The notes under the pieces: generated by a model
Database searches by the model: none
Seen by the model: only the letters and a program-made list of their open reading frames with translations
What the model was told of the DNA's origin: nothing
In this document: positions 1 through 64,000 of the stretch, piece by piece
Position numbering within the stretch: position 1 is the stretch's first letter
How the letters are laid out: every line of letters starts with the position of its first letter
NCBI GenBank assembly: GCA_964019135.1
Contig: OZ025263.1
Span: forward strand, 28,085,639-28,149,638
Origin: Arenicola marina
Taxonomy: Eukaryota > Annelida > Polychaeta > Arenicolidae
DNA length: 64,000 nt
Direction: 5' to 3'
Position numbers and translations under genes: made by a program

Positions 1-3000
1 ACTCTGACATATTTGCCATAAATGAAACGTGGGCCGAAAATGAAGAATCGCTTAAGGACATAATGGAGACCCCTGGCTTTGATAGTGAAATATTAAACGC
101 TAGAAGGTATAGCAAATACGGTAGAGCATGTGGTGGGACAATCGTAATGTTTAGAAAATCGCTTGCCAAAGGCCTAGTGAGATTATACAAAGAATTTCCA
201 TACGGTGTTATACTAAGGATACGATCCGCCGTGACAAAGATAGCCAAGGACGTTATTGTGATATGCACATATTTGCCACCTGAGGGCGCTGTAGATTATA
301 CTCACCAATCCCACGAGTCAAACGGCGTTGAAATATTGTATGATCTACTTTTAGATATAGAGGCAGTCTTTCCAAGCAATAGTATTATTATTATGGGAGA
401 CTTAAACGCACGCGTAAGTACAGGGTGTGATTATATCGACGATGATGTAAAACATATACCCAATATGGACTGGTACGAAAGCGATAGTTTTAAAATTCCA
501 CGTACATCAAAAGACAGAGTAATGAACAATTTTGGTAAGTCCTTGTTGCACCTGTGTATTTCTTTGGATATTCATATGATGAATGGTAGATGTGAAGGGG
601 ACTTTAACGGAGAGTTTACCAACATAATGGAGAACGGTTTTAGCGTAGTTGACTACATTTTAGGAACAAGTGACTTGTTTGACTCTGTTATCACCTTCGA
701 GGTTAATCAATCCTTCCTCGGAACAAATCACTTACCAGTTACGTGTGTAATGAAGCGAGTAGTTTGTGAGTCTGAATTTCAAGAGCAGCCTGTACAATCT
801 AACACAGTGGTTTCGCCTCACTTGGTGTATCGCTGGCGGGAAAATCGGCGTGATGATTTTAACCGTGGAGTAAATGAGCGTATGACCACTGTATTTATAG
901 ATAGCTTCAACGAAAATTATGAATCGGGGAATGCGGAAAATTTAGTAAATTTAATATTAGATATTCTTTATCGTAGTGGTAGCAGTATGCGCCAAACAAA
1001 AAGTGTCCCCAAGGTCAGTAGCACATGTTCACAGCCAGAATGGTGGGATAGAGACTGCGAGAGAGCGAAGTGTAGCAAACGAGACGCACTTGGTTTGATG
1101 CGCCGGGTAGACTCACCGGAGGCTGTAACCGCATATAGAACTGCACGTAGGGTTTTTAAAAATGTCTGCAGAGCAAAGAAACATCAGTTCGCGCGCGCAC
1201 TACAGCAAAAACTTATCGATACCAGTACAGATTGTAGTTCTTTTTGGAAATGTATTAAGAACCTTCAGGGTAGGAAGGAGAACCGCTGCAGTATTCCGGC
1301 TGAGAGTTGGAAAGTGTATTTCCAAGCCTTATTAAATGACTCTATTGGTCAAACTAACGTGGAGTTCCAGACAGAATTAAAAACCTTTCTGTCCAGCCAT
1401 GATGAGAATTGTATTACTTGTCAAGAGGGTATGGATAGGGATAATCTAAATATATACCATTTAATGCATGTGAAGTCCTCCAGTGTATACAGGAACTACC
1501 AAACGGAAAAGCCTCGGGGTATGACGGTTTACCCAATGAAATGTTTAAAGCAGTAGCATATCAGTTGACACCTTACATAGTTCGTCTTTTTAACTTAATA
1601 TTGCAGACTGGTAAATTTCCAGAACGCTGGTGCCAAGCTCTAATTCTCCCTCTTCATAAGAACGGTTCAATGACTGACATGAATAACTACAGAGGTATAT
1701 CGCTCTTATCGTCATTTAGCAAGCTATTCACTAAACTACTAAATAATAGGCTAACCGAATGGGTTGATCGAAATGGCCTGCGTTCAGAGAAACAGGCAGG
1801 GTATAGGAAGGGCTATTCTACCATCGACCAGATGTTTGTTCTTCAATCAATTATTCAGAAATATTTATCTAGAGAAAAGGGGAGATGCTATGTAGCTTTT
1901 GTCGACTTTTCAAAAGCCTTTGACAGTATTCCACATAGTTCCTTATGGTATAGCTTAATTGGTAAAGGTATGCACGGCAATGTAATAACTGTAATTCGGT
2001 CCATGTATGGCAATTTGAAAGCATGCGTTAAAACGCGAGATGGATTAACAACTTATTTTGGATGCACGAATGGAACCCGTCAGGGATTTATGTTAAGCCC
2101 CCTTTTATTTGCGTTGTATATTGAGGAATATGTGACGATGCTCAAATCTGCACATTGTCCTGGAATTTTCATCAATGATGGTGCACCCAATATTATTACG
2201 TTAATGTTTGCGGATGATTTGGCTAACTGCGCTGATACTGTCGGTAGGCTTCAGAAGAGCCTAGATATCTTAGCGTTCTGAGACAAGTGGGGTTTAAAGG
2301 TGAACATGGATAAAACCAGAGTACTAGTATTCAGAAGAGGTGGTATTGTTATGGCCAACGAAAAGTGGTTCTTTAAAGGTAAGAAAATAGCTGCTGTTTC
2401 ATCCTATAAATATTTAGGTATTGTCTTTACAAGTACACTTAGCTGGTCTAAAGCTGTAGCAACGTTAGCTGCACAAGCCAACAGAGCGCTGTCTAGCATC
2501 TACCAGTTAGCCAAGAAAACACACGGTCTCCCTGTAGATATAGCCTTTACTTTATTTGACAGAATAATCACTCCAATATTAACGTACGGCTCTGAAATAT
2601 GGGGATTTAAAGAGTATAAGGTAATCGAAAAAGTTCAAGTTAGATTTTGCAAACGACTCTTGGGGCTTCCTGCTCACACGGCTGATGCAGCTGCCTTGGG
2701 TGAATGCGGCAGGTACCCGCTAGCAAAAATTTATCATGTAAGATGCATTAAATACTGGTTAAAGTTATTAAGAATGAGTGTGACGACAGATATGCCAATC
2801 GTTGTTGTGTCATGTTAACGCTACTAGATGAAAATAACAGAATAACTTGGGTTAACTCAACAAGAGAATTGTTAAATAAATACAATTTTAATGACGCATG
2901 GCAAAATCAAACAACAGTCATTGAAGGCAGTTTCTTGACCGATTTCGCTGCAAAACTAGACCAGGACATGAAGGCCGAATGGTCTATGCAGGCACGAAAC

Positions 3001-3516
3001 CAGAGTCGCTTAAGCGTGTACTGTACCTTTAAAGATAGCCTTCAACTGGAATCATATTTGTGTAAAGTTAATATTGTTAAACTACGAAAGGCGCTTTGTC
3101 GATTCCGCTGTTCTGCACATAAGCTTTCTGTCGAGTTGGGACGTCGCGATGGCACCGTACTAGCAGACAGGCTTTGTACCTACTGCCTGGGAATCGGTGT
3201 TACCGTTATCGAGGATGAATTTCATGTTTTGTTGTGTTGTACCAAGTTCGCGGATATTCGTAAAATATATATTGATTCTATATTTTGGAACCCTCCAACA
3301 TTTGATCTCTTTCGGACCCTAATGTGTCATCATGATGTAACGACCCTGAGGAATTTGGCAATGTGTATATATCTTATTGAAAATCGTCTCTGTTCCACCA
3401 CGTAAATGTATGTTTCTCAAAATACTGCGCACCATGCAAACTGATTGTATAATTATATGTGGTGTCATTTGGGCCTTAAGGCCTTCAAGACCAAATAAAC
3501 CACAACCACAACCAAA
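1..3516 (+). mobile_element. LINE (APE endonuclease + RT), 5' cut by window edge, broken
   Basis: Non-LTR retrotransposon read left to right. The first ~1.4 kb encodes an APE-type endonuclease (GDLNAR and TNHLPV motifs). It is followed by reverse transcriptase with NYRGISLL, DFSKAFD, GTRQG and FADD motifs, and then a Cys/His-containing C-terminal region (CxxC...H...CC near 3177-3240). There is a frame change near 1465, an in-frame TGA at 2279 where a Cys or similar residue would be expected before DKWGLKVN, and another frame change near 2796. The 3' end has a GGCCTTAAGGCC palindrome, then AATAAA and a short ACCACA repeat, with no long poly-A. The family is probably CR1/I-group-like, but the exact clade is uncertain. 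Its 3' end abuts an opposite-strand LINE, so this element probably inserted into that one. Confidence 0.85.
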
Positions 3517-5130
3517 TCGTACACCAGAAAGCTCATAAAAGTTATCGACTGTATCAATTACCCTTTGCAGAACTTGCTTTGAATACTTCAAGAATAAACC
3601 TGTATCATCGGCGTATTGGATAATTTTGAACTCCTGTTCTCCACATTTTATGCCAACTATTTCTGGATCACTTGTTATCTTAATAGCTAGAATTTCTGTT
3701 CCTAGAAAAAAAAAATAAGGAGATAATGGGCACCCCTGTCGTAACCCCCTTGAGATAGGAAACATATTTGTTGTCCGCCCATTATTTATTACGCAGCTAC
3801 ATATTTTTTGTAGAAAGTTTCTACCCATGTTAATATGGAATTCCCAAAGTTGAACTAGTCAAGTGCCTGTCTTAGGAAGTTCCAATCAATGGTGTCGAAG
3901 GCTTTTTCCACAGACATAAATAAAGAATAAATAAATAAAGAATTTTGTTCTTCCGCAATATCCATCAGTGTTGTAAGTGTCACAATATTCTCTCCAATAT
4001 ATCGATCCTTCATAAAACCCGTTAGGTTGCGATGTATTAAGTTATCTAAGGTACTTTTCATTCGAGAAGTAATACTTTTGATCATCAGTTTGTAATCAGA
4101 ATCCATTAAGGAGATGGGACGCCAATTTTTAAGATAAACACTATTCTTGCTTGCCCGGTTTGGGGATTAGTGTGATGACTCCTTGTCGTTGGGATATGGA
4201 CATGTGTCCCATTCTGTATGCGAGATTGAATGAGTCAACGAGGAGTTCTTTGATGTCGGCCCAGAAAACACTATAGAACTCGTAAGGAAATCCGTCCGGA
4301 CCGGGTGATTTATTTTCTTGGCACGTTTGAAGAGTATTAAAAACTTCTTCTATTGTTAATTCTCTTCTATCGATTGTTTTGTTGGTGTGTTTAGCTTCGG
4401 AATACGATTCTAGTTTACGAGGGACCCTTGTGTACAGTTTGCTATAACAGTCTTCACATTTTGCGAGCACCTTGTCTTTACCACTTATGACTTCATCATT
4501 GCTATCCCTTAACCGTTCTATGAGTTTTTTATTGTAATTGCGATGCTCAAGTTTTAGCTTGTTGGTTTCTCACCTGGTTCATACGTTAACGATTTGCTTC
4601 TCAGGATTGAGCCTTTCATTTCAATTTCAACTATTTCATCTATCTCTTCTTTGACCAGACTAATGTCGCGTTCTGTTTCACTGTCAGACGTAATTGCGAA
4701 GTTTTTGTTCTAAACGTTTGAGACGCTTATCAAGAGCGCTCAGTTTTTACCAGATTTTTTCTTACGTGACGAAAATGCGATTGATTCGCAGCTGATGTTG
4801 TTTTTAACTGCATCCCAAATTAACCTGCTATCTTGTTCCGCTTCAATTTGCGTCGTTTCTAAAATTGTTCGTTTAATTATTTCACGATAGTCTTTATCCG
4901 CCAACCAACAACATTTTAGTTTCCATAGATCACGGCCTCTATACGAATTTCCCAAAATTATATTTATAAATACTGGTGAATGATTTGAGAGAAATTTCGG
5001 TAGGATTGTTGAGCTTTGAGTCAAATTAACCAGTGCGGAGGATACAATGAAGTCATCTAATCTAGTACAGATTAACTCAGGATATAATATGTGTATAATA
5101 TGTGAAGTCCCTTTCTGTTTCATGTTGCGG
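3517..5130 (-). mobile_element. L1/Tx1-like LINE fragment, degraded
   Basis: Read on the minus strand from 5123 downward. It shows the C-terminal part of an APE endonuclease (RLDDFIVS...SNHSPVFI, 4740-5123). RT follows in several frames: SPGPDGFPYEFY near 4300, EKAFDTIDW near 3890, GLRQGCPLSP near 3740, and the catalytic YADDTGLF near 3600. The motif spacing and the SPGPDG/GCPLSP wording are L1/Tx1-like. Coding is split by several frameshifts and stops, so the copy is dead. The RT thumb and 3' end are missing where the plus-strand LINE begins and probably lie left of the window. The endonuclease end was copied again at 7863-8360 by the 3.2-kb tandem duplication. Confidence 0.8.
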
Positions 5131-5300
5131 GGACGGTAATGTTGGGCGGGCTTTTAAACCAGGAGGTTTTGCTGGGGGGGGGGGGGGGTGCGCGGCGAAG
5201 TGAACAGGGCGGTGAAGATATGGAGAGGGGTGATGTGCATAGTGAGTGGAGTAGGGGGTAGGGAGGGGAGTGTCCCAAGTGTAATGTCTTCGAGAATGAG
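5130..5300 (+). repeat. G-rich dispersed block, copy 1
   Basis: G-runs up to about 17 bases, then GAGAGGGGTGATGTGCATAG and related words. The same block occurs at 8367-8537, 34745-35030 and 51265-51570. It begins with GGGGACGGTA and includes an AACCAGGAGGTTTTGCT-like word in most copies. It looks like a fragment of a dispersed repeat rather than a gene. Small frames through it are low-complexity. Confidence 0.6.
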
Positions 5301-5439
5301 CATAATTTTGTGTTAGAGTGTCCGCTGTGTAGCGAGTTATGAAACACAATCATAAAAAATTTATTGGCAAAGACCTGACCATGCTAAATATATATACACT
5401 GGTCCAGATTTCGCCAATTTGGCCCAGAAGCAAGGGTTA

Positions 5440-5920
5440 AAAGTTTGGACAATTAAGGTGTGCTGATTTTCATATAAGTTGTTTGCCAAGCTGTATTTTG
5501 AATTGTTATTACTCAAATATCAAAAACTAAATACCGGCTGTAAAAATCCACAAATTATACTGCAATGTTAAACGTATCTTGTGAGGATAATGGACTATTA
5601 TTGTTAGATGATTTCGAATAAATTGTTTGCCGAACTGTATTAACATTTTTGTTACTGAAATAGCAAAAACAAATGGCGGCCGTGAAATCAAAAACATTTT
5701 GCTGAGACGTTGAACATTTGTTGTGATGACTACAATTTTTGGTGAAATGTTACAGTTTTTGCAATAACAATAATGTGTTTGCCAAACTGGGTTTCAACAT
5801 TTTATTAGCCATATATATAAAAAAAAATGGCGGCCGTGAAATAAATGTGTTCTTGCAACAACAAAAAGTTACTGACATAGTAAACATCTGTTGTGATGAC
5901 TACAATTTGTACAACATATC
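5440..5920 (+). repeat. ~180-bp AT-rich subterminal repeats, left side (unit 1)
   Basis: Tandem, diverged units containing TTTGCCRAACTGTAT, ATGGCGGCCGTGAAAT and TTGTGATGACTACAATTT. The same units appear in reverse complement at 18960-19530. Inverted subterminal arrays like this suggest the two ends of one DNA transposon. The duplicate of this array is at 8677-9157. Confidence 0.6.
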
Positions 5921-6261
5921 AAGTTCTTGTGGCAGTACATGGCGATGGTGGGCGTCCCTTTGCATTTCAATAGAGCACAGCCTGATCGAATGTGAGAGTT
6001 GCAACTGATGCATTGCGAACGATGCTACCATGCCTTTTAGGGTATGATGACGTACATTACGCTCGATCGGACCACTGTGAACCTGGAGGAGATGAAACAA
6101 TTAGTCAAGGGTTTTCATTAGTCGTGAACTGTGAATTTTATTATTGAATAACCGTGAATCGGGAAATCGTCAATTTAGTATCTTGTATACGCCCTTTCAT
6201 TGCATGCGGAGAGTTCTGCCTTTAATTCATCGTGACCTGGGAATAAAGACATTTATTCTTC

Positions 6262-7035
6262 GTGATATGGGAAAACGACCCCCCTTTCCTGTTGCCATCT
6301 GAAGATAAGCAGGACCTTGCTGCGCTTCATTCAGACGCATTCCTTTCGTACCCTTCGGATAAAGTACTTGCCGTACCTGGTGGCTTCATGGATGCAACCA
6401 CCGTGACATCTTTAGGTCCAAAGCTTGATACATCTCTTTTAAAATAAAACCATCAAGGGGCGGACACGCGTTTGGTGCTACACTGCACATGATGAGTCTG
6501 TCGTGGTTCTCCTGCTGGCCCACTTTGCACGAATATCTTGGGCACAGCACGAGGTCTGCGTGGAAGGTCTATCCGGTTAACCATGAATTGTTACGACGCA
6601 TTGGCATTGGTCAAGTTATCGATGCAATCGTGAAATCGGTGGATAAATATGTACCAGTCTGTACAATGTACCTAACGCCGACACATGTGTCACAGCCCGC
6701 GTCATCTTATTCTGCAAATGTCGCTCCCAAGAATCATTGCCGCTATATAGTGATGCTGCTTGACATACATATCTGCCGCGCGCATTACCAAACCATGATC
6801 TGGGGGCAACCCGCATTCCCATTCCAGAACTCGCGTCTGTAACGGATATGGGATGGTCAAACGTCGATGGCCATTTGGTGGTCAGTCTTATGTCGCTACC
6901 TCCAATTCCGGATGCGTGTTTTCACACAATCTCATGTGGATGCACTATAAGGTGCCTAAATCAGAGATGGAACCGCCAAAAAATGAACCTGCCTTGTACG
7001 GAGCGTGCAAGTGTGCTGGATCTCCATCGGACTGA
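6262..7035 (+). pseudogene. Remnant of transposon-type gene with ADTR and Cys-rich CxC end (unit 1)
   Basis: Pieces in different frames resemble a protein type that is common in invertebrate repeats. GADTRLVLHC is at about 6455, VVVLLLAHFARISW follows, then HELLRRIGIGQVIDAI. Near 6850 come WSNVDGHLVV, LPPIPDACFHTISCGC and a last CKCAGS-like Cys cluster. Known members carry (E)EADTR...DTDV followed by LPPxPDA...CxCxxxC...CTxxCxC. I infer that this is the relic of a DNA transposon's internal gene. It is broken at several points and is not coding. The name of the superfamily is not certain. Confidence 0.5.
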
Positions 7036-7142
7036 ATTAATTAACAAGAATTAATTAATTAACAAGAATTAATTATTTAACCAGAATTAGTTACATGCGT
7101 TGCCGACCATATTATGCCTTAGGTATAGACTATTGCATATAT

Positions 7143-7707
7143 TGTGACAGATTGTGCTCGTGGGGTGAGAGAGACAAACACACACACTTGTTTGTTGCTG
7201 GGGAGGTCTTTATTAGCTGTAATGTCGAAGACCAGACATTAGTGCCGACGTGTTGCCGGCGCAATCCCAACACATAATCTGCCTAATTAAATAGATAATA
7301 ATGCAATAATCCTCAAGTTATAAATACATTACGATATGAAATATACCATATCTATGGACATTAAATAAGTACCATACATATACTGCTAGTGAGAATAACA
7401 AATACACAGGTTTATAATAGTTACCTGTAATGTCGAAGACCAGACATTAGTGCCGACGTGTTGCCGGCGCAATCCCAACACATAATCTGCGCGGGATTGC
7501 TGGTCTCGCAAACAGACTAGCGGAAATTGACCAATGAAATGCGAGATGAAACAATGGACCAATGAATGGAGAGGAATGATAAACAATATTGAGTGCCCCC
7601 TAGCGAATGTATGGGTGGTAGCAATGAAAATGAAGAATGTGAATATGACTAAAATACGGAATAAGAATGTGTTTGTAATTGGAGAATGACGAGTGAAAAC
7701 TGCTACA
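7143..7707 (-). mobile_element. Extra Gypsy LTR from the tandem duplication
   Basis: 565-bp LTR identical by eye to those at 10380-10944 and 18310-18874. It is followed by ~150 bp of Gypsy interior (7708-7858) and then the duplication junction. It is a by-product of the 3237-bp duplication, not a separate insertion. Confidence 0.85.
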
Positions 7708-8366
7708 TTGCCCCCTGGGTTAAAATCATGTCGTCCCTTGACATGTTACAAGCAAACAAAACAGAGCATTTATGTGGATATATATACACTTGTCTCGTCG
7801 GAAGTTACGATACATACACACGTTAACTTCCAAAACATTAAACATACACAAGTTAACAACTATTCAACTATTTCATCTATCTCTTCTTTGACCAGACTAA
7901 TGTCGCGTTCTGTTTCACTGTCAGACGTAATTGCGAAGTTTTTGTTCTAAACGTTTGAGACGCTTATCAAGAGCGCTCAGTTTTTACCAGATTTTTTCTT
8001 ACGTGACGAAAATGCGATTGATTCGCAGCTGATGTTGTTTTTAACTGCATCCCAAATTAACCTGCTATCTTGTTCCGCTTCAATTTGCGTCGTTTCTAAA
8101 ATTGTTCGTTTAATTATTTCACGATAGTCTTTATCCGCCAACCAACAACATTTTAGTTTCCATAGATCACGGCCTCTATACGAATTTCCCAAAATTATAT
8201 TTATAAATACTGGTGAATGATTTGAGAGAAATTTCGGTAGGATTGTTGAGCTTTGAGTCAAATTAACCAGTGCGGAGGATACAATGAAGTCATCTAATCT
8301 AGTACAGATTAACTCAGGATATAATATGTGTATAATATGTGAAGTCCCTTTCTGTTTCATGTTGCG

Positions 8367-8537
8367 GGGACGGTAATGTTGGGCGGGCTTTTAAACCAGG
8401 AGGTTTTGCTGGGGGGGGGGGGGGGTGCGCGGCGAAGTGAACAGGGCGGTGAAGATATGGAGAGGGGTGATGTGCATAGTGAGTGGAGTAGGGGGTAGGG
8501 AGGGGAGTGTCCCAAGTGTAATGTCTTCGAGAATGAG
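8367..8537 (+). repeat. G-rich dispersed block, copy 2
   Basis: The copy of the 5130-5300 block carried along by the 3237-bp tandem duplication. Confidence 0.6.
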
Positions 8538-8676
8538 CATAATTTTGTGTTAGAGTGTCCGCTGTGTAGCGAGTTATGAAACACAATCATAAAAAATTTA
8601 TTGGCAAAGACCTGACCATGCTAAATATATATACACTGGTCCAGATTTCGCCAATTTGGCCCAGAAGCAAGGGTTA

Positions 8677-9157
8677 AAAGTTTGGACAATTAAGGTGTGC
8701 TGATTTTCATATAAGTTGTTTGCCAAGCTGTATTTTGAATTGTTATTACTCAAATATCAAAAACTAAATACCGGCTGTAAAAATCCACAAATTATACTGC
8801 AATGTTAAACGTATCTTGTGAGGATAATGGACTATTATTGTTAGATGATTTCGAATAAATTGTTTGCCGAACTGTATTAACATTTTTGTTACTGAAATAG
8901 CAAAAACAAATGGCGGCCGTGAAATCAAAAACATTTTGCTGAGACGTTGAACATTTGTTGTGATGACTACAATTTTTGGTGAAATGTTACAGTTTTTGCA
9001 ATAACAATAATGTGTTTGCCAAACTGGGTTTCAACATTTTATTAGCCATATATATAAAAAAAAATGGCGGCCGTGAAATAAATGTGTTCTTGCAACAACA
9101 AAAAGTTACTGACATAGTAAACATCTGTTGTGATGACTACAATTTGTACAACATATC
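8677..9157 (+). repeat. ~180-bp AT-rich subterminal repeats, left side (unit 2)
   Basis: Copy of the 5440-5920 array inside the second tandem unit. This is the one in line with the inverted array right of the Gypsy insertion. Confidence 0.6.
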
Positions 9158-9498
9158 AAGTTCTTGTGGCAGTACATGGCGATGGTGGGCGTCCCTTTGC
9201 ATTTCAATAGAGCACAGCCTGATCGAATGTGAGAGTTGCAACTGATGCATTGCGAACGATGCTACCATGCCTTTTAGGGTATGATGACGTACATTACGCT
9301 CGATCGGACCACTGTGAACCTGGAGGAGATGAAACAATTAGTCAAGGGTTTTCATTAGTCGTGAACTGTGAATTTTATTATTGAATAACCGTGAATCGGG
9401 AAATCGTCAATTTAGTATCTTGTATACGCCCTTTCATTGCATGCGGAGAGTTCTGCCTTTAATTCATCGTGACCTGGGAATAAAGACATTTATTCTTC

Positions 9499-10272
9499 GT
9501 GATATGGGAAAACGACCCCCCTTTCCTGTTGCCATCTGAAGATAAGCAGGACCTTGCTGCGCTTCATTCAGACGCATTCCTTTCGTACCCTTCGGATAAA
9601 GTACTTGCCGTACCTGGTGGCTTCATGGATGCAACCACCGTGACATCTTTAGGTCCAAAGCTTGATACATCTCTTTTAAAATAAAACCATCAAGGGGCGG
9701 ACACGCGTTTGGTGCTACACTGCACATGATGAGTCTGTCGTGGTTCTCCTGCTGGCCCACTTTGCACGAATATCTTGGGCACAGCACGAGGTCTGCGTGG
9801 AAGGTCTATCCGGTTAACCATGAATTGTTACGACGCATTGGCATTGGTCAAGTTATCGATGCAATCGTGAAATCGGTGGATAAATATGTACCAGTCTGTA
9901 CAATGTACCTAACGCCGACACATGTGTCACAGCCCGCGTCATCTTATTCTGCAAATGTCGCTCCCAAGAATCATTGCCGCTATATAGTGATGCTGCTTGA
10001 CATACATATCTGCCGCGCGCATTACCAAACCATGATCTGGGGGCAACCCGCATTCCCATTCCAGAACTCGCGTCTGTAACGGATATGGGATGGTCAAACG
10101 TCGATGGCCATTTGGTGGTCAGTCTTATGTCGCTACCTCCAATTCCGGATGCGTGTTTTCACACAATCTCATGTGGATGCACTATAAGGTGCCTAAATCA
10201 GAGATGGAACCGCCAAAAAATGAACCTGCCTTGTACGGAGCGTGCAAGTGTGCTGGATCTCCATCGGACTGA
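9499..10272 (+). pseudogene. Remnant of transposon-type gene with ADTR and CxC end (unit 2)
   Basis: Same remnant as at 6262-7035, copied by the tandem duplication, with the same broken frames. It lies between the left ~180-bp repeat array and the Gypsy LTR, as expected if Gypsy inserted just downstream of this old transposon gene. Confidence 0.5.
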
Positions 10273-10379
10273 ATTAATTAACAAGAATTAATTAATTAAC
10301 AAGAATTAATTATTTAACCAGAATTAGTTACATGCGTTGCCGACCATATTATGCCTTAGGTATAGACTATTGCATATAT

Positions 10380-10944
10380 TGTGACAGATTGTGCTCGTGG
10401 GGTGAGAGAGACAAACACACACACTTGTTTGTTGCTGGGGAGGTCTTTATTAGCTGTAATGTCGAAGACCAGACATTAGTGCCGACGTGTTGCCGGCGCA
10501 ATCCCAACACATAATCTGCCTAATTAAATAGATAATAATGCAATAATCCTCAAGTTATAAATACATTACGATATGAAATATACCATATCTATGGACATTA
10601 AATAAGTACCATACATATACTGCTAGTGAGAATAACAAATACACAGGTTTATAATAGTTACCTGTAATGTCGAAGACCAGACATTAGTGCCGACGTGTTG
10701 CCGGCGCAATCCCAACACATAATCTGCGCGGGATTGCTGGTCTCGCAAACAGACTAGCGGAAATTGACCAATGAAATGCGAGATGAAACAATGGACCAAT
10801 GAATGGAGAGGAATGATAAACAATATTGAGTGCCCCCTAGCGAATGTATGGGTGGTAGCAATGAAAATGAAGAATGTGAATATGACTAAAATACGGAATA
10901 AGAATGTGTTTGTAATTGGAGAATGACGAGTGAAAACTGCTACA
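10380..10944 (-). repeat. Gypsy 3' LTR
   Basis: TG...CA ends. It contains two perfect copies of a 66-bp sequence (10454-10519 and 10662-10727), 208 bp apart. The same internal repeat is present in the other LTRs. Confidence 0.9.
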
Positions 10945-11227
10945 TTGCCCCCTGGGTTAAAATCATGTCGTCCCTTGACATGTTACAAGCAAACAAAACA
11001 GAGCATTTATGTGGATATATATACACTTGTCTCGTCGGAAGTTACGATACATACACACGTTAACTTCCAAAACATTAAACATACACAAGTTAACATATTC
11101 AATTAATTCATACCACTTCCGGCATTCACACAGCATCTGTAAATGCAATAAATCACACATTTCTGGCATCAGTAATGCCTGCAATACGATATTCGATACA
11201 TGCAAAGTAAATACATACTGTAAAACA

Positions 11228-14200
11228 TCAAACAAATATTTCCACAACGTGTGTGAACACATCCGAAGTATTCGGAGCAACACTGGCCGCGTGGGAGACA
11301 AAATTCCCTGAAGTAAACCAGGCAGGAGGACGGCGTTCGCGTCCTGACCGACGTGGCAACGTTTCGTCCTGCACCCTATCAGGCGGCACTGGTTCCTGGG
11401 AGTCTCCAGCAGCAAAAAATGTCGGTGTACGACATTCGCGCACAGACTGACGAGGCATCACTTCGCCGCGCGCAATATCCGGTGGCACAGGTTCCTCGAC
11501 GTCATGATGACGTTCTACCGCCGGTTCGGGAGGCTGGTCACTATGGAAGGAACCAGAAGCCTCCAAACTGGGGTTCTCATCGGGTATGGCGCCCGTGTGG
11601 TTGAGACGTGCATTATTTCGAGACACGTTAGGATGAGACACATATTGAAGACAAACATCACTATCATCCCCGGAGGAGTGTGTGTCGGCCGTAATTGCAT
11701 CTTTCTGACGCGGCCGCAACCTACGACGCGGGATAACAGGGTCGAGCGCGTCAGATGGTGGCCCAAAGTCCAGCAACCCAACCGGAAGTAGGAGATTCCT
11801 ATGCACTACCCTGGCTTTTCCTGTCCTATCTTCCTTCATCACTTTGTACACCGGAATGGTGTCATTGGGCTGGCTGATAACTTTGTAGACCTCATCAGAC
11901 CAGCGATTCGCCAGTTTATGAGGGCCTTCAAAACCAGTCTGCTTGACAAGCACTCTGTCTCCTGTTTTTACTGATGCGTTTGTCAGTACGTGACTATCGT
12001 CATACCCATGTTTTTGTCGACTTTGTCGCGCCTCAATTTGAGTCGCCGCAACTCGGTATGCGTAGTTCAGTCTGTCTTTCAGTCGCTTGACATATGTAAG
12101 GTAAGTTTCCGTACGTTCATTTACGTCCTCCGTGACACCGAGCGTCATGTCAACGGCAAGACGGGGTTGTCTCCCGAACATAAGAAAGAATGGGGAGAAC
12201 CCTGTAGTGTCATTCTTCGTACAATTGTATGAATGTGCAAGTGGCGCGACATAGTCCTTCCAGTTGGCTTTCTTATCGCTTGATAAGGTACCCAACATGC
12301 CAAGCAATGTTGAATTAAACCTCTCGACTTGCCCATTCCCCATAGGGTGATAGGGAGTCGTTCTTGATTTGTGGATTTTACAAAGTTGGCACAATTCTGT
12401 GATAATGCGAGATTCAAAGTTGCGCCCCTGATCACTGTGGAGCCGTTCAGGAAAGCCGAAATTAGTGATAAACGTCTTGAAGAGAGCGTTTGCGGTAGTT
12501 TGAGCGGTCTGGTTTTTAGTAGGAATCGCGGTAGCGTAGCGAGTGAAATGATCGGTAATAACGAGAATGTCCTTAACCTTCCCTCTAGATTCTTCCAGGG
12601 ACAGATAATCCATACAGACCAACTCTAGTGGGCGTGTTGTTTTTACATTGACCAACGGAACAGTCTGGATCTTCGATTTCCGTTTGATGCAAGTCGTGCA
12701 GGTTTTTACATAATTGTCAGCATCGCGGGTCATGCCAGGCCAGTAAAATCTAGCCTGAAGCAGGTCGACAGTCCTGTCTCGGCCTAAATGGCCGACCTCG
12801 TCGTGCACACCTCTGAAAGCTAACTGGTGGAATCGTCTTGGCAGTATTAGTTGGAGAACTTCCTCTTCGTTAACTAAGCGTCGCTTAAACAATATACCGT
12901 GGCGAAAGACCAACGATTTCACGTAGCGTAATAGCGTCTTAACCGCGGGATCGTCCGACTCAACAGATTCTCCTGTAAGATAATGAATGACATCCGAAAT
13001 AACTGGATCTTCGGCCTGCCATTTGACCCATTCTTCTGCCGCTATGGATGGCAGAGCGGTTTCTCCCAACTGATCTATCACTGTGGGATTCGTGAGCATA
13101 GTCTCCACGCCTGGAACGTGCTGGGTGTGACATATTGCGGTTGTTACGTCTGAGTTAAGGGTACATGGTATTCTGGACAATGCATCGGCATCAACATTAG
13201 TCTTTCCAGAACGATACTTCACGTCAAAGTCAAAGTTGGTGAGTTCCGCGAGCCAGCGATGACCTGTGGCATCAAGCCGGGCGGTGGTCAAGACATATGT
13301 CAGTGGGTTGTTGTCTGTAAACGCAGTAAAATGGCTGCCGTGAAGATAATCCCTAAATTTATCACATACAGACCATTTCAACGCAAGAAACTCCAGTTTG
13401 TGGGCTGGATAATTACGCTCAGAGGGTGAGAGACCCCTACTGGCGTAAGCAATGACTCTGTCGACGCCATTTTGTTCCTGATACAAAATGGCTCCCAACC
13501 CTTGAAGGCTGGCATCAGTATGCAATTTGAATGGTAGTTTAAAATTAGCAAAAGCTAAAATGGGTGTACTAGTGAGACGGTCAATTAAATCACGGAACGC
13601 ATCATCTTGGGCGGTTTTCCAGTCAAAGCGAACTAAACGGCAAGCCTTCTTCACCGCAGTTTTCGCATCAGTCTGTCCCTTCAATAAGTCATATAATGGC
13701 CGTGAGATTTTGGCATAGTCCTTTACAAATCGACGGTAAAACCCGGTGAAGCCAAGGAACTTTCGGAGCTCCTGGACGTTCTGAGGTTTGGGCCAGTCTT
13801 TTACTGCGGAAGCTTTGTCACTGTCAGTTTGTACGCCTTCTGCGGATATCACGTGACCTAGGTATTTCACCTTTGGTTGAAGAAACGTGCATTTTGAGGG
13901 CTTCAGTTTGAGACCATATTGTCTGAGTCGTTCGAAAACTCTCTCAAGACGCTCAAGATGTTCCTCTATGGTGGAGGAGAAGACGATAATGTCGTCTAGA
14001 TACAAAAGACATTCCTTCAAGTGAATATCCCCCATACACCTCTCCATTAGCCGCTGAAAAGTGGCCGGAGCGTTCGTTAGCCCATATGGGACCCTATTAA
14101 ACTCCCAGAAGCCAAGAGGTCCTGCCGTAAAGGCGGTCTTCTCTTTGTCACTCTCCTTAACATGTACTTGCCAATAACCAGACTTGAGGTCGAGACATGT

Positions 14201-15451
14201 AAAATAGCGAGCACCAGAGAGGGCGTCGAGTGTGTCATCAATACGTGGTAGTGAGTGAGCGTCTTTGATAGTCCGAGCGTTCAGTTTGCGGTAATCTATA
14301 CAAAATCTCAGACTCTCATCCTTCTTTCGAACTAAAACGACAGGTGAAGCAAATGGACTACTGCTGGGTCGAATAACGCCGCAGTCAAGCATGTCCTGAA
14401 GGTGTTGTTTCACCTCCTCATACATGGGCGGGGGTATCCTGCGATACTTCTCCTTAAAGGGAGTTTCGTCAGTCAGTCTGATTGGATGTTCTACCGTAGA
14501 CACACCACCTAAGTCAGTGTCAGTCAGGGCAAATATGTCCTTACTTTTCGTAAGTAGGTCCGATAGTTTCTGTCTATGTTCCTGATCTATCGTGTCCAAG
14601 TTAAATCTGGACAGGAAAGAGGCGGGCTCGGGCGCATCCTGATTCATATCAGTTGTCGTCGTCTGCATCTGTGCTGACACGGACTTACACTGCTGACTTA
14701 CCATGCCAACAGGCGATAATTGACACAATTGAGATTTAGCAGGAATCGTAATGTCGTGCCCCGTCAGGTTATGCACTCGGATGGAAACACGTGTAGACGC
14801 TTTCGAGTAAGACTCAACGTGTTGAATAGATGGAACCAAGACGACACCATTGGGAAGAGACTGGTAATCCCCTTGTTCACTTAACGCGAGAACCTTTCCG
14901 ATTCCTCCAGCGCGAACAATGCCATGGATAGTCACTTGGCAATTACCCGGGACAAGTACTTGCCTACAGCACTTAACTTCCCCAACAGTGGACTCAGGAG
15001 TATCCAGGCATTTTCGATTCTGCAATGCACGAGTCGCCACTTTCCATGAACGACTGGTTGAATCTTCAATGTCTGCTAAATGAAGGTCCGATTCAGATAC
15101 ACATTGCAAGACGTTTGTTCCGATAATGACCGGTACAGAACGATTGTACATGGTGTCTCCGACAACCAGTACAGGCGTGGGAATAGTCACCGATTGGTCA
15201 ATCACCGTAAATTGCAAATCCAATTCTACCACACCTTGAAAGCCAAGCTGATGACCACCAGCACTTTCCACATTTAACAAGGACGAAATAGATTCAATTT
15301 CTATGTCAGGAAAGTGGTCTTTAAGAAACCCTGTGGCCACAGTGGTTATCTGTGATCCTGTGTCAATCAACCCAGTGCACTCCTTGCCAGCCACTCTCAT
15401 TGGGACCTCGTTAGCCATACCAACTAGGTTAGCTTTGGATTTGAACTTCAA
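11228..15451 (-). CDS. pol: Gypsy pol polyprotein (PR-RT-RH-IN), 1407 aa
   Basis: One long frame. Aspartic protease comes first (LIDTGSQ, DTG at residues 30-32). Reverse transcriptase follows with YLDD near residue 480. RNase H has a TDAS motif near 644. Integrase has an HHCC zinc finger near 880-920 and a DDE core (MDYLSLEE, HSDQG, GQVERF, about 950-1045). The C-terminal tail has repeated RRSxRERRxPxW words. This order is typical of Gypsy/Metaviridae. It starts four bases before the end of gag, an arrangement compatible with re-initiation or frameshift-type expression known in the family. The frame is open throughout. Confidence 0.93.
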   Translation of the reverse strand: MKFKSKANLVGMANEVPMRVAGKECTGLIDTGSQITTVATGFLKDHFPDIEIESISSLLNVESAGGHQLGFQGVVELDLQFTVIDQSVTIPTPVLVVGDTMYNRSVPVIIGTNVLQCVSESDLHLADIEDSTSRSWKVATRALQNRKCLDTPESTVGEVKCCRQVLVPGNCQVTIHGIVRAGGIGKVLALSEQGDYQSLPNGVVLVPSIQHVESYSKASTRVSIRVHNLTGHDITIPAKSQLCQLSPVGMVSQQCKSVSAQMQTTTTDMNQDAPEPASFLSRFNLDTIDQEHRQKLSDLLTKSKDIFALTDTDLGGVSTVEHPIRLTDETPFKEKYRRIPPPMYEEVKQHLQDMLDCGVIRPSSSPFASPVVLVRKKDESLRFCIDYRKLNARTIKDAHSLPRIDDTLDALSGARYFTCLDLKSGYWQVHVKESDKEKTAFTAGPLGFWEFNRVPYGLTNAPATFQRLMERCMGDIHLKECLLYLDDIIVFSSTIEEHLERLERVFERLRQYGLKLKPSKCTFLQPKVKYLGHVISAEGVQTDSDKASAVKDWPKPQNVQELRKFLGFTGFYRRFVKDYAKISRPLYDLLKGQTDAKTAVKKACRLVRFDWKTAQDDAFRDLIDRLTSTPILAFANFKLPFKLHTDASLQGLGAILYQEQNGVDRVIAYASRGLSPSERNYPAHKLEFLALKWSVCDKFRDYLHGSHFTAFTDNNPLTYVLTTARLDATGHRWLAELTNFDFDVKYRSGKTNVDADALSRIPCTLNSDVTTAICHTQHVPGVETMLTNPTVIDQLGETALPSIAAEEWVKWQAEDPVISDVIHYLTGESVESDDPAVKTLLRYVKSLVFRHGILFKRRLVNEEEVLQLILPRRFHQLAFRGVHDEVGHLGRDRTVDLLQARFYWPGMTRDADNYVKTCTTCIKRKSKIQTVPLVNVKTTRPLELVCMDYLSLEESRGKVKDILVITDHFTRYATAIPTKNQTAQTTANALFKTFITNFGFPERLHSDQGRNFESRIITELCQLCKIHKSRTTPYHPMGNGQVERFNSTLLGMLGTLSSDKKANWKDYVAPLAHSYNCTKNDTTGFSPFFLMFGRQPRLAVDMTLGVTEDVNERTETYLTYVKRLKDRLNYAYRVAATQIEARQSRQKHGYDDSHVLTNASVKTGDRVLVKQTGFEGPHKLANRWSDEVYKVISQPNDTIPVYKVMKEDRTGKARVVHRNLLLPVGLLDFGPPSDALDPVIPRRRLRPRQKDAITADTHSSGDDSDVCLQYVSHPNVSRNNARLNHTGAIPDENPSLEASGSFHSDQPPEPAVERHHDVEEPVPPDIARGEVMPRQSVRECRTPTFFAAGDSQEPVPPDRVQDETLPRRSGRERRPPAWFTSGNFVSHAASVAPNTSDVFTHVVEIFV

Positions 15452-16533
15452 AACCGTGGGGCTGCTTCCTGAACACCCTCGACCTCGCCCCTGTGGGAGG
15501 GTGCATTCTCGTTTAAATGCCTGCCATCTACGTGAAACCGGGCCCTACATTTATCCTCTGGGTGACCAAAACGAGCACATCGTTTACACCGTACTGAAGG
15601 AGGCTTTCTTCTCGGGCTGGAGCATTTGGGAGTTGCAGAACACTGTTTTCCCACTTCCAAAGACTGTAGTCTTTGACCCATGTCATCAACCTTTTGCATA
15701 AGCAATTCCATTTTGCGCAAAAGTTCATCAGTTGACACGCTCTGCTGGTTAACACGCGCTTTAGACTGTGTAGACGTTTGGAATTCATGCTCTACTTGTC
15801 TAACTTGTTTAAACAGATTGTCATACTTGGGTTTCCCATCAAAATAATGTCTAGTGGCTTCTTTAACATGCTGGTCTTTTAACCCCATCCAGAATTTAGT
15901 TCTCAACATGGGTTCACTTCCATCATCTGACAAGTCTCCCTGGTCTCTGATTTGAGCAAGTAACTCTTCGAGTCTACATCCCCAGGCGGAGACACTCTCA
16001 CCTGGCCGCTGTTTTGAAGCATAGAATTCTTCAAATAATTGTTCTGTTGTTAGAACAACGCCAAATACAGAGTCAAACTTGGCAAAGATAGCTTTGGTTG
16101 TAACTGACTCGCCCAAGTACCGGAGTATTTTGGCTGCAGTGCCCCGCAACGATCGACGTATGGCCTGCAATACCATGGTTTGGGGATGATTCTCAACAAG
16201 GAGACAACGAACCTCATATTTCCATTCGAAGTACGACAACTCCCCCTTCCCTCCATCCCCAGAGAATATTGGTAAACGAATATCCCGGACGGGGGGTAAG
16301 ACCGGAGTGGACACAAGAGATGCTGGTCCTAAATGAGGTTGATGATTTCCCTCATTAACATCAGCGTCACTATCGAGACTAGCATTATGATCAATCTCCA
16401 CACCCCTATCGAAGTCTGTGGAGGGTAGAAACTCTCTAAGTAACGAAAGTCTTTCCTCTTGTGGCATTGTGGCTAAGTGTTCCTTCAAGTCAAACTCCTG
16501 TGAGTCTGGCAATTCAGACCCATCTCGCGACAT
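15448..16533 (-). CDS. gag: Gypsy gag protein, 361 aa
   Basis: Retrotransposon capsid-type protein. The middle part has the WKYEVRCLL...FYASKQRPGESV pattern of Gypsy gag. Near the C-terminus is a CCHC zinc knuckle (CxxCxxxxHxxxxC, residues 316-329). It is open from start to stop and lies directly upstream of pol on the same strand. Confidence 0.88.
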   Translation of the reverse strand: MSRDGSELPDSQEFDLKEHLATMPQEERLSLLREFLPSTDFDRGVEIDHNASLDSDADVNEGNHQPHLGPASLVSTPVLPPVRDIRLPIFSGDGGKGELSYFEWKYEVRCLLVENHPQTMVLQAIRRSLRGTAAKILRYLGESVTTKAIFAKFDSVFGVVLTTEQLFEEFYASKQRPGESVSAWGCRLEELLAQIRDQGDLSDDGSEPMLRTKFWMGLKDQHVKEATRHYFDGKPKYDNLFKQVRQVEHEFQTSTQSKARVNQQSVSTDELLRKMELLMQKVDDMGQRLQSLEVGKQCSATPKCSSPRRKPPSVRCKRCARFGHPEDKCRARFHVDGRHLNENAPSHRGEVEGVQEAAPRF

Positions 16534-18309
16534 TTTGAAACACAGGGGTTATACACAAGTAACCCAAGCACAGAAGCAAAACTACTTCACAATCGCATAC
16601 AAATTTGGCAATATTGAAGATACAATTCAAAGACAGCGCAACTAATGGTGACGTCAGTCATACAACATCAACAATCAGCCATCTACAAGAAAATGTCAAT
16701 CATACGCACGTTAAACACCAAACTCGTTTGACCGAACGATTAAAGTCTCCGAGCAATCTGAAAAGGGTAATACGAGTTAATGCAAAAAAAAAACACAACA
16801 GATAATAATATCGGGTCAATTCTCGCAAGACTGCTAAAGTCAGTGTCAAATGGAAGTATGTAAATGCATTAATGATAAAATGAATGATAAAGGTGAGTGA
16901 TATAGGTGAATGATAACGGTGAGTGATGTATGATGGGAAGGTAATGATATAAAGTAAACCTGCTATCCACCTAACTTAAGTAATATAGCTTAAGTAGCTT
17001 ACTCGGACATGCAAGTATTAACCTTACAATGTTTTAAGTAAGAAAAAAAAGTAATCATGCATGTAGTAAATAAAGTACTATCTATCTATCTACTAGCTAT
17101 CCAATACCTAATATTAACCACGACGATTACCAAACAAATTTGAGGCTTGTCCTATTCACAACAAAGCCAAAACTACAAACGAGTAAAATCAAACTATAAA
17201 CTAAAATAAGTCTGTAAACTAATTTCATTAACCCCAAACGATTTAACTATCAACTAGATAATTGTACTATTATATGCAAATAGATTAGAAGCTGATGACA
17301 CACAAATGCAAAATGATTGTCTAAAGACTATACTATGCTCAATGTTAAGGTCAATATCATTCAAGGTCGCATACAATCAAGAAACACTGTTTAAATATAT
17401 CTATATATCTGAGATGAGTAACCTGTTGAATTTCATCAACTAAATGAATCGAAATATTTACAATGAGAAACAGCTGAGAAAATTCCTTCAGTGTAAGCCG
17501 GCTTTAGAAGGACTTCCCTGAGCAACCGCTCATTGTTAATAAAGTGATACGAAGTTAAACCAATAGGTGACTATTTACGCATGCGCACTTAATGCTTTAC
17601 TAAGTCAGTTACAGAATGCTAACGAAGACCTGCTTAATTCTCTCTGAAGTAGCTAGCATTAAGAGAGGATTTCACAAGCCCACATCAACATCACATAACA
17701 TAACGGAGGTACCTTAATTAAATAAATAAAAAAAAACAAGCAAAAAAAAAAGAAGAATCGGCCGTATAGAAAAGAAGAAATAAAGGAATGTCAACTGATC
17801 ACCAAAGGAAGTAAATCAGTAAAGTTAAAGGGATACATGTATATCAAGTAAGGCCTATAAGGGATCAAGCTTAACGTACGTAATTAATGTCTCACCACGT
17901 GTATCTTGCGAGGTTCCTGTTCGGTGAGAACAGCGACGACGAGGTGATAACTTGCGGTTGTACGGTGAAGCTGTTGACTGCTGTCAAAAGTGTAGCTCTG
18001 CTTAACGATGGCTGGACGTACGAAGCGATGACGCGCGAAGAAGCTCAAACTGACCGTTGAACAGCCCCTTGGGTATACACCTAGGGCTGCATGGCAGTGA
18101 GCATAAGCTGAGTTGTCGGTCGACGGTTCACTGACTGTTGGTCAGTGAGGTGGAGCGTGGCAGCCAGGTCTTGGTCGGATGACCGGCCGGTGGGTTCTCC
18201 ACGGATGAATGGCTGCCCTCAGTACAGCCACAGGGACGTTCTGGTCGACCGGGTGAAAGCTGTTGGGTGGGGTGAAATGTCTCTCTCACAACCCTGTTCA
18301 TGACGCCAT
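16534..18309 (-). other. Gypsy 5' leader, ~1.8 kb, no gene recognised
   Basis: Non-coding by inspection: AT-rich with short A-runs, and no frame with a recognisable domain. It is long for a Gypsy leader. The LTR-proximal 430 bp is less AT-rich than the rest. Confidence 0.6.
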
Positions 18310-18874
18310 TGTGACAGATTGTGCTCGTGGGGTGAGAGAGACAAACACACACACTTGTTTGTTGCTGGGGAGGTCTTTATTAGCTGTAATGTCGAAGACC
18401 AGACATTAGTGCCGACGTGTTGCCGGCGCAATCCCAACACATAATCTGCCTAATTAAATAGATAATAATGCAATAATCCTCAAGTTATAAATACATTACG
18501 ATATGAAATATACCATATCTATGGACATTAAATAAGTACCATACATATACTGCTAGTGAGAATAACAAATACACAGGTTTATAATAGTTACCTGTAATGT
18601 CGAAGACCAGACATTAGTGCCGACGTGTTGCCGGCGCAATCCCAACACATAATCTGCGCGGGATTGCTGGTCTCGCAAACAGACTAGCGGAAATTGACCA
18701 ATGAAATGCGAGATGAAACAATGGACCAATGAATGGAGAGGAATGATAAACAATATTGAGTGCCCCCTAGCGAATGTATGGGTGGTAGCAATGAAAATGA
18801 AGAATGTGAATATGACTAAAATACGGAATAAGAATGTGTTTGTAATTGGAGAATGACGAGTGAAAACTGCTACA
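18310..18874 (-). repeat. Gypsy 5' LTR
   Basis: Same 565-bp sequence as 10380-10944 with the same internal 66-bp direct repeat. It marks the right boundary of the element. Confidence 0.9.
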
Positions 18875-18959
18875 TATCCTCCATTGATTATTGTACAATA
18901 TGATATATGTATATATTACCATAATAACCTCCCAGCTTAAGCGCATCATACGTAATATG

Positions 18960-19530
18960 CACTTACAGTTCTAGCCATTATTGATATATCTCTAAGACTC
19001 TATGGGCTTCACGGCCGCCATTTTGTTTTTCACAGTTTTAATAATAAAATGCCAAAATACATTTTGGCAAACAATTAGCTCAAAATTAGCACACATTAAT
19101 AGTCCATTATCATGCCGAAATTCTTTTTTTTAATTGCACAGACGCCATGTTGCTTTGATATACACATTTAATATACAGTTTGGCAAACAATTTATTTGAA
19201 ATCAGCATACCCTAATAGTCCATTTTCATGCCGAAAACTAACGTTTCACTTCAAATTGTGGTCATCACAACAGATGTTCAGCATCTCGGTAGAATTTTTT
19301 TTATTTCACCGCCGCCATTTTGCTTTTGAATTTTCAGTAATAACAATTCAAATACAGTTCGGCAAACTATTTATTCAAAATTATCAAACATTAATAGTCC
19401 ATTTCCATGCCCCAAACTGTTACGTTTCACTACAAATTGTACTCATCACAATTGATGTTCAACATCTCAGTAAAAAAAAACATTTATTTCACGGCCCTTA
19501 TGACGACAAATTCAACATTACTCAATAAGC
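18960..19530 (-). repeat. ~180-bp AT-rich subterminal repeats, right side (inverted)
   Basis: Units recur at about 178-bp spacing, marked by TAATAGTCCATTTTCATGCC at 19213 and again near 19391. In reverse complement they match the arrays at 5440-5920 and 8677-9157, with GGCGGCCGTG, TTTGCCAAACTGTAT and GTTGTGATGACTACAATTT-like words in the same order. Confidence 0.6.
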
Positions 19531-19654
19531 TAGCCGAATTTGTATACAGGGCGTTTGAACTATTAAAAGATAAAACTGAATAAGACATTGTGTGCCATGT
19601 ATACTATCTGTCAACATGATGTTGAACTGAAATCAACTCTTCATTCAGACTACA

Positions 19655-19945
19655 CCGGTATGTCACTCAGTGAAACGCAAACAAATGGTTGGTTTTTTTA
19701 TATTCAGGACCCGTTAACCAATTCTGGTCATATCGTGTCAATGGGAGATAGGAGGGAAGAGATGAGCCATGTAAACGGGGTAACCCTTCTACTCTGTGCG
19801 AAGAAAGACATGGTATCTGTATCCTGCGACCGCACAGACATGGCCATAGCGGGGTTCGAACTACTGATCCACGTGCCGTTAGGCTCTCAGGTGGCCAGAG
19901 CGAGCGCTCGAACCCATGCACTGAAATATCAGGCGGCTTCCACAC
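19655..19945 (-). mobile_element. tRNA-derived SINE, copy 1 (reverse)
   Basis: Reverse complement contains a box-B-like GTTCGAACCCC, then TGTGCGGTCGCAGGATA and CGATATGACCAGAATTGGTTAA. It is the same family as the clearer copies at 25757 and 40717. It is diverged, especially in the box A region. Confidence 0.7.
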
Positions 19946-19947
19946 AA

Positions 19948-20317
19948 ACGGTATTCACTTCCTGGTCAACATTGATACTTCCACAAACCGATCCAGTTGG
20001 CTGCGTCCACTGATAAAACTTTGACTAGAGCTCTGACAATATCACGTGTCGGTCTCGATCGGCTCGGGCCGCAATACTTGCTGAGATTTCTCACATCAAC
20101 GAGACGCAGTAACTTGGTCTCTATGCCTTATACGCTCCCAGCGGCAAACCAGTGTAACTCTGGCATCACCACCTCCTTTCACTGTCCCGGGAATTAAGTG
20201 CATCAGACCAGTTTAGCTCTCATGTACATAGCATTGACCTACAACACCAGCGTTTCGTCAATCACCAAACCGAGGACACTGGATCGCACACCACGTGATC
20301 TTACCAGGATACGAGTC
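19948..20317 (+). promoter_or_regulatory. Conserved 5' block of receptor gene 1
   Basis: Upstream block shared by all six receptor copies. Landmarks are GGTATTCACTTCCTGG, CCGATCCAGTTGGCTGCGTC, a GCTGAGATYTCTC word, AACTCTGGCATCACCACCTC, CTTTCACTGTCCCGGGAATT and a CTCATGTACATAGCATTG word. It ends at the ATG of the signal exon. No clear TATA box. I infer core promoter plus 5' UTR. Confidence 0.55.
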
Positions 20318-23300
20318 ATGGACACATCCGGCAAGCTGTCTGTACACTGTGTGGGGATATTGGTTCTCAGCGGCCTTCTGATCAGCTGTCCTACGGCGGC
20401 GGAGGCAAAAGGTAAACACTCTATGATGAGGACTTAGTCAAAATATACATCGCAGTGTACGTCTAAGTGTATTGCTGAGTGTACGTCCATATATGAACTT
20501 TTGTGTGTACCGAGTATATGCCTAAATATGTGTACTGTTGAATCTGTTTAAGTGTACTTATTAATCTACGTTCAAGTGTACTTATGAATCTGCGTTTAAG
20601 TGGACTTGTGAATCTACGTTTAAATATACTTACGAATCTACGTTTAAGTGTACTTATGAATCTACTTTCTCTTTTTACGGACTGCTGTACGGCTTGACTG
20701 CGTCAGTCGTGACTGGGCGCGGATGTTCATAGAAAACCGGAAATGAAAATGAATGAAATTGGCGCTTTAGACCGTTTTTGCGAACACAAGGGCTAAATTG
20801 GGCTGCAATGATTATTGGGAAAATATTGACGTGGAGGCGGCCGATTTTCATAACGACACAGACGCCCTGGCTGACGAACGACCCGGGCTGCTATATGTTT
20901 TAAAAGATTGACTGTATTTAGTTCGCAGAAATTACCGACGAAAATTATTTTACATGAACTGGTAAGCTTGTTCCGCAACAGGCAAGTTGTCACCCTAACC
21001 TAAGGACCGTCAATCTCACAATGACCCAATCTCATGATGACGGTCCAATCCCCCGATGACGGTCCAATCTATCGATGACGGTCCAATCCCACGATGACGG
21101 TCTAATCACGCAATGACGGTCCAATCACACAATGACGGTCCAATCCCACGATGACGGTCCAATCCCACGATGACGGCCCAATTCCACGATATGCGAAATA
21201 TTCCATATATCTCCACTGCGCATGTGAGAACATTTTCTAACAGTAGTAACACAAGACCCAGATTTTTCTGAAAAAGTCCGTTTCACAATAGCCCATTTGG
21301 GATATACAAGAGCATGTGATGGCCATGATGGAAATACATGAGCATGTGATGACCCAGGATGGTTTTACATAAGCATGTGATGGCCCAGTATGTATATGTA
21401 TAAGCATGTAATGGCTCAGAATGGTTATATATGGGCATGTGATGACCAAAGGATGGTTATATAAGAGCATGTGATGGCCCAGTATGGTTATATATGAGCA
21501 TGTGATGGTTCAGGGTGGTTATATATGACCATGTGATGGTTCAGGGTGGTCATAGATGAGCATGTGATGGACCAGGATGATTATACATGAGCAAGGGATG
21601 GCCCATTGTGGTTAAACATGAGCATGTGATGGCCCAGGGTGGTTATACATGAGCATGTGATGGCCCAGGGTGGTTATACATGAGCATGTGATGGCCCAGG
21701 ATGGTTATATATGAACATGTCATGGTCCAGGATGGTTATACATGATCATATGATGGCCCAGGGTGGTTATATATGAACATGTGATGGCCCAGGATGGTCA
21801 TACATGAACATGTGATGGCCCAGTATGGTTATATATGAGCATGTGATGGCCCTGTATGGTTATATATGAACATGTCATGGTCCAGGATGGTTATACATGA
21901 TCATATGATGGCCCAGGGTGGTCATACATGAACATGTGATGGTCCAGTATGGTTATATATGAGTATGTGATGGCCCTGTATGGTTATATATGAACATGTG
22001 ATGGCCCAGGATGGTTATATATGACCCTGTGATGGCCCAGGATGGTTATATGTGGAGCATGTGATGGTCCAGTATGGTGATATATGAGCATGTGATGGCC
22101 AAGGATGGTTATATATGGGCCTGTGACGGCCAAGATATTTATATATGAGTCTGGGATGGCCCATAATGGTGATACATGAGCATGTGATTGCCCAGGATGG
22201 TTATATGTGGAGCATGTGAAGGCCCAGGATGGTTATATGTGGAGCATGTGAAGGCCCAGGATGGTTATACATGAGCATGTGAAGGCCCAGGATGGTTATA
22301 CATGAGCATGTGAAGGCCCATGATTGATATACCCCCGCGGGGTACTAAATACATTGCTGGTTTGGGGGGGGGGGGCAGGGTCGCGGTAAAGCGACCCCTC
22401 CCCCTTCATCTTTCACCCCCATTAGCAGAGAGCCAGCCCCCCCCCCCACTGGCCTAGCGGTTACAAGTTGTTAAATATCCGCTCTATTTTTTTTATCTCA
22501 AATGTGCGCTCTTTCAGGCTTCAAAGCAACCCCTCCCCCCCCCGCCCCCCCGCGCCCGGGGTTATACCTGAGCATGTGGTGACCCGGGATGGTTATACGT
22601 GTACATGCGATGACACAGGATGGTTATATCACATGTATGGAACTGTATTTATGTTATGTTTATGCAGAGGCCAGGATTTGTGTGACCACAAACGGCTTCC
22701 CCCTGGGACCGGCCATCAGCTGTACATCCGGATACCTGATTCATATCATTGGTGCTGAGTACTTGGGCCTGAACAGCAGTGTGTGCGGCGTTAGCCTGTG
22801 TCCATGTGACCACGTGGCATGTAGGGTGGACGTGGGCACGGTGGACGGCAGCTCGCATTATAACTTGATTATCAGTCACTGTCAGTACCAGTCACGGTGT
22901 CAGACAGTGACGCTACCTAGGACGAACGCCTCCCCATGTAGAGGCGTTGACCTGCTGCTGATACGCTACACATGCGTTGACGGTAAGGCCATTTTGAATT
23001 TTTAATTCCAAAATATCCCAACATTATCGATAATTGTGAAGCAAAATGAAACGTACATCAGATCTTGTACTTTAAGGAGTGAAGAACGCTCTGGCAATTT
23101 CTTTGGATAAATGCACGTATGAATCACATGTATATCTGTATCTACACGATCTACCAGAGCCATTCCCAGATACCCCTACGACCTTACCCAGCGTCATAAC
23201 AACAGAGGGAAGTCCTACATCACCAACAATCCAAGACAGTGATGTGACTCCGAGCCTCGGAACCAGCCGACAGACGCTGGGCACCAGTGACGTCGACCCG

Positions 23301-24065
23301 ACTCCTAGTGACGTCACAACCGCAGTTTGTCCAGTGTCAGGTAAAACACGTGTTTAATGGTAGTCATGTTTTGTGTACATTGTGAGTTATATTGCTATCA
23401 GTGCAGACCACTGGGCCGGATAAGCCTTGCTGCCGCATTCTCCTCGCGTATAATGATTAGATTACAACACGTTGTCTTATGCGATCATGGACTCAACGAG
23501 CCTTGGATGTGCGTGGTCGCATTGGCGTATTTCAAAATACAATAATTATGCCCAATAAAGGATCCAGAAGAGAGGGTGGCAGTGTCAAGGATCCAGGGGT
23601 GGGGTGGCAGTGCCAGGGATCCAGGGGAATATGTGATGGAGCCTGGGTTCCAAGGGGATCAGGTGGGCGTGATGTCTCGGTGACAGCGATCGTACTGTGA
23701 ACAGCTCACAGAGACAGTCCTTTTAACCCACTCCACACCTATGTACCCTTCATCTCATTCTCTCTGACGACGTTGGTCACATGTGTCGTTGTCTACAGGT
23801 GCCATGGTGGGGCTAGCAGTGTTTGCTGCCCTGATGACGGTCACAGTCCTCGTCCTAACAGTCTGCCTCGTCCTCAGGTAACACAACCACACGTATCCAC
23901 ACTCGAAAGTTGTTGATTCGTTATTCAAAATCCACTCGGCCAACGCCTCGTGTATTCTGAACAACGAATCAACACATTCTAGTGATTTCTCCTTTCACCA
24001 CAATGCACGGTTTCATGGTGCGTTACATGTGACGTTTGGTCAATATCACTACGCTTTAAAGCATA

Positions 24066-24102
<37 letters not shown>

Positions 24103-24627
24103 CCTCTCTCTCTTTCTCTCTCTCTCTATTTCTCTCTGTCTGTGAAGTATTAGCAAATCAGACGCACCAATAAAGGACAGTGCAGAAATGAATGGTCTAT
24201 CCTATGGCTCTACAGTTGCAGGAAGACAGCTGCCCAACAAAAGGAATTATCAGCGATGAGAACCACACCAACCGCTACGAACGCTGCCATGTCGTCTGCC
24301 ACGAATCACGTGACACCTCCGGTGGGTCCGTACGAAACCTTGGAGATCACGCCTCAAGCGGCGAGACACGAGGGCGATGGGAGCGCCACCTACAGTGAGC
24401 TGACGGAGGCGGCGGCGTATATGAACATGGCCGCTGGTCGGAGCCGTGAACAGAGTGGTTCGGGGGACCGGAGCGGTCCGAGGCAGCAAGCTACGTCAAC
24501 ATGGCCGCCGGTCGCACCACGACTGGTGACGTTACTCGGCCGTGAGCTGGTTGGGAGTTACTTTGTAGCCAGCTGCTTATGTTGGACTGGATTAGTGACT
24601 TTAGAGATGTTGCTGCAGTTACGATGA
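20318..24627 (+). CDS. SUEL-lectin/YxNM receptor gene 1 (five exons, altered tail end)
   Basis: Exons by homology and splice consensus: 20318-20411, 22668-22982, 23158-23340, 23799-23877, 24222-24627; about 358 aa. The signal peptide has a CVGILVLSGLL core and probable cleavage after AEA. The lectin exon (315 nt, phase 1-1) has ten Cys in a SUEL-like pattern (ISC, GAEYL, CPC, SHC, SPC...LLLIRYTC). The stalk is Pro/Ser/Thr-rich. The transmembrane exon reads GLAVFAALMTVTVLVLTV. The tail has YETL, YSEL and YMNM. A 7-base loss near 24454, relative to gene 3, shifts the frame after EQSGS. The usual last YVNM is therefore lost and ~50 unrelated residues follow. Likely a single-pass surface receptor; ligand unknown. 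Galactose-binding residues of classic SUEL domains are substituted, so sugar binding is not assured. Confidence 0.72.
20453..22330 (+). repeat. Intron 1 composite minisatellite, gene 1
   Basis: Order: a 24-bp repeat (ACTTATGAATCTACGTTTAAGTG type, 20453-20665); a conserved unique block (20672-20800); a 19-bp repeat ATGACGGTCCAATCCCACG (21003-21192); and a long 31-bp repeat built on TGTGATGGCCCAGGATGG (21290-22325, roughly 33 copies). More degenerate units run close to the lectin-exon acceptor. Confidence 0.85.
20672..20800 (+). promoter_or_regulatory. Conserved intron 1 block, gene 1
   Basis: The only non-repetitive part of intron 1 kept in all copies. Here it reads GCGTCAGTCGTGACTGGGCG and ACCGGAAATGAAAATG, with ETS-like GGAA. 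The AP-1-like TGAGTCA of the other copies is changed to CAGTCGTGACT. Enhancer role is inferred only. Confidence 0.4.
24076..24150 (+). repeat. (TC)n microsatellite in intron 4 of gene 1
   Basis: Pure and near-pure TC run before the tail exon. In gene 3 the equivalent run is fused directly to the middle of the tail exon. Confidence 0.9.
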
Positions 24628-24639
24628 CACAGAATTCTG

Positions 24640-25756
24640 CGTTTCGTATGGAAGACGAATCGGAAACACGTTCCTCTATGCTTGACTTATTGACGCGATT
24701 CAAGGGTTCTTTAAGCTGCGTTACAGAATGAATTCACTGTGGGGGACTTTTACTGTAGCACGACATATGGCGAATAGTTATCATGGTGGCAATTGCATTT
24801 GCGTTCTTTTGGTAAGTTTGCGTTGATGGGTAACCCATTCTGGGCCGATGTAGTCAAATCGTATCACTTTAGGCAAAGGTAGATATAACGCTTCTAGAAA
24901 TCATTACTCTGTGGGGCAGCTATTTTGTGACAAATGAAAATTGAAAACGACGAAAAGGCAAAATTGTAAAAAAAATGATAATGTGTTATTTTTGTTAATG
25001 ATAATGCAGATGAAAATTAACCCGTTCTATGCTGGAAAAAGTTTGTAAAAAAAAACTTCAACATAGATTAGTTCCATGCCAAGCGATTGGAAACCATACC
25101 GAGATCACAAATAGAGAAGTTAGAATGGAACAATTGAACAGATACCACTATCCTATACTTCGTATAGCATTAGTAACCAATACCTTTTTACAAAGACAAA
25201 TATTTTCGATTTTGTTCCTGTGTCGTTGGTTTGGTTTCTCTTCTTAGATGGGAGATGCAGGTCAAAGTCAAGATCACACGATCTTTCGCCTAACCGGTGA
25301 AAGATATGACGAAAAGTCAAAAACAACCCTTTTTTCCGTTTTCTTTTCCTCACTCTGACAAATTTATGATATATTGGCCCCATATGTAGCTTGTATGCCG
25401 TAGTAAAATTTTGCAAATCGCCCGAATAGCTTTTCTGCAAACAATTCCCAAACTTTAACATTCAACCCTACAAGAGCATTTTGGCGAAAAAAGAGCTTCT
25501 CCAGCCCATCAGGAAGGCAACACGTCAGACACATAAAACCGGACTGTGTGTCCGTCTGTCTGTTTGTAACGTAACGCGATAACTCTCGAACGCCTGAAGA
25601 TATCGACTTCTAAATTTACTCAAATTCGTCAGGCTAAGTTCCAAGACAGGCGATGGCGGTCACCAAAATTGTTTCCTGTTCGTTAACTACAACCACAGTT
25701 TGGGAGCTAACGCTTTGAACAACAAAACACGCCTTGTCCTTCAAGATATCTAGCAG
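24640..25756. other. 3' flank of gene 1, no gene seen
   Basis: AT-rich unique sequence duplicated at 39585-40716. No recognisable coding domain or structural RNA. Short frames are not conserved in any way I can judge. Confidence 0.5.
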
Positions 25757-25990
25757 GGGCCGGCACGATAGCTCAGTGGGTTAGAGCGCTCGTATTGAGT
25801 GCTAACGGCATGTGGATCGGTGGTTCGAGCCCCGCTGTGGCCATATCTGTGTGGTCGCAGAATAAAGATTCCAGGTCTTTCTTCGTAAAGAGTAGGGGGT
25901 TACCTCCGAGGACATGGCTCCACTCTTCCTTCCTTCTCCCATTGGCGCGATATGACCGGAAGTGGTTAAAGCGTCCTGAATAAGCAACCA
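25757..25990 (+). mobile_element. tRNA-derived SINE, copy 2
   Basis: Head is tRNA-like with box A TAGCTCAGTGGGTTAGAGC and box B GGTTCGAGCCC. Then comes a body with GTGGTCGCAGAATAAAGATT and GCGCGATATGACCGGAAGTG, and a CAACC-type end. This is the best preserved of four or five copies here. Confidence 0.85.
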
Positions 25991-27114
25991 ACCAACCATT
26001 AAGACATCTATAAGTGTTCCAATTTGAAGTCGAAATCGACTTTTGTTCACACTAATTATCATACATGGGACCCTTAATATATGACTCTATGAGGCTACAC
26101 AGTCGATGCCTCAGTATGCCCAGGCACACAACACAGTTACCATTCAAGAACCCCATTTGCGTGTAGTGGAGTATCGCTCAAATCCGTGTGTGGGCGTGTG
26201 TATTGGCGGGGAGGAGACGACTCAGGTCCGCTATGCCAGCGTTATCTGCCTACAATCAAATGTTGAGTATAAAATATTCATAAATACCCCCATGTTGCCG
26301 CTATTCATTTTGAACTTTCTAGTAAGCAAGCCAATATAGCAATGTATCACATGCTATCGCGTGGCATATGTTCAAGCAATTATTTTGGGTTCATTTCACT
26401 TGCCAACACCACTCACCAACATTTTGAGGTAAATGCCGGCAGCACCGTCGTGGCTGCATGTAACTGTAACTATATACGGTGAAATAGCGCAATTTTGTAT
26501 AGAAACAGTAACGCCCGTCAGGCGAATAATTTTTATATTCACTAAGATCTTATGTCCACAAAAAAACCTTTGGATGCAAAGCTTTAATTACCACTGCGCC
26601 ACGCAGTCAGTCTTGTAAGTCAGCTGTCGCATGTGCATGCTAATGCTTTCAGAAGTCTCCAAATCCGTTGGCCCAGTCGTTCAGTCACTCCACGCTTGCA
26701 TCTCAATCTTTATATCGACTCAAACCCTAACGAAACATGTTCAAGGCGATACTTCAAAGTATGATAACGACTTAAGTCTTTAGGCTTCAAACCCCGCTAT
26801 AAACGAACCCGTCAATGGGTAATTAGAAAACAAACAAAGCAAACTTTGAGGGTAAATAGCATTCATACGCGGTAAACAGGCACAAAGGAAAGCCATGCGC
26901 ATCATTGCATATCAAACGTTCAAAATCACCAGAGTGTCCAGCACATCCTATGCTATGGCATGGCCGTTCCTGTCATGACGCCGCGATAAGCTGAATAAGG
27001 AATGGGCGACGTTTCGGGTTTACAACTTGGACCATATCACTGCTAAAGAGTCGCGATGGATCTCAAAATGGTCCAATTGGTCCCATAGCACCGATCTTCG
27101 TCTTCTATGCATAG
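25991..27114. other. Intergenic, no gene seen
   Basis: Between the SINE and the truncated LINE. No domain recognised. It is duplicated at 40951-42074 with few differences, so it is part of the 15-kb block. Confidence 0.5.
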
Positions 27115-28680
27115 TAAACTGTCATCAGCTGTATTAACACCCGGGAGAGTCTCTGAATCATTTGATATGAAAATAGGTACACGGCAAGGCTGTCAAGTTA
27201 GACCACTATTGTTTATGATATATGTAAATACATTGTGATATGATCTTGCAAAGTCTGGTACAAACGGTATCTTTATAAATGAGAACTTTGATAACCTGTC
27301 AGCCCTGTTCTATGCAGATGACCAGCTAAGTGACATTGTAGGCCGCATACAAAAACAAATAAATTTACTTTCAGTCTTCTGCAAAGAATGGGGTTTGAAA
27401 GTAAACTTGGATAAAATAAAAGTTATGGTATTTAGAAACGGGGGCCCACTGCGGCAAAATGAGAAACGGTATCTTGATGGAGTCCAACTCGAAGCTAAAT
27501 CATATTATAAATATCTTGGGTTAATTATTTCTAGTCGTCTATGTTGGTCAATGTCACAACGTACCCTAGCTGAGCAACAGAACAAAGCAGCTGTGTTTAT
27601 TCTGCAGACTGCAACAAAGCTTACCTTTATTGATGTCAAAATGCTGTGTAATTTATTTGGTAACATGGTGCTACCCATCTTAACGTATGGAAGTGAACTT
27701 TGGGGCTTTAACACACATGATGCTATTGAAAGGAATTAAACGAAATTTTGTAAATGTGTCCTGAAACTGCCCAGCCACACTTCAAATTCAATTGTTCTAG
27801 GTGAATGTGGCAGGTGCAAGATAGATGTTGTATGTAAGTTTAAGGTCTTGAAATTTTGGTGCACTTTATTGGGAATGGATGAGAGCCGGTTGCCGAAGGC
27901 TTGTTATCATATGATGTATAAACTCGATGGGATTGGCAGAAGAACCTGGGCGACCGAGGTCAAAGACTTATTGTTTAGGCTAGGATTCGGGTATTGTTGG
28001 ATTGTTCAAGATGTAGGAAACACAGAAGTATCTTTAAGCGAAGCAAAGAAAAGACTCAGGACATCGGCCAGCAAGAGTGGTGGTACTCGGAAATGTGTTC
28101 AAATAGTAAGCTTCGAAGCACTGTAGAATTTAAATACGTTATTAAATTGGAATGTTACTTGGACTGTGTGAGTACTGTAAAGCACAGAATAGCGTTGTCG
28201 AGATTTAGATGTAGTGTACATAAATTAGCGATTGAAGAAGGAAGGCATATAAATGTACCACCCGAGTTAAGGGTTTGTAAATATTGTGAAAAATACGGGG
28301 AACACCTAGTAGAAGATGAATACCACTTTTTACTGATATGCCCACTATATCAATATATGTGCCAGATATATCTACTTCATTTTGTCTTAGAAAATCCGAA
28401 CCATGATAATTTTAGTTTAACTATGGCATCAACAGACAGCAAAACAATAAAGAACTTAGCACTAACTTCATATATATAGCATCCACTGTACGCGACAAAA
28501 ACCTTCTCGCAACTTTAAATTAAATTTGAATATATGTGCAGCGTGTGGTAATCTATGACTGTGAATGTGTTTTGTATTGGTTTCGTTGAATTATATATAT
28601 ATATTGTATGAATTTTTCTTGTACCATGGGCATTGCGCCCACAGTACCGAAAATAAACTTCATCTTCGTCTTCCTTATCA
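27115..28680 (+). mobile_element. 5'-truncated LINE (RT to 3' end), copy A
   Basis: Begins inside RT: GTRQGCQVRPLLF, then YADDQLSDIVGRIQ, KEWGLKVNLDKIKVMVF, a YKYLG block and LTYGSELWGF. Broken by a stop after VNTL, one after AIERN and at least one frame change near 28000. A C-terminal CxxC...H...C region lies at about 28270-28350. The 3' end has the hairpin TGGGCattgcGCCCA, then AATAAA and a CATCTTCGTCTTCC tail. It is related to the plus-strand LINE at 1-3516 and shares its 3' design. Confidence 0.85.
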
Positions 28681-29381
28681 CGTTTTTATAAAGTTTTACT
28701 ATTCAGGCTTGTGATTGACCTGCACAAGACAAGAGACTAGGGAAGTGGAGTCGTAGTAGGCCTAGCAGTGGACCCAAGAGTCGTATATAAAAGAAGACAA
28801 TATATAACGGAGTGTGAGCTGTTTGAAAATCTGAAGCAATGAAGCGACCGTGCACTGTTCCCGCACGACCGCCTCTCTTGCTCTCTCAAAACACACTGAG
28901 ACAAAACTTCCGGTGATCATGCTTCGCGCATGCGCGGAGTCTCCCCCCTCCCCCCTCCCCCCAGAGTGGACCCATGAGTGACCATGGCGCGGGACGGAGG
29001 GGGGTGGGATGATTCACCAACGTGGCAGATACTGGTGTAGGTGGTGGGTTTTCAACATGGGCCGGAGATTACATAACGCAACGTGTGTGTGTGGGGGGGG
29101 GGGGGGGTTGGGCGGGGTCGTGGTTTTGGATTGGTCGGGGCCGGGCCAGCTATGGACACATGATGTGGGTCTAGAATAGATGGGGAGGGTCCGCCTTTGG
29201 TGGTATGAGCTCGCTCGATAAACGTGGGAGAAGCTTGCGACTTGCGTGAGGGGCGAGGGGCGATACCAACCACAAAACAGGGCGTGCCTCTGTCATTCTT
29301 GTCACATCATGCGGCAAGTATATTTCAATAAACAGTGGTCTAAGCTCTGGGAACTTGTCAGCACAAAGTAAATTATTAGCC
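28681..29381. other. Spacer before gene 2, with poly-G run
   Basis: Unique sequence with a GT/G run at 29084-29107. No gene. Repeated at 43640-44338 in the other block. Confidence 0.5.
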
Positions 29382-29707
29382 TATTTACTTCCTGGTAAAC
29401 ATGTCGATTCACCTGACAGACCGATCCAGTTGGCTGCGTCCACTGATCAAACTCGGTCCGCAACACTTGCTGAGATCTCTCTCTCACGTCTAAGAGACGC
29501 AATAACTTGATCTCTACAGTGTTGTACACTCTCAAAGTGGCAAACCAGTGGAACTCTGGCATCACCACCTGCTTTCACTGTCCCGGGAATTAAGTGTATC
29601 AGACCAGTTTAGCCCTCATGTAGATAGCATTGGCCTATAACACCAAACCAGATTCGAACCATAGACCCCTGGATCACAAGGCGTGTGACCTTACCAGGAC
29701 CAGAGCC
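29382..29707 (+). promoter_or_regulatory. Conserved 5' block of receptor gene 2
   Basis: Same landmarks as gene 1's block (CCGATCCAGTTGGCTGCGTC, GGCATCACCACCTGC, TCCCGGGAATTAAGTG). Just before the ATG lies GATTCGAACCATAGACCCCT, then GGATCACAAGGCGTGTGACC. In reverse complement this resembles the anticodon and T-arm part of a tRNA, with box B GGTTCGAATC. Confidence 0.55.
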
Positions 29708-32700
29708 ATGGACACGCCCGGCAAGCTGTCTGTACACTGTGTGGTGATGTTGTTCCTCAGCGGCCTTCTGATCAGCTGTCCCACGGCGGCGGAGGCAAAA
29801 GGTAAACACTCTAATTACATAATATACATCTAAGTACATCTGTGTGTACTTCTAAGTACGTCTGGGTGTACTCCTAAGCATGTCTGGGTGTACCTCTGAG
29901 TGTGCGTCAATATGTATGTCTTGGTTCGACTACATATAACCCCTACGTCTACGCCGGTTTAAATCTACGTCTATGTATGTCTAACTTTACTTCTAATATT
30001 CTATCGAGGTATATTTACGTTGACGTCAATCTATGTATGTCCAATACATACTACTAGTCTACATGAACGTCTCAGTGCGTTTAGATGTGTTGCTAAGTGC
30101 TAACTCGCACCAGTATGTCGGCGACACTACTTCTTGTTTCACAGACTGTTGTACTACTTCCGGAGTAATGACTGCGCGCGGAGGTTCAGAGAAGAAAGGA
30201 AATTAAAATGAAATGCCTTGGCGTTCAGGCCGCTTTTGTGCACGCACGATAAGCTGGGCAAGTTCAGGGAAGAGAAAGCATGTGAAATGAATGTGGTCAA
30301 CTCTCTTAAGGACATTTATATTTTCTGGCTGATTTGTTTAACTGTTTGAAATGTCTTATTTCTACCTATCACGATGCGCTTCAGAATCTGTTGTCAGTTC
30401 TACAACAAGCAACAGGAAAAGATGCTTGTCACTCCAACGACGACCCATCCCACAATGGCGGTCCAATTCCATCATGACGGTCCAATCCCAAAACGAAGGT
30501 CCAATCCCACGATCACAGTCCAATCCCTAGATGACGACCCAATCCCACGATGACGGTCCAATCCCACGATGACGGTCCAATCCCACGATAACGGTCCAAT
30601 CCCACGATGACGGTCCAATCCCTCGATGACGGACCAATCCCTCGATGACGGCCCAATCCCACGATGAAGGTCTAATCCCGCGTTACACAAGGATACGTGA
30701 AAGATTTGTTTCCCGTGTAGGCTATACATGAGGATGTGATGGCCCAGAGTGGCTATACATGAGAATGTGACGGTCCAGAGTCCCAGGGTGGTTATACATG
30801 AGCATGTGACGGCCCAGGGTGATTATACATGAGAATGTGACGGTCCAGAGTGGTTATACATGAGGATGTGACGGCCCAGAGTGGTTATACATGAGGATGT
30901 GACGGCCCAGAGTCCCAGGGTGGTTATACATCAGCATGTGACGGCCCAGGGTGATTACACATGAGCATGTCATGACCCAGGGTGGTTATGCATCAGCATG
31001 TGACCGCCCTGGGTGGTTATATCGCAGATATTGTTATGTATTTATGCTATGTTTATCATTTTATTCACAGAGGCCAGGATTTGTGTGATGACAAAGGGCT
31101 TCCTCTTGGGACCTGCCATCAGCTGTACATCCGGGTACCTGATTGACGTCACTGGTGCTGAGTACTTGGACCTGAATAGGAGTCTGTGCGGCCTTAACGT
31201 GTGTCCCTGTGACCACACGACCTGTAGGGTGGACGTGGACACGGTGGACGGCGGCTCGCATTATAACTCCATCATCAGTCACTGTCAGTACAGGCCGCAG
31301 TGTGAGACAGTGACGCTACCTAGGATGACCGTCGCCTCCTGTAGGGACCCTGACCTGATACAAATAAGCTACACGTGCATTGACGGTAAGGCTCCTCGGG
31401 TTTATTCAAGCGCTAAGCTGACACTGTTTGGTAGTATCTAAGGCAAGTAATAAAGTATTTGTGAGACTGTAAACAGTCATGTGTGCAGAAACTTGAGGTA
31501 ATACATGCGAAAGCAGGATTTGGAAAATGCTTGGTCTACTTGGAACGATTTCTCAAACGGTCTCTCGAGCAGGGGAGCTTTTCGGGTAGGCCTGCGACGA
31601 GATTGGAAGGGGTGGCGGGAGGGGTTGTAAACAGGGTGGGTCCACACACATATAATGGGGCCTTCCGGTACGCGGTGTAAAGGGTGGGATTGCAATGGTC
31701 CACACGTAATATTGCGCGTTGGGTTGATGAAAAGTATCGTCGCCCGTTGGCTTGCAAAAGGGCCAAATGGGCGTCATGGGGGGGAGGGGGGGGGGAGGCG
31801 CGAGGTGTCCGGACCTAGTGGACATCTAGTAATTCATTAGCATTATGGCCGATTTTAATTCCGAAAAATCTAGACTACTAGAAAAACTACTAGACAACAT
31901 GTAAGTACATATAGTAATGTGGCCGATAGTTCAGCAATCTGCTCGTATTAGATGAATCAACATCTGAATAACTATATCTACATGCATCTACCGAATTTAC
32001 CAAAGCATTGAGTCAGGAGTCGAGAACATATATAACAGAGCCTCAAGCGGAATTAGTTGAAGGCAGACAGTGATGATAACATCTATATCAATTTCTACCC
32101 GATCCACCATATCCAATATTCCCAGACACCCCTATGACCATATCAAACGTCATAGCAACGGAGGAAAGCCCTACATCCGACTTCATAGCAACAGAGGAAA
32201 GCCATACACCACCAACGACTGATGACGTCACAATTTCCATTACATGCACCGAAATTGCCGGAGATTCCTCAGTGTCAGGTAAAATACTATTATGCACATA
32301 AACTAATGTTGTAATATGTCTCATTCTATCATGGCCATGGACAGTGAGGGGGGGGGCGCTTGGGTTCAATGAGAGAGTGTTGAGGTTTCCTGGGACCCAC
32401 TCTCTCTGATGACATGTCTTTCTTCTATCGATGTCTTCAGGTGTCCTGCTGGGTGTGTCGGTACTGGCGGCTCTGCTAATTGTCGCCGTCCTCGTCCTGG
32501 CAATCTGCCTCGTTCTCAGGTAACTCAACCATACGTATCCACAGTCAGCAGTCTGCCTCGTCCTCAGGTAACTCAACCACACGTATCCACAGCCAGCAGT
32601 CTGCCTCGTCCTCAGGTAACTCAAACACACGTATCCACAACCAGCAGTCTGCCTCGTCCACAGGTAACTCAACCACACGTATCCACAGCCAGCAGTCTGC

Positions 32701-33753
32701 CTCGTCCTCAGGTAACTGAACCACACGTATCCACAGCCAACAGTCTGCCTCGCCCTCAGGTACCTTAACGACAAGTATCCACAGCCAGCAATCTGCCTCG
32801 TCCTCAGGTAACTCAACCACAAGTATCCACAGCCAGCAATCTGCCTCGTCCTCAGGTAACTCAACCACACGTATCCACAGCCAGCAGTCTGCCTCGTCCT
32901 CAGGTAACTGAACCACACGTATCCACAGCCAACAGTCTGCCTCGCCCTCAGGTACCTTAACGACAAGTATCCACAGCCAGCAATCTGCCTCGTCCTCAGG
33001 TAACTCAACCACACGTATCCACAGCCAGCAGTCTGCCTCGTCCTCAGGTAACTCAACCACACGTATCCACAGCCAGCAGTCTGCCTCGTCCTCAGGTAAC
33101 TCAACCACACGTATCCACAGCCAGCAGTCTGCCTCGTCCGCAGGTAACTCAACCACACGTATTCACAGCCGAAAGTTGTTGATTCGCTATTCGGAATCCA
33201 CTCGGCCAACGCCTCGTGTATTCTGAATAATGAATCAACACATTGTCGTGATTTCTCCTTTTACCACAATGCACGGTTTCATAGTGCGTTACATATGACG
33301 TTTTCGTCAATATCTCTACGCTTTAAAGCATACTCACTGTCTTTCTCCCTCTCTCTCTATCTCTCTTTCTCTGTAGTATTAGCAAATCAGATGCACCAAT
33401 AGACGACTGTGTAGAAATCAATGTCTTGACTTCACAATCGCAGGAAGATAGCTGCCGAGCGAAAGGAATTATCAGCGATGAGAACCACGCTAACCGCTAC
33501 GAACGCTGCCCTGTCGTCTGCCACGAATCACGTGACACATCCGGCGGGTCCCTACGAAACCTTGGAGAACGCGCCTCAAGCGGCTAGACTCGCGGGCGAT
33601 GGGAGCGCAACCTACAGTGAGCTGACGGAGGCAGCGGCGTATATAAACATGGCCGCTGGTCGGAGCCGTGAACAGAGAGGTTCGGAGCTCGGGGGACCGA
33701 AGCGGTCTAAGACAGCGAGCTACGTCAACATGGCCGCCGGTCAAAGAGCATAA
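29708..33753 (+). CDS. SUEL-lectin/YxNM receptor gene 2 (five exons)
   Basis: Exons: 29708-29801, 31071-31385, 32126-32278, 32441-32519, 33444-33753; about 316 aa. The signal peptide core is CVVMLFLSGLLISC. The lectin exon is intact, with ten Cys. The usual stalk acceptor CCAG|AG reads CCAT here, but a CCCAG 15 bases downstream (exon from 32126) keeps phase and frame. The stalk is short, acidic and Thr/Ser-rich. The transmembrane exon reads GVSVLAALLIVAVLVLAI. The tail has YETL, YSEL, YINM and YVNM, ending AAGQRA. AATAAA lies at 33848, 95 bases after the stop. A 48-bp array starts exactly at the transmembrane-exon donor. Probably functional if the shifted acceptor is used. Confidence 0.75.
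29826..31022 (+). repeat. Intron 1 composite minisatellite, gene 2
   Basis: 22-bp GTACTTCTAAGTACGTCTGG type (29826-29900), conserved block (30112-30262), 19-bp CCAAT array (30432-30675), then 31-bp array (30722-31022) up to the lectin exon. Same order as gene 1 but shorter. Confidence 0.8.
30112..30262 (+). promoter_or_regulatory. Conserved intron 1 block, gene 2
   Basis: Contains ACTACTTCTTGTTTCACAGA, then ACTACTTCCGGAGTAATGAC and GCGCGCGGAGGTTCAGAGAA. The ETS-like TTCCGG is present. The AP-1-like site is changed to GAGTAATGA. Confidence 0.4.
31386..32110 (+). other. Intron 2 of gene 2
   Basis: No gene. It contains a segment with GGTGGGTCCACACACATATA and a poly-G run near 31780, both also in intron 2 of gene 4 (46204-46880), at about 90% similarity by eye. 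Confidence 0.55.
32520..33170 (+). repeat. 48-bp splice-junction minisatellite, gene 2
   Basis: Thirteen extra copies in exact 48-bp register from the true donor at 32519 (copies end at 32567, 32615 and so on to 33143). Each unit carries the exon end plus intron start: TCTGCCTCGTCCTCAG|GTAACTC. A four-unit (192-bp) higher-order duplication is visible from the CGCCCTCAG|GTACC variants at 32759 and 32951. Antisense frames through it are artefacts of 48 being a multiple of 3. Confidence 0.95.
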
Positions 33754-33859
33754 GCCTGGGGCATGGGGGTGGAGGGTATTTCAAGACAATTGGGTGCTGT
33801 GGACGTGCACTATGCAGTTGATCACGTTTCCAATAAGATATCAATTGAATAAAGCCATA

Positions 33860-34744
33860 TAAGCTTTATATTATCAGTGAAACTTCAACGCAGCGGGTAT
33901 CACAGCCAAAACGGTATCACGAACAAAGGATCGGGGGTATTTTGTTATGTGAACATTCGCACCCGTGGGATTCGAACCGGTAACGTGTGATGCTTGACAG
34001 ACGAGAAAGACTATGTTACATTTAATAAGTATATGTTAATATAATATAATAAATATGAATACCACATATAGTGTATTATAATACATACTAATAATAGAAA
34101 ACCTTCGAGTAAAGGTGTGTCAGGGCCTCGTGTGTACATTGGCCTTGAGTGTCAATCATCCGACATTTCACTCGCTAGATGGCGCCTACTAATGCCCCAT
34201 TGGATCTCAAAATAAACTGATCGATACATTTTCTCATAGTTCTCTGCTCCTTCTGCTGAACCAGTTTCGGGGATGTTATGAAACAGAGCATTGTGTTTCA
34301 TTGATCGCAGTGTTAAATCCTTGATGTTATGGGTCAGTTCGTCTATCCGCTCGTTCTGACTCCTTTCAGAAGCTCCAGTTCGTACCTTAAGTCCTTATTT
34401 TCTTGCTTTAATTCTGCAATTCAGCTTGAATAGTTGGCTCTGATCATTTTCTTCATCATCGCACTCGGAAGCCGCTTCCTAACTTCATTAATGACATGGA
34501 CTCAGAGTCATGTTGCCCGTTAACCTGGTCTATCGTTCGTTGTGCTCAATGGAGGAGGTGTGTTTTCATTGAAGTTGACTTTCCTTGTCATTTTTGGCAC
34601 TGAACTGGCGTGTTCTCTTCCGCGATGTCCTAGTGATCCACTTATCCATGTGTTGTTGATGGATTCAGAAATGATGCTAAGCGAAGAAATTTCGCCAGAC
34701 CACTTGCCGGTGTTGTGTTCACTTGTCTGCCATGTTTGTTTCTG
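33860..34744. repeat. Block D, 3' flank shared by genes 2, 4 and 5
   Basis: Starts with CAACGCAGCGGGTATCACAG and includes TTTCACTCGCTAGATGGCGC and GGATCTCAAAATAAACTGAT. Homologous stretches lie at 50215-51260 and 57945-58400. No coding domain recognised. Confidence 0.6.
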
Positions 34745-35030
34745 GGGACGGTATTGTTTGGCGCGGAGGGGTAGCGGAAGGGGGAGGGGGTGAATACATG
34801 TACGTTATGAACCAGGAGGTTTTGCTTGTGGGTAGGTAGTTTAAGTGGGGGATATAGGAGATACAGGTACGGGATGGGGGTGCGGGGGGACGAGAACAGT
34901 GGGGTGATGGTAGAGAGAGGGGTGATGTGCAAAGTGGGCGGAGTAGGGTGGGGGGAGGGGGCTGTAACCTGCACCCACCAGGTGGCGATGGGAAACCTGA
35001 GCGCGCACAGGGAGTTACCCTTAAGAAGCG
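34745..35030 (+). repeat. G-rich dispersed block, copy 3
   Basis: GGGGACGGTATTG start, then GGGGGATATAGGAGATACAG and GAGAGGGGTGATGTGC. Same family as 5130-5300. Confidence 0.6.
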
Positions 35031-35039
35031 AGACCCACA

Positions 35040-35262
35040 ATTATGGTCATATTGCGTCGATGGGAAATTGAAGGGATGATTAAAAACCATGACCCCAGGG
35101 TAACTCTAACTCTGTGCAAAGAAAGATATGGGATCTTTATCCTGCGACCACACAGACACACTAAACAGGGTTAGAACCACCGATCCACTTGTCATTAGGC
35201 GCTCAGGAGGCCAGAACGAGCGCCCTAACCCACTCAACTATCAGGCGCCCCGGCCCCTCCAC
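35040..35262 (-). mobile_element. tRNA-derived SINE, copy 3 (reverse)
   Basis: Reverse complement shows GGCGCCTGATAGTTGAGTGG (box A region), GTTCTAACCCTG in place of box B, TGTGTGGTCGCAGGATAAAG, and a degraded middle. Confidence 0.7.
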
Positions 35263-35270
35263 CCCTACAA

Positions 35271-35651
35271 ATGGTATTCACTTCCTGGACAACATTGCTA
35301 TGTTGAATTGTCCCACAGACCGATCTAGTTGGCTGCGTCCACTGACATAACTTTGACAATATCACTTGGCGGTCTCACAGGCTCGATCCGCAACACTTGC
35401 TAAGATCTCTCACGTCGAAGAGACCCAATAACTTGGTATATATAGTGTTGTATACGCTCCCAGTGGTAAACAAGTGTAACTCTGGCATCACCACCTCCTT
35501 TCACGGTTTCGGGAATTAAGTGTATCAGCCCAGTTTAGCTCTCATGAACATAGCATTGGCCTAAAGCACCACTATTTCGTGAATCACCAAGCCGGATTCG
35601 AACCATAGACCTCCGGATCACAAGGCGTGTGACCTTACTAGGACCAGAGCC
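35271..35651 (+). promoter_or_regulatory. Conserved 5' block of receptor gene 3
   Basis: GGTATTCACTTCCTGGACAA, CCGATCTAGTTGGCTGCGTC, then the GGATTCGAACCATAGACCTC and GGATCACAAGGCGTGTGACC words next to the ATG. It is preserved although the gene is broken. Confidence 0.55.
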
Positions 35652-36065
35652 ATGGACACACCCAGCAAGCTGCCTGTACACTGTATGGTGATGTTGGTCC
35701 TCAGTGGCCTTCTGATCGGCTGTCCCACGGCGGCGGAGGCAGAAGGTAAACACAAAATATACATCCAAGTATGTCTAAGTGTATGTCTAAGTGTACATGC
35801 AAGTATTACTGGGTGTACATCTAAGTATGTCTGGGTGTACTTCTAAGTGTGTCTTGGTGTACTTCTAAGTGTGCATCAATATGTATGTCTCGTTTCGACT
35901 ACTTATAACCCCTACGTCTACGCCTGTGTAATGTCTAACTGTACAACATCTAACTATGTTTAAATTGACGTATGTTTTGTCGAATACATACTACTTATCA
36001 ATATAGTTTAAATGCACGCTTCGGTACGTTTAGGTGTGTGGCTAAGGGCCAACTCCCAATACTAT

Positions 36066-36215
36066 GTCGGGCGACACTACTTCCTATTTCACAGACGCTT
36101 GTACTACGTCCTGAGTCGTGACTGCGCGCGGAGGTTCGGAGAAGAAAGGAATGGATATGAAAGGACTTGGCGTTTAGGCCGCTTTTGTGCACGCACGTTA
36201 AGCTGGGAAAGTTCA
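36066..36215 (+). promoter_or_regulatory. Conserved intron 1 block, gene 3
   Basis: CACTACTTCCTATTTCACAG, CCTGAGTCGTGACTGCGCGC and GGCGTTTAGGCCGCTTTTGT. AP-1-like TGAGTCG (one base off TGAGTCA). Confidence 0.4.
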
Positions 36216-36796
36216 GATATGTTTAACTGTTTGAAATGTCCTACACAATCACGATGAGCTTCAGAATATGTTGTCAGTTGTACAACTGACAACATGTCAC
36301 TCCAACGACGACCCATCCAACAACGATCCAATCCCACGATCACAGTCCAATTCCATGGTGACTGTCCAATCTGACGATGACCCCGCAGAGGGAGCACAGT
36401 TTAAAACAAGGCTTAGTATGTTTCGGTCGAGACAGTAACTTATTAGAAATATTTCTTCGTCTCGAGTCTCAAGTGGTCCATGGCTTTGAAGACATGTCCA
36501 CAAGCGGGTCTGGAAGGGGTAAATAGCGACACGCGACACAGGCATATTTGAAAAATCGACATTCGACATTGATCCCCAAATTCCGACGCTGAGGATCTGG
36601 AAAAGCGACATCGACACAGATTTTTGAAAAAAAACGACACTGAACTGAACGACACACGGAATCGACATTCGACACTGAGAATTTTGAAAAATGGACACGG
36701 GATACTGGACCCCCCCCCCCCCCCCACCCTTACAAACCTGTAGTAAAGGGATATTTTTACTGTGCGACGTCAATTTGGTGATTTAGCATTACATCA

Positions 36797-37330
36797 TTGA
36801 ATGTCTTTGATAAGATGGTTGTCCCAGTTCTGCTTTACGGGAGTGAAGTATGGGGTTTTGAGAAAGTGCAAACAACTTTCTGCAGAATAATTTTAGATCT
36901 ACCTAGGCAGACCCACTCTGTGCCTTCGACTCATTCCGCTGGGGCTCCATTATATCTCTGTTGTCGCCTACTTCCTTAATGCATTTTCACACTCGCTCGC
37001 CAGAGCGGCGCTGGGCAAATTGATAGGAAAAATGCGGCGCGTATTTCTACAAATTAGCGCCGGCGACCCAGAGTAAGCCTAATAAGACATGGTATCAGGC
37101 GATGAAAAGAGTTTAGTCACAATTACAACTTTTTCGCAAGGGTACAAGATATTTTTTGCAGTATTAAATTGCCCCCGGCTGACAGCAGCCGTAAAAGCGG
37201 GGCTTGTGTGCGGGGAGATTGAGGCAGACCATTAACCAAGCCGTTCTGGCTGCAGACTGCGATTAAGAGTGCAATATATGCTAAGGTGTATTAAGTATTG
37301 GGTTAAGTTGGTCCAAATCTGAGTCCACAA
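36797..37330 (+). mobile_element. LINE remnant in intron 1 of gene 3
   Basis: VFDKMVVPVLLYGSEVWGF (36801 on) followed by VQTTFCRIILDLP, and CIKYWVKLV near 37290. These match the post-RT part of the plus-strand LINE family (PILTYGSEIWGF...RCIKYWLKLL). About 300 bp of other sequence lies between the two pieces. Confidence 0.7.
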
Positions 37331-38019
37331 GTTTTCCGTTCTCAGGCTAGTTAATGGTAAGCAGAAAAGATCCCCATTTCGAGAAAAAAGACTGCTTATT
37401 CATAAACAGCCTTGATTTCGAAAAAAAACCCTGCTTCTTCTTAAACAGCCTCCATTCTGCATGTGACCAAAAGTTACAACAAAGGAATCCCCTTTCGTGA
37501 CCAGGGCACACAACTACACGTTTACTAAGCAAGTGACCCGTCTCCAGGGAACTAGCCATATATAGACATGTCATGGTCGTCCAGGATGGCAGAAAATGAG
37601 CATGCGAGGCCCCAGGATGGTTATATCACACATTTGATAATGTATATTGGTAATGATATTTATGGTAACTTTATTTCCAGAGGCCCGTATTTGTGTGCAT
37701 GTACAGGGCTTCTCCCTGGGACCTGCCATCAGCTGTACATCCGGGTACCTGATTAACGTTACTGGTGCTGAGTACTGGGACCTGGATAGCAGTCTGTGCG
37801 GCGTTAACGTGTGTTAGGGTTAGGGTCGACGTGGACACGGTGGACGGCGGCTGGCATTATACCATCATCAGTCACTGTCAGTACAAGGCGCAGTGCCAGA
37901 CAGTGACGCTACCTAGGAGAAACGCGCCCCCTTGGGGGGCGCTGACGTGCTGCTGATATATTACAGATGCATTGACGGTAAGGCCCTGCAGGTTTATTCC
38001 CCTCCCCCCTCCACGAAAC

Positions 38020-38265
38020 CTTATACTATGACCGTTTTGAATGCATAAATATTATGACCGTTTTGAATTCCTAAATATTATGAATGTTTTAAATTCATAT
38101 AAATTATGAGCGTTTTGAATTAATCAAAATTATAACCGTTTGAAATGAATAAATATTATGACCGTTTTGAATTAATAAAAATTATAACCGTTTGGAATGA
38201 ATACATATTATGACCGTTTTGAATACATAAAAATTATTACCGTTTTAAATACCAAAAGCAATATC
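38020..38265 (+). repeat. 26-bp AT-rich repeat in intron 2 of gene 3
   Basis: Units of the type TATTATGACCGTTTTGAATT plus ~6 bases, about nine copies. The same family is in intron 2 of gene 5 (54940-55125). Confidence 0.85.
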
Positions 38266-39584
38266 TTCACAGTATCGAAAGTATGAAGCAAAATGAAAGG
38301 TGTAATTTAGAAGAGCAGGTAACTCTGACAATTTCTTTTGACAAATGCACACATGCATCACACGTATATCTATATCAACACGATCTACCAGAGCCACCAT
38401 TCCCAGATCGCCCTACACCACCCAGCTTCCTAACAACAGAGGGAAGCCCCACATCACCAACAACACAAGACAGTCATGTGACTCCGAGCCTCGGAACCAG
38501 CCGACCAACGCCGGGCACCAGTGATGTCGACCCCACTCTTAGTGACGTCACAACCGCAGTTTATCCAGTGTCAGGTAAAACACGTGCTTAATGTTAGCCA
38601 TGTTTCGTGTACATTGTGAGTTATATTGCTATCAATGCAGACCACTGGGCCGGATAAACCTTGCCGCCGCATTGTCCTCGCGTATAATGATTAGATTACA
38701 ACACGTTGTCTTATGCGATCATGGACTCAACGAGCCTTGGATGTGCGTGGTCGCATTGGCGTATTTCAAAATACAATAATTATGCCCAATAAAGGATCCA
38801 GAAGAGAGGGTAGCAGTGTCAAGGATCCAGGGGTGGGGTGGCAGTGCCAGGGATCCGGGGAATATGTGATGGAGCCTGGGTTCCAAGGGGATCAGGTGGG
38901 CGTGATATCTCGGTGATAGCGATCGTACTGTGAACAGCTCACAGAGACAGTCCTTTTAACCCACTCCACACCTATGTACCCTTCATCCCATTCTCTCTGA
39001 CGACGTTGGTCACATGTGTCGTTGTCTACAGGTGCCATGGTGGGGCTAGCAGTGTTTGCTGCCCTGATGACGGTCACAGTCCTCGTCCTAACAGTCTGCC
39101 TCCTCCTCAGGTAACTCAACCACACGTATCCACACTCGAAAGTTGTTGATTCGTTATTCGAAATCCACTCGGCCAACGTCTCGTGTATTCTGTACAACGA
39201 ATCAACATATCATCTAATCTCGTGATTTCTCCTTGTACCACAATGCACGGTTTCATAGTGCGTTACATGTGACGTTTGGTCAATATCACTGCGCTTTAAA
39301 GCATACTCTCTCTCTCTCTCTCGAGGGCGATGGGAGCGCCACCTACAGTGAGCTGACGGAGGCGGCGGCGTATATGAACATGGCCGCTGGTCGGAGCCGT
39401 GAACAGAGTGGTTCGGAGCCCGGGGGACCGGAGCGGTCCGAGGCAGCAAGCTACGTCAACATGGCCGCCGGTCGCACCACGGCTGGTGACGTCACTCGGC
39501 CGTGAGCTGGTTGGGAGACACTTTGTAGCCAGATGCTTATTTTGGACTGGATTAGTGACTTCAGAGAAGTTGCTGCAGTTAGGA

Positions 39585-40716
39585 TGGCATTACACAGAAT
39601 TCTGCTGTTCGTATGGAAGACGAATCGGAAACACGTTCCTCTATGCTTGACTTATTGACGCGATTCAAGGGTTCTTTAAGCTGCGTTACAGAATGAATTC
39701 ACTGTGGGGGACTTTTACTGTAGCACGACATATGGCGAATAGTTATCATGGCGGCAATTGCATTTACGTTCTTTTGGTAAGTTTGCGTTGATGGGTAACC
39801 CATTCTGGGCCGATGTAGTCAAATCGTATCACTTTAGGCAAAGGTAGATATAACGCTTCTAGAAATCATTACTCTGTGGGGCAGCTATTTTGTGACAAAT
39901 GAAAATTGAAAACGACGAAAAGGCAAAATTGTAAAAAAAATGATAAAGTGTTATTTTTGTTAATGATAATGCAGATGAAAATTAACCCGTTCTATGCTGG
40001 AAAAAGTTTGTAAAAAAAAACTTCAACGTAGATTAGTTCCATGCCAAGCGATTGGAAACCATACCGAGATCACAAATAGAGAAGTTAGAATGGAACAATT
40101 GAACAGATACCACTATCCTATACTTCGTATAGCATTAGTAACCAATACCTTTTTATGAAGACAAACATTTTCAATTTTGTTCCTGTGTCGTTGGTTTGGT
40201 TTCTCTTCTTAGATGGGAGATGCAGGTCAAAGTCAAGATCACACGATCTTTCGCCTAACCGTTGAAAGATATGACGAAAATCAAAAACAACCCTTTTTTC
40301 CGTTTTCTTTTCCTCACTCTGACAAATTTATGATATATTGGCCCCATATGTAGCTTGTATGCCGTAGTAAAATTTTGCAAATCGCCCGAATAGCTTTTCT
40401 GCAAACAATTCCCAAACTTTAACATTCAACCAAGAGCATTTTGGCGAAAAAAGAGCTTCTCCAGCCCATCAGGAAGGCAACACGTCAGACACATAAAACC
40501 GGACTGTGTGTCCGTCTGTCTGTTTGTAACGTAACGCGATAACTCTCGAACGCCTGAAGATATCGACTTCTAAATTTACTCAAATTCGTCAGGCTAAGTT
40601 CCAAGACAGGCGATGGCGGTCACCAAAATTGTTTCCTGTTCGTTAACTACAACCACAGTTTGGGAGCTAACGCTTTGAACAACAAAACACGCCTTGTCCT
40701 TCAAGATATCTAGCAG
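39585..40716. other. 3' flank of gene 3, no gene seen
   Basis: Duplicate of 24640-25756. Confidence 0.5.
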
Positions 40717-40950
40717 GGGCCGGCACGATAGCTCAGTGGGTTAGAGCGCTCGTATTGAGTGCTAACGGCATGTGGATCGGTGGTTTGAGCCCCGCTGTGG
40801 CCATATCTGTGTGGTCGCAGAATAAAGATTCCAGGTCTTTCTTCGTAAAGAGTAGGGGGTTACCTCCGAGGACATGGCTCCACTCTTCCTTCCTTCTCCC
40901 ATTGGCGCGATATGACCGGAAGTGGTTAAAGCGTCCTGAATAAGCAACCA
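40717..40950 (+). mobile_element. tRNA-derived SINE, copy 4
   Basis: Copy of 25757-25990 by the 15-kb duplication. Box B has a C-to-T change (GGTTTGAGCCC). Confidence 0.85.
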
Positions 40951-42074
40951 ACCAACCATTAAGACATCTATAAGTGTTCCAATTTGAAGTCGAAATCGAC
41001 TTTTGTTCACACTAATTATCATACATGGGACCCTTAATATATGACTCTATGAGGCTACACAGTCGATGCCTCAGTATGCCCAGGCACACAACACAGTTAC
41101 CATTCAAGAACCCCATTTGCGTGTAGTGGAGTATCGCTCAAATCCGTGTGTGGGCGTGTGTATTGGCGGGGAGGAGACGACTCAGGTCCGCTATGCCGGC
41201 GTTATCTGCCTACAATCAAATGTTGAGTATAAAATATTCATAAATACCCCCATGTTGCCGCTATTCATTTTGAACTTTCTAGTAAGCAAGCCAATATAGC
41301 AATGTATCACATTCTATCGCGTGGCATATGTTCAAGCAATTATTTTGGGTTCATTTCACTTGCCAACACCACTCACCAACATTTTGAGGTAAATGCCGGC
41401 AGCACCGTCGTGGCTGCATGTAACTGTAACTATATACGGTGAAATAGCGCAATTTTGTATAGAAACAGTAACGCCCGTCAGGCGAATAATTTTTATATTC
41501 ACTAAGATCTTATGTCCACAAAAAAACCTTTGGATGCAAAGCTTTAATTACCACTGCGCCACGCAGTCAGTCTTGTAAGTCAGCTGTCGCATGTGCATGC
41601 TAATGCTTTCAGAAGTCTCCAAATCCGTTGGCCCAGTCGTTCAGTCACTCCACGCTTGCATCTCAATCTTTATATCGACTCAAACCCTAACGAAACATGT
41701 TCAAGGCGATACTTCAAAGTATGATAACGACTTAAGTCTTTAGGCTTCAAACCCCGCTATAAACGAACCCGTCAATGGGTAATTAGAAAACAAACAAAGC
41801 AAACTTTGAGGGTAAATAGCATTCATACGCGGTAAACAGGCACAATGGAAAGCCATGCGCATCATTGCATATCAAACCTTCAAAATCACCAGAGTGTCCA
41901 GCACATCCTATGCTATGGCATGGCCGTTCCTGTCATGACGCCGCGATAAGCTGAATAAGGAATGGACGACGTTTCGGGTTTACAACTTGGACCATATTAC
42001 TGCTAAAGAGTCGCGATGGATCTCAAAATGGTCCAATTGGTCCCATAGCACCGATCTTCGTCTTCTATGCATAG
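40951..42074. other. Intergenic, no gene seen
   Basis: Duplicate of 25991-27114. Confidence 0.5.
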
Positions 42075-43640
42075 TAAACTGTCATCAGCTGTATTAACAC
42101 CCGGGAGAGTCTCTGAATCATTTGATATGAAAATAGGTACACGGCAAGGCTGTCAAGTTAGACCACTATTGTTTATGATATATGTAAATACATTGTGATA
42201 TGATCTTGCAAAGTCTGGTACAAACGGTATCTTTATAAATGAGAACTTTGATAACCTGTCAGCCCTGTTCTATGCAGATGACCAGCTAAGTGACATTGTA
42301 GGCCGCATACAAAAACAAATAAATTTACTTTCAGTCTTCTGCAAAGAATGGGGTTTGAAAGTAAACTTGGATAAAATAAAAGTTATGGTATTTAGAAACG
42401 GGGGCCCACTGCGGCAAAATGAGAAACGGTATCTTGATGGAGTCCAACTCGAAGCTAAATCATATTATAAATATCTTGGGTTAATTATTTCTAGTCGTCT
42501 ATGTTGGTCAATGTCACAACGTACCCTAGCTGAGCAACAGAACAAAGCAGCTGTGTTTATTCTGCAGACTGCAACAAAGCTTACCTTTTTTGATGTCAAA
42601 ATGCTGTGTAATTTATTGGTAACATGGTGCTACCCATCTTAACGTATGGAAGTGAACTTTGGGGCTTTAACACACATGATGCTATTGAAAGGAATTAAAC
42701 GAAATTTTGTAAATGTGTCCTGAAACTGCCCAGCCACACTTCAAATTCAATTGTTCTAGGTGAATGTGGCAGGTGCAAGATAGATGTTGTATGTAAGTTT
42801 AAGGTCTTGAAATTTTGGTGCACTTTATTGGGAATGGATGAGAGCCGGTTGCCGAAGGCTTGTTATCATATGATGTATAAACTCGATGGGATTGGCAGAA
42901 GAACCTGGGCGACCGAGGTCAAAGACTTATTGTTTAGGCTAGGATTCGGGTATTGTTGGATTGTTCAAGATGTAGGAAACACAGAAGTATCTTTAAGCGA
43001 AGCAAAGCAAAGACTCAGGACATCGGCCAGCAAGAGTGGTACTCGGAAATGTGTTCAAATAGTAAGCTTCGAAGCACTGTAGAATTTAAATACGTTATTA
43101 AATTGGAATGTTACTTGGACTGTGTGAGTACTGTAAAGCACAGAATAGCGTTGTCGAGATTTAGATGTAGTGTACATAAATTAGCGATTGAAGAAGGAAG
43201 GCATATAAATGTACCACCCGAGTTAAGGGTTTGTAAATATTGTGAAAAATACGGGGAACACCTAGTAGAAGATGAATACCACTTTTTACTGATATGCCCA
43301 CTATATCAATATATGTGCCAGATATATCTACCTCATTTTGTCTTAGAAAATCCGAACCATGATAATTTTAGTTTAACTATGGCATCAACAGACAGCAAAA
43401 CAATAAAGAACTTAGCACTAACTTCATATATATAGCATCCACTGTACGCGACAAAAACCTTCTCGCAACTTTAAATTAAATTTGAATATATGTGCAGCGT
43501 GTGGTAATCTATGACTGTGAATGTGTTTTGTATTGTTTTCGTTGAATTATATATATATATTGTATGAATTTTTCTTGTACCATGGGCATTGCGCCCACAG
43601 TACCGAAAATAAACTTCATCTTCGTCTTCCTTATCACGTT
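42075..43640 (+). mobile_element. 5'-truncated LINE (RT to 3' end), copy B
   Basis: Duplicate of 27115-28680 with the same stops. There is one further single-base loss near 42617 (LLVTWCYPS instead of LFGNMVLP) and a 3-base loss near 43040. Same hairpin and AATAAA 3' end. Confidence 0.85.
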
Positions 43641-44338
43641 TTTATAGAGTTTTACTATTCAGGCTTGTGATTGACCTGCACAAGACAAGAGACTAGGGAA
43701 GTGGAGTCGTAGTAGGCCTAGCAGTGGACCCAAGAGTCGTATATAAAAGAAGACAATATATGACGGAGTGTGAGCTGTTTGAAAATCTGAAGCAATGAAG
43801 CGACCGTGCACTGTTCCCGCACGACCGCCTCTCTTGCTCTCTCAAAACACACTGAGACAAAACTTCCGGTGATCATGCTTCGCGCATGCGCGGAGTCTCC
43901 CCCCTCCCCCCTCCCCCCAGAGTGGACCCATGAGTGACCATGGCGCGGGACGGAGGGGGGTGGGATGATTCACCAACGTGGCAGATACTGGTGTAGGTGG
44001 TGGGTTTTCAACATGGGCCGGAGATTACATAACGCAACGTGTGTGTGTGGGGGGGGGGGGGGGGTTGGGCGGGGTCGTGGTTTTGGATTGGTCGGGGCCG
44101 GGCCAGCTATGGACACATGATGTGGGTCTAGAATAGATGGGGAGGGTCCGCCTTTGGTGGTATGAGCTCGCTCGATAAACTTGGGAGAAGCTTGCGACTT
44201 GCGTGAGGGGCGAGGGGCGATACCAACCACAAAACAGGGCGTGCCTCTGTCATTCTTGTCACATCATGCGGCAAGTATATTTCAATAAACAGTGGTCTAA
44301 GCTCTGGGAACTTGTCAGCACAAAGTAAATTATTAGCC

Positions 44339-44664
44339 TATTTACTTCCTGGTAAACATGTCGATTCACCTGACAGACCGATCCAGTTGGCTGCGTCCAC
44401 TGATCAAACTCGGTCCGCAACACTTGCTGAGATCTCTCTCTCACGTCTAAGAGACGCAATAACTTGATCTCTACAGTGTTGTACACTCTCAAAGTGGCAA
44501 ACCAGTGGAACGCTTGCATCACCACCTGCTTTCACTGTCCCCGGAATTAAGTGTATCAGACCAGTTTAGCCCTCATGTAGATAGCATTGGCCTATAACAC
44601 CAAACCAGATTCGAACCATAGACCCCTGGATCACAAGGCGTGTGACCTTACCAGGACCAGAGCC
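44339..44664 (+). promoter_or_regulatory. Conserved 5' block of receptor gene 4
   Basis: Nearly identical to the block of gene 2, as part of the 15-kb duplication, including the antisense tRNA-like stretch next to the ATG. Confidence 0.55.
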
Positions 44665-47600
44665 ATGGACACGCCCGGCAAGCTGTCTGTACACTGTGTG
44701 GTGAGGTTGTTCCTCAGCGGCCTTCTGATCAGCTGTCCCACGGCGGCGGAGGCAAAAGGTAAACACTCTAATTACATAATATACATCTAAGTACATCTGT
44801 GTGTACTTCTAAGTACGTCTGGGTGTACTCCTAAGCATGTCTGGGTGTACCTCTAAGTGTGCGTCTATATGTATGTCTTGGTTCGACTACATATAACCCC
44901 TACGTCTACGCCGGTTTAAATCTACGTCTATGTATGTCTAACTTTACTTCTAATATTCTATCGAGGTATATTTACGTTGACGTCAATCTATGTATGTCCA
45001 ATACATACTACTAGTCTACATGAACGTCTCAGTGCGTTTAGATGTGTTGCTAAGTGCTAACTCGCACCAGTATGTCGGCGACACTACTTCTTGTTTCACA
45101 GACTGTTGTACTACTTCCGGAGTAATGACTGCGCGCGGAGGTTCAGAGAAGAAAGGAAATTAAAATGAAATGCCTTGGCGTTCAGGCCGCTTTTGTGCAC
45201 GCACGTTAAGCTGGGCAAGTTCAGGGAAAAGAAAGCATGTGAAATGAATGTGGTCAACTCTCTTAAGGACATTTATATTTTCTGGCTGATTTGTTTAACT
45301 GTTTGAAATGTCTTATTTCTACCTATCACGATGCGCTTCAGAATCTGTTGTCAGTTCTACAACAAGCAACAGGGAAAGATGCTTGTCACTCCAACGACGA
45401 CCCATCCCACAATGGCGGTCCAATTCCATCATGACGGTCCAATCCCAAAACGAAGGTCCAATCCCACGATCACAGTCCAATCCCTAGATGACGACCCAAT
45501 CCCACGATGACGGTCCAATCCCACGATGACGGTCCAATCCCACGATGACGGTCCAATCCCTCGATGACGGCCCAATCCCACGATGAAGGTCCAATCCCGC
45601 GTTACACAAGGATACGTGAAAGATTTGTTTCCCGTGTAGGCTATACATGAGGATGTGATGGCCCAGAGTGGCTATACATGAGAATGTGACGGTCCAGAGT
45701 GGTTATACATGAGGATGTGACGGCCCAGAGTGGTTATACATGAGGATGTGACGGCCCAGAGTCCCAGGGTGATTACACATGAGCATGTCATGACCCAGGG
45801 TGGTTATGCATCAGCATGTGACCGCCCAGGGTGGTTATATCGCAGATATTGTTATGTATTTATGCTATGTTTATCATTTTATTCACAGAGGCCAGGATTT
45901 GTGTGATGACAGTCGGCTTCCTCTTGGGACCTGCCATCAGCTGTACATCCGGGTACCTGATTAACCTCACTGGTGCTGAGTTCTTGGAGCTGAATAGCCG
46001 TCTGTGCGGCAATAACGTGTGTCCCTGTGACCACACGACCTGTAGGGTGAACGTGGACACGGTAAACGGCGGCTCGCATTATAAGTCCATCATCAGTCAC
46101 TGTCATTACAAGCCGCAGTGTGAGACAGTGATGCTGCCTAGGACGTCCGCCTTCCCCTGTAATAGCGCTGACCTGCTGCTGATACGCTACACATGCATTG
46201 ACGGTAAGGCCCCTCGGGTTAATTCAGGCGCTAGGCTGACACTGTTTGGTAGTATCTAAGGCAAGTATTTGTGAGACTGTAAACAGACATGGGTGCAGAA
46301 AATTAAGGTAATACATGCGAAAGCAGGGTTTCGAAAATGTGGGGTCTACTTGAAATAAGGGGGTCTTTTCGGGTAGGCCTGCGACGAGATAGGAAGGGGT
46401 GGGGGGGTTGTAAACAGGGTGGGTCCACACACATATAGTGGGGCCTTCCAGTACGCGGTGCAAAGGGTGGGAGTGCAATGGTCCACACGTAATATTGCGT
46501 TTTGGGTTGATAAAAAGCATCGTCGCCCGTTGGCTTGCGATAGGGCCAAATGGGCGTCAAGGGGGGGGGGGGGGGCTGGCGAGGTGTCCGGACCCAATGG
46601 ACATCCAGTAATTCATTAGCGTTATGGCCGACTTTAATTCCGAAAAATCGATAACTACTAGACAACATCTAAGTACATATAGTAATGTGGCCGATAGTTC
46701 AGCAATCAGATCGTATTAGATGAATCAACATCTAAATAACTATGTCTACATGCATCTATCGAATTCACCAAAGCATTGAGGCAGGAGTCGAGAGCATATA
46801 TATAACGCAGCCTCAAGCGGAATGAGTTGAAGGCAGACAGTGATAATAGCATCTATATCTATTTCTACACGATCCACCAGAGCCAATATTCCCAGACACC
46901 CCTATGACCACATCAAACGTCATAGCAACAGAGGAAAGCCATCCATCCGACGTCATAGCAACAGAGGAAAGCCCTACACCACCAACGACTGATGATGTCG
47001 CAATTAACATTACCGGCACCGAAACTGCCGGAGATTCCTCAGTGTCAGGTAAAACACTATTATGCACATAAACTAATGCTGTAATATGTCTCATTCGATC
47101 ATGGCCATGGACGGTGAGGGGAGGGGCACTTGGGTTCAATGAGAGGGTGTTGAGGTCTCCTGGGAGCCACTCTCTCTCTGATGACATGTATTTCTTCTAT
47201 CGATGTCTTCAGATGCCCTGCTGGGTGTGTCGGTAATGGCGGCCCTGCTAATGGTCGCCGTCCTCGTCCTGGCAGTCTGCCTCGTCCTCAGGTAACTCAA
47301 CCACCCGTATCCACAGCCAGCAGTCTGCCCCATCCTCATGTAACTCAACCACATGTATCCACAGCCAGCAGTCTGCATCGTCCTCAGGTAACTCAACCAC
47401 ACGTATCCACAGCCAGCAGTCCACCTCGTCCCCGGGTAACTCAACCACACGTATCCACAACCAGCAGTCTGCCTCGTCCTCGGGTAACTCAAACGCACGT
47501 ATCCACAGCCAGTAGTCTTCCTCGTCCTCAGGTAACTCAAACACACGTATCCACAGCCAGTAGTCTTCCTCGTCCGCAGGTAACTCAACTACACGTCTGC

Positions 47601-48290
47601 ACAGTCAAAAGTTGTTGACTCCAAGGTCGGATCAAGGAGAGTGTGCAGGGGGTTCGGACCCCACCCTCTTTTTATTTAGGAAGAATGTCATTTTTCAATG
47701 CAAAATTTAAGCAGTCTTAGGCGTGGACCCCCCCCCCCCACCCCTCGGTTGTTCGAAAGTTGGTGGATAGACCGGTCGCAATTTTGTTCAGAACCCCACG
47801 CCCCCTTTTCCAAATTCCTGGATCCGCCCCTGGATTCGCTGTTCAGAATCTACTCGGTTACGCCTCCTGAACAGCGAATCAACAACTTCTCGTGATTTCT
47901 CTGTATTATTTGTAAAGAAGATGCACCAATAGACGGCAGGGCAGAAATTAATGTCTTAACCTATGGCTTTACAGTTGCAGAAAAATAGCTTCCCAGCAAA
48001 AGGAATTATCAGCGATAAGAACGGCGCCAAGCCCTACAAACGCTACCATGTCGTCTGCCACGAATCACGTGACACTTCCGACGAGTCCGTACGAAACCTT
48101 GGAGACCGCTCCTCAAGCGGCGAGACTCGAGGGCGATGGGAGCGCCACCTACAGTGAGCTGACGGAGGCGGCGGCGTATATGAACATGGTCGCCGGCCGG
48201 AGCCGTGAACAGAGTGCTTCGGACCCCGGGGGACCGGAGCGGTCCCAGGCACCGAGCTACGTCAACATGGCCGCCGGTCAAAGAGCATAA
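44665..48290 (+). CDS. SUEL-lectin/YxNM receptor gene 4 (intact, five exons)
   Basis: Best representative. Exons: 44665-44758, 45889-46203, 46881-47048, 47213-47291, 47981-48290; 321 aa. All junctions are GT-AG and phases join (1,1,1,2). The signal peptide has an unusual Arg in its hydrophobic core (CVVRLFLSGLL). The lectin domain has ten Cys (SUEL normally eight; the extra pair includes a CPC) and an NLT glycosylation site. The stalk is acidic and Thr/Ser/Pro-rich. The transmembrane exon reads GVSVMAALLMVAVLVLAV. The tail is about 100 aa with SPYETLE, TYSELTE, AAYMNM and PSYVNM. YMNM equals the CD28/IRS-type PI3K-p85 and Grb2 SH2 docking motif. I infer a type I surface lectin receptor signalling through phosphotyrosine. 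Confidence 0.85.
44783..45840 (+). repeat. Intron 1 composite minisatellite, gene 4
   Basis: 22-bp repeat (44783-44870), conserved block (45071-45220), 19-bp CCAAT array (45392-45600), 31-bp array (45644-45840). Two to three fewer units than gene 2 in the last two arrays. Confidence 0.8.
45071..45220 (+). promoter_or_regulatory. Conserved intron 1 block, gene 4
   Basis: As in gene 2: ACTACTTCTTGTTTCACAGA and TTCCGGAGTAATGACTGCGC. Confidence 0.4.
47292..47600 (+). repeat. 48-bp splice-junction minisatellite, gene 4
   Basis: Six extra units in register from the true donor at 47291. Three of the six have lost the AG before GT (CATGTAAC, CCGGGTAAC, TCGGGTAAC), so fewer usable AG|GT junctions remain than in gene 2. 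Confidence 0.92.
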
Positions 48291-50180
48291 GTCTTTAATT
48301 GTTATGATATCAAGCGAAGTTATCCGTTACAAGTAATGACCCTACTGATGTTTGTATCAAATAATAAGCTATAAACCTAACTTTAGATGAACTGGACGGT
48401 ATACAAAGTGTTTAATGTAATAATGTAAACCTGCATGCAGAGAAGTTCATAAGTTATTAAAGGCCAGGGGGAATGGTCGGGGTAGAGGGTATTTCAAGAT
48501 AATTGGCTGCTGGGGACGTGCCGCTGGATACGGTGGGTTTTTCGTGCATTTTGGTACGCCAATGGGTTCTAATTTATGCACTTTTGGTACCTGCATGGGT
48601 CTACTTTGGGGGGTGGCAGGGGCATATCTATTTTTTTTGGGGGGGGGAGGGGTAGAGGGGTTGAAACCTACCCCCTTCTTGTGAACTTGAGCATAGAGTG
48701 TAAAAGTCGGGTTCTCCGAGCACCTCCCGCCCCCCCGGACGCAAGTTTTTGATACCCACAAAATAAACAATCAAGAGTTCATTTTTTCACAAAACATGTT
48801 CTGCAAAAGTACTATTCACCTTATAACAGTTCAACGTTCACTACGCATCCGTTCCAAGGATTTGAAAACGAATGTTTTTCCAATTCACTCATACATTTGC
48901 CAATTACCTCCCACAGTGTGAAACGAGCAATCACGCGTTTTTACTGAAAAAATAAGTGTATACGAATAGTGTACACCAGCTAGAGCGATGTGTTTATTAT
49001 ATCGACCTGTATATTGAGGATATACGCTGACGTAGCGGAGTCTACTTACATAACAAACTCGAGACAATAATTACACTTACAACCATAGCATTTCAATCAT
49101 GACGCCTTATGTATACACAGTAACGCTGTAAGGCGATTTGTGATCACGACAGAAGCACCAAACTTTTGCAAGTTTTGCTAGGCTTGGGTATATACCTAAT
49201 GTGTAAGCTATGCAAAAACAGTTCATATAGAATTGGATCCCATGAGACGAGTATTAAGATGTTCGTGCTTTAGTTGTTTGTATGAAACTGTGTCTTTGAT
49301 CTACAGAACAATGTACTGTAGTATCATGCTTTCATTGTGGATCTGAAATCTTGTTTTGATGTACCGTGTACTGTAACATTAATATAGAAATTAATTTAAA
49401 AAGAAATGTTTTCTCTAGTTTGGTTTTCAAATCAAACCCATACAAGGTATTAGAAATGTAATGCCTTCTGGGAACGTCTATTAAGATGTCATTATTGACA
49501 AGTCAACATGGCTGCCGCACTGAAGGTGTCCATGATACAAATAACTTCTTAGTCTAATTTTTGTTGGAGATACAACTCAGCATATTTTGCCTTGTAATGA
49601 GACTGAAACTCAACGGATTCAGAAAACATGATACCCCACTTTTCAAAACCATTACTTTGTATGGGTTTTGGGGTCAAAGCTATCTCCAGTTCTGATGATA
49701 ACGTGAAATAATCAACATGACGGGATTTCGCATGGCGTGAAACGCAACTGATAGTTTCCCTTGATATATCAACGCCCGGACACACACAAGATATATATAT
49801 ATTGACATTTCATGTATTCAACGCTTGAAATCTCCCTCTAAGTCATAATTCACATCACTATCATGATTTAATAACCCATGATCTATTACTAAACACGGGT
49901 CGTCCAGCAGAACTACAAGTCAACCACGCACTGACAGACTACGGACAGATGGGGTGACCAAAATGTGAGTTCTTGGTCGGGGTCCAGCGGCTTACAGTAC
50001 TTGTCCACCATTTCCATTAAAACGCCTTCCCCTGTGGGAGGGTCCCATCGGAGAGACTTGTCCTTGTCAATCAGAACTGTTAAAAACAAGACACATTAGG
50101 ATATATATACATAATATAAAAATTATCCACGTAAACCTAGCAATATAATGAACTATGCCGTTGATCAAGTCTTTAGCACG
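48291..50180. other. Insertion-bearing 3' flank of gene 4, no gene seen
   Basis: Compared with gene 2, roughly 1.6 kb (about 48525-50155) separates the stop from the original ATCAATTGAATAAA poly-A region at 50183-50196. Part of this (about 48800-49800) reappears at 56860-57900 after gene 5. No domain recognised. A G-run block near 48600-48660 is shared with the tail of gene 5. Confidence 0.55.
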
Positions 50181-50214
50181 ACATCAATTGAATAAATAAT
50201 ATGAGCGACTGTTT

Positions 50215-51260
50215 AATATGATGCGTGGCACTTCCGACAACGCAGCGGGTATCACGGCAAAAACGGTGTCATGAAGAAAGGATCGGGGATATTTATTATG
50301 TGAATACTCACACCAGTGGAACTCAAACCTAAAACGTCTTGAGCTTGATCTACCAGAAATGTTAAATTTAATGGTATATACATGTATGTGCATATATAAG
50401 AATAATAAGAATAAGAATTTTGTTTCACTGATTACGCATTTAGTATATGTTAATGAATTATAATAAATATTAATAACTCACATAATGCATAGTAATACGT
50501 ATTAATAACAGAAAACGTTCTGTGAAATGTGTGTCTAGTGGCCTTGAGCGTCCCTCTCCGATATTTCACTCGCTAGATGGCGCCTAATGATGCCCCATTG
50601 GATCTCAAAATAAATAAATCGATTCATTTTCTCACAGTTCTCTGTTTCTTCTGGTGAACCATTTTTTTTTATTTCCGGGAGGTTACGAAACAGAGCATTG
50701 TGTTTCATTGGTCGCCAAGTTAAATCCTTGATGTTATGGGTCGTTTCGTCTATGCACTCGTTCTGATTTATGACTTCTTTCAGAATGTTACCGTTGACCT
50801 GCTTTATGGCTCATTGTGCTTAATACAAGACCTCGCATTTATACGCCATCTTGGAAAAGCATGACGGGCGCAAAGAGTTCTTGAAAATGTTTTGGTGTTC
50901 TCTTGATTTGTTCTATTTAGACAAATACCATATTACCAAGGTAGTGGCAAGGTATTGGGCAAGATTAATGGGCATGTCTAACTCACCCAGAAAAATAATA
51001 CTCAGAACGCATTGAACATCCAGTGACGCCTCGCAGTGGAATAATCTGAATATGATTTTCGAAGTCGTCTATGGAGGAGGTAATTTTGGGTGACATTCGC
51101 CTTGTCACTTTCGGCGCTGAATTGGCGTGTTCTCTTTCGCAATTTTTTAGTGATCGACTTATGTTATATTATAACATATATGTGTTAATGATGTATTCGT
51201 GTCAGGAATGATGATACGATTCGCCAGACCACTTGCCGGTGTTGTGTTCACTCGTCCGCC
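50215..51260. repeat. Block D, second copy
   Basis: CAACGCAGCGGGTATCACGG, TTTCACTCGCTAGATGGCGC and TTGATGTTATGGGTCGTTTC, as at 33860-34744. Confidence 0.6.
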
Positions 51261-51264
51261 ATGT

Positions 51265-51570
51265 TTGTTTCTGGGGACGGTAACGTTTGGCAGGGACGGG
51301 GAGCGGCAATGGGAGGGGGTTAATACGTTCTAAACCAGATGTTTTGCTTGGGGGGGGGGGTAGTTTACGTGGGGATATAGGAGATACAGGCTAGGGATGA
51401 GGGGGGTGCGGGGGGAAGTGAACGTGGGGGTGGGGGGGAGGGGTGATGTGCATAGTGGGAGGGGTAGGGGGGAGGGGCGGGGGATTGTAACCTCCACCCG
51501 CAAGATGGCGATGGGAGACGGGCGCGCCGCGCATGAGCGCGCACTGAGAGTTACGCCCAAGAAGCGTTAC
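51265..51570 (+). repeat. G-rich dispersed block, copy 4
   Basis: GGGGACGGTAACG, GGATATAGGAGATACAGGCT and GAGGGGTGATGTGCATAGTG. Same family as 5130-5300 and 34745-35030. Confidence 0.6.
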
Positions 51571-51579
51571 CCCCAATGA

Positions 51580-52317
51580 AAATTACATTCGCTTCACGCA
51601 CCTTCTACTAAACAAGCATGTCAAACCGTGCGGTAGGTGTTCCAATATACTGTGGTTTTACCAGCTATGTGTGAACTGGTAACATGTAAGTGAAACGCAA
51701 ACAAATGACGTTGTTAGGAACAACGCCACATGTTCTGACCATCAAATCCTGTATGCCATTTACAAACACGCGTGGCGAGAAGCGGTGCTGATGGCAAGAA
51801 CTTTTTAGGGTATGGCAATAGTTTCTAAAAGTATGTATCTTACACCTTTTCTTGTTATTTTGGTTGAAGTCTCCGTGATTACGACGATATCCTCTGTTGA
51901 TCTGTTCGAAGCAGCAGACAATTCAGTTCTGTCCGCCACCTTGCCCACCCAGTGGAGAATCTGCGCATGCGTGCATGTCGTTCAAACCACACTACTCGCT
52001 TGGTGGCGCTTCATACACCCAGTCATTGACACGCAATAAGCGAAACGCCACCTGGCGAAAGCCGCTGGTGAAGAATGACCAAATACGAAAGTCTCATTTC
52101 AACCGACTTGATAGTAATGCGATACTTTGTTAGTTCATATGCATGTGGGTTTTGTGGTAAATATGAAGTTTAGTTATCAGAGTACAAAATGACCAGGGTT
52201 TGATAGGTCGTGCGGTTAACAACACTCTCATTTTCTACATGAAGATATGAGACTGTTGTGCGGAGCAACAACTGTCATATAGGACTAGCCCCCCCCCCCC
52301 CCCCACCGGCTCCCACA
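51580..52317. other. Spacer before gene 5, no gene seen
   Basis: Unique sequence ending in an 18-C run near 52288. The short frame at 51812-52039 begins with a hydrophobic stretch but has no recognisable domain and no copy elsewhere in the cluster. Confidence 0.45.
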
Positions 52318-52707
52318 AATGGTATTCACTTCCCAGTCAACATTGCTATTTATCCCACAGACCGATCCAGTTGGCTGCGTCCACTGATCAAACTTTGACT
52401 AGAGCTCGGACAATATCACGTGTTGGTCTCGCTGGCTCGGTCCGCAACAGATGCTGAGATCTCTTTCTCACGTCCCAGGACGCAATGACTTGGTCTCTGT
52501 AGTGCTGTACACTCTCCCAGTGGCAAACCAGTGTAACTCTGGCATCCCCACATCCTTTCACTGTCCCGGGAATTAAGTGTATCAGACCAGTTAGCCTTCA
52601 TGTACATAGCACTGGCCTAAAACACCACTATTTCGCGAATTATCAAACCGGATTCGAACCACAGACCCCTGGATCACAAGGCGTGTGACCTTACCAGGAC
52701 CAGAGCC
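52318..52707 (+). promoter_or_regulatory. Conserved 5' block of receptor gene 5
   Basis: GGTATTCACTTCCCAGTCAA, CCGATCCAGTTGGCTGCGTC, and GGATTCGAACCACAGACCCC before the ATG. The tRNA-like antisense stretch has its cleanest form here (GGTTCGAATCC in reverse complement). Confidence 0.55.
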
Positions 52708-52774
52708 ATGGACACACCCGGCAAGCTGTCTGTACACTGTGTGGTGATGTTGATCCTCAGCGGCCTTCTGATCA

Positions 52775-54480
52775 GTGTGTCTGGGTGTACTTCTAAATGT
52801 GTCTGGGTGTACTTCTAAGTACGTCTGGTGTACTTCTAAGTGTGTCTGGGTGTACTTCTAAGTACGTCTGGGTGTACTTCTAAATGTGTCTGGGTGTACT
52901 TCTAAGTACGTCTGGTGTACTTTTAAGTGTGTCTGGGTGTACTTCTAAGTACGTCTGGGTGTACTTCTAAATGTGTCTGGGTGTACTTCTAAGTACGTCT
53001 GGGTGTACTTCTAAATGTGTCTGGGTGTACTTCTAAGTACGTCTTGGTGTACTTCTAAATGTGTCTGGGTGTACTTCTAAGTACGTCTGGGTGTACTTCT
53101 AAACATGTCTGGGTGTACCTGTAAGTGTGCGTTTATATGTATGTCTCGGTTCGACTACTTACCCATACGTCTACGCCTGTTTAAATCTACGTCTATGTAG
53201 GTCTAACTGTACATGTAATACTATATCGAGGTATATTTAAGTTGACGTTACTCTATGTATGTCCAATACATACTATTAGTCTAAATGAACGCCCCAGTGT
53301 AGGTGTGTGGCTAAGTGCTAACTCGCACTAGTATGTCGGCGATAGTACTTCCTGTTTCACAGACTGTTGTACTACGTCATGAGTCAGGACTGCGCGCGGA
53401 GGTTCAGAGAAAAAAGGAAATTAAAGTGAAAGGACTTGGCGTTTAGGCCGCTTTGGTGCACGCACGTTAAGCTGGGCGAGTTCAGGGAAGAGAAATCATG
53501 TGAAATGAATGTGGTCAACTCTCTTAAAGACATTTATACTTTCTGGCTGATTTGTTGAACTGTTTGAAATGTCCCATTTCTACCTATCACGATGCGCTTC
53601 AGAATCTGTTGTCAGTTGTACAACAAGCAACAGGAGAAGATGTCACTCCAACGACGACCGATCCAACAATGACGGTCCAATTCCATCATGATGGTCCAAC
53701 CCCACGATGACGGTCCAATCCCAAGAAGAAGGTCCAATCCCACGATGACGGTCCAATCCCATGATGACGCTACAATCCCACGATGACGAATCAATCCCAA
53801 GACGAAGGTCCAATGCCACAATGACGAATCAATCCCAAGACGAAGGTCCAATCCCACAATGACGGTCCAATCCCACGATGACGGTCCAATCCCACAATGA
53901 CGGTCCAATCCCACGATGACGGTCCAATCCCACAATGACGGTCCAATCCTACGATGACGGTCCAATCCCACAATGACGGTCCAATCCCAGGATGACGATT
54001 CAATCCCAAGACGGAGGTCCAATCCCACGATGACGGTCCAATCCCACGATGACGGTCCAATCCCACAATGACTATCCAATCCTCCCATTACTGTCCAACG
54101 TTTTCCCTTGAACAGCCTCCATTCCGCACGGCAAAAAGATAGTAACACAAGGCCCCCATTTTTGAGAAAACCTCCGTTCCACAATAGCCAACTTCGGCTA
54201 TAAAAGAGAATGTCAAGGCCAAGGATGGCTATACCTGAACATTTGGTGGCCCATGACGGCAATAAATGAGCATATGATGGCCGAAGTTGTTATACTTGAC
54301 CATGTGATGGCCCAGGGTGGTTATTCGTGACCATGTGATGGCACAGGGTGGTTATACTTGACCGTTTGATGGCCCAGGTTGGTTAGACATGACCGTGTGA
54401 TGGCCCAGGATGGTTATACATGAGGACGTGATTGCCCATGTTGGTTATATATGAGCATGTGCTGGCCCAGGGTGGTTATA
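52775..54480 (+). repeat. Intron 1 composite minisatellite, gene 5
   Basis: Expanded 22-bp array of GTGTACTTCTAAGTACGTCTGG (52775-53125, about 15 units), conserved block (53331-53485), the largest 19-bp CCAAT array (53647-54090, about 23 units), and a diverged 31-bp array (54205-54480). Confidence 0.85.
53331..53485 (+). promoter_or_regulatory. Conserved intron 1 block, gene 5
   Basis: GTACTTCCTGTTTCACAGAC (ETS-like TTCCTG) and TACGTCATGAGTCAGGACTG (perfect AP-1 TGAGTCA beside a CRE-like ACGTCA). Confidence 0.45.
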
Positions 54481-54939
54481 TCACATAGATTGTTGTGTAT
54501 TTATGCTATTTTTGTAATTTTAGTTACAGAGGCCAGGATTTGTGTGACCTCAATCGGCTTCCCCCTGGGACCTGCCATCAGCTGTACATCCGAGTACCTG
54601 ATTAACGTCACTGGAGCTGAGTAGTTAGACCTAAATAGCAGTCTGTGCGGCAATAACGTGTGTCCCTGTGACCACGCGACCTGTAGGGTGGACGTGGACA
54701 CGGTGGATGGCGGCTCACATCATACCATCATCAATCACTGTCAGTACAAGGCGCAGTGTCAGACAGTAACGCTACCTAGGACGAGAGCCTCCCCCTGTGG
54801 GAAAGCTGAATTGCTGCTGATATATTACACATGTATTGCCGGTAAGGCCCCTCAGGTTTATTCACCCACTCCTCCCCCCTCCCTCCACTCCCTACCCTCC
54901 CCGAATCCGAAATGTGGTCCGCGATATTATATCCTTTAT

Positions 54940-55125
54940 TTCCTAAAAATTATGCCCGTTTTGAATTCATAAAAATTATGCTCGTTTTGAATTCATACAA
55001 ATTATGCCCGTTTTAAATTCATTAGTATTATGACTGTTTTGAATTCATGAAAATAAGGCTCGTTTTTAATTCATTAGTATTATGACAGTTTTTATCCACA
55101 TAAAAATTATGTCCGTGTTTATTTC
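54940..55125 (+). repeat. 26-bp AT-rich repeat in intron 2 of gene 5
   Basis: Units like AATTATGCCCGTTTTGAATT. Same family as 38020-38265. Confidence 0.8.
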
Positions 55126-55458
55126 CAAAATACCAAAACATTATCGATAAGTATGAAGCAAAATGACAAGTGCATCAGATCTTGTACTTTTAGGAGTGAA
55201 AGTGTATTTAGATATATGCACATATGAATCACATGCATATCTATATCCACACGGTCTACCAGAGCCAACATTCCCAGAAAACCCCCCGACGCCACCCAGC
55301 GTCATAACTACAGAGGGGAGCCCTACATCACCAACAACACAAGACAGTCATGTGACTCCGGGCCTCGGAACCAGCCGACCGACGCCGGGCACCAGTGACG
55401 TCGACCCTAGTCCTGGTGACGTCACAAGCGGAGTTTGTCCATTGTCAAGTAAAACACG

Positions 55459-55615
55459 CATTGAATTTGAACTCTGTATATTTGATCAACTGTACTTGTT
55501 AATGACTTAACCTCAACTCCACAACCACTTTTTTGTTACATGTTGAGGTGGCCGTTGATGTGTATTCGTTATCGGTAACCTCGTTAAATAAATAAAGTTT
55601 ATACAAAAAAGGAGC
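55459..55615 (+). mobile_element. 157-bp retro-insertion in intron 3 of gene 5
   Basis: Flanked by AAAACACG on both sides (55451-55458 and 55616-55623), where the other genes have one copy. The 3' end has AATAAATAAAGTTTATACAAAAAAGG. A second, shorter member lies reversed at 63250-63310. Probably the 3' end of a LINE or a SINE of unknown family. Confidence 0.8.
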
Positions 55616-56480
55616 AAAACACGTGCTTAATGTTAACCATGTTCTGTGGACATTGTGCGTTATATTGCTATCAGTGCAGACCACTCGGCCGGATAAACCT
55701 TGCCGCCGCATTCTCCTCGCGTATAATGATAAGACTACAACGAGCTGTCTTATTCGATCATGGACTCAAAGAACCTTGGGTGTGCGTGGTCACATTGGCG
55801 TATCTCAAAGTACAGTATTTATTTTAACTAAAGGATCCAGAAGAGAGGGTGGCAGTGCCAGGGATCCAGGGGAATATGTGAGGGAGTCTGAGTTCCAAGG
55901 TGATCAGGTGGGCGAGATGACAACGATCGTACTGTGAACCGCTCACAGACACTCCTTGTAACCCCCACCTTTCAACCCACTCTCTCTGACGACGTTTGTC
56001 ACATGTGTCGTTGTCTACAGGTGTCATGGTTGGGCTAGCAGTGTTTGCCGCCTTGATGACGGCCACAGTCCTCGTCCTAACAGTCTGCCTCGTCCTCAGG
56101 TAACTCAACCACACCTATCCACAGCCTGCAGTCTCCATTCATCAATTCGTTTTGGATTATAACTAAAGATCATGCTTTACCAACTTTTTGTAAAACGGTG
56201 CTCTTTTTTCTACAACTGACTTTGAAATGGTGGCGGTGTACTCAAAATGGTATATTGACGTTTGATCAACAGCATTGCGTTTTCAACATAATGTCTCCCT
56301 CCCTCTTTCTTTCTCTTTCTCTCTCCCTGCATCTCCCTGCAATGATTGCAATGATTGCCTTGACCCAATGCTTTACAGTTGCAGGAAGACAGCTGCCAAG
56401 CAAAAGGAATTATCAGCGATGGGAACGACACCAACCGTTACGAACGCTGCCCTGTCGTCTGCCACGAACCACGTGACAGA

Positions 56481-57944
56481 CGCACTTTTGGCACCTGCAT
56501 GGGTCTACTTTTGGGGGGGGGGGGGGGGGGGGGTAGTCGGTACGCCAAGCGGTCCGCTCAATTTTCAAGCTGGAGAGGGGCCGATCCGGAGGCGTTTTAC
56601 CTTCATGACTACAAGACAATATACAGCAAGCGGAGACCGCTTTTAGAAAGTAACTAAAGGCATGGCCGCCGAATGTACAAGCATTTAATGTCATCACACT
56701 TGGTTTGTTGGTGTACACGATAAATAAATATTTGTGGCGAACTTTAATTTTCTCATGCACATTGTACCGCGAAGTCGTGACGGGCGCATCATGATGTGAA
56801 ATCATAACGCACTCATGTCAAACACGAGATAAGATGTATCGATGATGCCCAGCCAATAACCACTCAAGGGTTGTTCATTTCTTCACACAACAGGAATAAT
56901 TGTATAAAAATACTATTCACCCTATAACAGTTTAACGTTGAACGCATCCGTTCCAAGGATTGGAGAAAAAAACGAAACAGAAAAGACACATTTCTCCAAT
57001 TCACTTATACCTTTCCCAACTCCCTCCCAAAGCTTGAAATGTCGCATTCCGTAGAGCTAATTTGGCCCGTGAACAATTGTCAGATATTCGGAAATTAACT
57101 GCGTTCAATAGCAATCAAACGTTTTTACTGACAAATAAGTGAATAGGAATAGTGTATACGAGCTAGAGCGATGTGTTTATTATATCGACCTGTCCATGGA
57201 GGATATACGCTGACGTAGCGGAGTGTACTTACATAACAAACTCACGAAATTAATTACACTCACAAGCTTGGCATTTCAATCATAGCGCCCTATGCATACA
57301 CAGTAACGCTGTAAGACGATTTGTGATCACGACAGAAACACCAAACGTTTGCAGCTTCTGCTAGGCTTGGGTATATACCTAATGTGTAGGCTATGCAGAA
57401 ACAGTTCACATAGAATGGGATCCCATGAGACAAGTATTAGGATGTGCGTGTTTTAATTGTTTGTATGAAACTTTGTCTTTGATCCACCGACCAATGTACT
57501 GGGATATCATGCTTTCATTGTGCATCTGAAATCTTGTTTTTTTATGCACCGTGTACCGTATAATTATTATGGAAATAATAACAAAAACATTGTTTTGACT
57601 GGATTAGTTTACAAATAAAAACCCATACAAGGTATGAGAAATGCATTGTGGGAACGTCTCTTTAGATGTCATAACTGACTGCTGCACTGAAGGTGTCCAT
57701 GATACAATTTATTTGTAGTGATATTTTTGTTGGGGATAGAACATATTTACTTTATAGTGAGACTGACACTAAAGGATTCAGAAAGGATATGACGCTATAT
57801 GTCGAATAAAAACTATTTTTTTCATATTTACTTCCAAATAATCGCAACAGGGAAATGACAAACCACTGAGCAAAAACCGTACCTTGTATGGGTGTTCATA
57901 TCAAATCTCTCTCGATTTCTGATAGATAACGTGAAATAATTAAC
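56481..57944. other. 3' flank of gene 5, no gene seen
   Basis: Begins with the GCACTTTTGGCACCTGCATG word and a ~22-G run. From about 56860 to 57900 it is homologous to 48800-49800. No domain recognised. Confidence 0.5.
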
Positions 57945-58400
57945 ATGATGCGTGAAACTTCAACGCAGCGGGTATCACAGCCAAAACGGTATCACAAACA
58001 AAGGACCGGGGATTTTTATTATGTGAACATTCGCACCCGTGGGGTTCGAACCGGTAACGTCTTGTGCGTGATACTACGAAAATACTATGTTAAATTTGAT
58101 GGTATATATATGTGTATATATAAAAAAACATAGGTGTCACTGATTACGCATTCAGTATATGTTCCAGTAGTACAATAAATATTAATACCAACGAAATGTA
58201 TTATAATACGTATTAATGTCAGGGCCTCGTGTGTACATAGCCCTTGAGCGTTATAAACCGACATTTCACTCGCTAGGTGCCTCATTGGATCTCCAAATAA
58301 ACTGATCGATTCATTTTCTCAGTTCTCTGCTCCTTCTGCTGAACCAGTTTCAGGGAGGTTATGAAACATCGCATTGTGTTTCGTTCAGTATGATTCTATG
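57945..58400. repeat. Block D, third copy (partial)
   Basis: CTTCAACGCAGCGGGTATCA, TCACTCGCTAGGTGCCTCAT and GAACCAGTTTCAGGGAGGTT. Shorter than the other two copies. Confidence 0.6.
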
Positions 58401-59095
58401 TCTCACTCCTTTAGCAATTACACAAAAATACACAGTTAGAGTTAAAGGGGGTAGGGTTCAACTAGAGTGATTACATAGAGAGTGAATCAATGCTATCACC
58501 CATTTTTCATCTCCAGGGATGTGTACATTTCCACAAATCATTATTAGATTTGGCGCTCTCAGATGGTACCGATCAACCCTACTGGCTCATGGACTATGGG
58601 GGGCGGGGGTGCTTCACAACACGTAAGTTCTGTTTTATGTGTTGTGACACCCCCCTCACCCCTAACTTCCACGGATTTGCAGCGGCTGTGACTGAAGCCA
58701 ATAATCAAATATATAGGTCACTGTTTTTTGCTGTGGAGGCGATAGTAAATAATTAAGAGGGCATGACTGCTGGAATTTCATTTTAAAAGGGAAATCATTT
58801 TGTGGCGGATAATATCTACCATATATGGTCAAATGGTATACCCATCGGGCCGACGTCCAGTTTCCCCCCCAAGTGGGGGTGATCGATTGTGATAGACCTA
58901 TCCTCCTTCCCCTACCCCCATCCCCCTCCCTGCACCCTTGTCCTTTGAATTTATGGAAAGTAAAACTGTTAAAGAACTGTTAAAGGCTAATATTAAGATA
59001 TGTTGCCCTAATATTTTGGTTCTAAATGGCTATATGTATATGCGAGCTTGCCCCTCGTCGACAGCGTTATGTATAGGTATTTACATATCGCCCTA
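58401..59095. other. Spacer, no gene recognised
   Basis: An 88-residue frame at 58490-58756 (CVHFHKSLLDLALSDG...) has no domain I recognise and no copy elsewhere in the window. C-rich low-complexity stretch at 58865-58940. Confidence 0.35.
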
Positions 59096-59485
59096 TATAT
59101 ATGCCTTATATGCATGTCTCGGTTCGACTACATGTAACCCCTACGTCTACGCCTGTTTAAATCTACGTCTATGTATGTCTAACTCTACTTCCAATGCCAC
59201 ATCTAGGTATTTTTCAGTTGACGTTCATATATGTCTAAATGTACTTCTAATACTACATCTAGGTATGTTTAGGTTTAGCTTCAGAATATGTTGTCGTCCC
59301 TTTCATGCTTCTTATAAATATACATCTAAATGCACGCCTTAGTACGTCTAGGTGTGTGGCTAAGTGTTAACTCGCACTAGTATGTCGGCGACACTACTTC
59401 CTGTTTCACTGACTGGTGTAGTACGTCCTGAGTCATGACTGAGCGCGGAGGTTCAGAGAAGAAAGGAAATGAAAATGAAAGAACT
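59096..59485 (+). pseudogene. Relic of a receptor intron 1, no exons
   Basis: GTCTCGGTTCGACTACATG, then CCCCTACGTCTACGCCTGTT, then the conserved intron block (59381-59485) with CTACTTCCTGTTTCACTGAC and CCTGAGTCATGACTGAGCGC. It is the intron 1 order of genes 2-5, but no signal exon precedes it and no lectin exon follows. Confidence 0.65.
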
Positions 59486-59644
59486 TTTTGTGCACATTAG
59501 TTGATTTACTACACAACGCAATTGAATTACTACACGACGTTAATTATGAGGTGTTGTAATTCAATTTACGTCGCGTCCCAATGAATTGCGTCGTGTTGTA
59601 AATGGAATTAGTACACGAGCCAATTATTTTGACGGGCTGATGCT

Positions 59645-59720
59645 GCCATATATTCAGGATGCTTTAACCACTTTTGGTCATATCGCATCGATGAGAGAAG
59701 GAAGGAATAGTGGAGCCATT
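59645..59720 (-). mobile_element. SINE body fragment
   Basis: TATATTCAGGATGCTTTAAC and GGTCATATCGCATCGATGAG match the 3' part of the SINEs at 25757 and 40717 in reverse. The tRNA-like head is missing. Confidence 0.6.
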
Positions 59721-60367
59721 GCCCCGTGGGTCGTCGTTTCAGACTGCCGCCCCGTCGACAAGAGGCAATCGTCGTCGCGAAATTTCGGCCAACGCAAATT
59801 ATCCCACACTAGAGAGCGAGTTTCCGTTTAAGACAATAAATCTCCAGAAGAAACTGTTCTAGAGGAGAAGTCTCATCGCGAAGCACACATCCGGACTTGG
59901 GGGCATGTGTGTACAAGGGGAAGAGAGCGGGGGGGGGGGGCGGGGTCACATAGTACTGTTCACCAAGTCAACCCTTAAATGGGGCACATCTTACTGCAGA
60001 AAGCCAAAAGCTCCTTAACAATAAATAGGACAAATCAGGGCCGCCCCGCTCCCTGCTAATGTCCTATTCTAGGGCGAAATATTTGACCCTGGCCGTTTCA
60101 AACTTAGGGGCAGAACTCTTACTGCATGGTGCAGGGCATAAACAGACTGCCAGGTATGTCACACCTAGACCCAGTTCTGTGGCTGTAGGAAGGGCAAAAA
60201 TCTTCTGACTTCTGACTAGGTAGACGAGCCCTGTCAGATGTGTGCCCGTCCTACCTACATCCACATAACTAGGGCTATGTCACACCGTGCGGTAAAATGG
60301 TTCCGATGTAAAGTGGTTTAACCAGTTCTGTGTGAGTAGGTAACCTGTCAGTGGAAGGCAAGCAAAT

Positions 60368-60574
60368 GGTATTCACTTGATGATTAACATATTTATTCAC
60401 CACACAGACCGATCCAGTTGGCTGCGCGTACTCATAGAATCGTGACTGAAGCTCAGACAATGTCACTTGGCGGCCTCACCGGCTCCCTCCGCAACAGTTG
60501 CTGAGTTTTGTTACGTCGAGGAGACACGCGACATTCAGTATAACTCGGACATCAGCGCCTTACCTTACGCCGGA
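60368..60574 (+). promoter_or_regulatory. Conserved 5' block of receptor gene 6, shortened
   Basis: GGTATTCACTTGATGATTAA and CCGATCCAGTTGGCTGCGCG. The middle CCCGGGAATT part and the antisense tRNA-like stretch are missing. Confidence 0.5.
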
Positions 60575-60650
60575 ATGTCTGTACACTGTGTGGTGATGTT
60601 GGTCCTCAGCGGCCTTCTGATCAGCTGTGACACTTCGGCGGAAGCACAAT
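60575..60650 (+). pseudogene. Receptor gene 6, signal-peptide exon only
   Basis: MSVHCVVMLVLSGLLISC, then DTSAEAQ, then a GTAAAC donor at 60651. It lacks the MDTPGK start. The donor is phase 1 but the last base is T instead of G, so joining to a standard lectin exon (starting AG) would make TAG. No lectin exon occurs in the remaining 3.3 kb. A relic, or exon 1 of a gene with a different second exon. Confidence 0.6.
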
Positions 60651-60679
60651 GTAAACACGCTATAATTAAGTGTTCGGCA

Positions 60680-61592
60680 AATTATACATCGAAGTGTACG
60701 TCTGAGTGTATTGCTGAGTGCATGTACGTCTAAATATGAACTTTTATGTGTACAGAGTATATGTCTAAATATGTGTACTGCTGAGTCTACGTCTAAGTGC
60801 ACGTATGAATCTACGTTTAAGTGTACTGATGAATCTACTTTTAATTGTACTGATGAATCTACGTTTAAGTGTATTGCTCAGCCTACGTCTAAGTGTAGTA
60901 TGAATCTACGTTCAAGTGTAGTATAAATCTACGTTTAAGTGTACGCATGAATCTACGTTAAATGTACTGATGAATCTTCGTTTAAGTGTACTGATGAATA
61001 TACGTTTAAGTGTAGTGATGAATCTACGTTTAAATGTACTGATGAATCTACGTTTAAGTGTACTTATGAATCTATGTTTAAGTGTACTTGTGAATCCACG
61101 CCCTCCACCCGCACTGGTAAATCAGCTGCACTACTTCCGCTTTTACGGATCGTTTCACGGCTTGACCGCGTAAGTCGTGACTGTACGCGGATGTTCATAG
61201 AAGACAGGAAATTAAAATGAATGACATTGGCGTTTTAGGGCGTTTCGGTGAACGCAGGGGCTGAATTGGGCCACTTTTGAAAATATAAATCATGTGACGT
61301 GGAGACGGCCAACTCCTAACGACACCCTACGTCCTGGCTGATCTGATCTGCGGGCTGCTATATGTTTTAAAAGATTGACTGTAGGTAGTTAGCAGAAATG
61401 GACGACGCATGCTTTTACGATGAATTCAGAAAATGTTGTCAGTTATGCATGAACCGGTAAGCTTGTTCCGCAACAGGCAAATTGTCATCCTAACCTAAAG
61501 ACCGTCAATTTCACGATGGCGGTCCAATCCCACGGTGTCGGTCCAATCCCACGATGACGGTCCAATCCCAAGATGACGGTACAATCCCACAA
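60680..61592 (+). repeat. Intron 1-type repeats behind gene 6
   Basis: 24-bp TGAATCTACGTTTAAGTGTA array (60680-61095), conserved block (61131-61270) and a short 19-bp CCAAT array (61498-61592). The 24-bp form matches gene 1 rather than genes 2-5. Confidence 0.8.
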
Positions 61593-61599
61593 GAACCCT

Positions 61600-62135
61600 T
61601 ATGAAAATGTTGATCCTATAGTATAACTATAGTTTTCATAGTATTACAATTAGTATTACTATGCCTTGTACAGTAATATCATAGTTAGTTGAAAATACTA
61701 TGGTAGTTACTATAGGATTACTATAGTCTCACCAGGAATGCTATAGTATTGCTATGGTTTTCATAGTTATACTATAGTAAGCAGGAACTATGATGGCAGT
61801 TACTATATGATTACTATAATTTCACAAGGAGTACTATATTATTGCTACAGTATCACTAGAAGTACATATATATAGTACTACTATAGTGTTGGTAGAAGTT
61901 TTATAGTATTAATATAGTGTTATTAGGAGTATTATAGGAACTACGATGCACAGTTACTATATAGGATTACTATTGTTTCACTACAATGATATTACTATAT
62001 AGGATTACTATTGTTTAACTACAATGATATTACTATACCTACCATAGTAATACTATACTTGGAACTACGATGGTAATTACTGTAGTATTACTATACCCAC
62101 CATAATAATACTATAGTATTTAGACAGTTTGTTAC
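61600..62135. repeat. ACTATAG-rich palindromic tract
   Basis: AT-rich stretch dense in self-complementary words (ACTATAG/CTATAGT, TAGTATTACTA). Units such as GGTAGTTACTATAGGATTAC recur with drift. No gene. Confidence 0.75.
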
Positions 62136-62279
62136 CGTGGGATTACTGCCCAGTGGGCAAAAGTCGTCGTAAACTGGTCAAAACAACGTAATTTTCAGTC
62201 GTCGGAAACTGTGCTGTAGACGTGTGTATGGCGACATGTTTCACACCTGTGTTTAGCGACCGATTCTTGATGGGTTCCA

Positions 62280-62625
62280 GACGTGTGCAAAGCGACGAGT
62301 GTAGCCGTGTTATCGACGTCTGTAGAGCGACGGATGTATGACCTGTCCCTAACGTCTGTAGAGCGACGGGTGTATGACGTGTCCCTAACGTATGTAGTGC
62401 GACGGGTGTATGACGTGTCCCTAACGTCTACAGAGCGACGGATGTATGACCTGTCCCTAACGTCTACAGAGCGACGGGTGTATGACGTGTTTCGAACGTC
62501 TGGAGAGCGACTGGTGTAAGACTAGTTTTTGACGAAGAGCGACTGGTGTAAGACTAGTTTTTGACGAAGAGCGACTGGTGTAAGACTAGTTTTTGACGAA
62601 GAGCGACTGGTGTATGACCAGTTTC
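62280..62625. repeat. 36-bp and 32-bp tandem arrays
   Basis: 36-bp units with GAGCGACGGGTGTATGACGT (62300-62510), then three to four 32-bp units with GAGCGACTGGTGTAAGACTA (62510-62620). The second unit looks derived from the first. Confidence 0.9.
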
Positions 62626-62885
62626 GTTGGTATGTCACTGTGCGCACAAAGTCACTAAGTCACAACTCGCACAAAAATAAGGCATCCAATATTGATTATG
62701 CATGTTTCCAAATATATATTATAGAAACAAGGTACACTATACGAATGATAACATTTTGCAAACATGCAAACTAAGCAAATATTAAAAAGTTAATATGAAA
62801 CATTCTAGGAATATTGACCAAACCAAAATTAAATATTCATCATGTTGAGTGCTCAACAATTCAAAGGACCGGTACAGATTCATCC

Positions 62886-63895
62886 CAGAAAGAAAATTGT
62901 ATGTAGGTTACTTAAAGCGCCAGTACCCACAGTCCACCAGGTCAGTGGTGTGTGTAAATTACGTACAGCGCTAATGCCCACAGTCCGCCATGTTATTGCT
63001 GTGTGTAGGTTACTTACAGCGGGAGTGCCCACAGTTCACCATGTTAGTGGTGTGTGTGTAGGTTACTTACAGCGCCAGTACCCACAGTCCACCATATTAT
63101 TGGTGTATGTAGGTTACTTACAGCGCCAGTGCCTACAGTCCACCATGTTAGTGGTGTGTGTGTAGGTTACTTACAGCGCCAGTACCAACAGTCCACCATG
63201 TCATTGGTGTATGTTGGTTACTTACAGCGCCACTACCCACTGTCCACCATTTTTTTTTATATAAACTTTATTTATTTTACGAAGTTCACAACAGCGAATT
63301 CACATATTAATGTTCACCATGTCAGTGGTGTGTATGTAGGTTACTTACAGAGCCAGTGCCCACTGTCCAACATGACAGTGGTGTGTATGTAGGTTGCTTA
63401 CAGCGCCAGTACACACAGTTCACCATGTCAGTGGTGTGTATGTAGGTTACTTACAGCGCCCGTGCCCACAGTCCACGATGTCAGTGGTGTGTGTGTAGGT
63501 TACTTACAGCGCCAGTACCCACTGTCCACCATGTCAGTGGTGTGTATGTAGGTTACTTACAGAGCCAGTGCCCACTGTCCAACATGTCAGTGGTGTGTGT
63601 AGGTTACTTACAGCGCCAGTGCCCCCTGTCCACCATGCCAGTGGTGTGTGTACGTTACTTACAGCGCCAGTGCCCACAGTCCACCATGTTATTGGTGTAT
63701 GCAGATTACTTACAGCGCCAGTACTCACTGTCCACCATGTCAGTGGTGTGTGTGTAGGTTACTTACAGCGCCAGTGCCCACAGTCCACCATGTCAGTGGT
63801 GTGTATGTAGGTTACTTACAGCGCCAGTTCCTACAGTCCAACATATCAGTGGTGTGTGTAGGTTACTTACAGCGCCAGTGCCCAAAGTCCACCAT
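62886..63895. repeat. 51/53-bp minisatellite
   Basis: About 19 units of GTAGGTTACTTACAGCGCCA followed by a GTGCCCACAGTCCACCATGT-type half and CAGTGGTGTGT. Unit length alternates 51 and 53 with GT number. Each unit has an acceptor-like TTACTTACAG on plus and a donor-like GTAAGT on minus. Open frames here are repeat artefacts. Confidence 0.9.
63250..63310 (-). mobile_element. Short retro-insertion in the 51/53-bp array
   Basis: Reverse complement ends AAAATAAATAAAGTTTATAT followed by an A-run. It belongs to the family at 55459-55615 and is flanked by CACCAT-like repeats. Confidence 0.65.
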
Positions 63896-64000
63896 GTTGC
63901 AACGACTTGCCCGCGAGCGCCTGAGCCCGCACAGTTTTTTTCACACATCCGACTTGGCAGAAATAATGTGTTAATGACTTGTTACAATGACGCCATAGTT

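Follow-up and report, generated by a model that had tools for sequence, protein, structure and literature searches.

A tandem array of probable single-pass cell-surface recognition receptors with divergent RBL-type ectodomains and tyrosine-motif tails in an annelid genome

KIR/LILR/Ly49-type receptors, Hydractinia Alr and Sp185/333 form clustered families with rapid turnover, and the folds of their ectodomains are unrelated to RBL. CD28 carries an Ig V domain. RBL domains on membrane proteins are known from latrophilins (ADGRL1-3; PDB 2jx9, 8djg, 6ske) as well as from EVA-1, for which we know of neither a YxNM tail nor an array. In the passages cited, EVA-1 is described with two RBL domains, the C-terminal one being without the Glu and Lys that take part in sugar contacts (PMC2430599). 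The YMNM and YINM motifs of CD28 and DAP10 are reported in the cited excerpt to bind PI3K (p85 for DAP10), with DAP10 also binding Grb2 (PMC5852076). For Sp185/333, the cited part of the literature describes tandem repeats and segmental duplications (PMC5103432).

Here, we analysed a window of 64,000 nt from the annelid Arenicola marina, which is the downstream end of a same-strand array at 27.61-28.14 Mb of contig C18 (867-Mb genome). In the mitochondrial sequence, AAA is read as Lys and the genes follow the order ND3-ND2-COX1-COX2-ATP8-COX3, both of which indicate an annelid rather than amphioxus or sea urchin. The array family shares with latrophilins the RBL-type domain and its Cys ladder, but it is single-pass with a short tyrosine tail, has no 7TM and two extra Cys, and forms a multigene array. 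As in EVA-1, the RBL domain sits on a membrane protein and, as in the C-terminal domain of EVA-1, the sugar-binding Glu and Lys are missing from nearly all copies. YMNM and YINM are also found in the tails of the array family; in contrast to CD28/DAP10, the docking motif is part of the receptor itself, within a large multigene family, and a Pfam scan of 28 lectin exons found no Ig family. The array is clustered and turns over fast, like KIR/LILR/Ly49-type and diversified invertebrate families, while its ectodomain fold differs from theirs. Searches of the open literature for this architecture listed no description of it, in agreement with the earlier note, which knew of no such family.

The window holds the following features (window coordinates, strand, description).

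20318..20411, + strand: gene 1 exon 1, start codon and putative signal peptide (by eye), 91% identity with gene 4 exon 1, GT donor, phase 1
22668..22982, + strand: gene 1 exon 2, RBL/SUEL-like domain with ten Cys, SUEL_Lectin match of 18.1 bits (E 0.0036; cut-off at 31.4), AG/GT
23158..23340, + strand: gene 1 exon 3, P/S/T stalk, AG/GT, phase kept
23799..23877, + strand: gene 1 exon 4, transmembrane, AG/GT, phase kept
24216..24627, + strand: gene 1 exon 5, tail with YETL, YSEL and YMNM, then a frame that differs from the other genes and runs on
29708..29801, + strand: gene 2 exon 1, 99% identity with gene 4 exon 1
31071..31385, + strand: gene 2 exon 2, RBL/SUEL-like domain, SUEL_Lectin 14.8 bits, AG/GT
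32126..32278, + strand: gene 2 exon 3, stalk, shifted in-phase acceptor (usual AG lost), model in phase
32441..32519, + strand: gene 2 exon 4, transmembrane, from the spliced gene model
33444..33753, + strand: gene 2 exon 5, tail with YETL, YSEL, YINM and YVNM, shifted in-phase acceptor
35652..39478, + strand: gene 3, pseudogene, stops (three TAG in the match) and frameshifts in the lectin exon, tail without its first half
44665..44758, + strand: gene 4 exon 1, putative signal peptide (by eye)
45889..46203, + strand: gene 4 exon 2, RBL/SUEL-like domain, SUEL_Lectin 16.3 bits
46881..47048, + strand: gene 4 exon 3, stalk
47213..47291, + strand: gene 4 exon 4, transmembrane segment with a 21-residue mean hydropathy of 3.09
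47975..48290, + strand: gene 4 exon 5, tail with SPYETL, ATYSEL, AAYMNM, PSYVNM and stop; protein-identical tail at C18:27738231
52708..56478, + strand: gene 5, pseudogene, exon 1 interrupted by a minisatellite, lectin exon with a TAG, about 1/3 of the tail left
60576..60649, + strand: gene 6, exon-1 fragment only

The earlier note had described six related units of one exon plan, and these are present at this place with the ten-Cys domain, the P/S/T-rich stalk, the hydrophobic transmembrane exon and the tyrosine tail (YETL, YSEL, YMNM or YINM, YVNM). Gene 4 is intact in the spliced model, just as had been proposed: its four introns are all GT-AG, the phases are 1, 1, 1 and 2, and the product has 323 aa. 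Gene 1 is open in all five exons (360 aa), with a tail that lacks YVNM and changes frame after YMNM. For gene 2, the reading as open (316 aa) and in phase stands, but it takes two shifted acceptors, both preserving the phase, and not the single one noted before. The six copies are not all intact: genes 1, 2 and 4 are open, genes 3 and 5 are pseudogenes, and gene 6 consists of no more than a fragment of exon 1, with no lectin exon matched beyond position 28,140,475 of C18. The signal peptides, assigned by eye, are putative, with a best 21-residue hydropathy of at most 1.58 compared to 3.09 for the transmembrane segment. A soluble lectin is ruled out by the transmembrane exon, whose phase is conserved in genes 1, 2 and 4. 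A latrophilin or other adhesion GPCR was likewise rejected, since the 323-aa model of gene 4 has a single transmembrane segment, and the two windows of highest hydropathy lie in the same transmembrane exon.

The array on C18 comprises 44 lectin exons, of which 30 are open, together with 43 tail exons. They all lie on the plus strand within a span of 527 kb, and two further lectin exons are found on contig C1. Lectin and tail exons on C18 largely alternate (75 alternations in 86 steps), and there are 25 neighbouring pairs of an open lectin and an open tail exon, with a distance within 5 kb for 21 pairs and within 10 kb for 23. Since the exons recur across the 527-kb array, the exon plan is more than chance. 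An AG acceptor and a GT donor in frame flank 32/32 open lectin exons. Stops or truncation affect 14/44 lectin exons of the array, which points to a fast turnover of the family, such that some of the open genes may be dead. Near-identical blocks of the array could partly be assembly duplicates.

Judging by its sequence, the lectin exon encodes a divergent domain of the RBL/SUEL type. When 28 members were scanned against Pfam, SUEL was the only family common to 28/28 (E values up to 1, best 1.5e-4); two other families occurred in one member each. The three window copies align along the full SUEL profile (1-80 of 80) with 14.8-18.1 bits, i.e., the match to SUEL_Lectin (PF02140) expected in the earlier note extends along the whole domain but stays below the curated cut-off of 31.4 bits. 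Among the PDB matches of the family profile up to E 10, 5/6 are latrophilin RBLs (best E 0.044). The Cys spacing is alike in 25/32 exons and includes the RBL ladder and, in addition, two further Cys. Apart from the latter and two length differences, the eight-Cys framework appears to follow the spacings of the latrophilin-3 RBL: from the ANYGR Tyr to Cys the distance is 8, followed by 12, 20 (13 in latrophilin), 6, 13 and 12 (13 in latrophilin). An hhalign comparison with seven canonical RBLs of the same genome yielded a score of 30.4 at a probability of 69%, and the score was reached by 0/100 shuffles with fixed Cys; with two other RBL sets the probability was 2% and 21%. AlphaFold2 gave a pLDDT of 36 on the three window copies, too low to support a fold. 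A protein database search with the spliced gene 4 protein and the lectin-exon alignment found no homologue, but neither did it for a canonical RBL of the same genome; the searched database thus seems poor in animal proteins and absence from it is uninformative. Taken together, Pfam, PDB matches, Cys ladder and hhalign strengthen the SUEL/RBL homology proposed before.

The residues of sugar contact show a different picture, as the equivalents of latrophilin Glu42 and Lys120 are mostly lost. The Glu after the first Cys is found in 1/32 exons and the loop2 Lys also in 1/32, with both together in none, while the Tyr of the ANYGR motif is Tyr in 29/32 and Phe in 3/32. For the latrophilin-1 RBL, the available passages describe that the substitutions tried at the equivalent Glu and Lys dramatically reduced or abolished binding. 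Given that the canonical contacts are mostly gone, rhamnose binding is not expected, and the label lectin, if meant as sugar-binding, is not supported, since nearly all copies lack both residues that the latrophilin RBL is reported to require. The same losses make it unlikely that the genes encode pattern-recognition lectins which bind microbial glycans via altered contacts and whose variability mirrors glycan specificities, even though the RBL relationship, the variable sugar-contact elements and the kept ANYGR Tyr would suit such a role.

With regard to selection, a model that assumes one tree though gene conversion is likely, and whose regions were picked after their variability had been seen, gives a dN/dS of 2.36 for loop2 (2dlnL of 43 against 1), 1.86 for the start of loop1, 1.57 for the beta1-beta2 turn and 0.54 for the remaining scaffold, with 0.86 overall. 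Pairwise counts concur for loop2 and loop1, while the turn is not significant in a pairwise bootstrap, which ignores the relatedness of the copies. These results support the rapid evolution of the ectodomain proposed earlier. Within the window, the lectin exons of genes 2 and 4 gave a dN/dS of 2.0, at few synonymous changes; the other five pairs range from 0.51 to 0.90, and we place no weight on single pairs. Intron distances (means 0.37 and 0.41) were taken from stretches that align poorly and are unfit as a neutral yardstick.

Tails could be read for 39/43 tail exons, 36 of which are standard tails. YxNM is found in 34/36 of these, YSEL-type motifs in 35/36 and YExL-type motifs in 31/36, and the ITIM pattern [SIVL]xYxx[ILV] in 25/36. 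ATYSEL falls outside the strict ITIM. In three tails, YxxM motifs (YxNM or YVDM) occur 8-12 times in tandem. For 26 distinct open tails, the tyrosine motifs show a dN/dS of 0.32 compared to 0.83 for the rest of the tail, which agrees with the phosphotyrosine-type tail being conserved. Diversifying change is concentrated in the elements that form the RBL ligand pocket, while the tyrosine motifs of the tail are constrained.

Positive selection in the pocket would equally fit reproductive conflict, i.e., a membrane relative of the SUEL egg lectins that evolves fast through sperm-egg or species recognition rather than immunity, and the passages cited name the eggs of marine species as the first source of isolated RBL domains (PMC2430599). 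We nevertheless consider such a gamete or egg-surface function doubtful, as about 44 copies in the array, ITIM-like and PI3K-type tails and poly-YxxM members seem nearer to leukocyte receptors and the canonical sugar residues are lost. A decaying, largely silent repeat array, in which relaxed constraint and gene conversion between pseudogenes mimic diversification, would account for the broken lectin exons, the 3/6 broken window copies, the overall dN/dS and the abundant repeats and retroelements, but is very improbable given the intact splice sites of all open exons, the low dN/dS of scaffold and tail motifs, and loop values above 1 that relaxation alone is not expected to give.

We thus favour as the probable explanation a family of tandemly amplified, diversified single-pass cell-surface recognition receptors that combine a hypervariable RBL-fold ectodomain with ITIM-like and CD28/DAP10-like docking motifs. 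The array, the gene structure, the RBL-type relationship, the selection pattern and the tail motifs all emerge, as far as genomic sequence can tell, from the data above. Each gene would display a single hypervariable RBL-fold domain, or in some cases perhaps two, on a stalk. The beta1-beta2 turn and loop2, together with the start of loop1, would make a variable rim that may contact diverse ligands, proteins or non-canonical glycans being likelier than rhamnose. Clustering by ligand would lead to tyrosine phosphorylation of the tail, where the ITIM-type SPYETL site could recruit SH2 phosphatases and, by analogy to CD28 and DAP10, the YMNM/YINM/YVNM sites PI3K p85 and Grb2; the members whose tails hold 8-12 YxxM in tandem may be high-gain versions. 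Unequal exchange and segmental duplication would diversify the array and leave many pseudogenes behind. The most likely role of these receptors, we infer, is immune or self/non-self recognition. A more specific version is at best tentative: an annelid system of somatic recognition, be it immunity or allorecognition, that is based on the RBL fold, in which the former sugar-pocket loops serve as specificity loops, between 1 and about 12 PI3K/Grb2 docking motifs per tail set a graded signal, and a second, even larger membrane-SUEL array on another chromosome accompanies the first.

If expressed, the genes would form a large diversified receptor family that uses RBL/SUEL as its variable ectodomain instead of Ig, LRR or C-type lectin. 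Graft and self/non-self recognition are documented in annelids, and we know of no receptors for either. Now that genes, candidate specificity loops and signalling motifs are listed, the question of annelid self/non-self recognition becomes testable.

Six related units lie along the plus strand of the window (genes 1-6, numbered in order); the full plan comprises a signal exon (exon 1), a ten-Cys lectin exon (2), a stalk exon (3), a transmembrane (TM) exon (4) and a tail exon (5). The earlier note's splicing of gene 4 holds throughout, i.e., every intron is GT-AG, the phases are 1,1,1,2 and the product has 323 aa.

Five-exon model of gene 4 (window coordinates)
44665-44758, +, exon 1
45889-46203, +, exon 2
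46881-47048, +, exon 3
47213-47291, +, exon 4
47975-48290, +, exon 5

The reading frame of gene 1 is uninterrupted through five exons; past YMNM its tail follows a frame other than that of the other genes, which removes YVNM and lets the frame continue. For gene 2, one shifted acceptor had been proposed; phase is indeed preserved, but two shifted acceptors are required. Likewise, the six copies described before exist as related units, but two of them, genes 3 and 5, are pseudogenes, and a third, gene 6, amounts to a fragment of exon 1.

Between the block before gene 4 and a 6.5-kb block that takes in the first part of gene 2, identity is 97.9% (BLAST alignment; 97.5-100% of aligned bases per 200-column window). 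Beyond these blocks, the two genes show 86-94% identity over exons 2-4, introns included, align poorly over repeats and then reach 83-89% near the tail. Minisatellites (periods 19, 22, 26, 31 and 48) lie at matching places in or beside introns of the window genes, one of them cutting exon 1 of gene 5, and may promote unequal exchange.

Minisatellites (window coordinates)
20989-22236
30407-31020
32352-33179
38001-38286
52740-53154
53677-54573

The window also holds a Gypsy-type retrotransposon (11228-16548, minus strand) with a gag-like frame and a long open pol frame weakly matching protease, RT, RNase H and integrase, as well as a 3.25-kb direct duplication (4626-7876 and 7863-11111, 99.9% identical), of which 568 bases have a further, exact copy at 18308-18875.

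We searched the genome (867 Mb, 762 contigs) with the lectin exon of gene 1 (56 candidates scored, 49 matches, three split matches merged) and the tail of gene 4 (101 candidates scored, 85 matches, every one on C18, the contig on which the window occupies 28085639-28149638). This yields 44 lectin exons on C18, all from 27,614,840 to 28,140,475, and two more on contig C1, where the tail query matched no tail. After merging repeat units and excluding a short match at 27,651,979, just before another tail, 43 tail exons are left. Lectin and tail exons alternate along C18 in 75 of 86 steps. Among the C18 lectin exons, 30 are open and full length, 9 have stops and 5 are truncated, while 35/43 tails are open, counting three repeat tails and two frame-shifted ones. 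Both members are open in 25 neighbouring lectin-tail pairs, of which 21 are no more than 5 kb and 23 no more than 10 kb apart. Stalk and TM exons were found at 15 and 9 of 20 loci (L017-L036; tblastn, E 0.05), which are lower bounds given flanks of only about 1.5 kb. Each of the 32 open lectin exons analysed is flanked by an AG acceptor and a GT donor, with one common phase. At four places, one tail is preceded by a doublet of lectin exons whose members lie 0.9-1.5 kb apart; at two of these the first or second member is truncated. Each doublet may be a two-domain gene, a pair of alternative exons or a broken duplicate.

Lectin-exon doublets (C18)
28028320/28029463
27756341/27757803
28008732/28009632
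27711039/27712456

Equal-scoring or identical matches to the lectin exon of gene 3 and the tails of genes 1 and 4 occur about 0.4 Mb upstream on C18 (27727487-27738231 vs 28109855-28133614), i.e., a segmental duplication or an assembly duplication. The L041 lectin exon, adjoining a gene 4-like tail, is 94% identical to that of gene 4.

With regard to the fold, a Pfam scan matched the proposed SUEL relationship in family but not in score: SUEL_Lectin is the sole family matched by three window copies, at 14.8-18.1 bits against a cut-off of 31.4. It is matched in 28/28 members scanned (the 32 open exons minus L027, L029, L033 and L034), two other families matching one member each. The family profile against PDB (E up to 10) returns six sequences, five of them latrophilins with a best E of 0.044; the sixth is unrelated (E 9.3). 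A latrophilin-3 fragment shares the Cys ladder: from the ANYGR Tyr its Cys spacing is 8,12,13,6,13,13, compared to 8,12,20,6,13,12 in the array (Tyr-to-Cys distance measured in gene 1; identical Cys spacing in 25/32 exons), where spacings of 20 vs 13 and 12 vs 13 and two extra, skipped Cys differ. In hhalign comparisons, the probability is 69% against seven of this genome's canonical RBLs (score 30.4; maximum of 100 Cys-fixed shuffles 23.4), 21% against a mixed set of fourteen (23.2; maximum of 40 shuffles 18.5) and an insignificant 2% against seven C12 domains alone. AlphaFold2 gave no usable model for three window copies, the alignment being too shallow. On these sequence comparisons, we take the lectin exon as a divergent RBL domain and do not class it as a canonical SUEL lectin.

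Contig C12 carries a second, larger array (32429386-33388315, partly L009-L014) with at least 90 SUEL_Lectin matches within 1 Mb on both strands (90 of 150 scored, 276 candidates in all), every one flagged above cut-off. Four of the pieces read (L009-L012) show a SUEL exon followed by CUB-like and CCP-like exons, a TM exon and a tyrosine-containing, tail-like frame; the CUB-like and CCP-like exons were named by eye, and those scanned had no Pfam match. Contig C762 carries COX1, at whose conserved positions AGA encodes Ser and AAA encodes Lys, and on one strand ND3-ND2-COX1-COX2-ATP8-COX3 (all but COX1 named by eye), which we take to be the annelid order.

In the latrophilin-1 RBL, according to passages of PMC2430599, the rhamnose contacts are Glu42 (beta1-beta2 turn), Tyr63, Gly117 and Lys120 (loop2), and binding was dramatically reduced or abolished by the Glu42 and Lys120 substitutions tried; the authors of that paper lean towards non-carbohydrate ligands for the RBLs of receptors. 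Counted by eye, the Glu42-equivalent is Glu in 1/32 exons (L020), and the Lys120-equivalent (HMMER alignment) is Asp in 26 exons, Glu in two and one each of His, Val, Ala and Lys (L037).

We assessed selection on 32 exons (all 30 open full-length C18 exons and the two of C1; 14 broken or truncated omitted) in regions picked post hoc, with variability already known and the RBL loops borne in mind. By parsimony, loop2 (columns 86-95) shows 119 non-synonymous vs 19 synonymous changes, and dN/dS is 0.31 for scaffold columns 12-31 and 0.92 overall. A codon likelihood model (fixed site classes, FastTree topology, scaled branch lengths), possibly inflated by recombination, gives 2.36 for loop2 (85-95) as a single class (2dlnL 43.05 vs 1) and, with four classes, 2.37 for loop2, 1.86 for columns 32-38, 1.57 for columns 5-11 and 0.54 for the rest. 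Tree-free pairwise counts, bootstrapped over sequences regardless of their relatedness, yield 1.54 (1.16-2.18), 2.84 (1.84-4.97), 1.17 (0.90-1.74, not significant) and 0.62 (0.55-0.71), respectively. From passages of PMC2430599 and the Cys spacing, columns 32-38 correspond to latrophilin-1 Tyr63-Cys71, mostly the start of loop1.

We read 39/43 tails (31 short stretches, four longer ones including the three repeat tails, and four in the window), leaving out 27738231, 27915216, 27744455 and 28142018. The 36 standard tails, truncated ones and duplicates included, carry YExL-type motifs in 31 (strict ITIM in 25), YSEL-type in 35, YxNM in 34 and C-terminal YVN-type in 31. The overall dN/dS of 26 complete, distinct tails is 0.75 (2dlnL 7.6 vs 1), with 0.32 in the four motifs vs 0.83 elsewhere (2dlnL 22.3). 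The repeat tails hold tandem YxxM units of about 27 residues, where YxNM predominates in two and nearly all are YVDM in the third; two of the three have more units past a stop.

Repeat tails (C18)
27848800-27851600, L057, 11 YxxM in main frame
27995650-27997900, L058, 8 YxxM in main frame
27627000-27628300, L059, 12 YxxM in main frame

As stated in passages of PMC5852076, YMNM of CD28 binds PI3K and YINM of DAP10 binds p85, DAP10 also binding Grb2. Among the matching open-licence PMC papers listed, judged on title and abstract start (subscription literature being outside this scope), we recognised no membrane RBL receptor with ITIM/YxNM tails. For the annelid Olavius algarvensis, passages of PMC5117596 list seven SUEL/RBL transcripts among lectins and describe no such architecture.

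This family's gene structure, its array, the domain relationship, the contrast in selection and the motifs are demonstrated, while its recognition role is what we infer. An immune and a self/non-self role cannot be told apart on the present analysis, and gamete recognition is the main rival to both. The receptors would be displayed at the cell surface, the variable rim of the lectin domain would contact ligand, and the tail would be phosphorylated and recruit SH2 proteins.
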